From an uncultured Bacteroidia bacterium (GTDB lineage Bacteria; Bacteroidota; Bacteroidia; Bacteroidales; Prolixibacteraceae): a stretch of DNA of 64,000 nt. Shown piece after piece: positions 1-64,000 of this stretch (its first letter is position 1; each line of letters opens with the position of its first letter). The notes below the pieces were generated by a model. That model was not told where the DNA came from. It ran no database searches and was given only the letters and a program-made list of their open reading frames with translations. The position numbers and the translations under genes are program-made. Location: assembly GCA_903918045.1 (NCBI GenBank), contig CAIXCY010000088.1:1-64000 (forward strand), read 5' to 3'.

Positions 1-783
1 AGTTTCGGACAAACGCTTTGTTACCGTACTCTCTTTCAGAATATTACCAAAAAACAACATCCCTAATAACGGAAGGGCTGCTGGAACCAGCAGGCAAGTG
101 AGCAACAACCCTGCAATAGGAAAGAGGATTTTCTCCCGTTTGGAAACCGTTCTGAGAGGTTTCATCCTGATTACCCTTTCTTTACTTGTTGTAAGTAATT
201 TCATGAATATAGGCTGTAAAACAGGAATCAAGGCCATATAGGCATATGCTGAAATTGCGATAGCACCAATAAGTTCAGGAGCAAGTTTCGATGAAAGGAA
301 TATGGCAGTCGGCCCATCGGCTCCCCCAATAATGCCAATTGCTCCGGCCTCCGAGGGGGTAAACCCAAAATGGACCGCAATTACATAGGCACTAAAAATA
401 CCCAATTGAGTTGCAAAACCAATCAGGATTAATTTAGGATTGGAAATCAAGGCAGAAAAGTCTGTCATCGCACCGATACCTAAAAAAATCAGGGAGGGAT
501 AAATGCCCTTTAATACCCCCAAATAGAGGTAATTGAATGCACTTCCGCTTTCAAGGATTCCCACCTGTAATCCGGGATGAAATGCAATATTTCCAATTAA
601 AATTCCGAATCCAATCGGAACCAGCAGCATCGGCTCATACTCTCTGACAATTGCCAGATAGATAAAACACACGCCGATCAGAATCATCAAAATATTACCT
701 ATCGTGATATTCGCGAAAGCAGTATATTGAAAAAACTGACTCAGTTGCCCAATGATAAAAGTTAGAGAACCTGAATTTTCCAT
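1..783 (-). CDS. oadB: Sodium-translocating decarboxylase beta subunit (OadB family), partial
   Basis: This is the integral-membrane beta subunit that couples decarboxylation of a biotin-bound carboxyl group to Na+ export. The first 261 residues are visible; the C-terminal part (family length about 410-430) lies beyond the left edge. The ATG is at 783-781. Several hydrophobic segments are present, and the family hallmark GGADGPT occurs at about residues 153-159, the re-entrant region carrying the Asp that takes part in Na+ and proton handling. The gene begins 2 bp after the biotin-carrier stop codon and is the last visible gene of the mce-mmdA-OadG-biotin carrier-OadB operon. From that context the substrate is methylmalonyl-CoA rather than oxaloacetate or glutaconyl-CoA (inference). 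Confidence 0.93.
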   Translation of the reverse strand, partial: MENSGSLTFIIGQLSQFFQYTAFANITIGNILMILIGVCFIYLAIVREYEPMLLVPIGFGILIGNIAFHPGLQVGILESGSAFNYLYLGVLKGIYPSLIFLGIGAMTDFSALISNPKLILIGFATQLGIFSAYVIAVHFGFTPSEAGAIGIIGGADGPTAIFLSSKLAPELIGAIAISAYAYMALIPVLQPIFMKLLTTSKERVIRMKPLRTVSKREKILFPIAGLLLTCLLVPAALPLLGMLFFGNILKESTVTKRLSET

Positions 784-785
784 GG

Positions 786-1229
786 TTATTCTCCAATCAC
801 AATTAATATATCACCCTCCATTACCGAATCTCCTTTATTCTTGGAGATGGCAACAATCTTACCTGCCTTGTCAGCTTCAATGTTATTCTCCATCTTCATA
901 GCTTCCAGAACGAGCAGACGTTGTCCGATTTTTACCACATCTCCAACTTTCACAAAGAGTTCAAGAATGACTCCCGGGAGTGGTGATTTAATAGTTCCGC
1001 CACCCTTAGGGGCTGAAGGGCTACTTGTTTTCGCAACAGAAGGGTGGGTATCGGTTGAAGGAACAGAGATGCTTCGTACTAATTTAGGTGTTTTAACCGG
1101 TGTCATATCCTTATCCACTTCAACGTTGTATTTAGTACCGTTGATTTCTATCTCAGCAATATTATCTTCAATACTTAGCACCTCTGCACTGTATTGATTG
1201 CCATTTATTTTAAACTTAAATTTTTTCAT
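786..1229 (-). CDS. Biotin carboxyl carrier subunit of the Na+-pumping decarboxylase
   Basis: A 147-residue biotinyl carrier that shuttles the carboxyl group from the carboxyltransferase (MmdA) to the membrane beta subunit. The C-terminal biotinyl/lipoyl domain covers about residues 78-147 and contains the EAMKMEN motif; K112 is the expected biotinylation site. The N-terminal 45 residues form a small beta-rich domain, and a Pro/Ser/Thr-rich linker (about 43-76) joins the two, as in other mobile biotin domains. Spacing is 12 bp from the upstream OadG stop and 2 bp to the downstream beta subunit, so the genes are almost certainly cotranscribed. Confidence 0.93.
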   Translation of the reverse strand: MKKFKFKINGNQYSAEVLSIEDNIAEIEINGTKYNVEVDKDMTPVKTPKLVRSISVPSTDTHPSVAKTSSPSAPKGGGTIKSPLPGVILELFVKVGDVVKIGQRLLVLEAMKMENNIEADKAGKIVAISKNKGDSVMEGDILIVIGE

Positions 1230-1241
1230 TTTCAGTCCGCT

Positions 1242-1670
1242 TTATCTTGGTGATTTTCTTAATCCATAAATTTTAGAACTCCATGGTGAATAGGTTCTTG
1301 AAACCTTTGTCATTGTAATTATCGGATCTTCCTGATCGTGTAATTCATTATTATACAAATACAAGGCCATCACGATTGCTGCACTGACTTCGCCTGATAA
1401 TTTTTCCTTGGCGATTCCTGGAGAAGTAGCTTCGATGAGTTTTTTAGCTTTTCTTGCATCAATTGTCATAATATATCCGATCACTTTAAAAAGGAAATAC
1501 AATAACAGCAATGCGATAAAAACAAAAATAAAAGCGGGCATAATTGACCCAATTCCATTGGACTCACTGAAGGGCAAATCTTTTGTATTCTGGCCATTGG
1601 AATTTTGAATTCCGATGCAGAGCAGAACAAGTGCAATCAGCCGTAAAATATGTAATTTATTTTTTAGCAT
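1242..1670 (-). CDS. OadG-family gamma/delta subunit of the Na+ pump decarboxylase
   Basis: A 142-residue small membrane subunit. A hydrophobic N-terminal segment (about residues 8-26, ending before QNTK) looks like a signal peptide or first anchor, and a second strong transmembrane helix lies at about 43-68. The C-terminal part contains VSRTYSPWSSKIYGL, a stretch I recognise from OadG-like proteins of Bacteroidota. In this enzyme class the gamma/delta subunit anchors the carboxyltransferase and biotin carrier to the membrane beta subunit. It sits between mmdA (12 bp gap) and the biotin carrier (12 bp gap), which supports the call although the family is poorly conserved in sequence. Confidence 0.82.
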   Translation of the reverse strand: MLKNKLHILRLIALVLLCIGIQNSNGQNTKDLPFSESNGIGSIMPAFIFVFIALLLLYFLFKVIGYIMTIDARKAKKLIEATSPGIAKEKLSGEVSAAIVMALYLYNNELHDQEDPIITMTKVSRTYSPWSSKIYGLRKSPR

Positions 1671-1682
1671 AACTACTCAAAA

Positions 1683-3254
1683 TTAAAGCGGAAGGTTTGA
1701 ATGTTTTTTAGCGGGCATCGTATCCTTTTTCGTTGCCAGAGACTGTAGTGCCCGGATAATACGGAACCTGGTATTTCGTGGTTCAATCACATCATCAATA
1801 TATCCGTATCTTGCAGCATTGTAAGGATTAGCAAATTCCTGTTTGTATTCAGCTTCGGCCTTCGCAACGTATTCTGCGCGGGAAGCCGCATCAGGTAAGC
1901 CGGCAATATGTTTGCTCCGTAACACTTCAATGGCACCTTTTGGACCCATTACTGCGATCTCAGCCTGTGGCCAGGCATAATTGACATCTCCGCGCAAATG
2001 CTTGGAACTCATTACGCAATAGGCGCCTCCATAGGCTTTACGAAGAATTACTGTGATTTTCGGAACTGTCGCTTCGCCATAAGCAAATAATAATTTTGCA
2101 CCATGAATAATGATACCTCCATACTCTTGGGCAGTACCGGGTAAAAATCCGGGAACATCCTCCAGGGTCACCAAAGGGACATTAAATGCATCACAAAAGC
2201 GGATAAAGCGGGCAGCCTTTCTTGAAGCATTAATATCCAGAACACCTGCAAGGTAGGATGGCTGATTGGCCACAAGTCCTACCGGCATACCGTTAAAGCG
2301 GGCAAATCCTACGACAATATTCTGGGCATAATTACGGTGGACCTCCATAAATTCGCCGTAATCTACAATTGAGTGGATGACATCCTTAACATCGTAGGGC
2401 TTATTTGGATTTTCAGGTATTATATCATTCAGATTATCGTCCAGACGGTCAATCGGATCATTACATGGAGCAATCGGTGGATCTTCAAGATTATTCTGTG
2501 GAAGGAAGGAGAGCAATTTACGGATGAGCAATAATCCTTCTTCTTCAGAATCTGAAACAAAGTGAGTTACCCCTGATTTGGTTCCGTGTACAATAGCTCC
2601 TCCAAGCTGTTCGTCAGTTACAACCTCGCCGGTTACCGTTTTTACAACCTTTGGTCCAGTAACAAACATGTAACTGGTATCTTTACTCATCACAATAAAA
2701 TCGGTTAATGCGGGTGAATAGACTGCACCACCGGCGCAAGGGCCAAAAACGGCTGATATCTGAGGAATTACCCCGGATGCCATTATATTTCGCTGGAAAA
2801 TCTCAGCATAACCGGCCAACGCTGTAACACCTTCCTGTATACGTGCACCTCCGGAATCGTTAATCCCGATGCAAGGAGCACCAACTTTCATTGCCATATC
2901 CATCACTTTGCAGATCTTCTGGGCAAATGTCTCCGAAAGTGATCCGCCAAAAACGGTAAAGTCTTGTGAAAAGATGAAGATCGTGCGGCCATCTATTGTC
3001 CCTCGTCCTGTGACAACGCCATCACTCATGAATTTGGTCTTCTCCATCCCAAAATTGGTACAGCGATGGGTTACAAACATGTCAAACTCTTCAAAGCTCC
3101 CTTCATCCAGAATTAAGTCGATTCGTTCGCGTGCGGTTAATTTCCCTTTTGCGTGTTGCGCATCAATTCGTTTCGCTCCACCCCCAAGTTTGGCCTCCGC
3201 ACGAAGGTCAATCAAATTTTTAATCTTGTCCTGATTGCTCATCGTACTATTCAT
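1683..3254 (-). CDS. mmdA: Methylmalonyl-CoA decarboxylase carboxyltransferase subunit (MmdA/PccB family)
   Basis: A 523-residue acyl-CoA carboxyltransferase of full family length. It moves the carboxyl group of (S)-methylmalonyl-CoA to biotin, releasing propionyl-CoA. Both crotonase-like halves are present; the two glycine-rich oxyanion-hole segments are visible as SGGARIQEG in the N-terminal half and [11 protein letters not shown] in the C-terminal half. The preferred ATG is at 3254; a second in-frame ATG four codons later (3242) is an alternative. The same subunit also occurs in propionyl-CoA carboxylase, but no biotin carboxylase gene is here while the membrane pump subunits are, so the decarboxylase role is favoured. 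The start is 18 bp after the epimerase stop. Confidence 0.95.
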
Positions 3255-3272
3255 TAATTATTAAACTGTGAA

Positions 3273-3674
3273 TTATTCACTGCAAAGTTCGGTAAGTACT
3301 CCTAAAGTAGATTTTGGATGTAAAAAGCCTATATTTAACCCTTCAGCGCCTTTTCTTGCCTGTTTATCAATTAATTGAATTCCTGCTTCACTTGCCTGTT
3401 CAAGGGCTGCGTTAACGTTATCAACGGCAAAGGCAAGGTGATGAACTCCGGGACCTTTTTTCTCCAGAAATTTACCGATCGGTCCTTCCGGATCAGTAGA
3501 TTCAAGAAGTTCAATTTTTGTCTGACCAACCTTGAAGAAAGCGGTCTTAACTTTTTGGTCTGCAACAACTTCTGTTGCATAGCATTTGGTCCCTAAAAGT
3601 GTTTCGTAGTAGGGAATGGCAGTTTCAAGGCTTACAACTGCAATACCAATATGCTCAATATGTGATACATTCAT
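3273..3674 (-). CDS. mce: Methylmalonyl-CoA epimerase
   Basis: A 133-residue vicinal-oxygen-chelate (glyoxalase fold) protein that interconverts (R)- and (S)-methylmalonyl-CoA, linking the B12 mutase to the decarboxylase. Two beta-alpha-beta-beta-beta modules are recognisable. Candidate metal ligands sit at the family positions: H8 in the first module, H78/H79 in GVHHLAF, and E129 near the C-terminus. It is the first gene of the decarboxylase operon, with mmdA starting 18 bp downstream. The 114 bp upstream separates it from the CoA-transferase stop codon and could hold its own promoter, although I see no clear TAnnTTTG box there. Confidence 0.94.
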   Translation of the reverse strand: MNVSHIEHIGIAVVSLETAIPYYETLLGTKCYATEVVADQKVKTAFFKVGQTKIELLESTDPEGPIGKFLEKKGPGVHHLAFAVDNVNAALEQASEAGIQLIDKQARKGAEGLNIGFLHPKSTLGVLTELCSE

Positions 3675-3788
3675 CTTAAAATTGATTTACTATTTTGTAG
3701 ATAAAAATTCTTTTTTTTCGAATTGATCACCCAAAATAATTCTGATTGATGCTCGTAATATTCAGATTGATGGGTGTCTAAAAATTCC

Positions 3789-5096
3789 TTATGTAAGCGG
3801 AATAAACCTGTAATGAGGACCAAACCGTTCAAAGGCAGCCTTATCGAGCATCTCCCGATGATTTGGATGAGCTATTGAAATCAATAATTTCGCCCGCTCC
3901 TGCATCGTTTTTCCATACAGGTTGACAGCTCCAAACTCAGTTACGACCCAGTGAATATTGGCACGTGTTGAGACTACCCCGGAGCCTTCAATAAGAGTTG
4001 GGCTAATTTTAGACATCCCTTTCTCAGTTATGGATGGCATCGCAATAATCGGTCTTCCACGAAACGAGTACCCTGCTCCCCGAATAAAATCAATCTGACC
4101 GCCAACACCTGAATAATGTTTAATTCCGATTGAATCGGCACAAACCTGACCTGTTAAATCAATAGCCAATGCTGAATTTATAGCAGTCACTCGATCAAGT
4201 TTACGAATGACTGAAACGTTATTTGTATGATCAACATCCATCATGGCGACCATTGGGTTATCATCAATAAAATCGTATAATGCCTTTGATCCCATTAGGA
4301 AAGAAGCCACCATCTTCCCTTTGTCAATATTCTTCATACTTCCGTTTACGACTCCGCTTTCTACAAGTGGAAGAATTCCATCGGCAAACATTTCAGTATG
4401 AACCCCCAGATTCTTGTGGTTTCCGAGTTGAGCAAGAACAGCATTGGGAATACCTCCGATACCCATCTGTAAACAGGCTCCATCTTCAATTAAGGCAGCA
4501 GCATTTTTCCCGATGGCAATATCAGTTTCTGTTAAAGGATCAAGTTTATGAGCATATAGGGGCGTATCATCTTCAACAAACAGATCAATCTGTTCAAGCC
4601 TGATCATTGCATCACCCCAGGCACGTGGCACATGCGGGTTAACCAATGCAATTACTACATCTGCATTTTGAACTGCAGCAAGAGTTGCATCAACAGATGT
4701 TCCAAGAGAAACATATCCATGTTTATCAGGAACTGAAACCATAATCATGGCAACATTAACTTTGAGGTACCCTTCACGGATTAATTTTTGAGTTTCACTG
4801 AGAAAAACCGGTATATAATCAGCGTAGCCGGCCTGGGTCTGTTTGCGCAGGTTTGCACCTACAAAGAATTGCTGAATATCAAATATCCCTTCAAATTCGG
4901 GATTGGCATAGTCTACAGGACCTTCAATATGAATATGCTGAATTTTTACACCATAAATCTCTCCGGCCCGGCCGCGCTCAACCATCGCCTTTATTAACCG
5001 ATGTGGGGTAACAGCTACACCACTTAAATGAACCCGGTCACCCGATTTGATTACTTTAACCGCTTCTTCTGCCGTAACATACCTAACTTGCTTCAT
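3789..5096 (-). CDS. Acetyl-CoA hydrolase/transferase family CoA-transferase (4-hydroxybutyrate/butyryl-CoA type)
   Basis: A 435-residue CoA-transferase, the usual length for the 4-hydroxybutyrate and butyryl-CoA:acetate branch rather than the roughly 500-residue succinyl-CoA:acetate branch. The N-terminal CoA-transferase half is followed by a C-terminal hydrolase-like half with the conserved stretches SGVVSTRANIHWVVTEFG and GKTMQERA. The catalytic glutamate that forms the CoA-thioester intermediate is expected to be E235, in VHTEMFADG. Lying just upstream of the epimerase/decarboxylase operon on the same strand, it could exchange CoA between propionyl-CoA and succinate or acetate at the end of a succinate-propionate fermentation; that substrate assignment is inference. 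Confidence 0.88.
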   Translation of the reverse strand: MKQVRYVTAEEAVKVIKSGDRVHLSGVAVTPHRLIKAMVERGRAGEIYGVKIQHIHIEGPVDYANPEFEGIFDIQQFFVGANLRKQTQAGYADYIPVFLSETQKLIREGYLKVNVAMIMVSVPDKHGYVSLGTSVDATLAAVQNADVVIALVNPHVPRAWGDAMIRLEQIDLFVEDDTPLYAHKLDPLTETDIAIGKNAAALIEDGACLQMGIGGIPNAVLAQLGNHKNLGVHTEMFADGILPLVESGVVNGSMKNIDKGKMVASFLMGSKALYDFIDDNPMVAMMDVDHTNNVSVIRKLDRVTAINSALAIDLTGQVCADSIGIKHYSGVGGQIDFIRGAGYSFRGRPIIAMPSITEKGMSKISPTLIEGSGVVSTRANIHWVVTEFGAVNLYGKTMQERAKLLISIAHPNHREMLDKAAFERFGPHYRFIPLT

Positions 5097-5276
5097 ACAG
5101 TAAAATGATTGATTTAATTTCCCGCTAAATTAAATATTATAACCCGTTTGAAAAAGAAGAAATGAGGTTAAAACTATTTTTTTTCAAAATATCGACTTGA
5201 ATATTTGAAATTTTGGATTTTTAAATAAACGCCGAATAATTGTAACCTACTATCTATGAACTTTATTAAACTTTAG

Positions 5277-5284
5277 TATGTTTG
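5277..5284 (+). promoter_or_regulatory. Candidate Bacteroidota -7 box upstream of the lipoamide-dehydrogenase homologue
   Basis: TATGTTTG matches the Bacteroidota -7 consensus TAnnTTTG exactly and lies 22 bp before the ATG at 5307. No good TTTG -33 element is found at the usual spacing, so confidence is limited. Confidence 0.4.
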
Positions 5285-5306
5285 CTATTTATATTGATGA
5301 TAAAAT

Positions 5307-6812
5307 ATGACAAAATACGATTTGGCAATTATCGGCAGTGGTCCCGGAGGTTTTGCTGCAACAATGAGGGCTGTTGACTTTGGAAAAAATGTCTGTCTGA
5401 TAGAGGCGGGGCATATCGGTGGCACCGGGATTATGAATGGTCCCCTAACATCAAAAACGATGTGGGAGCTCTCAGTCGATTATTCAATTGCCGCAGCTGT
5501 CGACCGAGGCTACAGAGCTTCAGGACTGCAGGTTGATTATAACATGGTTAAAAAAACAGTCCTGGCAGCAGCTAAAACGAAGCAATACCAGATGCTGTCG
5601 CAGATCGAAACTTTTTCGGCCAACAATCACTCGGGTGGAACAATAACCTACAAACGTGGCTTTGCCAAATTTCTTGATCGTAACACCCTCCAAATCGAAG
5701 GTGAAAACGGATTAGAAACCATTGAAGCCGATTATATTATAATTGCCACTGGTTCCAGACCCCGTGAACTGCCGGAATTACCAGTTGACCAGAAACAGAT
5801 ATTCGATTCAGACGGACTGCTTAATCTGGATCGGTTTCCCGAACGGATGATGATTCTTGGTTCGGGAATAATTGGTTGCGAATTTGCAACGATATTCTCA
5901 AACTTCAAACAAACAGAAGTTCACCTGCTGGATAAGGCTCATCGGGTAATCCCTTTTGAGGATGATGATGTAAGCGATTTTGTGTCGAGTAATCTGGAGC
6001 GAAACGGGGTAATCATCCACCATACTGCAACGCTTCGAAATGTACGAAAGGCTAAAGATCATTTACAGGTGATTCTCGATTATGATGATGGACATAGCCA
6101 GGTGGTTGAAGTCGATATTATCCTTGTTTCCATTGGCCGGGATGCCAATACCAAAGGACTTGGACTTGAAAATGTAGCAATCAAACCTAATGTTAAGGGG
6201 TTCCTTCATATCAATGAGGAGTGCGCAATAGGCGATTTTAAAGGGTGCAATATCTTCGCAGCAGGGGACGTAACCGGACAAAAAGCATTGTATGGAGTTG
6301 CCGAGGAGCAGGGAAGATTTATTGTCGAGGCTATTTATGGAAAATCAGCGTTACCACTCGACTACTCCTATATGCCAACGCTTATGTTTTTTAAACCGGA
6401 ACTGGCATCGGTAGGTGCAAATGAGAAAATCCTGCGTGATCAAAAAATTCCGTATAAATCAATTTATTATTCGAATGAACTGGTAAACAGGGCGATTGCA
6501 ATGCGAAGTACAAAAGGCTTTGTTAAGATTATCGTAAGCAACGATGGTACTGAAAAAATTCTTGGCATGCGCGCCGCAGGTCCTCAGGCTTCGGCATTTA
6601 TCGTGTCAATTGCATACCTTATCAATTCCGACATCCGGCTCCATGAGGTCTTGCAAAGTATTCATCCACATCCTAGTATTACAGAGGGTATCCAGGAGTG
6701 TATCCGGATTTTTTACAATCAGTCAATCTATAAGCCAAAAGCTTTTCCGTCACTTATAAAGATTACTGAATGGAAACCTGAAACAGATGAAGCTGTTAAA
6801 ATTGAGAAGTAG
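5307..6812 (+). CDS. Dihydrolipoamide dehydrogenase homologue lacking the redox-active cysteine pair
   Basis: A 501-residue flavoprotein with the architecture of class I pyridine nucleotide-disulfide oxidoreductases: an FAD Rossmann motif GSGPGG at residues 10-15, an NAD-binding domain with GSGIIGCEFA near the middle, a second FAD motif ending in AAGDV, and a C-terminal dimerisation domain. The C-terminal His-Glu dyad of lipoamide dehydrogenases is kept (H455 in HPHP, E460). The CxxxxC disulfide that normally follows the first GG is absent: aligned positions are G41 and P46 in GGTGIMNGPLTSK, although the following Lys (K50) is retained. It cannot perform the usual dithiol chemistry. No 2-oxoacid dehydrogenase genes are adjacent. 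The electron acceptor is unknown; the fold call is secure, the function is not. Confidence 0.85.
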   Translation: MTKYDLAIIGSGPGGFAATMRAVDFGKNVCLIEAGHIGGTGIMNGPLTSKTMWELSVDYSIAAAVDRGYRASGLQVDYNMVKKTVLAAAKTKQYQMLSQIETFSANNHSGGTITYKRGFAKFLDRNTLQIEGENGLETIEADYIIIATGSRPRELPELPVDQKQIFDSDGLLNLDRFPERMMILGSGIIGCEFATIFSNFKQTEVHLLDKAHRVIPFEDDDVSDFVSSNLERNGVIIHHTATLRNVRKAKDHLQVILDYDDGHSQVVEVDIILVSIGRDANTKGLGLENVAIKPNVKGFLHINEECAIGDFKGCNIFAAGDVTGQKALYGVAEEQGRFIVEAIYGKSALPLDYSYMPTLMFFKPELASVGANEKILRDQKIPYKSIYYSNELVNRAIAMRSTKGFVKIIVSNDGTEKILGMRAAGPQASAFIVSIAYLINSDIRLHEVLQSIHPHPSITEGIQECIRIFYNQSIYKPKAFPSLIKITEWKPETDEAVKIEK

Positions 6813-6820
6813 GCTGTAGA

Positions 6821-6841
6821 CTATTAGGCTATTAGGCTATT
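6821..6841. repeat. Short tandem repeat (8-bp unit)
   Basis: The unit TATTAGGC occurs twice in tandem, followed by a partial third copy, just after the stop of the flavoprotein gene. It may be a simple slippage repeat; no function is apparent. Confidence 0.5.
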
Positions 6842-6955
6842 GAACAATTTAGGATATGATGTTTATAAATCCGAGCTGCCTGCCTTACATTAATCTGTGT
6901 TCGGTTTACTGTAGAAACCAGTGGACAATTGCCTTTCACCTAAGCTGGATGCAAG

Positions 6956-6984
6956 TTTCCACCAAGATTTTTTCCTTATCTTTG
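6956..6984 (+). promoter_or_regulatory. Probable purL promoter
   Basis: TATCTTTG at 6977-6984 is an exact match to TAnnTTTG. A TTTC element (one mismatch to TTTG) lies 17 bp upstream at 6956-6959. The predicted start would fall about 35-40 bp before the purL ATG at 7029. Confidence 0.5.
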
Positions 6985-7028
6985 CCCGTAATGAAAACCA
7001 TTGACCAAGTCAATTAAAACAATCCCCA

Positions 7029-10000
7029 ATGATCCTCTTTTTTAAAGGAATATCAAATCTGATCGCTGTAGATTCGCAAACTGAATTGTCCGATTTTGAT
7101 CTCGAGAAATTAGTCTGGCTGTTTGATAATGCAGTTTTAATCTCACAGAATTCTATTTCAGGAATTTACGTTGGTCCAAGAAAGGAAATGATCACCCCAT
7201 GGAGCACGAATGCCGTTGAAATAACGCAGAATATGGGCATTCGCAACATTGGCAGAATAGAGGAATTTTATGAAGTTGAGTCTGAACATCCAAAGTTTGA
7301 CCCGATGCTTCAGGTTGTCTATAAAGGCCTGGACCAGAAAATATTTGAAATCTACCACCAGCCTGAACCAGTTATTTCAATTGATGATATTGCTGCTTAC
7401 AGTAGCTCTGAAGGGTTAGCTTTAAGCGAAGATGAGGTTACGTACCTTAATGAAGTATCAACTAAATTAGGGCGTAAATTAACTGATAGTGAAGTCTTTG
7501 GATTTTCCCAGGTAAATTCGGAACATTGTCGCCATAAAATATTTAACGGAAATTTCATAATTGACGGAGTTGAGAAAGAGTCTACCCTTTTTCAGCTTAT
7601 AAAGAAAACAACCCAGTCGAATCCCAATACTATTTTATCTGCTTACAAAGATAATTGCTCATTCAGCCAAGGTCCTGACTCTGAACAATTTGCGCCAATA
7701 TCTCAGGATAAACCAGATTTTTTTCAGGTAACAGATATTCAAACCATTCTTTCGCTTAAAGCTGAGACCCATAATTTTCCAACCACGGTTGAGCCATTTA
7801 ACGGTGCCGCAACCGGCACAGGGGGTGAGATCCGCGACAGGATGGCCGGAGGAAAGGGAAGTTTCCCCATTGCCGGAACAGCAGTTTACATGACGTCATA
7901 CTCAAGAAATGATGACCAGGGACGTTCATGGGAGGATGCAACAGAGGCACGACCATGGTTATACCAGACACCTGAAGAGATATTAATAAAAGCCTCAAAC
8001 GGCGCCTCGGATTTTGGAAATAAGTTTGGCCAGCCGCTTATTAACGGATCGGTCTTAACTTTTGAACATTTCGAAAATCAAAAAAAATTCGGTTACGATA
8101 AAGTGATAATGCAGGCTGGCGGAATTGGCTACGCGCGTCAGGAAGATTGTCTCAAAAGTGTTCCAGGCATTGGTGATAAAGTGGTCTTACTTGGTGGTGA
8201 TAATTACAGGATCGGCATGGGTGGAGGAGCCGTTTCTTCAGTGGATACAGGAGAGTTTGAGAGTCATATCGAATTAAATGCAGTTCAACGTGCAAACCCT
8301 GAGATGCAGAAAAGGGCATATAATACGATCAGGGCCTTGGCAGAGTCAGGGAACAATCCAATTATATCAATTCATGATCATGGTGCAGGGGGACATTTAA
8401 ATTGTTTGTCAGAATTAGTGGAAGAGACTGGGGGGAAAATTTATATCGATCAGTTACCCGTTGGCGACCCTACCCTTTCTGCAAAAGAAATTGTTGGAAA
8501 TGAGTCACAGGAGCGGATGGGTTTTGTGACAAGCAGCGAAAATATTGATCTTATTACCCGAATTGCCGAGCGGGAGCGCTCACCGATTTATGTAATTGGA
8601 GAAACAACCGGAAACCGAAAATTCACCTTCATCAACCGCAAAACAGACGAAAAACCCATCAACTGGGAACTCGCCTATATGTTTGGAAAGCCGCCAAAAA
8701 CTGTTTTGGAGGATGACTCCAAAACAGCGACATTTTCGGATGTAACCTACAATAAATCGCTGGTTAATAGTTATATTGAACAGATACTTCAACTCGAATC
8801 TGTTGGTTGTAAAGATTGGCTTACGAATAAGGTTGACAGGTCAGTAACCGGTAAGATTGCCAAACAACAATGTGCCGGCGAATTACAGCTTCCGCTAAAC
8901 AACCTTGGGGTAGTCGCAATTGATTATCAGGGAACAAAAGGAATTGCAACATCATTAGGACATGCACCAGCTGCAGGTTTGATAGATTCTGCCAACGGTT
9001 CAATTCTATCAATTGCTGAATCTTTGACCAATATTATCTGGGCGCCATTTACCCATCGAATCAAGGGTATTTCGCTTTCAGCCAACTGGATGTGGCCGGC
9101 AAAGAATCCGGGTGAAAACTTCCGGCTTTACAACGGAGTAGAAGCCGCTTCGACCTTTGCCTGTGCTTTGGGCGTAAACATTCCGACAGGAAAAGACTCC
9201 CTGTCGATGACCCAGAAATATAAAAACGATGTGGTTTATGCACCCGGTACTGTTATTATTTCTGCATCCGGTGAGGTATCAGATATACGTAAAGTGGTAG
9301 AACCTGTTTTGGTTGTCGATGTTACCAAACCAATTTATTATATCGATTTTTCAAAAGCGCCTAAATTATTAGGAGGCAGCTCACTGGCACAAATATTGAG
9401 TCAATTGGGCAATTCAACACCTACAGTTAACGATCCTGAATATTTTATCAATGCTTTTAATACCATACAGGAATTAATTGAAAATCAACAAATTCTGTCT
9501 GGCCATGATATTTCAGCAGGAGGAATTCTTACAACACTGCTCGAGATGTGTTTTGCCCAAAATAAAGGGGGAATTGAGGTTAACCTGACCGGAATTGATG
9601 AATTTGACAGTGTAAAAGCGTTGTTCAGCGAAAATCCGGGAATCGTGGTCCAACCCAAAGATTCAATAGTTTTCGAGGCCGAATTAACCAACAGTGGAAT
9701 TGCCTTTGTCAGGATTGGAAATCCAACAAATAGTCGTGAAATTACGGTAACAAATGGCGCCGACTCGTTTAAATTCGATATTGATGCTCTTCGCGATAAA
9801 TGGTTCAGACCGTCTTACCTGCTTGACCGCATTCAGAGCAGCGAAAAACTGGCCTTGGAGCGATTCGGGAATTATAAGAAAAACGAACTTAAATTTGATT
9901 TTGGCCTGTTTACCGGAAAATTAATAGATTTGGGAATCGATCCAAAGCGTCGACAACCATCGGGAATTAAGGCTGCAATTATTCGGGAGAAGGGGAGCAA

Positions 10001-10727
10001 TGGCGATCGGGAGATGGCCTGGAGTATGTACCTTGCAGGCTTTGATGTGAAGGACGTCCACATGACAGACCTGATCAGCGGACGCGAGACCCTTGAAGAT
10101 TTAAACCTGATTATATTTGTTGGCGGATTTTCCAATTCAGATGTTCTTGGCTCAGCCAAAGGTTGGGCCGGAGCCTTTCGGTGCAATGAAAAAGCCAGGC
10201 TGGCGCTCGATAAATTCTATAAAAGAAGCGATACCTTAAGTTTGGGAATGTGCAACGGATGCCAGTTGATGGTCGAACTTGACCTTATTAATCCCGGTCA
10301 TGAAAAGCGTGTTAAGATGGCTCATAACGACTCTCACAAATTTGAATCGTGCTTTGTAAGCTTAGATATTCAGCAAAACGAATCAGTAATGTTTAAGTCT
10401 CTTTCGGGCAAAAGCCTGGGAGCCTGGGTTGCTCATGGTGAGGGAAAATTTGTAATGCCGTTTACTGAGGAAAAATACCGGATTCCTGCCAAATTTTCAT
10501 ACAGCAATTATCCGGGTAATCCCAACGGATCAGATTATAATGCCGCGGCAATCTGCTCGGAGGATGGCCGTCACCTGGCAATGATGCCTCATATTGAAAG
10601 GGCTATATATCCGTGGCAGTGGGCCAATTACCCTTCAGATCGCAAAGATGACCAGGTAACCCCATGGATAGAGGCTTTTGTAAATGCCTTAAATTGGGTT
10701 AAAAAGAGCAAAGAAAACGGATTGTAA
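7029..10727 (+). CDS. purL: Phosphoribosylformylglycinamidine synthase (single-chain)
   Basis: A 1232-residue large-form FGAM synthase, slightly shorter than the Gammaproteobacterial enzyme (about 1295). It converts FGAR, ATP and glutamine to FGAM in purine biosynthesis. The order is an N-terminal PurS-like domain, a linker, the two AIR-synthase-like halves (conserved KAETHNFPT and GGAATGTGGEIRD-type stretches near residues 245-275, and DHGAGG near 460) and a C-terminal class I glutamine amidotransferase. The amidotransferase nucleophile is C1075 in GMCNGCQ, with H1188 and E1190 in PHIERA completing the triad. It is a lone gene with its own promoter and converges on the SEL1-repeat gene. Confidence 0.97.
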   Translation: MILFFKGISNLIAVDSQTELSDFDLEKLVWLFDNAVLISQNSISGIYVGPRKEMITPWSTNAVEITQNMGIRNIGRIEEFYEVESEHPKFDPMLQVVYKGLDQKIFEIYHQPEPVISIDDIAAYSSSEGLALSEDEVTYLNEVSTKLGRKLTDSEVFGFSQVNSEHCRHKIFNGNFIIDGVEKESTLFQLIKKTTQSNPNTILSAYKDNCSFSQGPDSEQFAPISQDKPDFFQVTDIQTILSLKAETHNFPTTVEPFNGAATGTGGEIRDRMAGGKGSFPIAGTAVYMTSYSRNDDQGRSWEDATEARPWLYQTPEEILIKASNGASDFGNKFGQPLINGSVLTFEHFENQKKFGYDKVIMQAGGIGYARQEDCLKSVPGIGDKVVLLGGDNYRIGMGGGAVSSVDTGEFESHIELNAVQRANPEMQKRAYNTIRALAESGNNPIISIHDHGAGGHLNCLSELVEETGGKIYIDQLPVGDPTLSAKEIVGNESQERMGFVTSSENIDLITRIAERERSPIYVIGETTGNRKFTFINRKTDEKPINWELAYMFGKPPKTVLEDDSKTATFSDVTYNKSLVNSYIEQILQLESVGCKDWLTNKVDRSVTGKIAKQQCAGELQLPLNNLGVVAIDYQGTKGIATSLGHAPAAGLIDSANGSILSIAESLTNIIWAPFTHRIKGISLSANWMWPAKNPGENFRLYNGVEAASTFACALGVNIPTGKDSLSMTQKYKNDVVYAPGTVIISASGEVSDIRKVVEPVLVVDVTKPIYYIDFSKAPKLLGGSSLAQILSQLGNSTPTVNDPEYFINAFNTIQELIENQQILSGHDISAGGILTTLLEMCFAQNKGGIEVNLTGIDEFDSVKALFSENPGIVVQPKDSIVFEAELTNSGIAFVRIGNPTNSREITVTNGADSFKFDIDALRDKWFRPSYLLDRIQSSEKLALERFGNYKKNELKFDFGLFTGKLIDLGIDPKRRQPSGIKAAIIREKGSNGDREMAWSMYLAGFDVKDVHMTDLISGRETLEDLNLIIFVGGFSNSDVLGSAKGWAGAFRCNEKARLALDKFYKRSDTLSLGMCNGCQLMVELDLINPGHEKRVKMAHNDSHKFESCFVSLDIQQNESVMFKSLSGKSLGAWVAHGEGKFVMPFTEEKYRIPAKFSYSNYPGNPNGSDYNAAAICSEDGRHLAMMPHIERAIYPWQWANYPSDRKDDQVTPWIEAFVNALNWVKKSKENGL

Positions 10728-10767
10728 TAATCAGATTTAACCATTTTGCATCGACCGGACTCCCAAA

Positions 10768-13308
10768 CTAATCCTCAAGGATATAATCTTCCCAGAAATT
10801 CAAAACAGCAGGACCAGTAAATAAATTATTATTATCCAGCAATTTTGCTGCTGGCTGACATCCTTTACCTGCAGAAATCTCCAGGTATTTCCTGGCAATT
10901 GTTTGGTCCCTAACCGCGCACTCTTCAGATAATATCAATACGGCAAGGAGATAGGCAGCCGTTGTATTCTGATTATCCTTAACAAGTGATTCAAGAATTT
11001 CAAACGCTTTGACGTAATCGGCAACTCCATTCTCGCCCCTTTTCAGGAAAGTTGCCTGATTCAGCTTTGCCAGGCCAATTCCTTCTTTTGCCCCTTTTTC
11101 AAACCATTCCCAGGCAGCTGAAGGATCACGATCACTAAATTTTTTCGAAACCAGTAGAATTCCCAAAGGATTATAAGCCGGAGAATAATCCTCATCGGCC
11201 GCCGCCTTAAGGTATTGATAAGCCTTTGTAAAGTCCTGAAATCCTGTGGTTGTATATAAAATTCGTCCTAGTTCAACCCTCGCCTCATTATCTCCTCCAT
11301 CGGCTCCCTTTTCAAAACTCAGAATTGATTTTTCCACATTTTTTTGAACACCATCACCATTCAAATACATATCACCCAAATTCTTCCAGGCATCGGAAAA
11401 TCCATTCTCAGCAGCTTTTGAATAATATCTAAAAGCCTCATTAACATCCTTATCAACCCCTTCACCGAAATAATACATTCCGGCTAAATTGTATTGAGCC
11501 TGCGCATAACCGGAATCAGAGGCCTTTTTAAAAAACGTGAATGCTCTTTCAAAATTCTTTTCACCGGCATCACCAAAATAATGCATTACGCCAAGGTTGT
11601 AAGTTCCAAGATAGAAACCTGATTCATCAGCCTTATTATACCATTTTACCGCTTCAGAACCATTGGGATCGACCCCCTTACCCTGGTGATACGCATTTCC
11701 CAGGTTATTCATTGCCTCGGCAACGCCCAGATTTGCAGCTCTTTCATAGTATTGAACGGCCATCTTCATATCCTGTGCAATCCCATTGCCCGATTCATAC
11801 ATCACGCCCAGATTAAACAGCGCTTTTGGATATCCGGCATCGGCAGCCTTCTGGTACCATTTGAAAGCCTCATCGGTATTCTTCTCTTTTGTAATGCCAT
11901 TTTCAAAATAAACACCGACTCTGAACATAGCACCTGGTACCCCAAGTTCTGCTGCTTTTAGGAACCACTCAAAAGCTTTTTCCTTTTCGGACCAGTAACT
12001 CAGACTTTTTTCATGAATTATACCGATTAAATAGGCTGCACGTGCATGACCTGCTCCGGCAGCCCGGTTAAAATAATCGGCAGCCGACTGATTATCCTTA
12101 TTTGTAATCTCACCGGCAAGAAGTAAGCTGGCATATTTGAATTGAGCCTCAATATTCCCCTTATCAGCGGCGCGTTTATAAAAATCAACCGCCATCTTAT
12201 GATTGGATTCTATCTCCTCCCCGATTTCATATTTCTGAGCCAGCTTAAACATGGCCTCAGGATTGCCATTTGAGGCAGCCTTTTTCAACCAGTCAACCCC
12301 CTCTTCATCCGATTTTTTCAAATAAAATCCGGCAATAGAATCCTGAGCATCGGCGCTACCTTTGTCCGCAGCGCGGTGATACCAGTCGTATGCCTCAGGA
12401 TCGCCAAGCTCATCAAAGAGTTGACCCATTAAAAAGATAGCTTCTACGAAATCGGATTGGGCAGCCTGCTGAAGGTATTCTTTTGCCTTATTTAAATCTT
12501 TCGGGGTTCCCTCGCCTCTCAGATACATTTTACCAAGAATAAGCGCTACACCGGATGATGCAATTCCTTCCATCTTAGTCAGCCATAAAAATGCCTCCGC
12601 TGCATTTTTTTCTACTCCTTTGCCATCGTACAAAAACATTCCGGCCTTTTCAAAAGCAGGAGCATAACCGGCATTTGCCGCTTTTAAATACCATTCAAAA
12701 GATTTGGATAATTTAACAGGTACCGTAAGCCCTTCTTCAAAAATCTCCCCAACCTTATACATCGCAGGTGCATAGCCGCCTTTGGCCGATTCGTACCAAT
12801 TATCAACTGCTTCGTTAATGTCTTTGTATCCGCCATCTCCGGTTGACAATAATCGCCCGATATTGAATTTTGCAACGATATCGCCACGCTGAGCCCCTCG
12901 CTCATACCATTCAAATGCTTTGTTAAGATCTACGGGAAGCCCCTCCCCGCTTTCACGCATCTCACCGATATAGTTGCATGCCTCTACTCCTCCATCCCGG
13001 GCTGACTCCAGAAACCATTTGACAGACTCTTCACGTGAAAAAGGACGACCGTTCCCCTCATAATAGAACTTACCTATAGCCAGAGAGGCACCTTTAAAAC
13101 CATTTTTAAATAGTGTTTCAAAAGAGACAACAGCCTGATTAACATCTTCTTCATGATCAATTATATCAATAATTACCATAGCCGGTTTAAAGCCGGCTTT
13201 AAGTGAAGTTGCAAATCGACTTGCCCCTTTTTCTTTTTTCCCCTTTTTAAGATATTCCACACCTTTACGGAATGCCCGCGGAGCAGATTCAAATATTTGA
13301 TTCATCAT
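10768..13308 (-). CDS. SEL1-like repeat protein, about 20 or more tandem repeats
   Basis: An 846-residue protein made almost wholly of roughly 36-residue SEL1-type (TPR-like) alpha-hairpin repeats; the recurring pattern is A-x-x-x-L-G-x-x-Y-x-x-G-x-G-V followed by A-x-x-W-Y/F-x-K-A-A-x-x-G. No signal peptide or transmembrane helix is evident, so a cytoplasmic scaffold or adaptor role is likely. SEL1 proteins usually mediate protein-protein contacts; the partner cannot be read from the sequence. The gene converges with purL over a 40-bp gap and diverges from the HD-domain gene. The repeats are diverged at DNA level, which argues against very recent expansion. Confidence 0.9.
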   Translation of the reverse strand: MMNQIFESAPRAFRKGVEYLKKGKKEKGASRFATSLKAGFKPAMVIIDIIDHEEDVNQAVVSFETLFKNGFKGASLAIGKFYYEGNGRPFSREESVKWFLESARDGGVEACNYIGEMRESGEGLPVDLNKAFEWYERGAQRGDIVAKFNIGRLLSTGDGGYKDINEAVDNWYESAKGGYAPAMYKVGEIFEEGLTVPVKLSKSFEWYLKAANAGYAPAFEKAGMFLYDGKGVEKNAAEAFLWLTKMEGIASSGVALILGKMYLRGEGTPKDLNKAKEYLQQAAQSDFVEAIFLMGQLFDELGDPEAYDWYHRAADKGSADAQDSIAGFYLKKSDEEGVDWLKKAASNGNPEAMFKLAQKYEIGEEIESNHKMAVDFYKRAADKGNIEAQFKYASLLLAGEITNKDNQSAADYFNRAAGAGHARAAYLIGIIHEKSLSYWSEKEKAFEWFLKAAELGVPGAMFRVGVYFENGITKEKNTDEAFKWYQKAADAGYPKALFNLGVMYESGNGIAQDMKMAVQYYERAANLGVAEAMNNLGNAYHQGKGVDPNGSEAVKWYNKADESGFYLGTYNLGVMHYFGDAGEKNFERAFTFFKKASDSGYAQAQYNLAGMYYFGEGVDKDVNEAFRYYSKAAENGFSDAWKNLGDMYLNGDGVQKNVEKSILSFEKGADGGDNEARVELGRILYTTTGFQDFTKAYQYLKAAADEDYSPAYNPLGILLVSKKFSDRDPSAAWEWFEKGAKEGIGLAKLNQATFLKRGENGVADYVKAFEILESLVKDNQNTTAAYLLAVLILSEECAVRDQTIARKYLEISAGKGCQPAAKLLDNNNLFTGPAVLNFWEDYILED

Positions 13309-13466
13309 ACTTCATTCAAAATAGGGTATAAAATTAGCTTTAATGAGCTAAGTGTAGATATGGAATTGATTAAATTAATGAACAAATTACCGCTTAAATA
13401 CGAAATTCCCAAAAGTGCACTGAAATAATTTCTAAATAAACTATTTTTACTTCAAAATTTGACAAT

Positions 13467-14006
13467 ATGAAGCCATTGGAAATTATAGCAAAATATTATA
13501 AACCAAGGTCAAAGGCATACAAAATATTAGTCAGCCATTCAAATCTGGTGACTGAGAAAGCTTTGAAAATCGCTCATTCACGGAAAGATTTAAATCCGGA
13601 CCTAAACTTTATTGAAGAAGCAGCCATGTTGCATGATATAGGCATATTTAAGACCAATGCCCCGGATCTTTTTTGCTTTGGAGAATACCCCTACTTGTGT
13701 CATGGATACCTGGGTTGTGAATTACTCACTACAGATGGGTTCCCCGAGCATGGTCTCGTGTGTGAAAGACATACAGGGGTAGGAATTACTACAGAAGAGA
13801 TTATTTCCAATAAACTTCCATTGCCACTGCGTGATTTCGTTCCTGAATCGGTCGAAGAGCAGATTATTTGCTTTGCTGATAAATTCTTCTCAAAAAGTGG
13901 TGATCTTTTTCATGAAAAATCATTGGGTGAAGTAAGAAAATCGGTGCAAAAATTCGGCGAAAAAAATCTCATTCGTTTCAATGAGTGGTGCGAATTATTC
14001 CTTTAA
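13467..14006 (+). CDS. HD-domain metal-dependent phosphohydrolase-like protein
   Basis: A 179-residue protein of one HD domain. The metal-binding pattern is visible: H24, the H56-D57 doublet in MLHDIGIF, H79 and H102. This is the HDIG-type arrangement of small bacterial proteins that hydrolyse phosphoester or nucleotide substrates. The substrate cannot be named from sequence. The gene stands alone, running divergently from the SEL1-repeat gene and convergently towards lptD (32 bp between the stops). Length is typical for a stand-alone HD protein. Confidence 0.82.
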   Translation: MKPLEIIAKYYKPRSKAYKILVSHSNLVTEKALKIAHSRKDLNPDLNFIEEAAMLHDIGIFKTNAPDLFCFGEYPYLCHGYLGCELLTTDGFPEHGLVCERHTGVGITTEEIISNKLPLPLRDFVPESVEEQIICFADKFFSKSGDLFHEKSLGEVRKSVQKFGEKNLIRFNEWCELFL

Positions 14007-14038
14007 TTCTGCATAATATCTCTTATACAATCTGATTC

Positions 14039-16711
14039 TTAGTAGGTAACATTATCCTGGTAACTCTTCTGTTTGGTGAATTTCAGGTCCTTTAACAGTG
14101 AAGAAGTCGCCCTGATTGTAAAGCTGTAGCTTTGACGATATCCAAATGGTATCAGATTCAAGGACATCTGCATACAATGTAAATCCCTGAAGATATTAAA
14201 TTGAGTAAATGTGAGCTGCATTTTTTGAACGTCAAGGCCTGATGAGAAACCAACCTTCCATTGTTTGGTCATGCTTACATTTCCGTTAAAATCGACAGTC
14301 TGTGTGATTACTACTGATTTTTCAGGATCTGGCTTGCTATACCTGAAACTGTAGTTAAAAGAAAGATCCCATGGAACACTGAAGTCTGCGTATTCAGGGA
14401 TGTTCCCGGACTTCTGCCTCAGTTTAATTTGTTCCAGCTGGTTCTTTTGTTCCGGGGTCATTTTCGCCTCCTCCTTCTCCTTCTCTTTGCCTTGCTTCGA
14501 TTTGAATGAAAGTCCAAATGACATATTCGCACTGGTTAATCGGGCAAGCTTTCCATTTTCGGAAAACTGAAATTTATTGACTAAATGGCCATTCTGCATC
14601 TTGTAGGGGTCCAGAATCGCACCAAAATTTAAATCGACCCCGGCAACTTTTGTACGGGCTGCAATATTGATATTTGAAAGATTCAAAGAATCGGCTGCAA
14701 GGTTGTAGGATCCACTCAATGATAACTGATCAAGTATTTTAATTTTTGTATAGGCCTCCTTTGAAAGGGTATCTTTTACATTTAACTTCTTTGCTTCCAA
14801 AGTATTATTAAGATTAAACCCTATTGAACCCGAGCGGCCGGAAGGAGATGTCCCGTATATCGCATTTTCATGTCGTGGATAACGAAAGCTGACAGGCAAT
14901 CCATTTTTATCAAAATATTCAATGTTTTCATAAGCTCCATAGGAAGGATTACTGAAATCGGGGCGTATGCTGAAACTGACACTTGGCGTCATAACATGTC
15001 TGATCCCTTTAATCGTTGATTTGGGATTTAAAGGAATAAAATTTCCGTAAATTTTAGTGGAAGCCCCCAGACTAAATGCATAATCATAATCGCGAGTAAA
15101 ACCATGTAGTGTATCTGAAGTTACGATTTGCTGTGTTACAGTATTATATTTCTTTCTAACCTGTTGCGTATACCATCGCTCATTATAATTCAATGAAGGA
15201 CTTATTGTGATATATTTCAATGCTTTGAATGAGGTACTAATTGGAATTGCATGCTTTACTCCATTTCTCCAATCTCTCAGAAGTGAGGAACTCAGCAATT
15301 TTTTCTCCTTCGTATCGATTGTATTCTGCATATCCATAGAATAGCTAAGGCCAATCTTCTCGTACCATTTTTCTTTTCCCGATCTGTTTTTGAATTTAAA
15401 CGGGTATATTCTTGTCATACTCAGTGTTATCTGAGGAAGCGTCAGGCTTATGGTTGTATCGCGACTATTTTGAGAATGACGCATATTCCCAGAGAGACTA
15501 AAGGGAGAATTCTCCCAACGCTTTGAATAGGATATGCTTGATTGTTTGGTATTTGTGAGGTAATTTTGAGTGGTTAAAGCATTATTCTGATCAAAGGAAC
15601 TGGTTGAAAAATTCACACTCGCACTAAAAGTCTGACTTGGATTCGATTTTGAATCCATCGAATGACTCCATGTAAGGGCAAAATCATTTTGAGTCTTATA
15701 GTCTGCCAAACCTTTATCACCATAGACATTTTTAAAATACTGTAGGTCAAAAGAACCTGTAAACTTATAGCGAAGCCTGTAGTTACTGTGTAATTTAATC
15801 CCACTCGACCCTTTTGAATAAAGGTCACCCTTGACTGAAGCGTCAAAATAATCATTTGCTGCCCAATAATATCCTAAATCTCGCAGAAAAAAGCCTCGGT
15901 TTATCTCATCCCCATAGGTGGGCATTATAAATCCTGAAGAGTATTTGGGTGAATTGGGGAAAAATCCAAAGGGTATAAATACAAAGTAGAGCGGAAGATC
16001 TTCGATTACAAGGTAGGCAGGACCAGTTACAATTTTCTTATTGGACAATACCTTTGCTTTGGTCATTTCAAGCCAGAAATGGGGATTGTCTGCGTCACAG
16101 GTAGTATATCTGCCATTTCGCAAACAATAGGTTGAATCATTCATCAGTTTTGTCCTTCCACTGTGAACGAAACCACCTTGTTGCTCGGTTACAACACCGG
16201 TAACAATCCCTTTCTTTGTCTGAAAGTTATACCTCACTTCATCTGCTTCAAATTTCTGATCGCCCTGCTTAAATATCGGTTTACCGGTTATTACACCAAC
16301 CGAATCAGGCATCCCTTTTGCGTAAACCAGGTTACTGTCCCGGTTTAACTCAATGTATGACGCATTAAGTTCAATATCCTTATACTTAACCTGTGCATTT
16401 TTATACATGAAGATTTTATTCCCTGCTTTTGTTTGGGAAAGAGTAATATAACCATCAGCGGTATACTCCACTTCGGCATCAAATCCTGCGCTCGATGTCT
16501 GCTTAAGACTATCAGCTGAAGCAGAAATTTTCGGAGAGATATTAAGGCTGTCTGTCAATGCAACAGATCGCCTGTTTTTTCGTTCACGGCTTATATTCTG
16601 CTGATTTTTAGCAGAATTAATCCCATTGTTCTCAAGCTTCTGCCCAAAAATTGATCCCTGCGCCAGGAAGAGAATTGCCCAAAAAAAAGATAAGAATCGC
16701 AAATTGCTCAA
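14039..16711 (-). CDS. lptD: LPS-assembly outer-membrane protein LptD-like
   Basis: An 890-residue outer-membrane protein. It has an N-terminal signal sequence (about residues 1-23, ending FGQK), an OstA/LptA-like periplasmic beta-jellyroll (about 85-270, with repeated YKD-, ELNR- and GVVTEQ-type strands), and a long C-terminal region of alternating beta-strands typical of a beta-barrel. The segment with DLPLYFVFIPFGFFPN is characteristic of Bacteroidota LptD proteins. It would insert lipopolysaccharide into the outer leaflet. The open frame starts with TTG at 16711 and no upstream in-frame ATG is seen, so a TTG start is proposed. A charged KEKEKEEAK stretch interrupts the barrel around residue 745 and is probably an extracellular or periplasmic loop. 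Confidence 0.88.
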   Translation of the reverse strand: MSNLRFLSFFWAILFLAQGSIFGQKLENNGINSAKNQQNISRERKNRRSVALTDSLNISPKISASADSLKQTSSAGFDAEVEYTADGYITLSQTKAGNKIFMYKNAQVKYKDIELNASYIELNRDSNLVYAKGMPDSVGVITGKPIFKQGDQKFEADEVRYNFQTKKGIVTGVVTEQQGGFVHSGRTKLMNDSTYCLRNGRYTTCDADNPHFWLEMTKAKVLSNKKIVTGPAYLVIEDLPLYFVFIPFGFFPNSPKYSSGFIMPTYGDEINRGFFLRDLGYYWAANDYFDASVKGDLYSKGSSGIKLHSNYRLRYKFTGSFDLQYFKNVYGDKGLADYKTQNDFALTWSHSMDSKSNPSQTFSASVNFSTSSFDQNNALTTQNYLTNTKQSSISYSKRWENSPFSLSGNMRHSQNSRDTTISLTLPQITLSMTRIYPFKFKNRSGKEKWYEKIGLSYSMDMQNTIDTKEKKLLSSSLLRDWRNGVKHAIPISTSFKALKYITISPSLNYNERWYTQQVRKKYNTVTQQIVTSDTLHGFTRDYDYAFSLGASTKIYGNFIPLNPKSTIKGIRHVMTPSVSFSIRPDFSNPSYGAYENIEYFDKNGLPVSFRYPRHENAIYGTSPSGRSGSIGFNLNNTLEAKKLNVKDTLSKEAYTKIKILDQLSLSGSYNLAADSLNLSNINIAARTKVAGVDLNFGAILDPYKMQNGHLVNKFQFSENGKLARLTSANMSFGLSFKSKQGKEKEKEEAKMTPEQKNQLEQIKLRQKSGNIPEYADFSVPWDLSFNYSFRYSKPDPEKSVVITQTVDFNGNVSMTKQWKVGFSSGLDVQKMQLTFTQFNIFRDLHCMQMSLNLIPFGYRQSYSFTIRATSSLLKDLKFTKQKSYQDNVTY

Positions 16712-16820
16712 AACTTTTCCAAATCAAGTTAAATCTAATTTAATTGCAATAAATTGCATACGGCAAAAGTAGAAAAAGCAATTAGAGAAACTTACAACCG
16801 GAAAAAATAATTTAAACTTC

Positions 16821-16828
16821 TATTTTTG
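16821..16828 (+). promoter_or_regulatory. Candidate -7 box for the amidase-MlaD pair
   Basis: TATTTTTG is an exact TAnnTTTG match. Transcription would begin near 16835, only about 7 bases before the GTG at 16842 but about 25 before the ATG at 16860, which favours the ATG as the true amidase start. Confidence 0.45.
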
Positions 16829-16859
16829 TAATTAGTCATCAGTGACAAAGGAACTAAAA

Positions 16860-18113
16860 ATGGAGAAACAACTTAAGGAATATACCTATTCGTTGTTACG
16901 ATCACCAAGGATCGTGACACTTATTATTATGTCTTTGTTTATCAATTATTTGGATGCTCAGAATGCCGAAACAAAAGGTCTTAAAACAGTAGTGATTGAT
17001 GCCGGTCACGGAGGTAAAGATCCTGGTACGGTGGTTGGAAAAATACGCGAAAAAGATGTTGTTCTGGACATTGCCTTAAAGCTTGGAAAAGCGATAAAGG
17101 AGAAATTACCCGACATCAAAGTCATTTATACCCGTAAATCGGATACTTTTATTCCCCTTTTTGAACGATCGGTAATCGCAAATAAGAATAATGCAGACCT
17201 ATTTATCTCAATCCATGCTAATTTCTGTTCCACTCCTTCAATCAAAGGTACTGAAACCTATGTTTTAGGATTACACCGTACTGAAGATAACCTTAACCTG
17301 GCGAAAAAAGAGAACAGTGTTATTTTATTGGAAAAAGACTATTCCACAAGATACGAAGGATTTAACCCGAATCTATCCGAATCATACATCATGTTTGAAT
17401 TGGTTCAAAATGCAAATCTTGACCAAAGTGTGGAATTTGCCGGATTACTACAGGATACATTTCGAAAACATGCTCAAAGGGCAAGCAGGGATGTCAGGCA
17501 GGCCGGATTTTTGGTCTTAAGAGAAACGATAATGCCTTCTGTACTTATTGAAACAGGCTACCTCAGTAATCCGGCAGAAGCGGGCTACCTGATGAGTGAT
17601 TCAGGCAGAAAAACAATTGCCTTAGCAATATACAATTCATTTAAGACCTATAAGGATAAGTTTGAATCAAGACTTAATACAAAATATACCGACCTGCTGC
17701 ATAAGGAATTAAAAGGAGAGAAAAACCGGCCCGTTGAGCCTGCTACAGTTGAGCCTACTAAACAAAACAATAGCATTCTTCCGAAAAAAAATTCCAATCC
17801 CAAGGTTAGTCAGGCCATTCAGAAAAATGTTAAACCTGATGGAAATAGTCCCGAACCGATTACATTCGGAATTCAGATTTGTGCCTACCCCAAAAAACTC
17901 CCGGCAGATTCAAAATTATTTAAGGGGATAAAGAATATTTCAAAGTTCACTGTTGAGGGGTACTTTAAATATTATTGCCTTGAAACAAGTTCATTTTCAG
18001 ATGCAAAAAAGAACCTTGCGACGATAAGAACTAAGATTCCAGATGCTTTTATTATAGCATTTAAAAACGGTCAGCCAGTTCCCCTGAGGGAGGTTATAAA
18101 ACCAATTAAGTAG
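16860..18113 (+). CDS. N-acetylmuramoyl-L-alanine amidase (Amidase_3) with C-terminal SPOR-like domain
   Basis: A zinc amidase that cleaves the MurNAc-L-Ala bond of peptidoglycan. The ATG at 16860 (417 residues) is preferred; an in-frame GTG at 16842 would add six residues but leave almost no leader. An N-terminal hydrophobic segment (LIIMSLFINYLDAQ) acts as signal peptide. Counted from the ATG, zinc ligands are H50 (DAGHGG), E64 and H119 (SIHAN), and the catalytic Glu is E231 in IETGYLSN. Residues about 334-417 form a separate domain that aligns without gaps to the C-terminus of the next protein and resembles a SPOR peptidoglycan-binding domain. A Lys/Pro-rich linker (about 280-330) joins them. 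Confidence 0.92.
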   Translation: MEKQLKEYTYSLLRSPRIVTLIIMSLFINYLDAQNAETKGLKTVVIDAGHGGKDPGTVVGKIREKDVVLDIALKLGKAIKEKLPDIKVIYTRKSDTFIPLFERSVIANKNNADLFISIHANFCSTPSIKGTETYVLGLHRTEDNLNLAKKENSVILLEKDYSTRYEGFNPNLSESYIMFELVQNANLDQSVEFAGLLQDTFRKHAQRASRDVRQAGFLVLRETIMPSVLIETGYLSNPAEAGYLMSDSGRKTIALAIYNSFKTYKDKFESRLNTKYTDLLHKELKGEKNRPVEPATVEPTKQNNSILPKKNSNPKVSQAIQKNVKPDGNSPEPITFGIQICAYPKKLPADSKLFKGIKNISKFTVEGYFKYYCLETSSFSDAKKNLATIRTKIPDAFIIAFKNGQPVPLREVIKPIK

Positions 18114-18176
18114 TTTTACCCTTTTTTTACTCCATAATCCTGCGTATTTTCGCGAATAATTTGAAATCATATCGAA

Positions 18177-19436
18177 ATGAAGCTCACAAAAACATCGAAA
18201 ATTGGAATTTTGGTTGTCCTCTGCCTTACCCTCCTTATTTGGGGAATTAATTTTCTTAAAGGGAGAGATATATTTAGAACAGAAAAAGTCTTTTATGCCC
18301 GGTATAAAAACGTCGGCGGTTTAACCGCTACAACGTTGGTTACCCTCAATGGATTAAAAATCGGCTATGTCAGGGAGATATACTTTGCGGAGGATTTATC
18401 CGGAGATTTAATTGTTAAAATTGCACTGCATAATAACTTTCCACTTCCTAAAGGGACAACAGCACAGATTGCAAGCAGTGATCTTTTGGGATCCAAAGTT
18501 GTTAAACTTAATTTAGGAAAAGCAGCCACACTCTTACATGCAAACGATACCCTGGCCTCTCAGATGGAGGCGGATATTATGCAGCAGGTAAATGAACAAA
18601 TTGCACCTATAAAAGCCAAAGCAGAGCGCCTGATCGAGAATATGGACTCAATTGTAACTGCAACATCCAAAATCTTAAATAGTGATTCTCAACGAAACAT
18701 TACCGAAAGTATACGTCAGGTGCATCTCACAATGTCAAATCTGGAGAATATTACTGCCACACTAAATGAAGTAATTTCGGGTCAAAAAAAGAATCTTACA
18801 TCAACTATCTCAAATCTAAGTCTGATCTCAGCGGATTTTAAGAACAGCTCAGGTAAACTTGGGCATATGATCGATAATTTCTCAACATTTAGTGATTCGT
18901 TAAAAAAACTTGAGATAAACAAAACTGTTGAACATTTAAATGGTTCTGTTGGCAGTTTAAAAATGATCCTGGCAAAAATTGATACTGCAAATGGAACTCT
19001 TGGCCTTTTGGTAAATGACCCGCGATTATATCAAAATATTAATAATTCAACTGAAAATCTAAATCGCTTGTTGGTTGATTTTCGTCTTAACCCAAAGAGA
19101 TATGTTCATTTCTCTGCCATAAATCTGGGCCGTAAAACAAATGGTGACAACCAAAATAATCCGCAAGACGCTGATAATATAACATATAAGGTTCTGCTTA
19201 CCTCCTCCCAAACATCATTAAGCCTTAAATCCCCTATTTTTAAAGGGATTGAAGAGGTTTCTGAAATAAAATCAGATGGGTATTACTACTATTTCACTGC
19301 CGGAGATTCATCGTTGGATAAAGTTAGAATTATTCTAAATAAGGCGCAAGGTGCTTTTCCTGAGGCCCTTTTAAAGTGTTACAAAAACGGAAAGGAAATA
19401 AGTTTGAAAAATGGATTAAAAATGAACAAAAAATAG
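18177..19436 (+). CDS. MlaD/MCE-family lipid transport protein with C-terminal SPOR-like domain
   Basis: A 419-residue inner-membrane-anchored MCE protein. The N-terminal helix (about residues 9-25) is followed by one MCE domain (about 38-115, with FYARYKNVGGLTATTLV and SSDLLGSKVVKL), which in this family forms hexameric rings binding phospholipid during transport between membranes. A long helical region (about 135-300) follows. Residues about 335-418 match the amidase C-terminal domain over 84 ungapped positions, sharing FKGI, GY and KNG. The 63-bp gap to the amidase and the shared domain suggest coordinated action at the cell wall. No MlaE/MlaF genes are next to it. Confidence 0.87.
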   Translation: MKLTKTSKIGILVVLCLTLLIWGINFLKGRDIFRTEKVFYARYKNVGGLTATTLVTLNGLKIGYVREIYFAEDLSGDLIVKIALHNNFPLPKGTTAQIASSDLLGSKVVKLNLGKAATLLHANDTLASQMEADIMQQVNEQIAPIKAKAERLIENMDSIVTATSKILNSDSQRNITESIRQVHLTMSNLENITATLNEVISGQKKNLTSTISNLSLISADFKNSSGKLGHMIDNFSTFSDSLKKLEINKTVEHLNGSVGSLKMILAKIDTANGTLGLLVNDPRLYQNINNSTENLNRLLVDFRLNPKRYVHFSAINLGRKTNGDNQNNPQDADNITYKVLLTSSQTSLSLKSPIFKGIEEVSEIKSDGYYYYFTAGDSSLDKVRIILNKAQGAFPEALLKCYKNGKEISLKNGLKMNKK

Positions 19437-19773
19437 TTTTTTCCGTTATATTTTTAATTACTTTTAGACATACGGAAAGTAACAATTTGTTCTCTTTCCT
19501 TATCAAAACACAAGCATTTATTTCATACAAGATTTGTCCGATTTCATTAACAGCAATCCGCATAGAATCAAATGCTTGCAAATTATTCAAAATTAATTAC
19601 CTGAATATCAGCTAATTAAGAATTAATAAAAAAATATTTTTTCACAATAAACTGAAAATTAATAGCATGGAATTATGCAACAAATTCAGCAGTTTTTTTC
19701 CTGCTAAATTTATTGAAGCTTTGCACCTGAAGAATTAAAATGAGTTAAAATATTATTTGAGCCTAAAACCTAA
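19437..19773. other. 337-bp intergenic region upstream of dnaA
   Basis: AT-rich DNA with no convincing reading frame. It holds a 9-bp inverted repeat (CAAGCATTT / AAATGCTTG, arms about 50 bp apart, near 19511 and 19570) and a small hairpin AGCAG-TTTTTTTC-CTGCT near 19688. No cluster of DnaA boxes (TTATNCACA) is visible, so I do not call a replication origin. The dnaA promoter presumably lies near 19710-19760, but only imperfect TAnnTTTG matches are present. Confidence 0.5.
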
Positions 19774-21204
19774 ATGAACAAAGATCATCACAATATCTGG
19801 GAGAATTGTCTGAGAATTATCAAGGACAATGTGCCTTTTATAAGCTACAGAACGTGGTTTGAACCAATTGTTCCAATTAAGCTTGATAATGACATCCTGA
19901 CCATTCAGGTTCCAAGTCCATTTTTTTATGAATACCTCGAAGAACAGTACATCGATATTCTCAGGAAAACCTTACGAAAAGAGCTTGGAGCTGGTGCCAA
20001 ACTGGAATATAGCGTTGTAGTTGATAATAATCTTAATGTAAATAATAAACCATATACAGTTAAACTTCCCACTAATCAAAATAACAACTTAAAGAATAGG
20101 CCTGTAACAGCCTCTGCCTTTCATGATGACAATACGATCCGAAATCCTTTTGTAATACCTGGGATACAAAAATTAAATATAGATCCCCAGCTTAAGCAAG
20201 ACCATACTTTCGAAAATTTTGTTGAAGGGGAGTGCAACAGGCTTGCCCGCAGTGCCAGCTATGCTGTTGCCCAGAAGCCCGGAGGAACTGCGTTCAACCC
20301 ATTAATGCTTTATGGAAATAACGGGCTTGGAAAGACCCACCTTGCCCAGGCTATTGGGATCGAAGTTAAAGAGCGGTTCCCGGAGAAAATAGTTTTGTAT
20401 GTGAACGCCAATAAATTTCAGACTCAATTTTCGGAAGCCACACGGAATAACAACAGGAATGATTTTCTTCATTTTTATCAAATGATTGATGTCCTGATTA
20501 TTGATGACGTACAGGAATTTGCCGGAAAAGAGAAGACTCAGGAGACATTCTTTCATATTTTCAACCACCTGCACCAGACAGGCAAACAACTTATCCTTAC
20601 TTCAGACAAGCCTCCTATTGAACTAAAAGGGCTTGAACAAAGATTGCTTTCCCGTTTTAAATGGGGGCTTACCGCTGATTTGCAGATTCCGGATTTCGAA
20701 ACAAGGATGAGTATCCTGCATAAAAAAATCTACAAAGACGGGATAGAAATTCCTGAAGAGGTACTTGAATATATTGCATCACATATAAATAGCAATGTCA
20801 GAGAACTTGAGGGTGCACTGATTTCGTTACTGGCTCAGGCCACCCTGAATAAAAAGGAGATTAATGTCGAATTGGCAATCAAGATGATAAACAAGCTTGT
20901 AAAATCATCAGTTCGCGAGATTACAATCGACTATATAGCAAAGACAGTTTGCGATTATTTCAATCTTCCGGTCGATTCCCTGGGAATTAAGACCCGTAAA
21001 AGAGAAACGGTTCAAGCCCGGCAGATTGCAATGTATTTTTCAAAGAGTATGACCAAATCCTCGCTTGCTACTATTGGTTCCCAGATTGGAGGTAAAGATC
21101 ACGCTACTGTACTCCATGCATGTCGCACAGTAGCCAATTTAAAAGACACAGATAAAAATTTCAAAGTCTATCTTGACGAAATAGAAAACAGGTTAAAATA
21201 TTAA
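19774..21204 (+). CDS. dnaA: Chromosomal replication initiator DnaA
   Basis: A 476-residue initiator of full length. Domain I (about 1-90, beginning with IWENCLRIIK) is followed by a variable linker, the AAA+ domain with Walker A NNGLGKTH (K187) and Walker B LIIDDVQEF, and a C-terminal DNA-binding domain with the DnaA signature GGKDHATVLHACRTV. It binds DnaA boxes and melts the origin. A strong stem-loop terminator follows the stop codon. In this lineage dnaA is not necessarily beside oriC, and no DnaA-box cluster is seen nearby. Confidence 0.98.
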   Translation: MNKDHHNIWENCLRIIKDNVPFISYRTWFEPIVPIKLDNDILTIQVPSPFFYEYLEEQYIDILRKTLRKELGAGAKLEYSVVVDNNLNVNNKPYTVKLPTNQNNNLKNRPVTASAFHDDNTIRNPFVIPGIQKLNIDPQLKQDHTFENFVEGECNRLARSASYAVAQKPGGTAFNPLMLYGNNGLGKTHLAQAIGIEVKERFPEKIVLYVNANKFQTQFSEATRNNNRNDFLHFYQMIDVLIIDDVQEFAGKEKTQETFFHIFNHLHQTGKQLILTSDKPPIELKGLEQRLLSRFKWGLTADLQIPDFETRMSILHKKIYKDGIEIPEEVLEYIASHINSNVRELEGALISLLAQATLNKKEINVELAIKMINKLVKSSVREITIDYIAKTVCDYFNLPVDSLGIKTRKRETVQARQIAMYFSKSMTKSSLATIGSQIGGKDHATVLHACRTVANLKDTDKNFKVYLDEIENRLKY

Positions 21205-21211
21205 TTTAATT

Positions 21212-21241
21212 AAAAGAGCAGGCTAAAAGGTCTGCTCTTTT
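21212..21241 (+). terminator. Rho-independent terminator after dnaA
   Basis: A perfect 10-bp inverted repeat (AAAAGAGCAG and CTGCTCTTTT) with a 10-base loop. The A and T runs at the stem ends would give a U-tract in either direction. It lies 7 bp after the dnaA stop. Confidence 0.85.
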
Positions 21242-21301
21242 GAAATTTGAAGGTATTGATCATTTTAAATTTGAAAATGATGAAAAGTAGATTCAGGTAA
21301 G

Positions 21302-21916
21302 ATGGCCTATACCGATACCTATAAAACAATCGAAGCGCCATCAGAAGGTCGGTATAAAGAGAAAGGGAGTAAATTTATAGCCTTTGCCTTTCCTGTATCG
21401 AATGAACAAGAAATTAAGGAGATTACCAGCCGACTGAAAAAAGAGCATCACGCCGCACGACATCACTGCTTTGCGTGGCGTCTTGGGGCAGATTATCAAT
21501 TATTCAGGGTTAACGACGATGGAGAACCTTCGGGCACAGCAGGACGTCCCATCTTCGGACAAATCCAGCAAAGTGAATTAACCGATATTCTTGTTGTTGT
21601 GGTACGATATTTCGGTGGAGTATTGCTAGGTACAAGTGGCTTGATAAATGCATACAAACAAGCTACTGCAGAAGCGATTGCATGTGCTGTCATTGTCGAA
21701 AAAATTATCGAGGAAATCATCGAGATTAATTTTGAGTACCTGGCGATGAACGACCTTATGAAAGTGTTGAAAGAGTTTAATTTAGAACCCAAAGAAAGCC
21801 ATTTTGATCTCTCCTGTCGGGTTAAAATTAATGTCCGAAAGGAATTAATAACCACTGTGATGGAGAAACTGGCTAAAATAGGAAAACTGAATGCCTCATT
21901 AACCGTGCAGAACTAA
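21302..21916 (+). CDS. YigZ / IMPACT (UPF0029) family protein
   Basis: A 204-residue protein of typical length for bacterial YigZ. The N-terminal UPF0029 domain (about 1-115) shows the conserved GEPSGTAGRPIF and VVVVRYFGGVLLGTSGLI stretches; the C-terminal ferredoxin-like DUF1949 domain follows (about 135-200). Homologues are linked to translation regulation in eukaryotes and are of unclear function in bacteria. It lies between dnaA and pyrB on the same strand, 66 bp before pyrB, which has its own promoter. Confidence 0.9.
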   Translation: MAYTDTYKTIEAPSEGRYKEKGSKFIAFAFPVSNEQEIKEITSRLKKEHHAARHHCFAWRLGADYQLFRVNDDGEPSGTAGRPIFGQIQQSELTDILVVVVRYFGGVLLGTSGLINAYKQATAEAIACAVIVEKIIEEIIEINFEYLAMNDLMKVLKEFNLEPKESHFDLSCRVKINVRKELITTVMEKLAKIGKLNASLTVQN

Positions 21917-21923
21917 CCGAAAA

Positions 21924-21957
21924 TTGTAATTATTAATACCTGAATTTTATACTTTTG
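21924..21957 (+). promoter_or_regulatory. Probable pyrBI promoter
   Basis: TACTTTTG at 21950-21957 is an exact TAnnTTTG -7 box, with a TTG (-33-like) at 21924-21926 and 23 bp between them. The pyrB ATG follows at 21982. Confidence 0.55.
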
Positions 21958-21981
21958 TTTTAACCTCAAAATATTAGACTC

Positions 21982-22893
21982 ATGAACCCCAAAAGCCTGA
22001 TTTCAATCACTGATTTCACAAAGGAGGAGTACCTTAAAATAATGCGACTGGCCGAAGATTTTGAGGCAAATCCGAATCAAAAATTATTACAGGGTAAAGT
22101 CATTGCAACACTTTTCTTTGAACCTTCAACACGAACAAGATTAAGTTTCGAAACAGCCATCAACCGTTTGGGAGGTAAGATTATCGGCTTTTCGGATTCA
22201 TCCTCTTCAAGTGTTTCAAAGGGTGAAACGTTACACGATACGATCAGGATGGTAAGCAATTATGCCGATATGATAATTATGCGCCATCCAATGGAAGGGA
22301 GTGCAAGATATGCTTCTGAGGTCTCGGGCGTTCCGGTAATCAATGCAGGTGATGGTGCAAACCAACACCCCTCCCAAACCTTGCTTGATATGTATTCGAT
22401 TATAAAGACACAGGGAAGCTTAGACAATGTAAACCTGTTTTTAGTTGGTGATTTGAAATACGGAAGGACAGTTCACAGTCTGCTTATGGCGATGCTCCAG
22501 TTTGATAACCCAATCTTTAATTTTATTGCTCCGCCGGAGCTGGCAATGCCAAATGAATATAAGATTCACCTTACTTCTAAAGGTATCAGGTATTATGAAC
22601 ATGCAGAGTTTACAGACATTATCAATGCAGCTGACATCATCTATATGACCCGCGTCCAGAAGGAACGCTTTATTGATCCTGTTGAATATGAGAAAGTTAA
22701 AAATGTATATATTCTCAGAAACGAAATGTTGAAAAATACAAAGGAGAATATGCGAATCCTTCATCCCCTCCCCAGGATTAATGAAATCCACACCGACGTT
22801 GATAGTAATCCAAAGGCATACTACTTTACTCAAGCTAAAAACGGAGTATTTACAAGAATGGCAATAATAGCCCATTTATTGAACCTAAAATAA
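21982..22893 (+). CDS. pyrB: Aspartate carbamoyltransferase catalytic chain
   Basis: A 303-residue catalytic subunit that condenses carbamoyl phosphate and L-aspartate in pyrimidine synthesis. The carbamoyl-phosphate loop S49-T-R-T-R53 is intact, as are the HPSQTLLD segment and the C-terminal HPLPRINEI segment that contacts both substrates. It is followed after 18 bp by pyrI, so a class B (catalytic plus regulatory) dodecamer under nucleotide allosteric control is expected. Confidence 0.97.
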
Positions 22894-22911
22894 TTTTATT
22901 CACTGTTTGTA

Positions 22912-23364
22912 ATGGAAAAACATCTCAAAGTAAGTGCTATCAAGGATGGCACTGTCATTGACCACATCCCGACAAATGCCCTTTTTAAGGTGATAAGAAT
23001 CCTTAAATTGGAGGAATGCATTCAGATGGTAACCTTTGGTAACAACCTCGATAGTAAAGCCATGGGTAGAAAAGCAATTATTAAAATTGCAAACCGGTAC
23101 TTTGCCGATGAGGAGGTCAACAAAATTGCACTCGTCGCTCCGTATGCAAAATTAAATACAATCCGTGATTACAAGGTAATTGAAAAAAGAGTCGTTGAAA
23201 CGCCCAAAGAAATCAGAGGAATCGTCAACTGTTTTAATCCTGTATGCATTACAAATGCAGAAAAAATAACTACCCGTTTTGAGGTTCTGACAATCAAGCC
23301 AATTGCCTTGAAATGTTTCTATTGCGAAAAGATTACCAATGAAAACGAAATGGCATTTTATTGA
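22912..23364 (+). CDS. pyrI: Aspartate carbamoyltransferase regulatory chain
   Basis: A 150-residue regulatory chain of normal length. The N-terminal nucleotide-binding domain (about 1-95) carries HIP and KVIRILKL stretches, and the C-terminal zinc domain has four Cys in the pattern C-x4-C followed by C-x2-C (CFNPVC and CFYCEK), which hold the Zn2+ needed for contact with PyrB. It confers feedback control by CTP/ATP in characterised homologues. The gene is operonic with pyrB. Confidence 0.97.
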   Translation: MEKHLKVSAIKDGTVIDHIPTNALFKVIRILKLEECIQMVTFGNNLDSKAMGRKAIIKIANRYFADEEVNKIALVAPYAKLNTIRDYKVIEKRVVETPKEIRGIVNCFNPVCITNAEKITTRFEVLTIKPIALKCFYCEKITNENEMAFY

Positions 23365-23394
23365 TTTCGAGCCTGTATTAAAAATTATTTAGCT

Positions 23395-23850
23395 ATGATA
23401 GCAACCTATATCAACCTTCTTGAAGAGACGAAGTCACTTATAACTTCAGGAAAATCACAGTCTGAAATATTAAAGGCCATTTCGGTCTTGCTTCAAAATA
23501 GGGTATTTCATTATGATTGGGTTGGCTTCTATATCCTCGATGAGGATCAACTGCTAATCCTGGGGCCATATTGCGGTAAACCAACACAACATACCTCGAT
23601 TCCTGTTGGCCAGGGGGTCTGCGGACAAGTTGCAAAGAGTATGAAGCTCAAGGTCGTTCAGGATGTCAGTCAGGAAGAAAACTACATTGCCTGCAGCCTT
23701 GATGTCCAGAGCGAAATCGTGGTCCCAATTATTGCAGGCGGTATTTTTAGAGCAGAAATCGATATTGATTCCCACTCTCCTGCCCCATTTAAAGCCCATG
23801 ACGAGGAGTTTCTCCTGGAGCTCTGTAGCCAATTATCTGTTTTGTTCTGA
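23395..23850 (+). CDS. GAF-domain protein, free methionine-(R)-sulfoxide reductase-like
   Basis: A 151-residue single GAF domain closely resembling the free Met-R-sulfoxide reductase family (WVGFYIL, GPYCGKP, IPVGQGVCG, IACSLDVQSEIVVPI). Two of the three family cysteines are present: C100 in YIACS, matching the catalytic Cys118 of the E. coli enzyme, and C76 in GVCG, matching Cys94. The position matching Cys84 is H66; a different Cys (C60) lies six residues earlier. Whether it is still a reductase, perhaps with altered resolving chemistry, or a ligand-binding GAF protein cannot be decided here. It lies 30 bp after pyrI and converges with the DUF4293 gene. The residue numbering of the E. coli enzyme is from memory. 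Confidence 0.78.
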   Translation: MIATYINLLEETKSLITSGKSQSEILKAISVLLQNRVFHYDWVGFYILDEDQLLILGPYCGKPTQHTSIPVGQGVCGQVAKSMKLKVVQDVSQEENYIACSLDVQSEIVVPIIAGGIFRAEIDIDSHSPAPFKAHDEEFLLELCSQLSVLF

Positions 23851-23856
23851 TCCTTT

Positions 23857-24321
23857 TTACCGGATGCGGTCGATTGATTTTACAAGTAATTCATCGTGCT
23901 TGATTGCCCTGAATGCTAATAAAATCATAATTGCTGAAATAAAAGGAAAAACCATAAATATCGTAAAGGAAATATGTCCGGACAATCTTTGTGCACCAGA
24001 CCAAACCTCGAAGAATATCATAGCACAAAGACACAGTTGAGCAAGTAAACTTATAGCTGAGAGTCTGATTTGAAGTTTTCTGTCCTTATATAAAAAAATA
24101 GTTGCAAATACAAGTATCAGAATTGCAACCACAAATATGAAGATTGGCCAATGGCGCTGAAGTAATTCCTGATTGGGTGTTCTTTCCAGGTAAAGTCCTT
24201 GTATATCTGCACGATATAAAAGACCATTCTGTCCTGAAATTCCAGCAAAAGGGACCAAAAATAATATTGCGGTCAGAATTTCACTGATCAGCAAATAAAC
24301 CGTTTGAATTCTTTGAATCAT
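23857..24321 (-). CDS. DUF4293 family membrane protein
   Basis: A 154-residue protein with four predicted transmembrane helices (about residues 9-27, 57-77, 88-106 and 120-141) and the opening MIQRIQTVYLLI that I associate with the DUF4293 family, found in Bacteroidota. Function is unknown. The start ATG is at 24321. It stops 6 bp from the GAF gene stop (convergent) and shares the divergent intergenic region with the nucleoside phosphorylase gene. Confidence 0.82.
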   Translation of the reverse strand: MIQRIQTVYLLISEILTAILFLVPFAGISGQNGLLYRADIQGLYLERTPNQELLQRHWPIFIFVVAILILVFATIFLYKDRKLQIRLSAISLLAQLCLCAMIFFEVWSGAQRLSGHISFTIFMVFPFISAIMILLAFRAIKHDELLVKSIDRIR

Positions 24322-24370
24322 AATTTTAAAATTTACACAAAAATATCAAAAACATTTAATATCCCCTTAT

Positions 24371-24402
24371 TTTGATTATTTCTCGTTTTTTCAATAGCTT
24401 TG
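24371..24402 (+). promoter_or_regulatory. Strong Bacteroidota-type promoter for the nucleoside phosphorylase gene
   Basis: TTTG (24371-24374) and TAGCTTTG (24395-24402) match both halves of the Bacteroidota sigma-ABfr consensus with 20 bp between them. The predicted start is near 24409, giving a leader of about 10 bases before the ATG at 24419. This is the best promoter match I see in the window. Confidence 0.75.
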
Positions 24403-24418
24403 AAGGAAACAAATAAAA

Positions 24419-25297
24419 ATGAAAAATAAAATAGCCTCCTCTGAATTACTCCTTAATCCAGACGGATCGATCTACCATTTACACCTTAAACCTGGTCAGA
24501 TAGCCAAGGATATTATTCTGGTCGGAGATCCTGAGCGGGTTGATATGATAGCTCAATTCTTTGATACAATAGAATTCAGGTCTCAAAACCGTGAATTTGT
24601 AACAATCACAGGAAACTATAAAGATAAGCGAATTACCGTTCTATCTACAGGGATTGGGACAGATAATATCGATATTGTAATTAATGAACTGGATGCGCTG
24701 GTCAATATTGATCTTGAAAAACGAGAAATCAAGAAAACTAAAACCACCCTGAATTTTATTCGAATAGGCACTTCAGGAGCTTTACAACCGGAGATACCTG
24801 TGAATGCTTATTTGGTATCCCAAATTGCAATCGGTTTCGATGGATTAATGAATTTCTATGCCCGGCGTGAAGAGTTTGCCGACATCCAATTTGAGGAAGC
24901 CTTTAAATCTTATACAAACTGGAATCACCTGCTTGCTTCACCCTATGTCGTAAATTGCAGCGAGGTACTTTTTAATAGAATCGCAGATAACGATTTTATC
25001 ATGGGAATAACCATTTCTGCTCCAGGGTTTTATGGTCCTCAGGGAAGGGAACTGCGGTTGACGATAGTTGATCGGGAAATTAATTCCAAAATAGAATCAT
25101 TTCGTTATAACGCACTTGAAATCACTAATTACGAGATGGAATGTTCAGCAATTTACGGATTAAGTAAATTGCTTGGACATCAGGCTCTCACAATATGTCT
25201 GATTATCGCCAACAGGATAACCCTTCAGGCAAGCTCTGACTATAAACAATTAATGAAATTATTGGTGAAAAAGATTCTTGATAAGTTGACCCTTTAA
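24419..25297 (+). CDS. Nucleoside phosphorylase (uridine/purine nucleoside phosphorylase family)
   Basis: A 292-residue PNP/UDP-family enzyme that would split nucleosides with phosphate. The phosphate-binding segment VGDPERVD occurs at about residues 36-43, a second conserved stretch STGIGTDNIDIV follows, and the C-terminal ribose contact motif EMECSAIYGLS is in place of the family EMEGA/EMES motif. Base preference cannot be fixed by eye, although the EMECS form fits uridine phosphorylase-like members. A single nucleotide separates its stop codon from the ATG of the next gene, indicating translational coupling. Confidence 0.88.
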   Translation: MKNKIASSELLLNPDGSIYHLHLKPGQIAKDIILVGDPERVDMIAQFFDTIEFRSQNREFVTITGNYKDKRITVLSTGIGTDNIDIVINELDALVNIDLEKREIKKTKTTLNFIRIGTSGALQPEIPVNAYLVSQIAIGFDGLMNFYARREEFADIQFEEAFKSYTNWNHLLASPYVVNCSEVLFNRIADNDFIMGITISAPGFYGPQGRELRLTIVDREINSKIESFRYNALEITNYEMECSAIYGLSKLLGHQALTICLIIANRITLQASSDYKQLMKLLVKKILDKLTL

Positions 25298-25298
25298 T

Positions 25299-26168
25299 AT
25301 GGAAAACTACGTAAATATTGATACGCTTCTTGCGCTGATAGATGATCGGGATAATGAGGTTTACTTTGCAGTGAGGGATAAATTGCTTGAATCCGGCCCT
25401 CCAATTTTACCGGTATTGGAATATGCACTTAGTTCATCGTTGAGTTTGTTGCAACACGATCGGCTCGAATTAATTATACTTGAGCTAAAATTATTAAAAC
25501 TTATTGAAAAGATGGCTGTTTGGGCCAATTCCGAGGACAAAACACTACTCGAGGGATGGATTCTTGCCAGTACAATTCATCATCCAACCATAGTGGCCGA
25601 AAAGATTGAATTACTGATTCAGAAAATAACCCGGGATATCTGGTTAGAGTTAAACGACGCCTTTACCTCGCTCGAAAAGATTTCTGTGATAAATCATTTG
25701 TTTTTTGATGTTTTCCATTTTGAACTAAATAGCCAGGATATTAATGCACCCGAAAACTGCCTTATAAATAATTTATTAGTTTCGCGAAAGGGGAATCTTA
25801 TCTCATTAACAATATTATACTGCATCATTGCTCATCGGCTAGAACTTCCGATACACCCGATCGGAATAGGTCAATATCTTATTTTGGGTTATTACGGACC
25901 TCAGATTTCAAAAGAGGTTTATGGAGAAAATGCAGATCCCTATTTATTTTATATCAATTTGGAGCATAAAGGTGCAATTATAGGTTCAAAAGAGTTGGAA
26001 TATGTAGTTCATGAGAACAAAGAGAACCTAGAATTAGCTACCCCCTTAAATGAAGGAACCTTGATTAAATGGCTTTTACGAAGTTTAAAACAGTGCTATA
26101 AGATCAAGCGTAATGAAGAGAAAGTAATCATTACAAGTAAACTATTGGACGAACTCAGAAGATTCTAA
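25299..26168 (+). CDS. SirB1-like transglutaminase-fold protein
   Basis: A 289-residue protein with an N-terminal helical region and a transglutaminase-like SirB1 core at about residues 135-225 (ENCLINNLLVSRKGNLISL, then LELPIHPIGIGQYLILGY). Members of this family are usually about 270-290 residues and their biochemical activity is not established. The position corresponding to the usual His-Phe of GHFLLR is GQYLILG here, so the canonical His is not conserved. It is coupled to the nucleoside phosphorylase gene (1-bp gap) and converges on rny. Confidence 0.75.
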   Translation: MENYVNIDTLLALIDDRDNEVYFAVRDKLLESGPPILPVLEYALSSSLSLLQHDRLELIILELKLLKLIEKMAVWANSEDKTLLEGWILASTIHHPTIVAEKIELLIQKITRDIWLELNDAFTSLEKISVINHLFFDVFHFELNSQDINAPENCLINNLLVSRKGNLISLTILYCIIAHRLELPIHPIGIGQYLILGYYGPQISKEVYGENADPYLFYINLEHKGAIIGSKELEYVVHENKENLELATPLNEGTLIKWLLRSLKQCYKIKRNEEKVIITSKLLDELRRF

Positions 26169-26197
26169 AAAAAAAAGGGCATACAGCCCCTCTTTCA
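26168..26197. terminator. Weak convergent terminator between the SirB1-like gene and rny
   Basis: An A-run, GGGC, a 5-base loop, GCCC and then a C/T-rich run lie between two converging stop codons. The stem is only about 4-5 bp, so this is tentative. Confidence 0.35.
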
Positions 26198-26213
26198 ATT
26201 TTGGTGAAATTCG

Positions 26214-27767
26214 TTATTTGGCATAACTCACAGCACGTGTTTCACGAATTACTGTAATCTTTACCTGTCCTGGATAAGTCATCTCATCCTGAATTTTTTT
26301 GGCAATATCATAAGAAAGGTTTTCTGCCTCCGTATCGGTCATTTTGTCGCTTCCAACAATGACTCGTAATTCTCTTCCTGCCTGGATTGCATAGGTTTTG
26401 GTCACACCAGGGTAAGAGAGTGCCATATTTTCAAGGTCATTCAATCGTTTAATATAGGATTCAACAGCTTCGCGTCTGGCACCAGGACGGGCGCCTGAAA
26501 TAGCATCACAGGCCTGCACAATAGGAGCAATAAGTGTCTCCATTTCCACTTCATCGTGGTGAGATCCGATTGCATTACAAATATCGGGTTTTTCCTTGAA
26601 TTTTTCGGCAAGTTTCATCCCAAGGATCGCATGCGGTAATTCAGGTTCATCATCAGGAACTTTTCCAATATCGTGAAGTAACCCAGCTCGTTTGGCACGC
26701 TTCGGATTCAGGCCAAGCTCAGCAGCCATTATCGCACAAAGGTTGGCTGTTTCGCGCGAGTGTTGTAATAAATTCTGTCCATATGAGGAGCGATATTTCA
26801 TCTTTCCGACCATTCTTATCAACTCAGGATGTAATCCATGTACGCCCAGGTCGATGGTTGTCCGTTTCCCTGTTTCTATAATCTCCTCCTCAACTTGTTT
26901 TTTAACCTTATTAACGACTTCCTCAATCCGTGCAGGATGGATTCTACCATCGGTAACAAGCTGATGCAGTGCAAGTCTGGCTATCTCTCGTCTCACAGGA
27001 TCGAATGCAGAAAGGACGATAGCCTCAGGGGTATCATCTACAATAATTTCAACTCCTGTTGCGGCTTCCAGTGCCCGAATGTTTCGCCCTTCCCGACCGA
27101 TAATCCGCCCCTTGATCTCATCGCTTTCAATATGAAAAACAGTAACTGAATTTTCAATAGCAGTTTCAGAAGCAACGCGCTGAATCGACTTAACTATAAT
27201 TTTCTTAGCCTCCTTATTGGCATTCATTTTAGCTTCGTCCATAATCTCCTGAATAAAGGACATCGCTTCAGTTTTTGCTTCATTTTTCAATGAATCAATC
27301 AGTTGCGATTTAGCTTCATCCGCAGAGATTCCAGATAAGGCTTCGAGTTGTTGAATCTGTTGTTTCCGGATTTTCAGCATCTCCTCCTCTTTTTGTTCAA
27401 CCAATTCAAGTTGAATGGTGAGGTTTTCGCGAATCGTGTCAACTTCCCTTTCTGAAAGTTCCAGTTCTTTAATGCTGTGCTGCAGCTCTTCCTTACGCTG
27501 AAGATAAATCGTCTCCTTTTGTTTAAGTTTATTTTCCGAACTGGCTATTCTTAGATTCCGCTCATTAATATAGCTTTCATGCTCAGATTTTAATTGAATG
27601 AATTTTTCTCTGGCCTGAAGCATCTTTTTCTCTTTGAGCATCTCTGCTTGTACTTCGGCATCCGCCAGCAGCTTTTGCTTACTTTTTTTAAGGATCATTT
27701 CCCAGAGAAAATAGGAAGCAATACCTCCTAAAATTAGGGTAATAATACCGGTGATAACTATTTCCAT
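26214..27767 (-). CDS. rny: Ribonuclease Y
   Basis: A 517-residue membrane-anchored endoribonuclease that starts mRNA decay. One N-terminal transmembrane helix (about 3-21) is followed by a long coiled coil (about 28-180), a KH RNA-binding domain with [15 protein letters not shown] (about 215-230), and an HD domain with the catalytic pair in GLLHDIGKV (around residue 365). Length matches the Bacillus enzyme (520). zapA and its partner lie upstream on the same strand, separated by 118 bp. Confidence 0.97.
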
Positions 27768-27885
27768 TAGTTAAATACGATTAAAGGTTTAATAAAAAAA
27801 ATACCGCCTAATCAAACTACGCCTCTTCAGAAAAACTGAACAACCGGTGTAATTTAAAAATGCGGGTCTATTTAAAGTTTAACAA

Positions 27886-28179
27886 CTAAATTTCCTTTTC
27901 GAGAAACTCGGAAAGGAAATCATTCATCACTTCCAATTCATTGACCAATGGCGAACTATCCAACCGCTTTTCGGTGTCAAATTTCTGAATTACAAATTGC
28001 AATGTTGCCATTGCCAGGCAATCCTGTACGTCCTTCCCAGTATATTTCTGCTTATACTGTACCACCTTTTCGTTGATAATCTTCGCAGCTTTCCGGATAT
28101 CCTCCTCCTCTTTGCGATCTACTCTCAAAGGATACAAACGGTCAGCTATATTGATATTTATCGAAAGTTTATCATCCAT
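27886..28179 (-). CDS. zapA: Cell division protein ZapA
   Basis: A 97-residue ZapA-family protein: a beta-rich N-terminal head (ININIADRLYPLRVDRKEEEDI-type segment, about 5-30) followed by a helical coiled-coil tail. It promotes FtsZ filament bundling at the division ring. The gene starts 11 bp after the stop of the coiled-coil gene, so the two form an operon. Confidence 0.9.
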   Translation of the reverse strand: MDDKLSININIADRLYPLRVDRKEEEDIRKAAKIINEKVVQYKQKYTGKDVQDCLAMATLQFVIQKFDTEKRLDSSPLVNELEVMNDFLSEFLEKEI

Positions 28180-28190
28180 AGCATTGTCTA

Positions 28191-28484
28191 TTACTTATTT
28201 AACAGAGCAATACAATTGTCAATTTCCCGCACTATTCTGTTTATCTTCAATTTTGCTCCGTGCGAATCTTCTTCAGCACCAAGCAATGATTTTGCAAATT
28301 TCAAATCTTCCCTTTGCTTTAAAAGTTCCTCATTACTCATAGTAAGCAACCTGATCTGTTCTTTCAATTGCGCATTTTCTTCAGATAAGAGTTGCTTTTC
28401 ACCCTTAACCCGCAAATAGTGATCGATCAGTTTATCAAGCTTACCTTTAAATTCCTTTAGTAAATCAGATTCCCGCTCAGTCAT
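28191..28484 (-). CDS. Coiled-coil protein upstream of zapA (ZapB-like)
   Basis: A 97-residue, highly charged protein with a continuous coiled-coil heptad pattern over about residues 5-70 and no membrane segment. Its size, composition and operon position before zapA resemble ZapB-like division-ring factors of Bacteroidota, but the sequence is low-complexity and homology to ZapB proper cannot be proved by eye. Start ATG at 28484. Confidence 0.65.
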   Translation of the reverse strand: MTERESDLLKEFKGKLDKLIDHYLRVKGEKQLLSEENAQLKEQIRLLTMSNEELLKQREDLKFAKSLLGAEEDSHGAKLKINRIVREIDNCIALLNK

Positions 28485-28577
28485 ACTTTTCGTTTACAGA
28501 GACAAAGTTAATATTTAAATCATATTTCAAAAACATCCTGATCAATTAATTGTATCGCCTGGCATTTAAAAGTTTAC

Positions 28578-28585
28578 TATTTTTG
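28578..28585 (+). promoter_or_regulatory. Candidate -7 box for the M23 peptidase gene
   Basis: TATTTTTG is an exact TAnnTTTG match 25 bp before the ATG at 28611. The nearest TTG (28550-28552) is 25 bp upstream, slightly longer than the usual spacing. Confidence 0.42.
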
Positions 28586-28610
28586 TAAATTCTCAGAAAT
28601 CAGCTTAAAA

Positions 28611-30332
28611 ATGCGCCTTTTTTTCTCAATTCTCCTGCTATACCTCTCATCCCAGATAAATATTTTGGCTCAAAAAAAAACTGATAATTCACCCATTACC
28701 AGCCCATTAAAGCCACCCTATTTTTTTGCCGGAAATTTTGGTGAATTAAGACCAAATCATTTCCACTCAGGCCTTGATTTTCGCACTCAGGGGCGAACAG
28801 GGCTGCCGGTATTTGCAGTAAAGGATGGTTATATCTCGAGAATCGCGATCTCGCCATCCGGATATGGTAATGCATTATATATGAATCATCCCGATGGAAC
28901 AACAACCGTATATGGCCATCTCCAAAGGTTTAACCCAAAAATTCAGCAATACCTTCGGGAAAAACAATATGATCACGAAAGTTTTCAGATAAACCTCGCA
29001 CTTTCCTCCGATCAATTTCCCTTTAACAAAGGGGATGTAATCGCATGGTCTGGAAATTCTGGGAGCTCCGGAGGCCCTCACCTCCATTTCGAGATAAGGG
29101 ATACTAAATCAGAAAGGGTCCTTAACCCTCTGTTTTGTAAATTCGGAATCACAGATAACAGCCCACCCAAAATTATTGCTTTGTATACCTACCCTTTAAC
29201 TGATGCAAGTATGGTTAGCGGTGAGCAGATTAAGAAAAGGTTTGAAACCGTTACAGTTCCCGGAGGATACCGATTGAAAAATAATTCCGCAATTGAGGTT
29301 TTTGGGAAAATAGGCTTTGGTATCCAGGCTGAGGATTACTATAATGGGACAGGTTTAAAATGTGGGATTTATTCAGCCTCCCTATTTTGTGACAAAAAAG
29401 AAATTTTTGGATTTAAAATGTCAGATTTCAAGTTTAACGATTCAAAATATGCAAATACACAAGGGGATTATGAAGAACATATTCAATCAAATCGGTGGGT
29501 CGAAAGATTATACAGAGAGCCTGGCAATTACCTTGATATCTATGCTCCATCAATAAATAACGGAATGCTAAACCTGGATGATGGTAAGGGACACGAATTC
29601 GAGATTATCGTTTGTGATGCATTTAAAAATAAGGCCATACTGAAATTTAAAACCAGTTCAGCAAAATCTTACAAGCCTTCGAAAAATGGTCACTTTACGA
29701 AAGAATTTTTATTTGATAAAGAGAATAAGTTTAAAAACGACAAAATAAGGATCGAAATTCCCAAAGGTGCATTGTATGAAAATCTGAAATTTACCTGGAG
29801 CACTGCCCCGGCACCGGTTGGGTGCTACTCAGAACTTCATCGGGTGAGTTCAAAATTTATTCCCATTCATCTGCCCTATTCCCTTTCGGTTAAAGTTGAT
29901 AGAATACCTGACAACGCAGAAGATAAGGCTTTAATCGTATCCATTGAGCCCGGGACAGGAAAAAAAAAGGCAATTGGTGGTGAATATTCCAAAGGGTGGG
30001 TTTCAGTCCAGGCATATGTATTCGGCGATTTTTCAGTAGCTATTGATCAGATTCCACCTGTGATTATACCCCTTAGTATCCGGGATAAAAGAATATTAAC
30101 TGATCCTTTAAAAATTCAATTCCGAATAAGCGACAACCTTTCAGGAATTAAATCATATCGAGGAGAAATTGACGGGAAATGGGTCTTATTCGAATATGAT
30201 GAAAAAGAAGGGTTACTTACTTATACGTTCGACTATCAAAGGATAGCAATTAAAAAATCACACCTTCTAAGATTAGTTGTCTCCGATTATAAGGATAATC
30301 GTTCAGAATATAAAGCAATAATATATAAATGA
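28611..30332 (+). CDS. M23 (LytM) family peptidoglycan endopeptidase, secreted
   Basis: A 573-residue exported peptidase. The signal peptide covers about residues 1-20 (ending NILAQ). The LytM domain follows directly, with zinc ligands H52 and D56 in HFHSGLDF and the HLHFE motif near residue 160, so the active-site set looks complete. It would cut peptide cross-links in peptidoglycan. A roughly 380-residue C-terminal region of beta-sandwich character (Ig-like) follows, probably for wall or envelope contact. Its TGA stop overlaps the ATG of the decayed anmK gene (ATGA), so the two were probably translated together. Confidence 0.92.
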   Translation: MRLFFSILLLYLSSQINILAQKKTDNSPITSPLKPPYFFAGNFGELRPNHFHSGLDFRTQGRTGLPVFAVKDGYISRIAISPSGYGNALYMNHPDGTTTVYGHLQRFNPKIQQYLREKQYDHESFQINLALSSDQFPFNKGDVIAWSGNSGSSGGPHLHFEIRDTKSERVLNPLFCKFGITDNSPPKIIALYTYPLTDASMVSGEQIKKRFETVTVPGGYRLKNNSAIEVFGKIGFGIQAEDYYNGTGLKCGIYSASLFCDKKEIFGFKMSDFKFNDSKYANTQGDYEEHIQSNRWVERLYREPGNYLDIYAPSINNGMLNLDDGKGHEFEIIVCDAFKNKAILKFKTSSAKSYKPSKNGHFTKEFLFDKENKFKNDKIRIEIPKGALYENLKFTWSTAPAPVGCYSELHRVSSKFIPIHLPYSLSVKVDRIPDNAEDKALIVSIEPGTGKKKAIGGEYSKGWVSVQAYVFGDFSVAIDQIPPVIIPLSIRDKRILTDPLKIQFRISDNLSGIKSYRGEIDGKWVLFEYDEKEGLLTYTFDYQRIAIKKSHLLRLVVSDYKDNRSEYKAIIYK

Positions 30333-30628
30333 GCACTTTAGCTATTCAGGTAATGTCCGGTACATCATAGGATGGTATTTATATCGCCCTTGGCCGATTT
30401 TCTGAATCAGGAAATAAATGGAGTTACGAAATATTAGAGGCACAAACTCTAAGCCAATCACAAATATTGGTTGATCAATTTTTAATATCCGTTATTTAAA
30501 TGGTGATTAAGAGGCCCAGATTTTCGCTTTTCCAGGAGCTCTGTCCTCACTTGGGCAGATTAATGTATCGGGATCGGTAACAGGCTCGAAAAAAAAATGA
30601 AGTCGCCGGAATCATTTATCGCTTTTAG
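30329..30628 (+). pseudogene. anmK: Remnant of anhydro-N-acetylmuramic acid kinase (anmK), internally deleted
   Basis: The ATG at 30329 overlaps the preceding TGA. The frame reads V-MSGTS-stop-DGIYIALGRF, then KWSYEILEAQTL, which is the N-terminus of AnmK (family MSGTSxDGxD) with a TAG at 30368-30370 where Leu is usual. From 30511 another stretch reads EAQIFAF, LSSLGQIN, SVTGSKK; a run of nine A at 30589-30597 shifts the frame, after which N-E-V-A-G-I-I-Y-R-F-stop ends at 30628, matching the AnmK C-terminus. About 250-280 central codons are missing. The intact enzyme phosphorylates anhydroMurNAc during peptidoglycan recycling, so its neighbours (M23 and C69 peptidases) fit. I am confident in both terminal matches; the bases 30452-30510 are unassigned. 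Confidence 0.82.
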
Positions 30629-30700
30629 AATAACTGACAAAACTCATTAAAAAAAGGGGTTATCTGGTAGTTTCATAAATTTTACCTTCAACAATTTTCC

Positions 30701-30708
30701 TATTTTTG
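30701..30708 (+). promoter_or_regulatory. Candidate -7 box for the C69 peptidase gene
   Basis: TATTTTTG matches TAnnTTTG exactly, 26 bp before the ATG at 30735. No TTTG -33 box is found at standard spacing; the closest partial element is TTTA at 30681-30684. Confidence 0.42.
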
Positions 30709-30734
30709 TCCAAACGGTAATAATATATTTCGCA

Positions 30735-32411
30735 ATGTTTAAAAACAGACTATTATTTCTATTCCTGATATTAGTTGCTTTAGAGGTTACCCCTGTAAAT
30801 GGCTGTACTAATTTCCTTATCTCAAAAGGGGCAACGAAAGACGGCTCTGCAATGATATCGTATGCGGCAGATTCGCACACACTCTATGGTGAGCTCTATT
30901 TCTGGCCGGCTGCAGACTACCCTGACGGTGCACAACTCGATGTTTATGAATGGGATACAGGTAAATATATGGGTAAAATACCGCAGGTAAAGCACACCTG
31001 GCAGGTAACTGGAAATATGAATGAAAACCAGGTGGCCATTGGTGAAACAACCTATGGCGGAAGGAAAGAACTTTATACGCAAAAAGAGGCTATTGTTGAT
31101 TATGGCAGTCTGATTTATATCACTTTGCAACGCTCCAGGAGTGCCCGCGAGGCAATTACAATCATGACTGACCTGGTGAAAAATTATGGATATGCCTCAG
31201 AAGGCGAATCCTTTTCAATTGCTGATCCTAACGAAGTCTGGATCCTTGAGATGATTGGAAAAGGTGAAGGGCAAAAAGGGGCTGTATGGGTTGCAATGCG
31301 GGTTCCTGACGGGTATATTTCGGGCCATGCAAATCAGGCTCGAATCACCCGTTTCCCCTTAAATGATCCGAAAAATTGCCTTTATTCATCTGACGTTATC
31401 TCTTTTGCCCGTGAAAAGGGTTGGTTTGATGGGAAAAACAACGATTTTAGCTTTTCTGACACCTATGCTCCGGTAACCTTTAGTGCTGCAAGATTTTGCG
31501 AAGCGCGAATCTGGTCAGGTTTTAATAAAGTAAATAAGCAGATGAAACAATATGAAAACTATGCAATGGGAAAAGTTACATATGATGAAAACAAATATGC
31601 AACCAACCGGATGCCTCTCTGGATTAAGCCTGATTCATTACTTTCATTAAAAGATGTAATTAGCTTAATGAGGGATCATTATGAAGGAACAGAGCTTGAC
31701 ATGACTAAAGATCTGGGAGCTGGTCCTTATGGGTCACCGTACCGGTGGCGCCCTATGGAATGGAAAGTTGATTCTGTAACTTATGTTCATGAAAGAGCTG
31801 TTTCTACTCAGCAGACCGGTTTCTCTTTTGTAGCACAATGCCGCTCATACCTTCCGAATCCAATCGGCGGAATTCTCTGGTTTGGTCTGGATGATACATT
31901 TATGACTTGCTATATGCCTATTTATTGCGGAATAAAACAAGTGCCTAAATCCTTAATGGTTGGGGATGGAGATATGCTTACCTGGTCAGATAATTCTGCA
32001 TTTTGGGTATTCAACCAGGTTTCAAATCTATGTTATTCGAGATATAGTGATATGATCGTCGATATTCAGAAAGTACAGTCGAATCTGGAGCAAAAATTCT
32101 TTAGCTTTACTCCAGTTGTTGACCAGGGCGCCTTAACCTTATGGAATAATGGAAATAAAGATCTGGCACTTCAATTTCTAACAGAATATTCTGTCAATCA
32201 GGCTGAAAACACGGTTAAAACGTGGAAAGATCTGGGCCATTTTTTATTGATAAAATACAAGGATGGAAATGTTATGATCGAGAAAAACGGTCATTTTGAA
32301 CGGAATGAATCGGGTAAATTACCGGTTGCTCCACTTCACCCCGCATATCCTGATTGGTGGTATCGAAAAATCATCGAAAAAAATAAGGAGCACTTTATAG
32401 AGGTACAATAA
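30735..32411 (+). CDS. Secreted C69-family dipeptidase
   Basis: A 558-residue N-terminal-nucleophile dipeptidase. The signal sequence spans about residues 1-23 and would be cut before C24 in NG-CTNFLISKGAT, exposing the catalytic Cys as the new N-terminus, as in other secreted C69 enzymes. Further conserved stretches are VAIGETTYGGR (near residue 100), SFSIADPNEVWILEMIGKG and RMPLWIKPD. It probably degrades dipeptides in the periplasm or outside. The N-terminal Cys could superficially be read as a lipoprotein site, but the following TNFL agrees with the C69 active site. It is followed by a strong terminator. Confidence 0.9.
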   Translation: MFKNRLLFLFLILVALEVTPVNGCTNFLISKGATKDGSAMISYAADSHTLYGELYFWPAADYPDGAQLDVYEWDTGKYMGKIPQVKHTWQVTGNMNENQVAIGETTYGGRKELYTQKEAIVDYGSLIYITLQRSRSAREAITIMTDLVKNYGYASEGESFSIADPNEVWILEMIGKGEGQKGAVWVAMRVPDGYISGHANQARITRFPLNDPKNCLYSSDVISFAREKGWFDGKNNDFSFSDTYAPVTFSAARFCEARIWSGFNKVNKQMKQYENYAMGKVTYDENKYATNRMPLWIKPDSLLSLKDVISLMRDHYEGTELDMTKDLGAGPYGSPYRWRPMEWKVDSVTYVHERAVSTQQTGFSFVAQCRSYLPNPIGGILWFGLDDTFMTCYMPIYCGIKQVPKSLMVGDGDMLTWSDNSAFWVFNQVSNLCYSRYSDMIVDIQKVQSNLEQKFFSFTPVVDQGALTLWNNGNKDLALQFLTEYSVNQAENTVKTWKDLGHFLLIKYKDGNVMIEKNGHFERNESGKLPVAPLHPAYPDWWYRKIIEKNKEHFIEVQ

Positions 32412-32440
32412 TGTTTTACACGGTTTTGTTCGGATAAAAA

Positions 32441-32485
32441 TTATAAACCCGATGGATATTAAAGATTCATCGGGTTTATAATTTT
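32441..32485 (+). terminator. Rho-independent terminator after the C69 dipeptidase
   Basis: A perfect 14-bp inverted repeat (TTATAAACCCGATG at 32441-32454 and CATCGGGTTTATAA at 32468-32481) with a 13-base loop, followed by TTTT. Confidence 0.88.
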
Positions 32486-32571
32486 AGGTAATATATGTTA
32501 ATTGGCAATCTCAAATCACTTACCTATGCTGCCAAATTTGTATTTTTCGGATTTTAAACTTTTAATTAAAG

Positions 32572-33114
32572 ATGAATATGAAGTCCAAAATATTGATCCA
32601 GATTTTTCTTCTAATTGCTATTTCCTTAATTTTTAGAAATATATCTGTTGCCAGGGGCAAAGAAATTCAATATATGAAAGATGGAATCTCTTTTTCGCTT
32701 CCCCAGGGGTGGAAAATTATTGCAAATGATTCAATTGGGAAAAATGCATATTATTTTTCTGCTGAAAATAGCGAACCTAAAGCAACAGGTTTGATCACAG
32801 TAACCTGGCTGAATGAGATTAAAAATCCGCTGGAAACACTTATTATGCATCAAAAAACGATGATAATTTCAAATATATATCGAAATCCAGGGATTGAGTT
32901 TACCTCCGCTATTCCCGAAAAATTCATTGGATTCAGCGCCCAAAGCTGTATTTATACTACCATTGTAAAAGAGCAAAAACTTGAGGGAGTAATCTATTGT
33001 TTTAATTCCTCTCAAAAGACAATTACGATCTTTTTTCAAACTGGTCTGAACGATAAAAAGCTTAATAAAAAAGTCCTCGAATTATTCAAAATAACCTTTA
33101 ATTGCAGGGATTAA
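32572..33114 (+). CDS. Hypothetical secreted protein, PsbP/DUF1795-like
   Basis: A 180-residue protein with a signal peptide (about residues 1-28, ending SVARG). The mature part starts with MKDGISFSLPQGWKI, typical of small PsbP-like folds, in which a W after a G/P-containing turn is frequent. The rest alternates beta-strands with one helix. I do not recognise a specific family with certainty and no function is assigned. Monocistronic between the C69 terminator and the exopolysaccharide locus. Confidence 0.7.
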   Translation: MNMKSKILIQIFLLIAISLIFRNISVARGKEIQYMKDGISFSLPQGWKIIANDSIGKNAYYFSAENSEPKATGLITVTWLNEIKNPLETLIMHQKTMIISNIYRNPGIEFTSAIPEKFIGFSAQSCIYTTIVKEQKLEGVIYCFNSSQKTITIFFQTGLNDKKLNKKVLELFKITFNCRD

Positions 33115-33549
33115 CAAGTGTTGATTAGTCAATTTTAAAGTTTAAAAAATTTGATTTGGAATTGGTTTCAGTTATAGTTAATATTACAGAATACTATTTT
33201 TCGAGTCGGTTAAGAATCTTTTTCAATGGCATAAAAATATTTGCCTATTGGGACTGAAAGGGCGAAGCTGTAAAATATTTATTATATCACTGGTTATATT
33301 TTACTTAGTATCCATAATATATTAATCTTCTACCCAGGAAAGGCTATTTAGATGTAAACTCAAGTCTGAAAATCCTCCTTCTAAAAATATTGCTAAGGCT
33401 CAATACTTCTATAAAAATGAATTTTCTTAACATGATTTCTTAAATTAGCCGACTTTTCTTTAGAATTTGTAGCGATTTTAAGAATACTTTTATATGCTTT
33501 CAAGTTCTCTAAATACTCGTTTTGGAATAAAAATCAAAAAAAACTACTC
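33115..33549. other. 435-bp non-coding region before the exopolysaccharide locus
   Basis: Very AT-rich, with stop codons in all frames at short intervals. I see no remnant gene, RNA gene or strong hairpin. Several near-matches to the -7 box occur (for example TAGAATTTG near 33460), one of which may start the locus, but none is exact. Confidence 0.5.
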
Positions 33550-33936
33550 ATGAGGCACAAGATTTTAATTATTGACGATGAAAAAAGCATCCGGCTTTTA
33601 CTTGAGAATTTTCTTTCAAAAAATTACGATATTGTCAGCAAAAGTGACGGAATTGAAGCTCTCGAATGGCTGGAAGGAAACCTTCCTGATCTGATCATTT
33701 GCGACTTGCAAATGCCCAATATGGATGGCTATCTATTTATCGAAAAGGTCAGACAGCGCGGATTCACAAAACATACACCCGTAATCATGTTATCGGGCGT
33801 AGAGAGTAGTAAGGAACGAATTAAATGCTACAGGCTTGGAGCTCAGGATTTTCTTGCTAAACCATTTAATCCTGAAGAATTAAGTGAACTAATTTTAAAA
33901 AATTTATTCCCTGTGCATTATGCCTTAAAATGGTAG
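33550..33936 (+). CDS. Stand-alone response regulator receiver protein
   Basis: A 128-residue CheY-like receiver with no output domain. The acidic pair D9-D10, phospho-acceptor D52 (CDLQMPNMDG) and conserved Lys in AKPF (about K111) are all present, so it should be phosphorylatable. As first gene of the exopolysaccharide locus it may control the following sugar transferase or receive phosphate from the hybrid kinase at 40120. That link is inference from location. Confidence 0.9.
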   Translation: MRHKILIIDDEKSIRLLLENFLSKNYDIVSKSDGIEALEWLEGNLPDLIICDLQMPNMDGYLFIEKVRQRGFTKHTPVIMLSGVESSKERIKCYRLGAQDFLAKPFNPEELSELILKNLFPVHYALKW

Positions 33937-33996
33937 CTATGGGTGTCACTAAGATTATGATTCACAGTACGATTTAAACCTCTTGCATTCATAAAA

Positions 33997-35199
33997 ATGG
34001 AAAACCTCCTAAAAATTCTTTATGTTGGCCGTTCATCGGATGATATAATCGAACTCCGGACTCATTCAGAAGTTTCGGTAGTCCATAAGTCTAACATGCT
34101 TGAAGCAGTAAATTATCTCAAATCGGAGAATAAGATTGATGCTGTTATTTCTGAGATTTATATCTCAGGAGGCGATGGAATTGAGATGAACAACTGGTTA
34201 CGGGAAAGACCGGAATTCGACCGGATTGCATTTATCCTGATCTCCTATGAGTTTAAGGCAGGCCTTTTCAAAACTGCATTTGACAGTCGGATAGACGACT
34301 ATTTTGTTCTTCCCTTCGCCTCAGCCGAAAGTATAGCAAGCCGGATAAAATTCATTGTCGAATTCAGAAATAAATATTCCCTGACAAGCTATATCGATAT
34401 AAATCAGGATATTAAATATGAAATGCCATTATCCAAACGGCTATTTGATTTATTAGTCGCTATATCTGCACTGATCGTTCTTTCACCTATTCTATTGCTT
34501 ATTGTTATTGCCATAAGGCTTGAATCAAAAGGAAAGGTCTATTATATCTCTAAAAGGGTGGGCCGTGAGCCTTTTGATTTTTACAAATTGAGGTCTATGA
34601 GAACAGGAGCCGATAAGGAATTGAATAAACTTGCAAAGGATAAAAATCAATATTCCATAGCCTCAGAACAAACTGAAATCGATTTTTCAAAACCATGCCC
34701 CGTTTGTACTAAATTAAACAACGGTAAAAGCTGCTCGCCGATTCTCCATATTGGTCCTTACAAAATATGTGACTATTGGTACCATACTCAAAAGAGAGAA
34801 GTTGCAAAATCAAAATCGGCATTTATTAAAATCTCTGACGATCCACGTATAACCAAAGTAGGAAAATTTATACGAAACACAAGCATTGATGAACTTCCTC
34901 AACTGATTAATGTCATTAAAGGGGATATGTCAATTGTTGGTAATCGGCCTCTTCCGGTTTACGAAGCCGAACTTTTAACACGGGGAGTTATTTCCAAGCG
35001 GTTTCTGGCTCCTGCCGGTATAACTGGGCTTTGGCAAGTTGAGCTCCGTGGCAAAGGAGGTGTAATGTCTGAAGATGAACGGATGAGGCTCGATAATGAA
35101 TATGCAGACCACTTTATCGGGGATAGCTACTCTTTCTGGTATGACCTGAAGCTGATACTTCGAACTGTTCCCGCTCTATTTCAGAAAGATACAGTTTAA
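33997..35199 (+). CDS. Degenerate receiver fused to an initiating sugar-phosphate transferase (Bac_transf)
   Basis: A 400-residue fusion. Residues about 5-125 have a receiver-like fold but lack the key residues: the acceptor Asp is E53 (DAVISEIYISG), the acidic pair is G11-R12, and the conserved Lys is Leu (VLPF). A transmembrane helix (about 150-172) follows, then a polyprenyl-phosphate sugar-1-phosphate transferase core with RLFDLLVA, YKLRSM, DDPRITKVGKFIRNTS, IDELPQL and the Bacteroidota-type GNRPLPVYEAE. It would begin repeat-unit assembly on undecaprenyl phosphate. An insert of about 90 residues carries C234, C237, C246 and C258 (C-x2-C-x8-C-x11-C), a possible metal site; I recall similar inserts in Bacteroidota homologues. 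Confidence 0.9.
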   Translation: MENLLKILYVGRSSDDIIELRTHSEVSVVHKSNMLEAVNYLKSENKIDAVISEIYISGGDGIEMNNWLRERPEFDRIAFILISYEFKAGLFKTAFDSRIDDYFVLPFASAESIASRIKFIVEFRNKYSLTSYIDINQDIKYEMPLSKRLFDLLVAISALIVLSPILLLIVIAIRLESKGKVYYISKRVGREPFDFYKLRSMRTGADKELNKLAKDKNQYSIASEQTEIDFSKPCPVCTKLNNGKSCSPILHIGPYKICDYWYHTQKREVAKSKSAFIKISDDPRITKVGKFIRNTSIDELPQLINVIKGDMSIVGNRPLPVYEAELLTRGVISKRFLAPAGITGLWQVELRGKGGVMSEDERMRLDNEYADHFIGDSYSFWYDLKLILRTVPALFQKDTV

Positions 35200-35301
35200 C
35201 TGTCTTTTTTTATATATTTGCATAAACAATACTCATTGGTTAACGTTCCTTCGGAAAGGTCGAACTAATATTTTTTTGAAATTTACTTACTCTTTTGATT
35301 T

Positions 35302-36057
35302 GTGAACCTACCTCATTCAATTCTTACTGTTATTATTACACTTCTGATCTTCCAATTCAAGGGAATTGCACAGGAGAGTAAAGATATGGATTTAATGAAA
35401 GACAATATTGAATCATTAATACCTCCTCTTGAAACAATTATCGATACGGCTATTGCAAGAAATCCATTTGTTAAATTAAGAAACCAGCAGATTGATATTA
35501 ACATACACAAATTAAAGGCGTTTAAGGTAGATTGGATGAGAAATTTAGGGGTTCAGACAGATGTTCTGTATGGAAATTTTAATAATATTTCATCCAACAG
35601 CTATCAGGGTCAAAATACGGCATTACTTGCTACCCGAAGTACACAACTTAACTATGGAGCCGGAGGCTTTATCCGGATCCCCTTGTATGATCTGTTCAAC
35701 CGAAGAAACCAGAATCGACAGGCTCAGGTCGATATTGACCAGGCCCAAAGTTATGTTTTGGAACAAAAAACGGAATTGCGCCAAATTATAATTAAACAAT
35801 ATAACGAACTGATCATAAAACATCGGATATTAAAAATCAAAGCAAAATATGTTGAAACGGCAAGAATTCATATGGAAATGGCTGAAAAGCAATTTATGAA
35901 TGGTGTAATCAATATCGCTGAATATTCCAGTGTTACAGAGATTGTAGCAAGAGGTGAAGCAGAATTTGAGACTTCTAAAATGGAATTCCGTACCTCTTTT
36001 ATGCTCCTGGAAGAAATTGTTGGAATGAAATTTAATCTGACCAATAAACTCAAATAA
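35302..36057 (+). CDS. Half-length TolC-family outer-membrane protein
   Basis: A 251-residue protein, about half the normal TolC/OEP length. The start is GTG at 35302, followed by a signal peptide (about 1-23, ending GIAQ). The rest contains long amphipathic helices with the repeated A-x-x-x-x-E-x-x-x pattern of the OEP fold and LRQIIIKQYNELIIK; only one of the two usual repeats is present. No frameshift or decay is visible: it ends cleanly 3 bp before the Wzz-like gene. It may be a trimmed outer-membrane export partner, possibly working as a larger oligomer (inference). Confidence 0.75.
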   Translation: MNLPHSILTVIITLLIFQFKGIAQESKDMDLMKDNIESLIPPLETIIDTAIARNPFVKLRNQQIDINIHKLKAFKVDWMRNLGVQTDVLYGNFNNISSNSYQGQNTALLATRSTQLNYGAGGFIRIPLYDLFNRRNQNRQAQVDIDQAQSYVLEQKTELRQIIIKQYNELIIKHRILKIKAKYVETARIHMEMAEKQFMNGVINIAEYSSVTEIVARGEAEFETSKMEFRTSFMLLEEIVGMKFNLTNKLK

Positions 36058-36060
36058 TTA

Positions 36061-38619
36061 ATGACAATAGTTGGTTTAATACGTTTATTGCGTAAGCATC
36101 TGGTTCTGTTACTATTCATGCCTATCCTTCTGGCAGGGTTGGTAATTACTTTAACCAAGAATCCCAGTTTTACCTTCTCCTCTGAAACGACTCTTTATAC
36201 TGGACTTGCTTCAGGATCGAGCGTTGAAATGGGCAAGGCTATTAGTTATTTTGCAACGACAACAGATTTTGACAATCTGATAAATGTTATCAATTCAAGA
36301 CAGACACAGCAGGAGGTCGCAATCAGACTTATCGCACAGCATTTGATGTTACCCAAAGCTGAACCAAGCTATATATCATCCAAATCTTTTGACTATTTAA
36401 GAAAAATTACCCCAGCCTATGTCCGTCAAATGGTTGTTACCTCCGGTAAACAAGCTTCTGTTCTAAATGCTGAAACGCCAAAGACCGATTTAGATAGCTT
36501 AGCCAAATCAATTCTGATTAAACAGGCCGCTCAGAAGGATACTACAGAAACCATTATTCAAAGTGATGCCGATTCTACTTTTTCGTTTTCAAAACTCTAT
36601 GCACCTGCCAAAAGCAGTAAAATGTTCCCCGCCTCAATCGATGAATCAGCCTATGAGCAAACAGTAAAAAATCTCACAGAATTATTTGCAAGCAACGATA
36701 CAAATTTTGTCTATCACCTTTTAAATTTTGATAATCCCCATTATTCGTTCGAAGCCATTTCCACAATTGTTGTCCAACGAATTGGATCAAGCGACCTTGT
36801 AAAACTAAAATATACAGCAGACGACCCTGGTATTTGTCAGCAGACGCTGATTCTGCTAACCAATGTATTAATTAAAAACTATAAAGTACTTAAAGAGAAC
36901 CGTTCCGACGCCGTAGTAAAATATTTTGAATATCAGGTTAATCAGGCAACCCAAAAACTGAAATTGGGGGAAGATAAACTGTTACTGTTCAATAAGGATA
37001 ATAAAATTATTAACTATTACGAGCAGAGTAAAGCAGTGGCTGGCGCCAAGGAGGCCCTTGATGTCGATTATAATAATATGAAAATTAAACTTGCCGGTTT
37101 TGAGGCAGAAATTAAGCGTCTGGAAGAAAAATTGGAGAATCAACAAAAAATATACTTAAAAAGTGTCCCAATTGTCGATAAAAGGAACCAACTTGCCCAG
37201 ATTAGTACAAAAATTGCGACTTCTGAAGCCATTGGGATTAAAGATATTGCCCAAATCCAAAATATTACATTATTAAAAGCCAAAGCAGATAAACTGAAAG
37301 AAGAGATTCGCGAATCTGTTGGAGACCTATACCATTTTGGAAATTCTACAGAAGGTATCCCTATAGCTACTCTTCTGAATGAGTGGATTTCTAATGTATT
37401 AAAATATGAAGATATGAAAGCCGGACAGACTGTTCTGGCTAAGCGAATTCAGGATTTTCAAAAGCAATATGATATTTTTGCCCCGGCAGGAGCCAATCTA
37501 AAGAGGATTGAGCGTGAGATTTCTGTTTCTGAGCATGAATTTCTTGAACTTTTACATGGCTTAAACCTGGCAAAACTCAAAATGCAGGATTTAGAACTTT
37601 CTTCAAATCTTAAAGCCATTGACCAACCGTTTTTCCCAATTACACCGAACCCTACCAAACGAAAATTTTTGATCATAGGCGCTGCTTTTTTCGGGTTTCT
37701 TATTGTATTTGCAACAATAATGGCTCTTGAATTTTTTGATGAAACCCTTCGGAATCCTAATAAAGCGGCAAAAAAACTCAATCTGGTACCTCTAGGTGTT
37801 TATCCCAAGGTCTACCTAAAAACTGAAATACTAAATTTTACAAATATTACCAAACGATTACTTGAAATGATGGTTCAAAAGATTGAGCTTTTAAAAAAAG
37901 AAAAAGCTTCGACACATGAACCCTATCAAATTCTTCTTTTCAGCACTTCAAATAATGAGGGTAAAACGATAATTGCTCAAAATTTAGCTTCGCTCCTTAA
38001 AAAGGTAGGAAATAAAGTAATAATTATAAGGTATTCTTCTGAAAATATTAAACAACAACGAACAAATCTTGATTATTATGCGGGAGTATCCATGACCTCT
38101 GAAATCCAGAAAAATCCTGTAAGGAGATTCTCATGGATTAACTGGATACTTGGGTATCCTGACGACAGAGTAAACTATCAAAGCCCATTTTTAAGTGAAA
38201 ATGGATCTACCCTTTTAAAGGAAGAATTTTTCGAGTATACTATAGATGAACATTTTTTGCATCTGAAAGACTATAAAGAATTACTAGCAAGAAATAACCA
38301 TACATTAACCTTCTCTCCAGACTATGTACTGATAGAAATTCCCTCCATTCTTTACTATCCATATCCAACAGGTTTGGTTTTATCAGCCGATTTACCCTTA
38401 ATGATCTGTCGCGCCAACAGAATCTGGGCTAATGCTGATCAGGGAACCTTTGATAACTTTTCAAAAGTGTTATCACGGACTCCGTTTTTTATTTTGAATG
38501 GTGTGGAAATAGATGTTGTTGAATCTATCCTTGGAGAATTACAAAAGAAAAGAAATTGGATCCGTAAAATTGTAAAAAAAATCATTCTTTTTGATTTTTC
38601 CTCGACAACTCAACCATAA
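36061..38619 (+). CDS. Wzz/Wzc-like polysaccharide co-polymerase with degraded kinase domain
   Basis: An 852-residue polysaccharide chain-length/export protein. It has an N-terminal Wzz segment with transmembrane helix at about 14-32, a large periplasmic coiled-coil region, a second helix at about 537-555 (LIIGAAFFGFLIVFATIM) and a cytoplasmic C-terminal domain. That domain resembles a bacterial tyrosine kinase but is altered: Walker A survives as SNNEGKT (K635, T636), the A-prime motif LIDxDxR is replaced by IIIRYSSEN, and no Tyr cluster is found at the C-terminus. It probably works in export and length control without autophosphorylation. It starts 3 bp after the TolC-like gene. Confidence 0.85.
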   Translation: MTIVGLIRLLRKHLVLLLFMPILLAGLVITLTKNPSFTFSSETTLYTGLASGSSVEMGKAISYFATTTDFDNLINVINSRQTQQEVAIRLIAQHLMLPKAEPSYISSKSFDYLRKITPAYVRQMVVTSGKQASVLNAETPKTDLDSLAKSILIKQAAQKDTTETIIQSDADSTFSFSKLYAPAKSSKMFPASIDESAYEQTVKNLTELFASNDTNFVYHLLNFDNPHYSFEAISTIVVQRIGSSDLVKLKYTADDPGICQQTLILLTNVLIKNYKVLKENRSDAVVKYFEYQVNQATQKLKLGEDKLLLFNKDNKIINYYEQSKAVAGAKEALDVDYNNMKIKLAGFEAEIKRLEEKLENQQKIYLKSVPIVDKRNQLAQISTKIATSEAIGIKDIAQIQNITLLKAKADKLKEEIRESVGDLYHFGNSTEGIPIATLLNEWISNVLKYEDMKAGQTVLAKRIQDFQKQYDIFAPAGANLKRIEREISVSEHEFLELLHGLNLAKLKMQDLELSSNLKAIDQPFFPITPNPTKRKFLIIGAAFFGFLIVFATIMALEFFDETLRNPNKAAKKLNLVPLGVYPKVYLKTEILNFTNITKRLLEMMVQKIELLKKEKASTHEPYQILLFSTSNNEGKTIIAQNLASLLKKVGNKVIIIRYSSENIKQQRTNLDYYAGVSMTSEIQKNPVRRFSWINWILGYPDDRVNYQSPFLSENGSTLLKEEFFEYTIDEHFLHLKDYKELLARNNHTLTFSPDYVLIEIPSILYYPYPTGLVLSADLPLMICRANRIWANADQGTFDNFSKVLSRTPFFILNGVEIDVVESILGELQKKRNWIRKIVKKIILFDFSSTTQP

Positions 38620-38636
38620 ATTATCGATTTTATCTT

Positions 38637-40007
38637 GTGAAGAAAACTCTGAATACCCTTTCAAAGGAAGCTAATTTTCTTTCTCTTGCCGGAAATATTA
38701 CTATTGCTTTTTTTGGCTTTGTAGGGTTTGCTCTAATTGCCAGGTCCTACTCTTTGGAGATTCTGGGTCAGTGGGTCTTATATATTTCAGCAAGTGCATT
38801 TGTTGAAATGTTTAGGTTCGGTATTACAAATACTGCAATCGTACGATTCCTATCCGGTGTAGATCACGATGAGCGAATAAAATTTATAGGTTCGAACGTA
38901 TTAATAGGGTTAGTTTCTACCTCAATTCTAGCATTTGGAATTTGGCTCTGCCATATCTATTTTCCAATTCCAATAAAAAACGCTGGTTACGAGCTTTTCT
39001 TCACCTGGTATCCTTTGAATGCCTTTATTAACCTCCCTTTTAATAATGCACTTGTCATACTGCAAGCTGATCAGAAATTTAAAAAAATGTTTTTTATCAA
39101 AGCATTTGAAAGTGGCATATTTTTTCTGGTAGTGATGGCGAATCATTATTACCTTCATCTCGCAATTGTAAATTTAGTTATTTATCAATTAATTATTAAT
39201 GGATTTTCATCCCTAATCTGCATGATTAAAGGTTGGGATGGGATTTTTTATATTAAAAATGCAACAAAACGAACCAACAAAATATTACTCGATTTCGGAA
39301 AATACACAACTTTTACACTCATTGGTTCAAATTTGTTAAGAAGCGCCGATACGCTGATTATAAGTCTTAGCCCATTGGGTACAGCAGCAGTTGCTCTATA
39401 TAGTATTCCATTAAAACTTACTGAGATACAACAAATTCCATTACGAAGTTTTATTGCAACTGCTTTTCCAAAAATGTCAAAAGCAAGTGTCAGGGGAAAA
39501 ATTGAGGAGGTAAAAGATCTCTTCTACACCTATAGTGGAGTCATGACTATCCTGTTTTTCTTTATTTCCATATTCACATTTACGTTTGCCGACTTCTTGG
39601 TTCTGCTCCTGGGTGGCAGTAAATTTCAGGGAATACATCCAATTATTGGAGCAGATCCTGTAACAATTATGAGAGTATTCTCAATTTATGGTTTACTATT
39701 GCCTCTTGACCGGATGACCGGCGTTTGTCTTGACAGTATTAACCGCCCTAACAAAAATCTGGGTAAGGTAAGTACTATGGTTGTGGCTAATGTCATTGGT
39801 GATATCATTGCAGTGTTTGTCTTTAAATCACTTGTATTGGTAGCTGTTGGATCCATATTGTTTACAATTCTGGGAGTTTGGATTGGATGGTATTTTCTTG
39901 ACAAGGAACTCCACCTAAATCCAAATAAATTAATTTCTGCCGGGATTGTCTTCTATAAGGAAATGTATCGAAAAATTAGATCCCGCAAAATGCTCTTCAG
40001 ATTGTAA
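38637..40007 (+). CDS. Wzx-type polysaccharide flippase, copy 1
   Basis: A 456-residue membrane protein with about 12 hydrophobic segments, of the MATE/MVF-like oligosaccharide flippase superfamily. It would move lipid-linked repeat units across the inner membrane. The start is GTG at 38637, 17 bp after the Wzz-like gene. It is strikingly similar throughout to the protein at 43735-45096 (for example NFLSL, GFAL, FVEMFR, NTAIVR, DERIKFIGSN and DRMTG shared in order), so the two are paralogues from a local duplication. Confidence 0.9.
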   Translation: MKKTLNTLSKEANFLSLAGNITIAFFGFVGFALIARSYSLEILGQWVLYISASAFVEMFRFGITNTAIVRFLSGVDHDERIKFIGSNVLIGLVSTSILAFGIWLCHIYFPIPIKNAGYELFFTWYPLNAFINLPFNNALVILQADQKFKKMFFIKAFESGIFFLVVMANHYYLHLAIVNLVIYQLIINGFSSLICMIKGWDGIFYIKNATKRTNKILLDFGKYTTFTLIGSNLLRSADTLIISLSPLGTAAVALYSIPLKLTEIQQIPLRSFIATAFPKMSKASVRGKIEEVKDLFYTYSGVMTILFFFISIFTFTFADFLVLLLGGSKFQGIHPIIGADPVTIMRVFSIYGLLLPLDRMTGVCLDSINRPNKNLGKVSTMVVANVIGDIIAVFVFKSLVLVAVGSILFTILGVWIGWYFLDKELHLNPNKLISAGIVFYKEMYRKIRSRKMLFRL

Positions 40008-40119
40008 CATTTATGTATAAATCAACACTTAGTTGTAATAAAAAATTACCAGAAGGCTCAATAGTAATAATAATATATTTCAAATAAATAGGTACTGAAA
40101 TACATTTTGATTAAATATT

Positions 40120-43100
40120 ATGGTCATTAGAAATAAAATACTCCTGCTATTTTTCACGTCGGTAACTATGCTAGCCATTGTTTTAATGTTTTTTCGTGGC
40201 GTAGAGGAGAAACAGCAGACATTAATTACAAAATCCGCTACAGACCAACTCGATGTACTGATCAATACAATGGTCAATGTTCAATCTGAACAACTCGACG
40301 AACTAATGACTGATTATGCCAATTGGGATGAGGTAGTTTACCTTCAAAAGCCAAATCAGGAATGGGCAGTAAATAATTTAGGCAGTATTGTTAAATCGTT
40401 TAATCTATATAACGTAACCGTTTTTAATCAGGATTTTTATCCGGTTTATAGCTTTGGAAACCAAACATTAGGAATATTAAAGGACTCATTAACCCGGCCT
40501 GCAATCATCCATACAATATTAAATAAAGAGCATATTAATTTTTTTCAGGTAATTCCTGATGGCCTGGTTCAAATATCGGCCGCATCAATCCATCCAAGTT
40601 CAGATACCTTACACAGCACCCCTTCTGCTGGGTTAATCTTTATTTCCCGAATGTGGAACCTTAAATTCCTGGCTGAAATTTCAAAAAATACTGCAAGTAC
40701 AATATATTTTTCGAAGAGTGATAGCCGCAATAATAAAGGACTTGAACATGATTCATTAACCGTTTCGAAAGAATTGCGAAACTATGATAACCAAATAATC
40801 GGGTATTTAGTTATTAAAAGACCCTATTTTGTACTTAGCAACTTTCAACATATTAACAATTTAGCATTTAACACACTTGGAGTACTACTACTGTTATTAC
40901 TATTCACATTTTTCATTATCCTTTATCTTTGGATTCGCCGTCCCCTTAAAATAATTTCAGATAGCCTTGCCTCCAATAACACCACAAACCTTAAGATTCT
41001 CGAAAAATCTAAAAATGAATTTAGCCAGATTGCCAGGTTAATTACTATTTTCCATCGTCAGAAAGAGGAACTCGAAAACGAAAACATTGAAATTAATAAG
41101 ATTCAACTCCAATTAATTCAACAAAAAAGCGTTTTACAGGGGATGGCATTAGCCTCAAACCATCTTCTGACAAATGAAGATTTTGACACAGCAATCCAGG
41201 ATGCTTTGGAAGCGATAAGTAGCAAAGCAGATATTGACCGTATTTTTATCTACAAAAATACTACAGAACCAGCTACCCTGGAGATAAAAGCAATCCGCGT
41301 ACATGAATACATTGCACCCGAAATAAAGGGGAATATTGGATCGGATGAACTGAAGGAAATTTATTATTCTAATCACAATGACGGATGGTACTCGCTCTTA
41401 TTTCAGGGAAAAACGATCAAGGGACTTATAAGTGATTTCAGGGAAGATATTAGGCAAATATTTAAAAAACAATTCATTCATTCAATGATGATTGTACCTG
41501 TGATTGATCAGAAAAACCAACATTTTTGGGGCATAGTCGGTTTTGCCGATTGTACCCGCGATCATGTTTGGTCAACAGCAGAAGAGACCATATTAAAAAT
41601 GCTGGCTGACAACATCGGGGGAGCAATAAAACGTCAAATGTCGCAGGAAAAGTTAATTGAAACCATGGAAATGGCTAAAACTGCCGATCGTGCCAAATCG
41701 GAATTTCTCGCCTCGATGTCGCATGAGATCAGAACTCCAATGAATGGGGTGATTGGAATGACAAGTCTTTTGCTCCTCTCTGACCTTAGCCCATCACAAC
41801 GAGAATATGTCAATATCATTGAGAATTCGGGTGAGAGTCTGATGAATATTATCAATGAAATTCTCGATTTCTCAAAGATTGAATCAGGTCGTATGGAGCT
41901 GGAAGAGACTTCTTTCGATTTGAGACTTTGTATTGAAGATGTACTTGACCTTATGGCACCCAAAGCGCTGGAAAAGCACATCGATATAATATATTTTATT
42001 GATCCTATGGTTCACCAATATATATTCGGAGATGGTTTCAGGCTTCGGCAAATTATTGTCAATCTTGTCAGTAATGCGATAAAGTTTACTGACAAAGGTG
42101 ATATTCTGATTTATATATCTCAGATCTCAGAAAAGGATGGGAATATTGTCCTTGAATTTTCGGTGAAAGATACCGGAATTGGAATTCCTTCAAATAAAAT
42201 TGATTCACTTTTCTCTCCCTTTACACAGGTTGATGCTTCAACAACCCGAAAATACGGAGGAACCGGACTGGGATTGGCTATTACATGTAGTCTGGTAAAA
42301 CTGATGAATGGAAAAATCTGGGTAACAAGCCAGGAAGGAGAAGGGTCAGATTTTAGATTTACACTCCAATCCCGTAATTCCTCCCGCATTGAAGAGATTG
42401 ACCAGGTGTATAAGTCATTGCAAAATCTTCCTGGAAAATCGGTTCTAATCGTCGATGATAATGGAACAAATCGAAGAATTCTCTCATTACAGTGCGAATA
42501 TTGGGGCATTTTGGCGACCATTTGCGAATCCGGTGAAGAGGCGTTAGTAAAGCTCGAAAATAACAAATACGACGTAGGAATCATCGACATGCAAATGCCA
42601 GGAATGGATGGAATCATGTTGGCCAGAGAAATCCGGAAAAAGCTAACCAATGAACAATTGCCCCTTATTATGCTCACCTCTGTTGGGTTCAACACTGAAG
42701 CTGATGAATTGAGAAAATTGTTCTCATTTTATGTAAATAAACCAATCAAGCATTCTCAACTGGCTGAAATCCTGCTAAAAGTGATTCAACCTACAAAAGC
42801 TGTCACGACCTCCTTTACTCCCGGACGGGAGGAGTTGACTGAAATCGCGAAAAAATTCCCTTTCAGTATTTTAGTTGCTGAAGATAACCTGATTAATCAA
42901 AAACTGATTCGAAATATATTTGAATTATTAGGTTTTAAAACCGATATCGCGTCAAATGGACTTGAAGCGTTGGAAGCCCTGAAACGTAAAAACTATACCC
43001 TTATCTTCATGGATATTCAAATGCCTGAAATGAATGGATATGAAGCTACAGAGATTATTGTAGCACGAAGAAAAGAAGAACGGCCAATAATTATTGCCAT

Positions 43101-43236
43101 GACTGCCAATGCCATGCAGGGCGACAGGGAAAAATGCCTGGAGGCAGGCATGAATGATTACATTACTAAACCAATGAGAGTTAATGACCTGGTGAGGATA
43201 ATCAAATTCTGGGGTGAAAAGCAATTCGCCAGTTGA
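40120..43236 (+). CDS. CHASE4-GAF hybrid histidine kinase with two receiver domains
   Basis: A 1038-residue membrane sensor kinase. Order: transmembrane helix about 7-25, a periplasmic CHASE4-like domain (about 40-240, with DELMTDYANWDEVVYL), a second helix about 250-272, a GAF domain (about 345-510), HisKA with H535 in MSHEIRTP, HATPase_c (NLVSNAIKF, DTGIGIP, GGTGLGLAI), receiver 1 with D823 (IIDMQMPGMDG) and receiver 2 with D965 (FMDIQMPEMNG). No DNA-binding output and no HPt domain are attached. It sits between two flippase paralogues, so it probably senses an envelope or exopolysaccharide signal; the ligand is unknown. Confidence 0.93.
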   Translation: MVIRNKILLLFFTSVTMLAIVLMFFRGVEEKQQTLITKSATDQLDVLINTMVNVQSEQLDELMTDYANWDEVVYLQKPNQEWAVNNLGSIVKSFNLYNVTVFNQDFYPVYSFGNQTLGILKDSLTRPAIIHTILNKEHINFFQVIPDGLVQISAASIHPSSDTLHSTPSAGLIFISRMWNLKFLAEISKNTASTIYFSKSDSRNNKGLEHDSLTVSKELRNYDNQIIGYLVIKRPYFVLSNFQHINNLAFNTLGVLLLLLLFTFFIILYLWIRRPLKIISDSLASNNTTNLKILEKSKNEFSQIARLITIFHRQKEELENENIEINKIQLQLIQQKSVLQGMALASNHLLTNEDFDTAIQDALEAISSKADIDRIFIYKNTTEPATLEIKAIRVHEYIAPEIKGNIGSDELKEIYYSNHNDGWYSLLFQGKTIKGLISDFREDIRQIFKKQFIHSMMIVPVIDQKNQHFWGIVGFADCTRDHVWSTAEETILKMLADNIGGAIKRQMSQEKLIETMEMAKTADRAKSEFLASMSHEIRTPMNGVIGMTSLLLLSDLSPSQREYVNIIENSGESLMNIINEILDFSKIESGRMELEETSFDLRLCIEDVLDLMAPKALEKHIDIIYFIDPMVHQYIFGDGFRLRQIIVNLVSNAIKFTDKGDILIYISQISEKDGNIVLEFSVKDTGIGIPSNKIDSLFSPFTQVDASTTRKYGGTGLGLAITCSLVKLMNGKIWVTSQEGEGSDFRFTLQSRNSSRIEEIDQVYKSLQNLPGKSVLIVDDNGTNRRILSLQCEYWGILATICESGEEALVKLENNKYDVGIIDMQMPGMDGIMLAREIRKKLTNEQLPLIMLTSVGFNTEADELRKLFSFYVNKPIKHSQLAEILLKVIQPTKAVTTSFTPGREELTEIAKKFPFSILVAEDNLINQKLIRNIFELLGFKTDIASNGLEALEALKRKNYTLIFMDIQMPEMNGYEATEIIVARRKEERPIIIAMTANAMQGDREKCLEAGMNDYITKPMRVNDLVRIIKFWGEKQFAS

Positions 43237-43283
43237 TATCCATGGAATAAGCAACCCAAAATGGAAATTAATCTATACCACAA

Positions 43284-43688
43284 ATGAAAATTATTGAAGA
43301 ATACCCGCTAAATATTCTAGTTGCTGAAGACAATGCAATTAATCAAAAACTAATCATGAGGATTTTTCAAATGCTTGGTTATACGATTCAGATTGCATCC
43401 AACGGATATAAAGTTATCGAAATCCTTGACCAAATGAAAATTGACATAATTTTCATGGACATTCAAATGCCGGAAATGGATGGAATAGAAGCTACCAGCA
43501 AAATTATTGCCCAGTGGGGGGATCAAAGACCAATGATAATTGCAATGACCGCCAATGCACTCCAAAGTGATAAAGAAACCTACAGGGCAGCAGGTATGGA
43601 TGATTATATTAGTAAACCACTAACTGTTGACCAGATTAGAATTGGAATTGAGAAATGGGCGCCAGTGCTAAACAAAGGCAAGAAATAA
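43284..43688 (+). CDS. Stand-alone receiver protein, paralogue of the preceding kinase's last receiver
   Basis: A 134-residue receiver. D59 is the phospho-acceptor (FMDIQMPEMDG), with the E15-D16 acidic pair and the Lys in SKPL. It aligns closely with the second receiver of the kinase just upstream (shared ILVAEDN-INQKLI, IASNG, MDIQMPEM, IIAMTANA-Q, AGM-DYI-KP). It begins 47 bp after the kinase stop, so it probably arose by duplication of that receiver and acts in the same phosphorelay. Confidence 0.9.
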   Translation: MKIIEEYPLNILVAEDNAINQKLIMRIFQMLGYTIQIASNGYKVIEILDQMKIDIIFMDIQMPEMDGIEATSKIIAQWGDQRPMIIAMTANALQSDKETYRAAGMDDYISKPLTVDQIRIGIEKWAPVLNKGKK

Positions 43689-43734
43689 TTTTCAATAAAA
43701 TAATGTTTGCAAAACCAGTATAAATTCTCACTGC

Positions 43735-45096
43735 TTGAAAAATACACTAAAAAAAATAGTTCGTGAAGATAACTTTCTGTCATTAGTAGGCAACCTCACC
43801 ATCTCTTTTTTCGGGATTGCAGGTTTTGCGCTGCTTGCACGAACCTTCCCAATGGAGATCTTTGGTGAATGGGTAATATTTATTTCAGCTGCAGCGTTTG
43901 TTGAGATGTTTCGTTATGGTATAATAAATACAGCGATCGTTCGCTATTTATCCGGAGCAGAAGAGGATGAACGAATAAAGTTTATTGGATCAAATGGTTT
44001 AATTGGCGTAATCGCAACATTTATCATTTGCATCTTACTCTATATTTGCCTTTACGTGTTTTACAGCTCTATTCATAACAGTGGATACGAATTGTTTTTT
44101 AAATGGTATCCATTGCTGGCATTGATTAATTTACCAATGAATACAGCTCTTGTGATCATGCAAGCCGAACTAAGATTTGGTAAAATACTACTAATCAGAT
44201 CTATTGAAAGCGTTGGTTTCTTTATTGTCGTTGCAGTAAACTATTTTTTTCTACACATGTCATTAATGCAACTGGTCATCTCCTTTTTAATCATTGATGC
44301 GGTTGCCTCGGGTGTTTGCCTTGTCATGGGATGGGATGGTTTGAAATATATTCCTAAAGCATCCAGACACACGACCAATATTTTACTCAACTTTGGCAAG
44401 TACACAACTTTTACACTTATAGGTACCAACTTACTTCGAAGCGCCGATACATTTATAATCAGTTTTAGCCCGCTGGGTACGGCTGCAGTGGCCCTTTACG
44501 CCATTCCAATGAAACTGACTGAGCTTCAACAAATACCGCTTCGAAGTTTTGCTGCTACCGCATTCCCTAAATTATCAAGGGCAAGCATGCAAAAGAATAT
44601 TAAAGAGGTAAAAGAAATTTTTTATACCTATTCAGGGGCCATGACATACCTTTTTATCGGAATTAGCCTTGTCACCTTTGTTTTTGCAGATCTTTTTATT
44701 CTTGTATTAGGTGGTAATCAATATCTGGGAACAGATCCGGTTACAGGTTTTAATGCAGCAACGATAATGAGAATATTCTCAATTTACGGGCTCCTGCTTC
44801 CAATAGACCGGATGACAGGTATCGGTCTTGACAGCATCAATAAGCCAAACATCAATTTTCTTAAAGTTTTATACATGGTGATTGCTAATGTAATAGGGGA
44901 TATAATTGCAATCTTTATCTTTAAGTCATTATCTATGGTAGCCGTCGCCTCCATATTTTTTACAATTATCGGAATTTGGGTTGGATTTTATTATATGAAC
45001 AAAGAACTATCCCTGCAATACAGACTTATTTTTTCCTATGGAATTGATTTTTACAAAACGATTTTTAGCAAACTAAAAAAGAACCTTGTCCGATAA
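43735..45096 (+). CDS. Wzx-type polysaccharide flippase, copy 2
   Basis: A 453-residue, roughly 12-helix flippase, paralogous to the protein at 38637-40007 over its full length. The start codon is TTG at 43735; copy 1 begins with GTG at the equivalent position, and no nearby ATG fits either alignment, so non-ATG starts look real in both. It lies 46 bp after the free receiver and 45 bp before the polymerase gene. Two flippases could serve two distinct lipid-linked units (for example with and without a decoration) or could be redundant. Confidence 0.9.
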   Translation: MKNTLKKIVREDNFLSLVGNLTISFFGIAGFALLARTFPMEIFGEWVIFISAAAFVEMFRYGIINTAIVRYLSGAEEDERIKFIGSNGLIGVIATFIICILLYICLYVFYSSIHNSGYELFFKWYPLLALINLPMNTALVIMQAELRFGKILLIRSIESVGFFIVVAVNYFFLHMSLMQLVISFLIIDAVASGVCLVMGWDGLKYIPKASRHTTNILLNFGKYTTFTLIGTNLLRSADTFIISFSPLGTAAVALYAIPMKLTELQQIPLRSFAATAFPKLSRASMQKNIKEVKEIFYTYSGAMTYLFIGISLVTFVFADLFILVLGGNQYLGTDPVTGFNAATIMRIFSIYGLLLPIDRMTGIGLDSINKPNINFLKVLYMVIANVIGDIIAIFIFKSLSMVAVASIFFTIIGIWVGFYYMNKELSLQYRLIFSYGIDFYKTIFSKLKKNLVR

Positions 45097-45141
45097 GAAT
45101 CATCAATATTTATTTTTGACCAAAATTTTCTGATCTCGAAA

Positions 45142-46632
45142 ATGCAAAATCCATTTGACCGATTAACTGGTTCAGACAGGTTAAGATCTCCGCTATACTT
45201 AATTTTGCTACTTGCAGTACTGATGTTAGCTGCGCTGATTTTCGGCAAAATTGGACTGATTCCAGGAATAGGATTGATCATACTGCCATTTGCCTTTACC
45301 TTCTTGTACCTGTTATTCAAATATCCGATAACCGGATTATATACCTCATTATTTTTGGGTTTTACAATTCTTGGGTTAGCCCGCTATATTGATTTTCAGG
45401 TTGGATTATTAATGGATGGAATATTTTTCGGTACTTTTATTGCACTTATCATTAATAAAATCTATGATAAAGTTAATTGGCAACTTGCCAATAAAGACAT
45501 CACCTTATTAGCTCTCATCTGGTTTGGATATTCACTATTGGAATTATTTAACCCTGAACTAAGAAGTGTTCCTGCATGGCTGAATGGCGTACGCGGAATA
45601 TCCATGTATATGTTATTATTGGTTGTATTGACATTAATTTTAATTGACACCAAGCGAAAACTTGAATATTTCTTCTTGCTCTGGGGAATCTTATCGATAT
45701 TAGCCTCCTTGAAAGGAATTACACAAAAGATTTGGGGTGTAGATAGTTTTGAGCAAGCCTGGTTAGACGAGGGGAATGCAACAACCCATATTTTATTTGG
45801 CAAACTACGTATTTTCTCTTTCCTTAGTGATGCAGGACAATTTGGAGCAAGTCAAGCCTATTCTGCTGTTGTTGCAGGGATTGTCGCATTGGTAGAAAAA
45901 GATTTTCGTAAAAAGCTGTTTTATATCGTCGTTGCGGTTTTGGGAATCTATGGAATGTTGTTATCGGGTACCCGAGGAGCTATTTCTATTCCACTTGCAG
46001 GGTTGGGTACTTTTTTTGTAATAAACAAAAATAAAACGGTGATGTTTGCCGGCTTTGTTGCATTGGTTGTGGTTTTCGTATTCTTCAAGTACACAACAAT
46101 TGCACAAGGAAACGAGCAAATTCGTAGGATGAGGACTGCTTTTGATCCTAATGATGCATCCTTTCAGGTCAGACTTGAGAACCAGCGGATTCTGAGTTCA
46201 TATCTTGCATCAAGACCTTTTGGCGGAGGCATTGGCCATGCCGGAGTAAAAGCTAAAAAATTCATTCCTAATGGATATTTGTCCCAGATAGCCACCGATA
46301 GCTGGTATGTGATGATCTGGGCCGAACAAGGTATCGTCGGACTTTTGCTCCATTTGTTTGTTCTGTTTTACGTTGTCATAAAATCGGGTAATAATATTAT
46401 GAACAAAATCCGGGATCCGATATTAAAAATAAAAATGGCAGCTCTTCTTGGAGGAATGGTTGGTGTTATGGTCGCGTCCTACGGAAATGCCGTTCTCGGG
46501 ACATTACCAACAGCTGTAACTATATATATTTCAATGGCTTTGATGTTAAATACGGATATTTTCGATACTCCGTTGCCAGGACTGGCTTCACATCAAATCA
46601 ATGATCTGAAGCCTCTGGGTTTGCCCCAATAA
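45142..46632 (+). CDS. O-antigen ligase/polymerase family (Wzy-like) membrane protein
   Basis: A 496-residue protein with about 11-12 transmembrane helices. The Wzy_C-type core contains SGTRGAISIPLAGLG at about 273-287, the region carrying the conserved Arg of polymerases and ligases, preceded by a long periplasmic loop. In a locus with flippases and a Wzz-like protein it most likely polymerises repeat units (Wzy role); ligase activity onto lipid A core cannot be excluded. No second polymerase candidate is seen. Confidence 0.85.
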   Translation: MQNPFDRLTGSDRLRSPLYLILLLAVLMLAALIFGKIGLIPGIGLIILPFAFTFLYLLFKYPITGLYTSLFLGFTILGLARYIDFQVGLLMDGIFFGTFIALIINKIYDKVNWQLANKDITLLALIWFGYSLLELFNPELRSVPAWLNGVRGISMYMLLLVVLTLILIDTKRKLEYFFLLWGILSILASLKGITQKIWGVDSFEQAWLDEGNATTHILFGKLRIFSFLSDAGQFGASQAYSAVVAGIVALVEKDFRKKLFYIVVAVLGIYGMLLSGTRGAISIPLAGLGTFFVINKNKTVMFAGFVALVVVFVFFKYTTIAQGNEQIRRMRTAFDPNDASFQVRLENQRILSSYLASRPFGGGIGHAGVKAKKFIPNGYLSQIATDSWYVMIWAEQGIVGLLLHLFVLFYVVIKSGNNIMNKIRDPILKIKMAALLGGMVGVMVASYGNAVLGTLPTAVTIYISMALMLNTDIFDTPLPGLASHQINDLKPLGLPQ

Positions 46633-46699
46633 CCCATCATACAACTTTTGTTTTATTACTAGAATCGGGTAATTAAGACCTTAATGGAAATCTTACACA

Positions 46700-47614
46700 A
46701 TGGAATATCCTTTAGTTTCGTTTATTACAGTGAATTATGATCATCCGGAGGTAACCCTCGATTTACTTGCAACACTTCGACAGATTACCTACCCAAATAT
46801 CGAAATTATTGTCGTTGACAATGCCTCTCCAAATGATGACCCATCCATTTTAAAAAGTAAATATCCCGAAATAATATTTATTCAAAGCTCTGTTAATCTT
46901 GGATTTGCCGGAGGAAACAATCTTGGAATCAGAAGATCGAGGGGGAAATATCTATTTTTTATTAATAATGATACTGAAGTTAACCCCGATTTTCTTGAAC
47001 CCCTGGTATCAAAATGCGAATCTGACCCGAAGATTGGAGCTGTTAGTCCAAAAATTAAATTTTATTCTCAACCGGATACTATCCAATATTGCGGACAGGC
47101 ACCTATGAACCATTATACCATGCGCAGTTATGGCATCGGACATGGAGTTACAGACAGAGGGCAATTTCAAATCGATTCCCAGACCCATTTTGTACATGGA
47201 GCCGCCATGATGGTTCCCAGATCTGTGATTGAAAAAATTGGACTGATGCCTGAATGTTATTTTCTTTATTATGAAGAACTTGACTGGTGTAGTAGCATTA
47301 AGAGGGCTGGTTATCAATTGTGGTATGTACATAATTCTGAAATACTGCATAAGGAGTCAATTTCAACTGGCAAATTAAGTCCGTTCAAAACATATTATAT
47401 GAATCGATCGAGGCTCCTTTATTTGCGCCGAAATGTAAGGGGAATAACATTCCTAATTGCTGTGTGTTACCAAATTTTTGTAGCAATTCCTAAAAATCTT
47501 GCCTATTTTCTTCTGAAAAGAGATAAAGGCCATTTTAAAGCATACTCAAGAATGCTTATTTGGCATCTAAAAAACCTGTTTTCCAAGGAAATACACTTAA
47601 ATCCCAGCTTATAA
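46700..47614 (+). CDS. Glycosyltransferase family 2, rhamnosyltransferase-like
   Basis: A 304-residue GT-A fold enzyme. The opening VSFITVNYDHPEVTLDLL, the EIIVVDNAS turn, NLGFAGGNN and the metal-binding FINNDTEV motif are typical of the GT2 branch that includes WbbL-like rhamnosyltransferases. The C-terminal third carries a Lys/Arg-rich amphipathic region with a possible membrane-associated helix. It would transfer one sugar to the growing lipid-linked repeat at the cytoplasmic face. Donor cannot be determined, although rfbD at the right edge makes dTDP-rhamnose possible. Confidence 0.88.
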   Translation: MEYPLVSFITVNYDHPEVTLDLLATLRQITYPNIEIIVVDNASPNDDPSILKSKYPEIIFIQSSVNLGFAGGNNLGIRRSRGKYLFFINNDTEVNPDFLEPLVSKCESDPKIGAVSPKIKFYSQPDTIQYCGQAPMNHYTMRSYGIGHGVTDRGQFQIDSQTHFVHGAAMMVPRSVIEKIGLMPECYFLYYEELDWCSSIKRAGYQLWYVHNSEILHKESISTGKLSPFKTYYMNRSRLLYLRRNVRGITFLIAVCYQIFVAIPKNLAYFLLKRDKGHFKAYSRMLIWHLKNLFSKEIHLNPSL

Positions 47615-47695
47615 CAAGTGCTCTCCGGAGAATCACAAATGCGAATTGTATCAATTTATTAAATCCGATATTAAAACCTCAAACCAATAAATTTT

Positions 47696-48892
47696 ATGGA
47701 TAATTATACTTTTCTCATATTTAATACACTACAAATCATACTATTGATAATTCTTGGATTGTCAACATTATATATTTTCATTTTTTCTTTGGCGGGTCTG
47801 TTCTATAGACAGCCATCCTACCCCAAAAGTACAAAAGATAGAAAAATAGCTGTATTTATTCCAGGATACAAAGAGGATGAAGTAATTATTCAGGTTGCCA
47901 AAGCTGCTTTATTACAGAACTATCGGGCAGAATCATATGATGTGATCATCATAGCTGACTCATTCCTTCCTGAAACAATTTTGAAACTAAAGGACTTACC
48001 CATAAAAGTCATAGCGGTGCAATTCGAAAAAAGCACCAAATCAAAGGCGCTTAACGCAGCAATGGAACAACTTAAAGATCATTATGATATAGCTGTTATT
48101 TTAGATGCAGATAACATAATGGCGAATAACTTTCTGACAAAGATCAATTCCACCTTTGAGTTAAATTGTATGGCTGTGCAGGGTCATCGTGCCGCAAAAA
48201 ATATGAATACCTCATTGGCCGTACTCGACGCGATCAGCGAGGAGATTAACAACCATATCTTTAGAAAAGGTCACCGTGTTCTGGGCCTCTCCTCTGCCAT
48301 TATTGGTTCAGGCATGGCGTTTAATTACGATTTTTTCAAACTACTGATGTCTACAGTGAAGGCTGTGGGAGGTTTTGATAAAGAGATCGAATTAAAGATG
48401 CTCAAGGCTGGTTATCGCATTGCCTATCTGGATGACGCCTTTGTGTATGATGAGAAAGTTCAAAAAGCAGAGGTATTCAGTAATCAAAGACGTAGGTGGT
48501 TATCAGCCCAGCTTCATTATTTCAGAACTGATTTCCTGAGCTCTCTGAAAGATTTGCTTTTAAAAGGGAATGTCGACTATTTTGATAAAGCGGTCCAGTT
48601 CATACAACCTCCACGAATATTACTTCTTGGAGCTATAATTGTTTTCGGAGTTTTGTTTTCTTTAGCCAATATTTTTCTTAACAGCAGCCTAGTATTTTTT
48701 GAATTATGGTTTGCGATCCTTATTGCATGCGGATTGGCTTTTGTGTTTGCTATACCCAATTCCTTTTACAACATTAAAACGGCACGCGCAATATTAAGTT
48801 TACCTAAAGGGATGTTTCTTATGCTTGGATCATTTCTAAAAATTAAAGGGGCAAATAAACAATTTATACATACCAAACACACTTCCAATTAA
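47696..48892 (+). CDS. Membrane glycosyltransferase family 2, processive-type
   Basis: A 398-residue enzyme with one N-terminal transmembrane helix (about 12-33) and two to three at the C-terminus (about 305-375). The catalytic features are IIADSF, ILDADN (DxD) and QRRRWLSAQ, the QxxRW motif of processive GT2 enzymes such as cellulose and hyaluronan synthases. It may extend a chain or add one sugar from a membrane-bound position. It follows the preceding GT2 by 81 bp. Confidence 0.85.
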   Translation: MDNYTFLIFNTLQIILLIILGLSTLYIFIFSLAGLFYRQPSYPKSTKDRKIAVFIPGYKEDEVIIQVAKAALLQNYRAESYDVIIIADSFLPETILKLKDLPIKVIAVQFEKSTKSKALNAAMEQLKDHYDIAVILDADNIMANNFLTKINSTFELNCMAVQGHRAAKNMNTSLAVLDAISEEINNHIFRKGHRVLGLSSAIIGSGMAFNYDFFKLLMSTVKAVGGFDKEIELKMLKAGYRIAYLDDAFVYDEKVQKAEVFSNQRRRWLSAQLHYFRTDFLSSLKDLLLKGNVDYFDKAVQFIQPPRILLLGAIIVFGVLFSLANIFLNSSLVFFELWFAILIACGLAFVFAIPNSFYNIKTARAILSLPKGMFLMLGSFLKIKGANKQFIHTKHTSN

Positions 48893-48903
48893 CTTTAAAA
48901 CTA

Positions 48904-49971
48904 ATGGAAAAACCCAAACCCAGATTAGAAAGATTAGAGGCCTTACGAGGATTTGCTGCCTTGTATGTAGTTCTTTTTCATGCCTTTCCTCAAAAAATCT
49001 ATCTGTTCGGATTAAATGTCGGAGCACTTTTCCGTTTTGGACCCGAATCGGTTATTGTTTTTTTTGTTTTGTCGGGATTTGTAATTAAATATACGTACGA
49101 GAAATCAAGGGATAAGAGTTTTAAGTTCTATTTTACACGCCGGTTTATCCGGTTATATGTCCCGTTGATGTTTATCTTTTTGATGGGATACCTTATCAAA
49201 TGTTACAGTGAAGGGAGTATGGTATCGCCTCAGTTGGGGACGTTGTTGGGTAATTTATTCATGCTTCAGGATGTAATTACGCAGAAACCTCATGTTCTAT
49301 CAGGCACTTACATGGGCAATGGAGTACTTTGGTCCTTATCCTACGAATGGTGGTTTTACATGCTTTTTTTCCTGCTTGCCACCCGATTAAAAAACAATGA
49401 TGAGCGGCTCAATAAATGGGTTACATGGTTAACGCTTGTTGCAGCCATTTCGTATATCTTTTACCCATTTATTGTCAATCGCTTACTTATGTATTTTGCG
49501 ATTTGGTGGATTGGTGTCCGTTTTGCCACCGATTATCTGAACGGTATAAAAATAACATTCAAAAGAATCATGCCACATGCCTGGCTACTCTTTACAATAA
49601 TTGGAATCCTGTCACTAAACCTTTATATCCATTTTTCAGCTATAAAGGAGTACAGTTACCCGCTTGTTGCCTATCCATTTATTGAATTAAGACATTTTGT
49701 CTTTGCCACAATGGTAATGTTTGGGGCAGTAATATGGCAAAATCTGAGATGGTTTGGGTACAATTTTATGTTTGGAATTTTCAAGTATCTAGCTCCCTGC
49801 TCTTATGTAATCTATATTTCGCATGACTACCTGGTGATAAATGCAACCTATCTTAGGTTTATTAACAACAGTTTTATCGAATATGCCCTTTATATTGTGT
49901 TTATGATCGTTTTTTCGTGGTTTTTGGAGGTTGTAGTCTATAACAGGATTAAAAAACGATTGATTGGTTAG
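48904..49971 (+). CDS. Acyltransferase family 3 membrane protein (OafA/YrhL-like)
   Basis: A 355-residue protein with about ten transmembrane helices, starting 11 bp after the preceding gene. The N-terminal RLEALRGFAALYVVLFHAF carries the conserved R-G and His of the AT3 family; other conserved segments are FFVLSGFVI and a later SLSYEWWFY stretch. Enzymes of this family O-acetylate (or otherwise O-acylate) sugars of surface polysaccharides. Its position predicts an O-acyl decoration of this exopolysaccharide. Confidence 0.92.
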   Translation: MEKPKPRLERLEALRGFAALYVVLFHAFPQKIYLFGLNVGALFRFGPESVIVFFVLSGFVIKYTYEKSRDKSFKFYFTRRFIRLYVPLMFIFLMGYLIKCYSEGSMVSPQLGTLLGNLFMLQDVITQKPHVLSGTYMGNGVLWSLSYEWWFYMLFFLLATRLKNNDERLNKWVTWLTLVAAISYIFYPFIVNRLLMYFAIWWIGVRFATDYLNGIKITFKRIMPHAWLLFTIIGILSLNLYIHFSAIKEYSYPLVAYPFIELRHFVFATMVMFGAVIWQNLRWFGYNFMFGIFKYLAPCSYVIYISHDYLVINATYLRFINNSFIEYALYIVFMIVFSWFLEVVVYNRIKKRLIG

Positions 49972-50007
49972 GATTTAAGTTTGCATTATTAAAAGACAAA
50001 AGATATT

Positions 50008-51156
50008 ATGAAAATAGGTATTGAGGCGCAACGTATTTTTCGAAAGAAAAAACATGGTATGGACATGGTTGCATTGGAGTTGATCCGCAATCTTCAAACC
50101 ATTGATAATGAAAATGAATACCTCATCTTTGTAAAACCTGACGTCGATGATTCGGTAATCCAGGAGTCGGCCAATTTTAGAATTGTTAAACTCAAAGGTG
50201 GTTTCTACCCACTGTGGGAACAAATTGTCTTGCCACGAGCTGCAAAAAAAATGGGCTGTCAGATTTTGCATTGTACAAGCAATACGGCACCCATATTCAC
50301 ATCAATTCCTTTAGTAGTTACCCTTCATGATATAATCTATATGGAGAGCAGCTATTTAAAGATTCTTAGAGGAACTGGGACCCTTTATCAGAAATTTGGA
50401 AACGCTTACCGTAAGATTTTCGTTCCGAGGATTGTGCGCAAGAGCCAAAAAATAATTACAGTCTCACATTTTGAAAAAAACAGAATCGGTCATTATTTTG
50501 GTATCGGTGAAAGTGACCGCCTGGTTGCAGTTTACAATGGAGTAAGCGAACATTTCAAAATGGTTACTGATCAATCAGAATTAAAAAGAGTCAGGGAGAA
50601 ATACCGGCTGCCCGACCGCTATTTTTTCTTCCTGGGAAATACTGATCCCAAGAAAAACACACCCGGAGTACTCAAGGCCTATTCTGATTTTCTGAAGCAG
50701 ACAGGTTTAGATATAAAATTAGTGATGCTCGATTATGATCGGTCAGAATTGGAGAAACTGCTCGATGAAATCGGCGATAAAGAATTAATTAACCAAATTG
50801 CCCTTACAGGATATGTCGTAAATACGGATCTTCCGGCCATATATTGTCAATGTGAACTTTTTCTTTATCCCTCTCTGCGTGAAAGCTTTGGTATACCAAT
50901 GCTTGAGGCAATGGGTTGTGGTGTTCCGGTAATTACTTCAAACACTTCATCAATGCCTGAGGTAGCCGGAGATGGAGCCCTTATCATTGACCCCTTTAAT
51001 CCCAATGAAATTACTCATGCTATGATCACCATAGAATCAAACAAAGATTTAAGAACCGATTTGATCAAAAAAGGGTTAAAACAGGCTGCAAAATTTTCCT
51101 GGAAGGCAATGGCCGAAAATGTGCTTGAGATTTATCAGGAAATGAAAATAAAATGA
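50008..51156 (+). CDS. Glycosyltransferase family 4
   Basis: A 382-residue GT-B fold enzyme. The N-terminal domain begins GIEAQRIFRKKKHGMDMVALELI; the C-terminal domain has GNTDPKKNTPGVLKAY and the E-x7-E retaining-GT4 motif in SLRESFGIPMLEAMGCG, followed by EVAGDGALI. It should add a hexose or deoxyhexose to the lipid-linked intermediate. No membrane helix is evident. Overall length is typical. Confidence 0.9.
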   Translation: MKIGIEAQRIFRKKKHGMDMVALELIRNLQTIDNENEYLIFVKPDVDDSVIQESANFRIVKLKGGFYPLWEQIVLPRAAKKMGCQILHCTSNTAPIFTSIPLVVTLHDIIYMESSYLKILRGTGTLYQKFGNAYRKIFVPRIVRKSQKIITVSHFEKNRIGHYFGIGESDRLVAVYNGVSEHFKMVTDQSELKRVREKYRLPDRYFFFLGNTDPKKNTPGVLKAYSDFLKQTGLDIKLVMLDYDRSELEKLLDEIGDKELINQIALTGYVVNTDLPAIYCQCELFLYPSLRESFGIPMLEAMGCGVPVITSNTSSMPEVAGDGALIIDPFNPNEITHAMITIESNKDLRTDLIKKGLKQAAKFSWKAMAENVLEIYQEMKIK

Positions 51157-51219
51157 TTTGTACGGAGAAGGTTTGAAACCTATGCCATGCACAGAATATT
51201 TTTCTAATAATTTTTCACC

Positions 51220-52419
51220 ATGTTACAAAATCGCGACATAATTGTTGTTGGTATTCAGCCCTGGGATATCGAAATCGGAAGCAATTGTAAAAATATTGCT
51301 GCAGAATTTGCTAAGAACAACCGGGTTCTTTATGTCAATTCGCCTCTTGACCGGATTACAAAACTCCGTCAGGGTAAATCGGAGAAGATTAAAAAAAGGA
51401 TCAGGATTGTAAATAGTGGTAAACCTGAGTTGGTTGAAATTTCTCCAAATCTCTGGAATTTGTTTCCGGCAACAATAAATGAATCAATTAATCGGATCGG
51501 ATCAAACCGTTTATTTGATTGGTTGAATAAGATTAATAACAAACGATTTGCCACGCAGATAAAAGTAGCTATTGATCGACTCGGGTTTAAGGACTTTATC
51601 CTTTTCAATGATAGCGATATGTTTAGAAGTTATTATCTTAAGGAGTATCTTAAGCCTGAAATCTATATTTATTATACGCGTGACAATCTGATAGCTATGG
51701 ATTATTGGAAAAAACATGGAATCAGGATCGAAGCCCTTCATATGAAAAAGGCCGATTTGGTTGTTGCGAATTCGACCTACCTGGCTGCACTTGCGCGGAA
51801 ATTTAATCCCAATTCATTTTATGTGGGCCAGGGATGTGATATTAGTTTGTTTGACAGTCGGCTGATTTCAGTATTTCCTGACGATCTAAGAAATATTCCC
51901 AAGCCCATAATTGGATATATCGGAGCATTACTATCCTTGCGGCTCGATATCAATGTTTTGGAATATATTGCTGTAAGTCGGCCAGAATGGAGTCTGGTGC
52001 TTGTTGGACCTGAGGATGAAGCTTTCAAAAACAGCATGCTTCATCAATTCAAAAATGTGTATTTCCTTGGAAACAAACAAGGAAGTGAACTCCCCTCCTA
52101 TCTTAAGCATTTTGATGTTACAATTAATCCCCAGGTTCTTAGCCCTGTTACAATTGGTAATTATCCACGGAAGATCGATGAATATCTTGCAATGGGAAAA
52201 CCAACAGTCGCCACCAAAACAGAAGCAATGAGTGTCTTTGCTGATTATACTTATCTGGCTGAAAAAAAGGAGGATTACATTACGTGTATAGAAAAAGCCC
52301 TTTCAGAAGATAATGAGGAGATTCGGCTGAAAAGAGAAGAATTTGCCAAACAACATACCTGGGAAAATAATGTTCTTGAGATTTCAAATGCGATTAAGAC
52401 CGTAAAATGTTCAGATTAG
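51220..52419 (+). CDS. Glycosyltransferase, GT1/GT4-like
   Basis: A 399-residue cytoplasmic GT-B enzyme with an unusual N-terminus, DIIVVGIQPWDIEIGSNCKNIA, found in some WsaF/BcsZ-like sugar transferases of polysaccharide loci. The C-terminal nucleotide-binding half shows IGYIGALLSLRLDINVLEYIA, SPVTIGNYPRKIDEYLAMGKPTVAT, and a donor-binding Glu. The donor sugar is unknown; members near uxs and ugd often use UDP-glucose, UDP-GlcA or UDP-xylose, which is inference. Confidence 0.84.
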   Translation: MLQNRDIIVVGIQPWDIEIGSNCKNIAAEFAKNNRVLYVNSPLDRITKLRQGKSEKIKKRIRIVNSGKPELVEISPNLWNLFPATINESINRIGSNRLFDWLNKINNKRFATQIKVAIDRLGFKDFILFNDSDMFRSYYLKEYLKPEIYIYYTRDNLIAMDYWKKHGIRIEALHMKKADLVVANSTYLAALARKFNPNSFYVGQGCDISLFDSRLISVFPDDLRNIPKPIIGYIGALLSLRLDINVLEYIAVSRPEWSLVLVGPEDEAFKNSMLHQFKNVYFLGNKQGSELPSYLKHFDVTINPQVLSPVTIGNYPRKIDEYLAMGKPTVATKTEAMSVFADYTYLAEKKEDYITCIEKALSEDNEEIRLKREEFAKQHTWENNVLEISNAIKTVKCSD

Positions 52420-52470
52420 GCACTATATGACTTAATGGTTTTATAGATTTCTGAAAACTAACCCTTTCCT

Positions 52471-53247
52471 ATGATTAAAAAACTTAATACCTATTTCTGG
52501 TATTTTTTTGAATATCTTAAACATGGTGACCTTCTGTCGGTTTATGCCTCAATAAAATATGTACTCTTTAAAAAATCACATTCAAAGGATCGGATTATAC
52601 AAACTTCTGTTGGTAAGTTCTTCTGCCGAAAAAACACCAATGATTTTCAGTTTGCCAATTTGCGATACGAATGGGGAGTTAAGAGCTTTATCCTGAGTCA
52701 TCATAGCGAATATTCCGTTTTTATTGATGGCGGTTCTTGTGTTGGTGCTTATGCAGTACTACTTCCAAAATATAACATCCGGTGCTTTGCATTTGAACCT
52801 CTAACCTGTAATTACGATGTTTTGGTAAAAAACCTTGAATTAAATAATCTCACTACCATGGTTACAGCCTTCAATCTTGGTTTTGGAAATGAAAATAAGA
52901 AGGTCAGATTTAAACTTAATCCAGTCAATACTGGTGCATCCCACATAGATCTGAATAATAATCAAGATGGAGAGGAGGTCGAACTGTGTAAGTTTGATTC
53001 TGTTTTGACCAACCTAAACCTTGCGAGAAACGAAAATATTTTATTTAAACTTGATGTGGAGGGGATGGAAACCGAAGCACTACAAGGTGCAACAGATTTT
53101 ATCCTGCAATATCCCCAGCTGACCTTTATTTTGGAGGAGAAATTTACCGGGAATAAACAAATTAGGAAGATCCTTGATGAATTAGGATCATTCGAATATG
53201 GAAAAATAGATGCCTACAATATGTTTGCGCGTAAGATTTTAAGATAA
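52471..53247 (+). CDS. FkbM-family SAM-dependent methyltransferase
   Basis: A 258-residue methyltransferase. The SAM-binding motif is VFIDGGSCVGAYAVLL, then RCFAFEPLTCNYDVL with the acidic ribose ligand, and the FkbM hallmark FKLDVEGMETEALQGA. In polysaccharide loci these enzymes O-methylate a sugar; in NRPS/PKS contexts they methylate a small molecule. It lies 20 bp before the NRPS gene, so either partner is possible. Confidence 0.9.
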   Translation: MIKKLNTYFWYFFEYLKHGDLLSVYASIKYVLFKKSHSKDRIIQTSVGKFFCRKNTNDFQFANLRYEWGVKSFILSHHSEYSVFIDGGSCVGAYAVLLPKYNIRCFAFEPLTCNYDVLVKNLELNNLTTMVTAFNLGFGNENKKVRFKLNPVNTGASHIDLNNNQDGEEVELCKFDSVLTNLNLARNENILFKLDVEGMETEALQGATDFILQYPQLTFILEEKFTGNKQIRKILDELGSFEYGKIDAYNMFARKILR

Positions 53248-53267
53248 CAAAATTAAATACAAAACGC

Positions 53268-56200
53268 ATGTCAATAAAAAAGCTTAGTATTAGGAAGATT
53301 GTGAATGAGATCAGGAATCAAATGCAATTGATAGATGCATCAGATTCAACGATAAGCAATACCGATTTCCCACGCACTTCAAAGTTATACCCTGCCTCTG
53401 TGGGGCAAAAAAGGCTTTGGTTTCTCGAAAATTTTGAACCGGGAAACAGCGTTTATAATATGCCACTTGATTATCGTATCAAAGGGGTATTAGATGTGCC
53501 AGTTCTGGAGAAAAGTATTGAAACACTTATTGACAGACATGAATCTCTTCGGACGGTCATATTGACTTCGGGTAATGATACCTTACAGAAAGTGATTGAA
53601 AGGTATCCCTATGTTTTAAAGGTTGAAAATCTTGAACACCTTTCAGTGAACGAGAAGAGCACTCTTGAAGAGAAGTATTCTACTGAAAATGAAATACATA
53701 TCTTTAATATTGAAACTGGTCCTTTATTTATTTTCAAACTCCTTAAAATCGGATCAGCCGAATGGAGATTATTGATCAATATTCACAATTCAATCAGCGA
53801 TGAATGGTCCGTAAAAATATTATTTGAAGAGTTAGGACTTATTTATACGGCACTTAAGGAACATAAGCCAGTAATACTACCTGAATTGCCTATTACTTTT
53901 GGGGAGTATGCGGCAGTTCAGAACAAATGGTTAGAAGGTGAAGAATGCAAGAAACAGCTTGATTACTGGATCAAGGAACTCAAAGGTGCCCCTGAATTGC
54001 TACAACTTCCGTTGGATTTTCAGCGCCCAAGAAATCAAACTTACGATGGGGATGAGGTTCAATTCACACTGGATGCAGCATTAACTGAACAATTACAGGT
54101 TTTTAGTGAGCAATGTGATGGATCTTTGTTAATTACATTGCTTTCCATTTTCAATACCTTATTATCAAGATACGCTTCACAAGAAGAGTTTTTGGTTGGA
54201 ATTCCTTTATCCGGAAGAGTTTACGAAGAACAGGATTCGCTTGTTGGAATGCAGGTCAATAACTTCCCTTTACGGATTACGCCCCTTGATACTATGACAT
54301 TTCCGGAAATGGTTGAAATGTGCAAAGTGAAATTGAACCTGGCTATTGAGAATCAGCTGCTTCCCATTGATCAAATAATCGAAGAATTAAAAGTAGCAAG
54401 AACACCCAACATTTCCCCGCTTTATCAGGTGATATTCAACATGCTGGACATGTTTAATGAGGAGATCTCCCTAAGTAAGTCAAAGATGGAGATTTTGGAT
54501 AAGAGACGTCATATAGCAAAGGTTGATCTTTCATTGCATATTTATAAAACGAATAAAAGTTTAAATTGTATTCTTGAGTACAATACCAACCTGTTTAAAA
54601 AAAGCAGGATAGAACGGATGGCCGGCCATTTTGTGGAAATAGTCAAGAGTATCCTTCAAAATCCACACCAAAAAATAAGGCAAATTCCTATTCTCACGGA
54701 ACTGGAAAAGGAGGTAATATTAGGAGAATGGAATGCCACAACAGTAGATTTTCCAAGGGAAAAGTGTATTCATGAACTCTTTGAACAACAGGTTTTGAAA
54801 ACCCCGGGCACAATAGCTATCCGTGATGAAAATAAAGCAATTACCTATTCTGAATTGAATGCGAAAGCTAACAAATTAGCCAGGTATCTTCATGATTCAG
54901 GGGCTGTGGAAGAATCGTTGGTAAGTATCTGCATGGAACGGAGTACCGACATTCTGGTCGCCCTTCTGGCTGTTTTAAAAGCTGGATGCACCTATATTCC
55001 TCTGGATCCTATCTATCCGAAAGATCGGCTTGCCCTCATTCTGGAGGATGGGAATCCTGTTTTGATGATTACTGAAAAAAATCTATTAGAGAGTATTCCT
55101 GAATCAAATGCAAAGAACATCTTTATTGAAGATTATGATGCTTATTCGAAGTATTCGGGAGAGAACACGAATTTTTTGGTAACACCCAATACAATCGCTT
55201 ACCTGATTTACACATCTGGTTCCACCGGCAAACCTAAAGGTGTACAGTTGGAACACTTTTCGTTTGTGAATTTTATATGTTCGATGGCAAAACAACCGGG
55301 TATCACTTCAGCTGATGTGATACTTGCTGTTACAACTATCTCTTTTGATATTGCCGGACTTGAAATGTTTCTTCCCATTTTGAATGGTGCCTCCATTTTT
55401 GTTGCAAGCCAGGAGACCTCAATGAATCCGGATTTACTTATTCAAAGAATTGAAGATTCAAAGGCAACAATTTTGCAGGCCACTCCTGTTACCTTCAGAA
55501 TGTTAAATTCTGCAGAGTGGGTCGGATCAAAAAGACTCAAGATCCTTTGTGGTGGCGAGGCAATGCCTAAAGAACTGGCTTATGACCTAATCAGTAAATG
55601 TGGCGAACTCTGGAATATGTACGGACCAACCGAGACAACAGTCTGGTCGACAGTTGAGAAAGTTGAAGTCGATGAAAACGACAAAATTGGTTATATAAAT
55701 CTGGGGAAACCAATTGACAATACCTTTATATATGTCTTAAATACAGAATTTCAACCCGTACCAATCGGATATCCCGGTGAATTATTTATAGGTGGAGATG
55801 GACTTGCAAGGGGCTATTTCAATCTTCCTGCCATGACTCAGGAGAAGTTCCTTCCCGATCCCTTCTCCGATCAACCCGGAGCCAGGATGTACAGGACGGG
55901 GGATTTAGTTCAGCAAACAGAGAATGGCAAACTTGAATTTCTTAACCGGGTTGACTCCCAGGTTAAAATCAGGGGCTTCAGGATTGAACTGGGTGAAATT
56001 GAATCGGCTATTTCTCAGTTTAGTACAATCAAAAATAATGTTGTTATTGTGCGCGAGGATAATCCTGGTGATAAAAAGCTTGTTGCCTATATTATTAAGG
56101 GAGAGGCAGAGGATATCGATATCTCAGAACTCCGTGTGTTCCTCAAAACAAAAATTCCGGATTATATGGTCCCTTCGGCTTTTGTTTTTATCGAACAGTT

Positions 56201-57365
56201 CCCGTTGACGCCAAACGGAAAAATAGACCGTAAAGTGCTTCCCTCTCCGATCGATTCTGCTCCGCAGCAGTCGAAAAGCTATATTGCCCCACAGACAGAG
56301 ACCGAGATAAAACTTGCCGCAATCTGGTCCGATGTCCTTAAAATAAATCAAATTGGAACCGATGAGGATTTCTTTGAAATTGGCGGGCATTCGATGGTTG
56401 CCGTAACGTTAATGGTGAAGATTGAGAAAGAATTAGGCACCCGGTTGCCGCTTGCAATCTTATTTGATAACAGCACAATTCATGATATGGCCCAACTCAT
56501 TGACCAAAAATCTGAACGGGTCAGTTGGGGTTCATTGGTTCCAATCCGGTCTAAAGGGAGTAAAAAACCCCTTTACCTGGTTCATGGTGCCGGATTGAAT
56601 CTTTTACTTTATACAACTATCGTTGCTCACCTTGATCCTGACCAGCCGGTATTTGGTCTTCAGGCAAAAGGGCTCGACGGAGAAGATGAACCACTTTATT
56701 CGATTGAAGAGATAGCTGCTTATTACAACTCTGAAATATTGGCAATTGACAATAGTGGATCCTATGCTCTTGCAGGTTTTTCAATGGGTGGTCAACTTGC
56801 TTATGAAATGGCCAGACAATTGGTTGAAGCAGGAAAAAAAGTTAGTTTCCTCGGTGTATTTGACACTGTTAGTGAGGATGCTGCTTCTGATTATCATATC
56901 CCGTTTTTCAAGCGGTACACACTTCGCTTACTACGGTTTTTTAATCAGTTATTTTGGGTTATAGGAACTTTTCTTAAAATGCCTGTAAACCAAAAGTATG
57001 ATTTCTTCATTACAAAGTTTAGAACACAAATAAAGAAAATAACTAAAAACTATGATCGGGATAAACCAGATGGCGTTTCAATTGGTAAGCAAAGTGAATT
57101 GCCAAAGTATCTGCATAAAGTTCATCGCGCCAACTTTATCGCTTTGGAAAGGTACATTTTACCTTCATATCCGGGAAAATTAACTTTGTTTAGAGCCATG
57201 CACCAAACCTTTTATATTAAGGATCCTATAAAATATGGCTGGGCTGAATATGTAAAAGAGGTAATTATCTATGATATACCAGGTGAGCACTCCTCGATTT
57301 TTGCTCCTCCAAATGACGAGCTCTTTGCCAGGACGCTGCAAAAATGTCTCGATGAAAGGGAATGA
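53268..57365 (+). CDS. Single-module non-ribosomal peptide synthetase C-A-T-TE with altered condensation motif
   Basis: A 1365-residue enzyme. The condensation domain (about 38-460) has C1 (VGQKRLWFL), C2 (RHESLRT) and C5 (VGIPLSGRV) but its HHxxxDG core reads H173-N174-S-I-S-D178-E179: the catalytic second His is Asn and Gly is Glu. The adenylation domain (about 495-990) is intact: A3 YTSGSTGKPKG near 648, A5 NMYGPTETT, A7 YRTGDL, A10 Lys K985. By aligning to GrsA the ten-residue pocket code reads D-I-L-Q-L-G-M-V-W-K, close to published glycine codes. The carrier Ser is S1042 (GGHSM). The thioesterase has S1172 (GFSMGG) and H1341 (GEHSS). The product is probably an aminoacyl group passed from the carrier to an acceptor other than a peptide; this is inference. 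Confidence 0.9.
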   Translation: MSIKKLSIRKIVNEIRNQMQLIDASDSTISNTDFPRTSKLYPASVGQKRLWFLENFEPGNSVYNMPLDYRIKGVLDVPVLEKSIETLIDRHESLRTVILTSGNDTLQKVIERYPYVLKVENLEHLSVNEKSTLEEKYSTENEIHIFNIETGPLFIFKLLKIGSAEWRLLINIHNSISDEWSVKILFEELGLIYTALKEHKPVILPELPITFGEYAAVQNKWLEGEECKKQLDYWIKELKGAPELLQLPLDFQRPRNQTYDGDEVQFTLDAALTEQLQVFSEQCDGSLLITLLSIFNTLLSRYASQEEFLVGIPLSGRVYEEQDSLVGMQVNNFPLRITPLDTMTFPEMVEMCKVKLNLAIENQLLPIDQIIEELKVARTPNISPLYQVIFNMLDMFNEEISLSKSKMEILDKRRHIAKVDLSLHIYKTNKSLNCILEYNTNLFKKSRIERMAGHFVEIVKSILQNPHQKIRQIPILTELEKEVILGEWNATTVDFPREKCIHELFEQQVLKTPGTIAIRDENKAITYSELNAKANKLARYLHDSGAVEESLVSICMERSTDILVALLAVLKAGCTYIPLDPIYPKDRLALILEDGNPVLMITEKNLLESIPESNAKNIFIEDYDAYSKYSGENTNFLVTPNTIAYLIYTSGSTGKPKGVQLEHFSFVNFICSMAKQPGITSADVILAVTTISFDIAGLEMFLPILNGASIFVASQETSMNPDLLIQRIEDSKATILQATPVTFRMLNSAEWVGSKRLKILCGGEAMPKELAYDLISKCGELWNMYGPTETTVWSTVEKVEVDENDKIGYINLGKPIDNTFIYVLNTEFQPVPIGYPGELFIGGDGLARGYFNLPAMTQEKFLPDPFSDQPGARMYRTGDLVQQTENGKLEFLNRVDSQVKIRGFRIELGEIESAISQFSTIKNNVVIVREDNPGDKKLVAYIIKGEAEDIDISELRVFLKTKIPDYMVPSAFVFIEQFPLTPNGKIDRKVLPSPIDSAPQQSKSYIAPQTETEIKLAAIWSDVLKINQIGTDEDFFEIGGHSMVAVTLMVKIEKELGTRLPLAILFDNSTIHDMAQLIDQKSERVSWGSLVPIRSKGSKKPLYLVHGAGLNLLLYTTIVAHLDPDQPVFGLQAKGLDGEDEPLYSIEEIAAYYNSEILAIDNSGSYALAGFSMGGQLAYEMARQLVEAGKKVSFLGVFDTVSEDAASDYHIPFFKRYTLRLLRFFNQLFWVIGTFLKMPVNQKYDFFITKFRTQIKKITKNYDRDKPDGVSIGKQSELPKYLHKVHRANFIALERYILPSYPGKLTLFRAMHQTFYIKDPIKYGWAEYVKEVIIYDIPGEHSSIFAPPNDELFARTLQKCLDERE

Positions 57366-57391
57366 TTAATGGTTAATGATTAATGGTTAAT
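57364..57391. repeat. 14-bp tandem direct repeat after the NRPS stop
   Basis: GATTAATGGTTAAT occurs twice back to back, followed by GAAAAT. It may be a slippage repeat; no function can be assigned. Confidence 0.6.
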
Positions 57392-57441
57392 GAAAATAGA
57401 ATAATGGGAAATGAGCTGTGTCTTTAGTCAATTGATAACGG

Positions 57442-58242
57442 GTGCCTCGGGTTCAAACCGCGGTTAATAGGTCACCAAAATTGGTAAAAATATTCGCAGA
57501 AACGCATTCAGATATTAAATTTCGGAATTTGGATTCATCGACTTTCCCTGATTTGGTTGAGCCGGCTGTCTGCCTTGTCCAAACCGATTCATATTCAGAT
57601 TCAGCGATTTTATCGTTTCAAAAATCACTATCAGCTCAGGAACAGGAAAAAGCACTGAGATTCAGATTTAAACAAGATCGGCAGAGTTATACCATAACAC
57701 ATGGAATACTTCGTACAATTTTGGGGAATTTTCTTGATTCAGGTCCGGGCAATATAGAATTTATTTCAAATGAATTTGGGAAACCATCACTGAAGCACGG
57801 GAATCGGGAAATACACTTCAATATTTCGCATCGATCAGGCATTTCAGCTCTTGCTTTTTCAACCAAGTCAGAAATTGGAGTAGATGTTGAAAAAATTGAG
57901 CCGGAATTTGATTTTGAGCTGATCGCCAAAACCCAATTCTCAAATGATGAAAACCGTTATATTCAATCCAACCAGATCGAGGCACGAAAAAAATTTTATA
58001 CCCTTTGGACCCGAAAAGAGGCATTCCTTAAAGCTGTTGGTATCGGAATAAGTGAAAATCTTGGAATTGAAGTTTTTAGAAAGGTCAATCAGAATGAAGT
58101 GGAACCATCCCTTTCCAGGATTCGGGATACAGCTTATTATTTGAAGTCCTTTGAATTTCAAAACAACTATATAATTTCATTGGCAACAAGCTTCCCCGGA
58201 GAATTTGGTTGTTCCCTGGTTAAAATCGACAATAAGGACTAG
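57442..58242 (+). CDS. 4'-phosphopantetheinyl transferase, Sfp type
   Basis: A 266-residue Sfp-family enzyme that adds the phosphopantetheine arm to carrier proteins. The three conserved regions are visible: IHFNISHRSG (about 115), IGVDVEKIEPE with the Mg-binding Asp-x-Glu (about 138-145), and FYTLWTRKEAFLKAVGIGI (about 185-205). The frame opens with GTG at 57442; a TTG at 57481 is another possible start and the true one is uncertain. Its location right after the NRPS gene predicts it activates S1042. A Sfp-type rather than AcpS-type enzyme agrees with secondary-metabolite service. Confidence 0.9.
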   Translation: MPRVQTAVNRSPKLVKIFAETHSDIKFRNLDSSTFPDLVEPAVCLVQTDSYSDSAILSFQKSLSAQEQEKALRFRFKQDRQSYTITHGILRTILGNFLDSGPGNIEFISNEFGKPSLKHGNREIHFNISHRSGISALAFSTKSEIGVDVEKIEPEFDFELIAKTQFSNDENRYIQSNQIEARKKFYTLWTRKEAFLKAVGIGISENLGIEVFRKVNQNEVEPSLSRIRDTAYYLKSFEFQNNYIISLATSFPGEFGCSLVKIDNKD

Positions 58243-58321
58243 AAATTTGGTGAAGCCCTCTTCGCAATTAATTGTATAAATTAGTAATACTAAACTTAAA
58301 CATCCCTAAACGCCATTTATT

Positions 58322-59512
58322 ATGACAGCTCTGAAAATTATATTTTGGATGCTCTTTTTCATTGTATTCTATGCCTATATTGGCTATGGAATTATTCTTT
58401 ATACCTTAGTTTTGATTAAGCGGGTATTGAGAAAGTCAGGTAAAAAGGTTGCAGATCATAGCTATGAGCCTGAGGTAACTTTATTTATCGCAGCCTACAA
58501 CGAAAAAGATTTTGTAGCAGAGAAGGTGAAAAACTCCCTTGAACTTGATTATCCGTCTGATAAACTTCATATGGTTTGGGTTACAGATGGATCGGATGAT
58601 GGTACACCTGAAATTTTAAATAAAATTGAAGGTGTTGAGGTTCATCACCTTCCACAGCGAAGCGGTAAAATTGGGGCGATGAATCGGGGAATGAAACTCG
58701 TTAAAACACCCATAGTTGTCTTTTGTGATGCCAATACAATGTTGGGTATGGAATCAATTCGAAGAATTGTCAACCTTTTCAGTAATCCAAAAGTTGGCTG
58801 CGTATCGGGTGAAAAACGAATTTATGGAAAGGATAAAGATAGTGCTGCCGGAGCTGGTGAAGGGCTTTACTGGAAATATGAATCAGCCCTTAAAAAATGG
58901 GATGCAGAACTTTATTCAGTTGTGGGTGCTGCCGGTGAGTTATTTGCGATAAGAACTGAACTTTATCAGGAGGTAGAAAGGGATACTTTGCTGGATGACT
59001 TTATCATCTCACTAAGGGTCGCCCAGAAAGGGTATACCATTCAGTATGATCCTGAAGCTTATGCAATTGAAACTGCGTCGGCCGATGTTAAGGAAGAACT
59101 TAAACGGAAAGTGAGGATTTCAGCCGGAGGGATCCAGTCGGTAGTCAGACTTGCCTCGCTGCTTAATTTTTTCAAATACGGTACATTGTCATTTCAGTAT
59201 ATCTCACACCGGGTCCTGCGTTGGACACTCGCACCGCTTTCTTTACTGTTTTTAATCCCGGCCGGATTAACATTGGCCATCAATGAGGGGGTTCTTAACT
59301 TTGGTTTTTACAGTATCCTATTCTTGCTTCAACTGGCATTCTATATCCTCGCCTTAATTGGCTGGTATCTGGAGAACAAATCGATCAGGGTAAAACTGTT
59401 ATTCGTTCCCTATTATTTTTTCATTATGAATTTATCTGTTTTCCTCGGATTTAAAAGGTATTTAAAAGGTTCCCAATCCGTTAACTGGGAACGTGCAAAA
59501 CGGGGAAAATAG
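58322..59512 (+). CDS. Membrane glycosyltransferase family 2
   Basis: A 396-residue GT2 enzyme with one N-terminal transmembrane helix (about 6-29) and three at the C-terminus (about 295-380). Active-site elements are FIAAYNEKDFV, WVTDGSDDGTPE, VVFCDANT (DxD) and LLDDFIISLRVAQKG (catalytic Asp). The usual QxxRW is replaced by a KVRISAGG stretch, so it may add one sugar at a time instead of being processive (inference). It is 16 bp before the beta-helix protein. Confidence 0.86.
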   Translation: MTALKIIFWMLFFIVFYAYIGYGIILYTLVLIKRVLRKSGKKVADHSYEPEVTLFIAAYNEKDFVAEKVKNSLELDYPSDKLHMVWVTDGSDDGTPEILNKIEGVEVHHLPQRSGKIGAMNRGMKLVKTPIVVFCDANTMLGMESIRRIVNLFSNPKVGCVSGEKRIYGKDKDSAAGAGEGLYWKYESALKKWDAELYSVVGAAGELFAIRTELYQEVERDTLLDDFIISLRVAQKGYTIQYDPEAYAIETASADVKEELKRKVRISAGGIQSVVRLASLLNFFKYGTLSFQYISHRVLRWTLAPLSLLFLIPAGLTLAINEGVLNFGFYSILFLLQLAFYILALIGWYLENKSIRVKLLFVPYYFFIMNLSVFLGFKRYLKGSQSVNWERAKRGK

Positions 59513-59528
59513 GTTCAATCGGATTTAA

Positions 59529-61220
59529 ATGTACAGAGTTCTGGTAATTGTTATTTATTTGTTCCTGGTAATTCAGAATAAATCCGTGCTCGGTCAAAAG
59601 TCTAGTTACCGAATTAATACTGCCATAACTTTAATTGATGCCAATGACCCAATTTACCAATCAGTTAAACCTGGAGACACGCTTTTGTTTGTAGCGGGTA
59701 ACCGTGATCACCTGTTAATAAAAAACTTCGTTGGCAAACAGGGGAAGCCGATTGTAATGATGAATACGGAAGGTGTAATAATTATTGATACTCAAAACTA
59801 TTATGGGATTGCGGTTCAGAATTGCAGATACATAAAATTCACTGGTTCAGGTGACCCCACTCAAAAATACGGATTTCAGATAAAGCGGGTTGGCAATGGA
59901 GCGGGAATGGGTATCGGTGAATTGAGTTCTGATTTTGAAATTGATCATGTTTCAATCGAAAATACGTTAATTGGCGCTCTTTATGCAAAAACAGATCCCG
60001 ACTGTACCCTATTGTCGGTCAGGGGCAAGTTTACTCAATATAATACCAACATTCATGATAATTTTATATCAAATTCCGGAAATGAAGGGATATATGTAGG
60101 AAGTTCATTTTACGATGGTCAGGCAATTCAGTGCAATGCTCAAAATCTTCTCTTGTTGCCGGGTCTGCTTGATGGAGTAAAAATATATAATAACATTGTT
60201 ACAAACTCGGGGTGGGATGCAATACAGGTTAGTTGTGCGACAAAAAACTGTGAGATATATAACAATACAATCCAGTTTGACAGTCAGGCTGAGATTCCGA
60301 ATCAAATGTCAGGGATATTGATAGGGGGTGGTACAAGATGTGATTGTTACAATAATTTCATAAGTCAGGGTAAAGGGTGTGGTATTGAATGTCATGGGTT
60401 GGGAGGTTGCCGGATATTCAACAATATTATAGTCGATGCCGGATTAAATTTTGCACCAAATGATCTCACTCAAATGAAGCATGGGATATTTATAAGCGAT
60501 CTGACAAATCTTAGTGACTCAACCTTGGTTATTAAGTACAATGACATAATCAATCCAAAATCTGACGGGATCCGTTTTTCAAGCTTAAAGAGCACCAATA
60601 ATCTGGTAGCGTCCAATGTGATCATCAACCCCGGAAATTTTGATTATTACCAAAATGGAAATACAAGTTTCAAAGGGATTGATTCGTATATAATGGTTCC
60701 CAACAGCGCAACTGAGGTAGTTGTTCAAAATAATTACCTTGCCCGGAACAGTAATTTGGCAGGTTTTTCATCGCAGAATATGGATTCAGCCAATGATTAT
60801 ATTCCGGTTATCAGCTCACCACTTATTGATCAGGCAGAAACAGACAAAACAATCCATTTTGATTTTGAAGGTAACCCCCGTCCTTTCGGACCGAAACCCG
60901 ATATTGGTGCATTTGAAGTTGAGTATGATATCGCTGCATCAACACCATTGGAATCCAGGATCGACTATAATCAGTTTAAACTATTAAAAAATCCGGTTAC
61001 TGACCTATTGATTATCAGTATCCCCAGACCATCAAATTCGCCCATTTTTGTAAATATTTATAATCTGATCGGCGAAATGATCTTTCAGTCAAAACAACAC
61101 CAGTTACCCTCGGCAAGTCCGACAGTTCAGGTGGACCTTTCGGCAATTCCACAAGGAACTTATATTTATACTGTTCGTACAGATCAGGATGCCGGTTCAG
61201 GAAAATTTATAAAAAGGTGA
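59529..61220 (+). CDS. Secreted parallel beta-helix protein with type IX secretion sorting domain
   Basis: A 563-residue exported protein. A signal peptide (about 1-22, ending LGQKS) is followed by a right-handed parallel beta-helix (about 40-445) with repeated YNN, IYNNI and GI-type turns seen in pectate-lyase and polysaccharide-lyase folds, and a C-terminal T9SS type A sorting domain (about 475-563, with VNIYNLIGEMIF and LSAIPQGTYIYTVRT). It would cross the outer membrane by the type IX machinery and be attached or released. Inside the locus it may cut, trim or bind the polymer; catalytic residues are not identifiable by eye. Confidence 0.85.
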   Translation: MYRVLVIVIYLFLVIQNKSVLGQKSSYRINTAITLIDANDPIYQSVKPGDTLLFVAGNRDHLLIKNFVGKQGKPIVMMNTEGVIIIDTQNYYGIAVQNCRYIKFTGSGDPTQKYGFQIKRVGNGAGMGIGELSSDFEIDHVSIENTLIGALYAKTDPDCTLLSVRGKFTQYNTNIHDNFISNSGNEGIYVGSSFYDGQAIQCNAQNLLLLPGLLDGVKIYNNIVTNSGWDAIQVSCATKNCEIYNNTIQFDSQAEIPNQMSGILIGGGTRCDCYNNFISQGKGCGIECHGLGGCRIFNNIIVDAGLNFAPNDLTQMKHGIFISDLTNLSDSTLVIKYNDIINPKSDGIRFSSLKSTNNLVASNVIINPGNFDYYQNGNTSFKGIDSYIMVPNSATEVVVQNNYLARNSNLAGFSSQNMDSANDYIPVISSPLIDQAETDKTIHFDFEGNPRPFGPKPDIGAFEVEYDIAASTPLESRIDYNQFKLLKNPVTDLLIISIPRPSNSPIFVNIYNLIGEMIFQSKQHQLPSASPTVQVDLSAIPQGTYIYTVRTDQDAGSGKFIKR

Positions 61221-61335
61221 GAAAAAATGATCCTTTAAAAACAGGATAAATGCTTTCAGAATTCAACTTTCAGAATCAATTACTCTAGAACAATACTTAT
61301 ATTTGTTAATATTTAAAAACTAATTCCGTAATATT

Positions 61336-62661
61336 ATGAAAGTCGCAATCGTTGGTAGTGGATATGTGGGTCTGGTTACAGGAACCTGCTTTGCTGAAGT
61401 GGGAATTGAGGTAATGTGTGTTGACGTAGACACCAAAAAGATAGAGAATTTAAAAAACGGTATTATTCCTATTTATGAGCCGGGACTCGAAGATATGGTT
61501 CACCGAAACATGAAGAAAGGGAGATTAAAGTTTACTACCGATATCTCAGAGGCTCTTGAGGATTGCGAAGTCTTATTTACAGCGGTCGGCACCCCCCCGG
61601 ATAAAGATGGAAGTGCTGATCTTCAATATGTTCTAAGTGTTGCCCGGGATTGCGGCAAAAACATGAAAGATTATTTACTGATTGTGACTAAAAGTACCGT
61701 TCCGGTGGGTACTGCACAAAAAGTACGTGTTGCATTGCAGGAAGAACTTGATAAGAGGGGGGTCAACATTGCCTTTGATGTAGCCTCTAATCCAGAATTT
61801 CTGAAGGAAGGTGCAGCGATTGATGACTTTTTAAAACCGGACCGTATTGTTGTAGGGCTTGATTCATCACGGGCTGAGGATCTGATGAAGAGCCTTTATA
61901 AACCTTTTACTTTGAACGGTCATCCAATCATTTTCATGGATATTACTTCGGCAGAAATGACCAAATATGCAGCAAATGCGATGCTTGCAACCAAGATCAG
62001 CTTTATGAACGATGTCGCAAATCTGTGCGAGATTGTTGGTGCCGATATCAATATGGTTCGTAAAGGAATTGGCTCCGATTCCCGAATCGGAAATAAATTT
62101 ATCTATCCAGGGATCGGTTATGGTGGATCCTGTTTTCCGAAGGATGTGAAGGCCTTGATTCATACGGCAGAGGATTTCAACTATGAATTGCGCGTTCTTA
62201 AAGCGGTTGAAGCGGTAAATCAGGATCAGAAATCAGTTCTTTACAATAAAATTATGAAATACTTTAATGGGGACATTAAAGATAAAACAATTGCCATTTG
62301 GGGTTTATCCTTTAAACCTCAGACCGACGATATGCGGGAGGCACCATCTCTTGTAATCATAAAAAAATTATTAGAAGCAGGTGCAAAGGTAAAGGCTTAC
62401 GATCCTGTAGCCATGAAGGAGGCCAAACACACGCTTGGAGAGACAATAACCTATTCTGAAGACCAGTATGAAGCGCTTATCGATGCCGACTGCCTCCTTT
62501 TGGTCACGGAATGGCCGGAATTTAAGGTACCAAACTTCAATATTGTCAGGAAGCTTCTGAATCAACCTGTTATATTTGATGGTAGAAATATCTATGAAAT
62601 TGCAGAGATGAAGCAAAAAGGGTTCGACTATTTCTGTATCGGAATTGATACAACCAAATAA
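61336..62661 (+). CDS. ugd: UDP-glucose 6-dehydrogenase
   Basis: A 441-residue enzyme that oxidises UDP-glucose twice to UDP-glucuronate using NAD. The N-terminal Rossmann motif is [11 protein letters not shown], the catalytic Cys is C266 in YGGSCFPKD, and the segment [10 protein letters not shown] contributes the substrate-binding Glu-Lys pair. The UDP-binding C-terminal domain has [20 protein letters not shown]-GlcA feeds the next gene (uxs) or is used directly by a glycosyltransferase. Confidence 0.97.
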
Positions 62662-62680
62662 TTTTTATCAAAAATTTTGC

Positions 62681-62715
62681 ATTACCGGACTTCCGTTTCA
62701 AGGCAGTCCGGTAAT
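62681..62715 (+). promoter_or_regulatory. Perfect 11-bp inverted repeat between ugd and uxs
   Basis: ATTACCGGACT and AGTCCGGTAAT form an 11-bp stem with a 13-base loop. No U-tract follows, and the uxs start is 21 bp downstream, so it may be a weak terminator, an attenuating hairpin or a processing site that separates the two messages. Confidence 0.55.
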
Positions 62716-62736
62716 CATTAAATAAAAATCAAAACA

Positions 62737-63675
62737 ATGATCAAAAAAAAGGTATTAGTCACCGGAGGAGCCGGTTTTGTCGGATCACATCTTTGTGACC
62801 GGCTGTTGAAAGAGGGGAATGAAGTAGTTTGCCTTGATAACTATTTTACTGGCCAAAAGCAGAACATTGTTCATTTGCTTGATAACCCATACTTTGAATT
62901 GATCAGGCATGATGTTACGATGCCCTTTTTTATCGAAGTTGACGAAATCTTCAACCTGGCGTGCCCAGCTTCTCCAGTCCATTACCAATATAATGCCATC
63001 AAGACGATGAAGACCTCCGTAATGGGGGCGATCAATATGTTGGGGCTTGCCAAACGTATTAAAGCCAAAATTCTTCAGGCCTCGACAAGTGAAGTATATG
63101 GTGATCCTCAGGTCCATCCGCAGGTTGAAAGTTACTGGGGACATGTGAATCCAATCGGAGAAAGGTCGTGCTATGACGAAGGAAAGCGTTCAGCTGAGAC
63201 ACTTTTTGTCAACTACAACAAACAAAATAATGTTAAGATTAAAATAATCAGGATTTTTAACACTTATGGCCCCCGAATGCATCCGCATGACGGAAGGGTT
63301 GTATCCAATTTTATTGTTCAGGCTTTACAGGGTGAAGATATTACGATCTATGGCGACGGACAGCAAACACGCAGTTTTCAATATGTAGATGATCTTGTAG
63401 AAGGTATGATCCGGATGATGGCATCACGGGACGAATTCACCGGCCCTGTTAATATCGGCAACCCCAACGAATTCACAATCCTACAACTGGCAGAACTGGT
63501 GATTAAACTAACAAACTCAAAATCAAAGATCGTCAGAATGCCACTTCCTTCAGATGATCCTACCCAACGGCAACCCAATATTACTCTTGCAAAAACAGAG
63601 TTGGACTGGGAGCCCAAAATACAGCTTAATGAAGGACTTATAAAAACAATTGATTATTTTGCTTCAATCATCTGA
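62737..63675 (+). CDS. uxs: UDP-glucuronate decarboxylase (UDP-xylose synthase)
   Basis: A 312-residue short-chain dehydrogenase/reductase epimerase-type enzyme that converts UDP-glucuronate to UDP-xylose. The NAD motif [10 protein letters not shown] is at about 10-19 and the catalytic Tyr-x3-Lys is Y146 and K150 in CYDEGKR, the EGKR context being typical of UXS proteins. The RPNP-like [15 protein letters not shown] segment also fits. Together with ugd it gives the donor for xylose or 4-keto-pentose units of the polysaccharide. Confidence 0.95.
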
Positions 63676-63713
63676 AAATCAATTGCAATACCTTTAATTT
63701 TAAAAATTTAAAA

Positions 63714-64000
63714 ATGAGGATACTTATAACCGGATCAAATGGCCAGTTAGGAAATGAAATTAGGGTATTGGCAGAAGATTATCCTGACTTCGAGTTTATT
63801 TATACTGACATCGATGAGCTGGATATTTCAAATCCACTTAAGGTTGATGCATTTTTTACGGCCAATAAACCCCTGGCTGTTATCAACTGTGCGGCTTATA
63901 CAGCTGTAGATAAAGCGGAAACGGATAAAAATCTGGCATATCTCATTAACTGTGAAGCCGTTATGAACCTTTCTAAATCTGCAGCTAAAATTGGTGCGCT
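63714..64000 (+). CDS. rfbD: dTDP-4-dehydrorhamnose reductase, partial
   Basis: The first 95 codons, ending at the right edge. The N-terminal Rossmann motif ILITGSNGQLGNEI at about 3-16 and INCAAYTAVDKAE at about 68-80 are characteristic of RfbD/RmlD, which reduces the keto-rhamnose intermediate to dTDP-L-rhamnose. The remainder (about 190 residues) with the YxxxK motif lies outside the window. It adds a rhamnose donor to the sugar supply of the locus. Confidence 0.93.
   Translation, partial: MRILITGSNGQLGNEIRVLAEDYPDFEFIYTDIDELDISNPLKVDAFFTANKPLAVINCAAYTAVDKAETDKNLAYLINCEAVMNLSKSAAKIGA

What the first reader, a model, noticed from the sequence alone, without database searches (positions are those of the whole stretch)
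33550..64000. Exopolysaccharide locus with an embedded NRPS/PPTase/thioesterase module: candidate aminoacylated-polysaccharide system
One uninterrupted plus-strand array carries Wzx, Wzy and Wzz-like genes, an initiating transferase, five glycosyltransferases, an AT3 acyltransferase, an FkbM methyltransferase and, in the middle, a one-module NRPS with a glycine-like adenylation pocket, intact carrier Ser and thioesterase, plus a Sfp-type PPTase. Surrounding genes decorate sugars, and the NRPS lacks a second module, a transporter or tailoring enzymes of a peptide product. Inference: the NRPS makes an aminoacyl thioester that the thioesterase or an altered condensation domain passes to a sugar. 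NRPS-like enzymes that add amino acids to sugars exist, but I do not know one described in this exact setting.
Basis: partly seen in the sequence, partly recalled or inferred. Interest (0 to 1): 0.75.

Follow-up and report, generated by a model that had tools for sequence, protein, structure and literature searches.

The report
Peptide-synthetase module decorating slime sugars
A bacterium's gene cluster for making an external sugar polymer contains a small antibiotic-style assembly enzyme that most likely attaches glycine (a single amino acid) to the sugars, and related bacteria carry interchangeable versions that would attach other small building blocks.

Summary
The locus is real: one plus-strand run of mostly exopolysaccharide (EPS) genes (33550-63675) with a C-A-T-TE NRPS (53268-57365) and an Sfp-type PPTase inside. 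It is not a one-off: 11 of 15 close copies of the locus carry such an enzyme. Six relatives have two modules (partial C-A-T-C-A-T-TE), one has A-T-TE with the other specificity, three have a longer A-T-TE type. All end in one TE family. The window's enzyme is a shortened two-module synthetase: module 1 is gone, and the C domain has lost its catalytic His (HHxxxDG to HNSISDE) and carries 3-5 times more private changes than relatives', while A, T and TE do not. What remains active is A(Gly)-T-TE. Hydrolysing glycyl-thioester to glycine would be futile, so the TE most likely hands glycine to a sugar of the repeat unit. Its fold is nearest Pks13 TE, which releases product onto trehalose. Among 80 named loci with this TE (50 Mucilaginibacter), 66 have EPS genes nearby; 46 of 78 uncut proteins lack any C domain, 44 of these near EPS genes. 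The 'altered condensation domain' route is not supported. Acceptor, bond and product are unproven. Five aimed searches of open-licence papers found no description.

The parts
33550..33936 (+). response regulator receiver protein
   Evidence: ORF; conserved at the head of the locus in G001 and G002 (95-96% identity); not scanned with Pfam
33997..35199 (+). initiating polyprenyl-phosphate sugar transferase
   Evidence: PF02397 E 1.4e-52; TIGR03025 E 2e-60, below cut-off
35302..36057 (+). TolC-like outer-membrane protein, putative exporter
   Evidence: PF02321 E 2e-14
36061..38619 (+). Wzz/Wzc-like chain-length protein (weak call)
   Evidence: TIGR03007 E 5e-9, below cut-off; no Pfam match; conserved position in G001 and G002
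38637..40007 (+). second Wzx-like flippase
   Evidence: 60% identical to the 43735-45096 flippase; no Pfam or NCBIfam match of its own
40120..43236 (+). hybrid histidine kinase (CHASE4-GAF-HisKA-HATPase-REC)
43284..43688 (+). response regulator receiver protein
   Evidence: PF00072
43735..45096 (+). Wzx flippase
   Evidence: PF01943 E 5e-12
45142..46632 (+). Wzy polymerase (or ligase) family
   Evidence: PF04932 E 6e-13
46700..47614 (+). GT2 glycosyltransferase
   Evidence: PF00535
47696..48892 (+). GT2 glycosyltransferase
   Evidence: PF13641
48904..49971 (+). AT3 acyltransferase
   Evidence: PF01757 E 5e-25
50008..51156 (+). GT4 glycosyltransferase
   Evidence: PF00534
51220..52419 (+). GT4-like glycosyltransferase
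   Evidence: PF13692
52471..53247 (+). FkbM methyltransferase
   Evidence: PF05050 E 9e-9; TIGR01444 above cut-off
53268..57365 (+). NRPS C*-A(Gly)-T-TE; C at residues 39-484 (degenerate), A 505-985, T 1015-1078, TE from about 1100
57442..58242 (+). Sfp-type 4'-phosphopantetheinyl transferase
   Evidence: PF01648 E 1e-16; one of three ACPS matches in the genome
58322..59512 (+). GT2 glycosyltransferase
   Evidence: PF13641, PF00535
59529..61220 (+). right-handed beta-helix protein with T9SS sorting tail
   Evidence: PF13229, PF18962, TIGR04183
61336..62661 (+). UDP-glucose 6-dehydrogenase type
   Evidence: PF03721 E 4e-67; TIGR03026 above cut-off
62737..63675 (+). UDP-glucuronate decarboxylase (UDP-xylose synthase)
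   Evidence: PDB 4gll E 1.5e-124

Best explanation
The locus makes a Wzx/Wzy-type exopolysaccharide whose repeat unit is decorated in the cytoplasm by a shortened NRPS. The adjacent PPTase arms the T domain (inferred). The A domain activates glycine and loads it on the T domain (inferred from the pocket). The C domain no longer acts (inferred): its donor module is gone, its catalytic His is lost and it carries an excess of private changes (these three shown by comparison). The TE takes glycine onto its Ser and passes it to a hydroxyl (or amine) of a sugar, on the lipid-linked repeat unit or on a nucleotide sugar, before flipping (inferred). In relatives the same TE family sits behind other assembly lines (two-module, A-T-TE, formyltransferase-A-T-TE, PKS-NRPS), so the TE and acceptor side look fixed while the group attached changes.
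For: Same locus and NRPS position in relatives. The TE family occurs strongly in 12 of 149 genomes (own plus 148 relatives), all 12 among the 21 with the locus's beta-helix marker (Fisher 1.9e-12, not corrected for relatedness); in 11 of the 12 it lies in the locus. PPTase in the locus in 10 of 10 scorable NRPS-bearing copies and 0 of 4 close NRPS-free copies. Change limited to C: 25 window-only against 8 G002-only changes at 227 otherwise invariant sites (p 0.005), 25 against 5 for G001 (p 0.0003), but 6 against 7 and 6 against 4 in A. Window N-terminus matches G001's T1-C2 linker (0 of 2000 shuffles as good). Gly pocket. A module that only hydrolyses Gly-S-T would burn ATP for nothing; 46 of 78 distinct uncut TE-bearing proteins in the named loci have no C-domain match, and 44 of these 46 lie by EPS genes. 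TE model: top Foldseek matches are Pks13 TE, AB3403 sixth; Pks13 TE releases product on polyols, preferably trehalose (PMC9210659 passage).
Against: No acceptor, bond or product is shown. The TE family also occurs away from visible EPS genes: G109's 4598-aa NRPS, a Victivallis-labelled MAG beside a lysine-aminomutase-like gene, and several Spirosoma, Hymenobacter, Daejeonella and Mucilaginibacter loci. On the tree the EPS label needs 9 changes against a shuffled mean of 11.8 (8 of 500 shuffles as low), so it is only weakly clustered. Foldseek TM is about 0.6 with rmsd about 9 A, and cyclising or hydrolysing TEs score almost as well. Glycine rests on a pocket code alone. The C-versus-A contrast between branches is only p 0.044, and C dN/dS against G001 (0.12) is close to that of G001 against G002 (0.11) with dS near saturation, so constraint on C is lowered, not absent.
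Confidence: 0.52

Rival explanations
1. The module makes a small diffusible product (N-acyl-glycine or short peptide) that is merely co-regulated with EPS, as the A. baumannii C-A-T-TE module AB3403 is thought to do with a fatty acyl donor (recalled).
For: Architecture and pocket are close to AB3403; two-module relatives could make a free dipeptide; the TE family also occurs in non-EPS, peptide-like loci.
Against: No acyl-donor carrier and no ABC or MFS transporter among the locus genes scanned; the window C domain has lost the catalytic His and shows excess change; proteins without a C domain are common and nearly all beside EPS genes.
Confidence: 0.2
2. The window's NRPS is a decaying remnant with no present function.
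For: Module 1 gone, C motif lost, excess change in C; NRPS absent in 4 of 15 close copies of the locus.
Against: A and TE dN/dS is 0.03-0.06 against G002 and G001; T Ser, A motifs, TE triad and PPTase frame intact; G013, with the sister TE, keeps a single-module protein of the other specificity.
Confidence: 0.12
3. The C domain, not the TE, was repurposed to condense glycine with a sugar amine.
For: The C domain is retained as an open frame and its motif is changed; its dN/dS is still well below 1.
Against: The excess changes are spread over the domain in one lineage; the TE is the shared element across architectures, including those without a C domain; no amino-sugar genes were identified in the locus.
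Confidence: 0.06
4. The glycyl sugar is an anchor for the T9SS-secreted beta-helix protein of the locus, by analogy with the N-glycyl/N-seryl linking sugar of T. forsythia and P. gingivalis.
For: Beta-helix protein with T9SS tail conserved in the locus; glycyl and seryl linking sugars are real in Bacteroidota (PMC7468200 passages).
Against: NRPS-free copies keep the beta-helix gene; the known route uses VimA, not an NRPS; no Wbp/Vim-type genes identified among the locus genes.
Confidence: 0.07

Closest known systems
AlmE/AlmF/AlmG glycine decoration of lipid A (Vibrio cholerae)
   Same: Adenylation enzyme activates glycine to modify an envelope glycolipid (AlmE passages in PMC11253843; AlmF and AlmG recalled)
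   Different: Separate proteins, dedicated acyltransferase (recalled), target LPS; here a fused NRPS with TE inside a Wzx/Wzy EPS locus
DltA D-alanylation of teichoic acids
   Same: Aminoacyl decoration of a surface polymer via a carrier (passage in PMC11253843)
   Different: D-Ala, extracytoplasmic transfer by DltB/DltD (recalled), no C or TE domain (recalled)
AB3403, C-A-T-TE module of Acinetobacter baumannii (4zxh/4zxi)
   Same: Same domain order, pocket 8 of 9 residues alike, TE among the nearest by profile and fold; crystallised with glycine (PMC9470617 passage)
   Different: C domain active there and not in an EPS locus (both recalled)
Pks13 thioesterase (Mycobacterium tuberculosis)
   Same: Nearest fold; a type I TE that releases its acyl chain onto trehalose
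   Different: Polyketide fatty acyl chain, actinobacterial, about 22% identity
Wbp/Vim linking sugar of T9SS cargo
   Same: Glycyl or seryl group on a sugar in Bacteroidota (PMC7468200 passages)
   Different: VimA transferase, not an NRPS; anchors proteins
Linear gramicidin synthetase LgrA
   Same: Top PDB entry by whole-sequence score, two stretches summed; its F-A-T-C-A-T order (recalled) resembles the formyltransferase and two-module relatives
   Different: Makes a free peptide and lacks the TE (recalled); its best match stops at query residue 1078, before the TE

Membership tests
Type I NRPS module (C-A-T-TE) | C, A, T and TE domains in one chain | tested here: met
   Pfam above cut-off for each
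Type I NRPS module (C-A-T-TE) | catalytic HHxxxDG in C | tested here: not met
   IHNSISDEWS in the window; HHxxxDG present in all six two-module relatives
Type I NRPS module (C-A-T-TE) | carrier Ser and TE Ser-Asp-His | tested here: met
Glycine-activating A domain | pocket like solved Gly enzymes | tested here: met
   DILQLGMVW against DILQLGVVW (4zxh) and DILQLGLIW (5u89)
Glycine-activating A domain | ATP-PPi exchange with glycine | not testable with these tools
   needs protein
Wzx/Wzy EPS locus | initiating transferase, flippase, polymerase, glycosyltransferases, chain-length protein | tested here: met
   chain-length call weak
AlmEFG/Dlt-type aminoacyl decoration | stand-alone ligase, stand-alone carrier, dedicated transferase (recalled definition) | tested here: not met
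   fused C-A-T-TE
AlmEFG/Dlt-type aminoacyl decoration | amino acid attached to a surface glycan or glycolipid | not testable with these tools
   needs chemistry
Pks13-like sugar-acylating TE | closest fold | tested here: inconclusive
   top Foldseek matches but TM about 0.6, others close behind
Pks13-like sugar-acylating TE | transfer to a sugar hydroxyl | not testable with these tools
   needs assay
Wbp/Vim linking-sugar pathway | VimA/VimE and Wbp genes | tested here: inconclusive
   none identified among the locus genes by Pfam/NCBIfam, but no VimA model was run and the rest of the genome was not searched

The most novel reading that the evidence does not exclude
A widespread Bacteroidota system in which a conserved type I thioesterase acts as a polysaccharide acyltransferase, fed by interchangeable NRPS, formyl-NRPS or PKS-NRPS assembly lines inside Wzx/Wzy loci, so that one polymer backbone can be decorated with glycine, a dipeptide, a formyl-aminoacyl group or a beta-aminoacyl-glycine group, and in which modules are gained and lost by simple deletion and fusion.
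Probability: 0.38. Interest if true: 0.85.

Novelty: new variant of a known kind. Interest (0 to 1): 0.66.

Why it matters
It would join two fields that are normally separate, assembly-line peptide synthesis and polysaccharide assembly, and give a genetic handle for aminoacylated or peptidylated extracellular polysaccharides. It would explain why single-module NRPSs sit in EPS clusters, where genome mining would list them as orphan peptide clusters. The relatives offer natural module deletions and fusions (window, G013) that keep one TE and change the cargo, which is what NRPS engineers try to do by hand. Positive charge from glycine or peptide groups would change gelling, metal binding and antimicrobial-peptide resistance of the matrix (inference).

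Tried and rejected
Considered and rejected: (1) Mobile insertion: in the 149 genomes searched the strong TE matches lie in the EPS locus, apart from G109's two and one on an isolated 6-kb contig of G087 whose setting cannot be seen. (2) Adapted C domain: the excess of changes in one lineage reads as relaxed constraint, though C dN/dS stays well below 1. (3) One EPS-only TE clade: the tree (50 of the 80 named loci, the window and G109) needs 9 label changes, so the claim is association, not exclusivity. (4) N-terminal scar: clear only against G001 (0 of 2000 shuffles), suggestive for G002 (51 of 2000) and G081 (119 of 2000), absent for G024, G074 and G087. (5) dN/dS: dS is saturated or undefined in several pairs, so the amino-acid relative-rate counts carry the argument. 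(6) Rfam found nothing at gathering scores in the window. (7) A plasmid search gave generic NRPS relatives under 60% identity, the ten rows shown being cyanobacterial. (8) Five paper searches aimed at an NRPS that decorates an EPS or antigen listed nothing that describes it; five more served other points. Only open-licence papers are held. One listed paper (PMC10059132) was checked by passage: its NRPS genes are plasmid siderophore genes.

Limits: genomes are drafts and many are MAGs; gene calls in relatives are my own longest-ORF calls; gene names there come from BLAST against window proteins, checked by Pfam for one Mucilaginibacter GT block and some other proteins. Alignment A2 was built from 7 of the 12 TE-positive genomes, which match by construction; G002, G008, G011, G034 and G109 did not contribute. 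One search used a wrong stretch and was not used. The counts (45 of 82 by length) are replaced by those, which drops 4 proteins cut by contig ends and tests for C with a profile built from seven C domains. One search's Fisher value used 150 genomes in all; 149 is right.


Full report
What is there. The window is the first 64 kb of a 92,339-base contig (C88) of an unnamed draft genome; its nearest named TE relatives are Bacteroidia MAGs, one labelled Tangfeifania, one Mariniphaga, both placed in Prolixibacteraceae. From 33550 to 63675 all main genes lie on the plus strand. Pfam and NCBIfam identify an initiating sugar transferase, a TolC-like protein, a flippase, a Wzy/ligase-family protein, five glycosyltransferases, an AT3 acyltransferase, an FkbM methyltransferase, the NRPS, a PPTase, a T9SS-tailed beta-helix protein and a UDP-sugar dehydrogenase; the last gene matches solved UDP-glucuronate decarboxylases. 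The Wzz call is weak. A second flippase-like gene, a hybrid histidine kinase and response regulators lie among them.

The NRPS. It has C, A, T and TE domains and is the only condensation-domain match in the genome. The genome has three other carrier-domain matches: an 80-aa frame, an A-T-TE-like protein on C150 and an A-T-hexapeptide protein on C102 with its own PPTase nearby. The pocket reads DILQLGMVW. Over the pocket segment the two nearest solved proteins are AB3403 and DhbF, both listed with Gly in PMC11253843 (table passage); AB3403 was crystallised with glycine (PMC9470617 passage). The condensation motif reads IHNSISDEWS where the six two-module relatives have HHxxxDGWS.

The same locus in relatives. 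Condensation-domain loci were found in 27 of 149 genomes, own included, extended and compared with the window. In G001, G002, G013, G024, G074, G081 and G087 the NRPS follows the GT4/hexapeptide/FkbM genes and precedes the last GT2 (or a contig break in G002), in the same EPS gene order, most proteins at about 50-95% identity. Searches with the Wzy, last GT2 and beta-helix proteins, which do not depend on the NRPS, found further copies, extended. G008 (downstream part seen in the named contig L174), G011 and G034 carry a roughly 1430-aa A-T-TE protein after the beta-helix gene; in G011's Pfam finds a partial formyltransferase domain before A-T-TE, the others were not scanned. G009, G010, G012 and G015 have the locus with neither NRPS nor PPTase in the fetched stretch. 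So among 15 close copies 11 have the NRPS. PPTase accompanies it in 10 of 10 scorable NRPS copies (window, G001, G008, G011, G013, G024, G034, G074, G081, G087; G002 is split over contigs) and is absent in 4 of 4 close NRPS-free copies. The fetched, partly incomplete stretches of nine more distant genomes' loci (G070, G076, G088, G102, G109, G129, G139, G140, G147) also show neither NRPS nor PPTase; G142's locus was not fetched. As a control, 13 condensation-domain loci of relatives without the TE family (L031, L032, L034, L035, L037, L043, L047, L052, L056-L060) had no Wzx, Wzy, Wzz or initiating-transferase match at E 1e-4; the fragments L036, L053 and L054 of about 6 kb were left out, and L055 because it has the TE.

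TE family distribution. A profile of the TE domain matches strongly (E at most 1e-65) in 12 of 149 genomes, all among the 21 with the beta-helix marker and none among the other 128 (Fisher 1.9e-12, not corrected for relatedness). Three more genomes (G027, G070, G091) match only weakly (E 1e-22 to 1e-27) and are not counted. In 11 of the 12 the TE is in the locus; G109's two are not in a visible EPS locus, one lying in a 4598-residue NRPS beside a peptidase, a symporter, one GT2 and an amidohydrolase gene. G087 has a second TE on an isolated 6-kb contig.

Natural module deletion. Six relatives (G001, G002, G024, G074, G081, G087) have two modules, with pockets DILQIGSIY (DILQLGGIY in G001) then DILQLGMVW (DILQLGMIW in G081). 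The window keeps only the second; G013 keeps the first pocket. In G013 identity switches from module 1 to module 2 near residue 690, so it looks like a fusion of the A1 core to the A2 end, T2 and TE. The window's first 39 residues match the T1-C2 linker of G001 (score 51, 0 of 2000 shuffles) and less clearly G002 (51 of 2000) and G081 (119 of 2000); G024, G074 and G087 show nothing. Window and G013 TEs are sisters (100/99; G002 was not in that tree), so two complementary single-module forms exist in one lineage.

Lowered constraint limited to C. At sites where five other relatives agree, the window has 25 private changes against 8 in G002 (227 sites, p 0.0046) and 25 against 5 in G001 (225 sites, p 0.0003). 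In A it is 6 against 7 (330 sites) and 6 against 4 (324), in T 0 against 0 (36), in TE 1 against 2 (73 sites, N-terminal part only because G002 is cut). The excess of C over A changes is p 5e-6 on the window branch and not significant on G002 or G001; the direct contrast between branches is p 0.044. Against this, C dN/dS for window-G001 is 0.12 and for G001-G002 0.11, with dS near saturation. So C is less constrained than before but not free.

Named genomes. A scan of genome contigs with the TE alignment gave 126 relatives, the best 80 kept, 50 of them titled Mucilaginibacter. Ten are the same contigs as relatives above. In 49 of 80 at least two of Wzx, Wzy, Wzz or initiating transferase lie within about 10 kb, and in 66 of 80 at least one of these or two glycosyltransferases; some of the rest are cut by contig ends. 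Others are Spirosoma, Fibrella, Fibrivirga, Hymenobacter, Daejeonella, Parapedobacter and unnamed MAGs. Pfam confirms EPS genes in one Mucilaginibacter block (L114) and, in another (L163), an A-T-KS-AT-T-aminotransferase protein, C-A-T-TE and PPTase shortly before the initiating transferase. Of 82 TE-bearing proteins, 4 are cut; of the other 78, 46 have no C-domain match (43 of 874-895 residues, 3 of about 1430), and 44 of these 46 lie by EPS genes; 60 of 78 TE-proximal pockets begin DILQ. Non-EPS settings exist: a Victivallis-labelled MAG with lysine-aminomutase-like and ATP-grasp genes, Hymenobacter with a PhzF-like gene, and others.

TE structure. An AlphaFold2 model (pLDDT 85) has Pks13 TE chains as its top five Foldseek matches and AB3403 sixth; TM is about 0.6 and rmsd about 9 A, and cyclising or hydrolysing TEs follow closely. 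By profile the nearest are a bifunctional NRPS TE (7crn), AB3403, then polyketide, fatty-acid synthase and Pks13 TEs. A Pks13 paper states that its TE releases product on polyols, preferably trehalose (PMC9210659, passage seen). A TE of this kind can acylate sugars; whether this one does is not shown.

Reading. With a C domain that has lost its His and its donor module, the chemistry left to the window's protein is glycine activation, loading and TE transfer. Hydrolysis would be futile, the A, T and TE parts are conserved, and the setting is repeat-unit assembly. I therefore favour glycyl transfer to a sugar of the repeat unit, an ester being most likely since no amino-sugar genes were identified in the locus. 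Which sugar is unknown; glucuronate and xylose are candidates because their UDP-sugar genes are there.

Novelty. Aminoacyl decoration of envelope polymers is known (AlmE, DltA; PMC11253843 passages), and glycyl or seryl sugars are known in Bacteroidota through VimA (PMC7468200 passages). A fused NRPS with TE in Wzx/Wzy loci was not found in five aimed searches of open-licence papers (listings seen). I rate it a new variant of a known kind.

Noticed in passing
window 38637-40007 and 43735-45096: Two Wzx-like flippases, 60% identical, flank a hybrid histidine kinase and response regulator; the fetched stretch of G001 (L040) shows only the second one.
   Followed up: partly
window 59529-61220; G000:C33:33826-35211: T9SS-tailed beta-helix protein is a constant member of the close EPS loci, with a 64% identical match (in a 1192-aa frame) elsewhere in the genome; it may act on or be anchored by the polymer.
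   Followed up: partly
L185:8011-12468 (G000:C102) and L184:6122-8650 (G000:C150): Two further A-T proteins in the own genome: a 1485-aa A-T-hexapeptide protein with its own PPTase next door, and an 842-aa A-T-TE-like protein near a sugar-transferase-like fragment.
   Followed up: partly
L163:249-10861: Mucilaginibacter carries an A-T-KS-AT-T-aminotransferase PKS and a C-A-T-TE NRPS before the EPS initiating transferase, suggesting a beta-aminoacyl group joined to the polymer.
   Followed up: partly
L080:15268-19569, L045:2569-6882: Partial formyltransferase domain before A-T-TE (Pfam in L080) after the beta-helix gene, and a similar-length A-T-TE protein in G074 at the same place: possible formyl-aminoacyl decoration.
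   Followed up: partly
L050:14430-17654: In G087 a 1074-aa protein with a part 56% identical to the locus beta-helix protein lies on the opposite strand just behind the PPTase.
   Followed up: no
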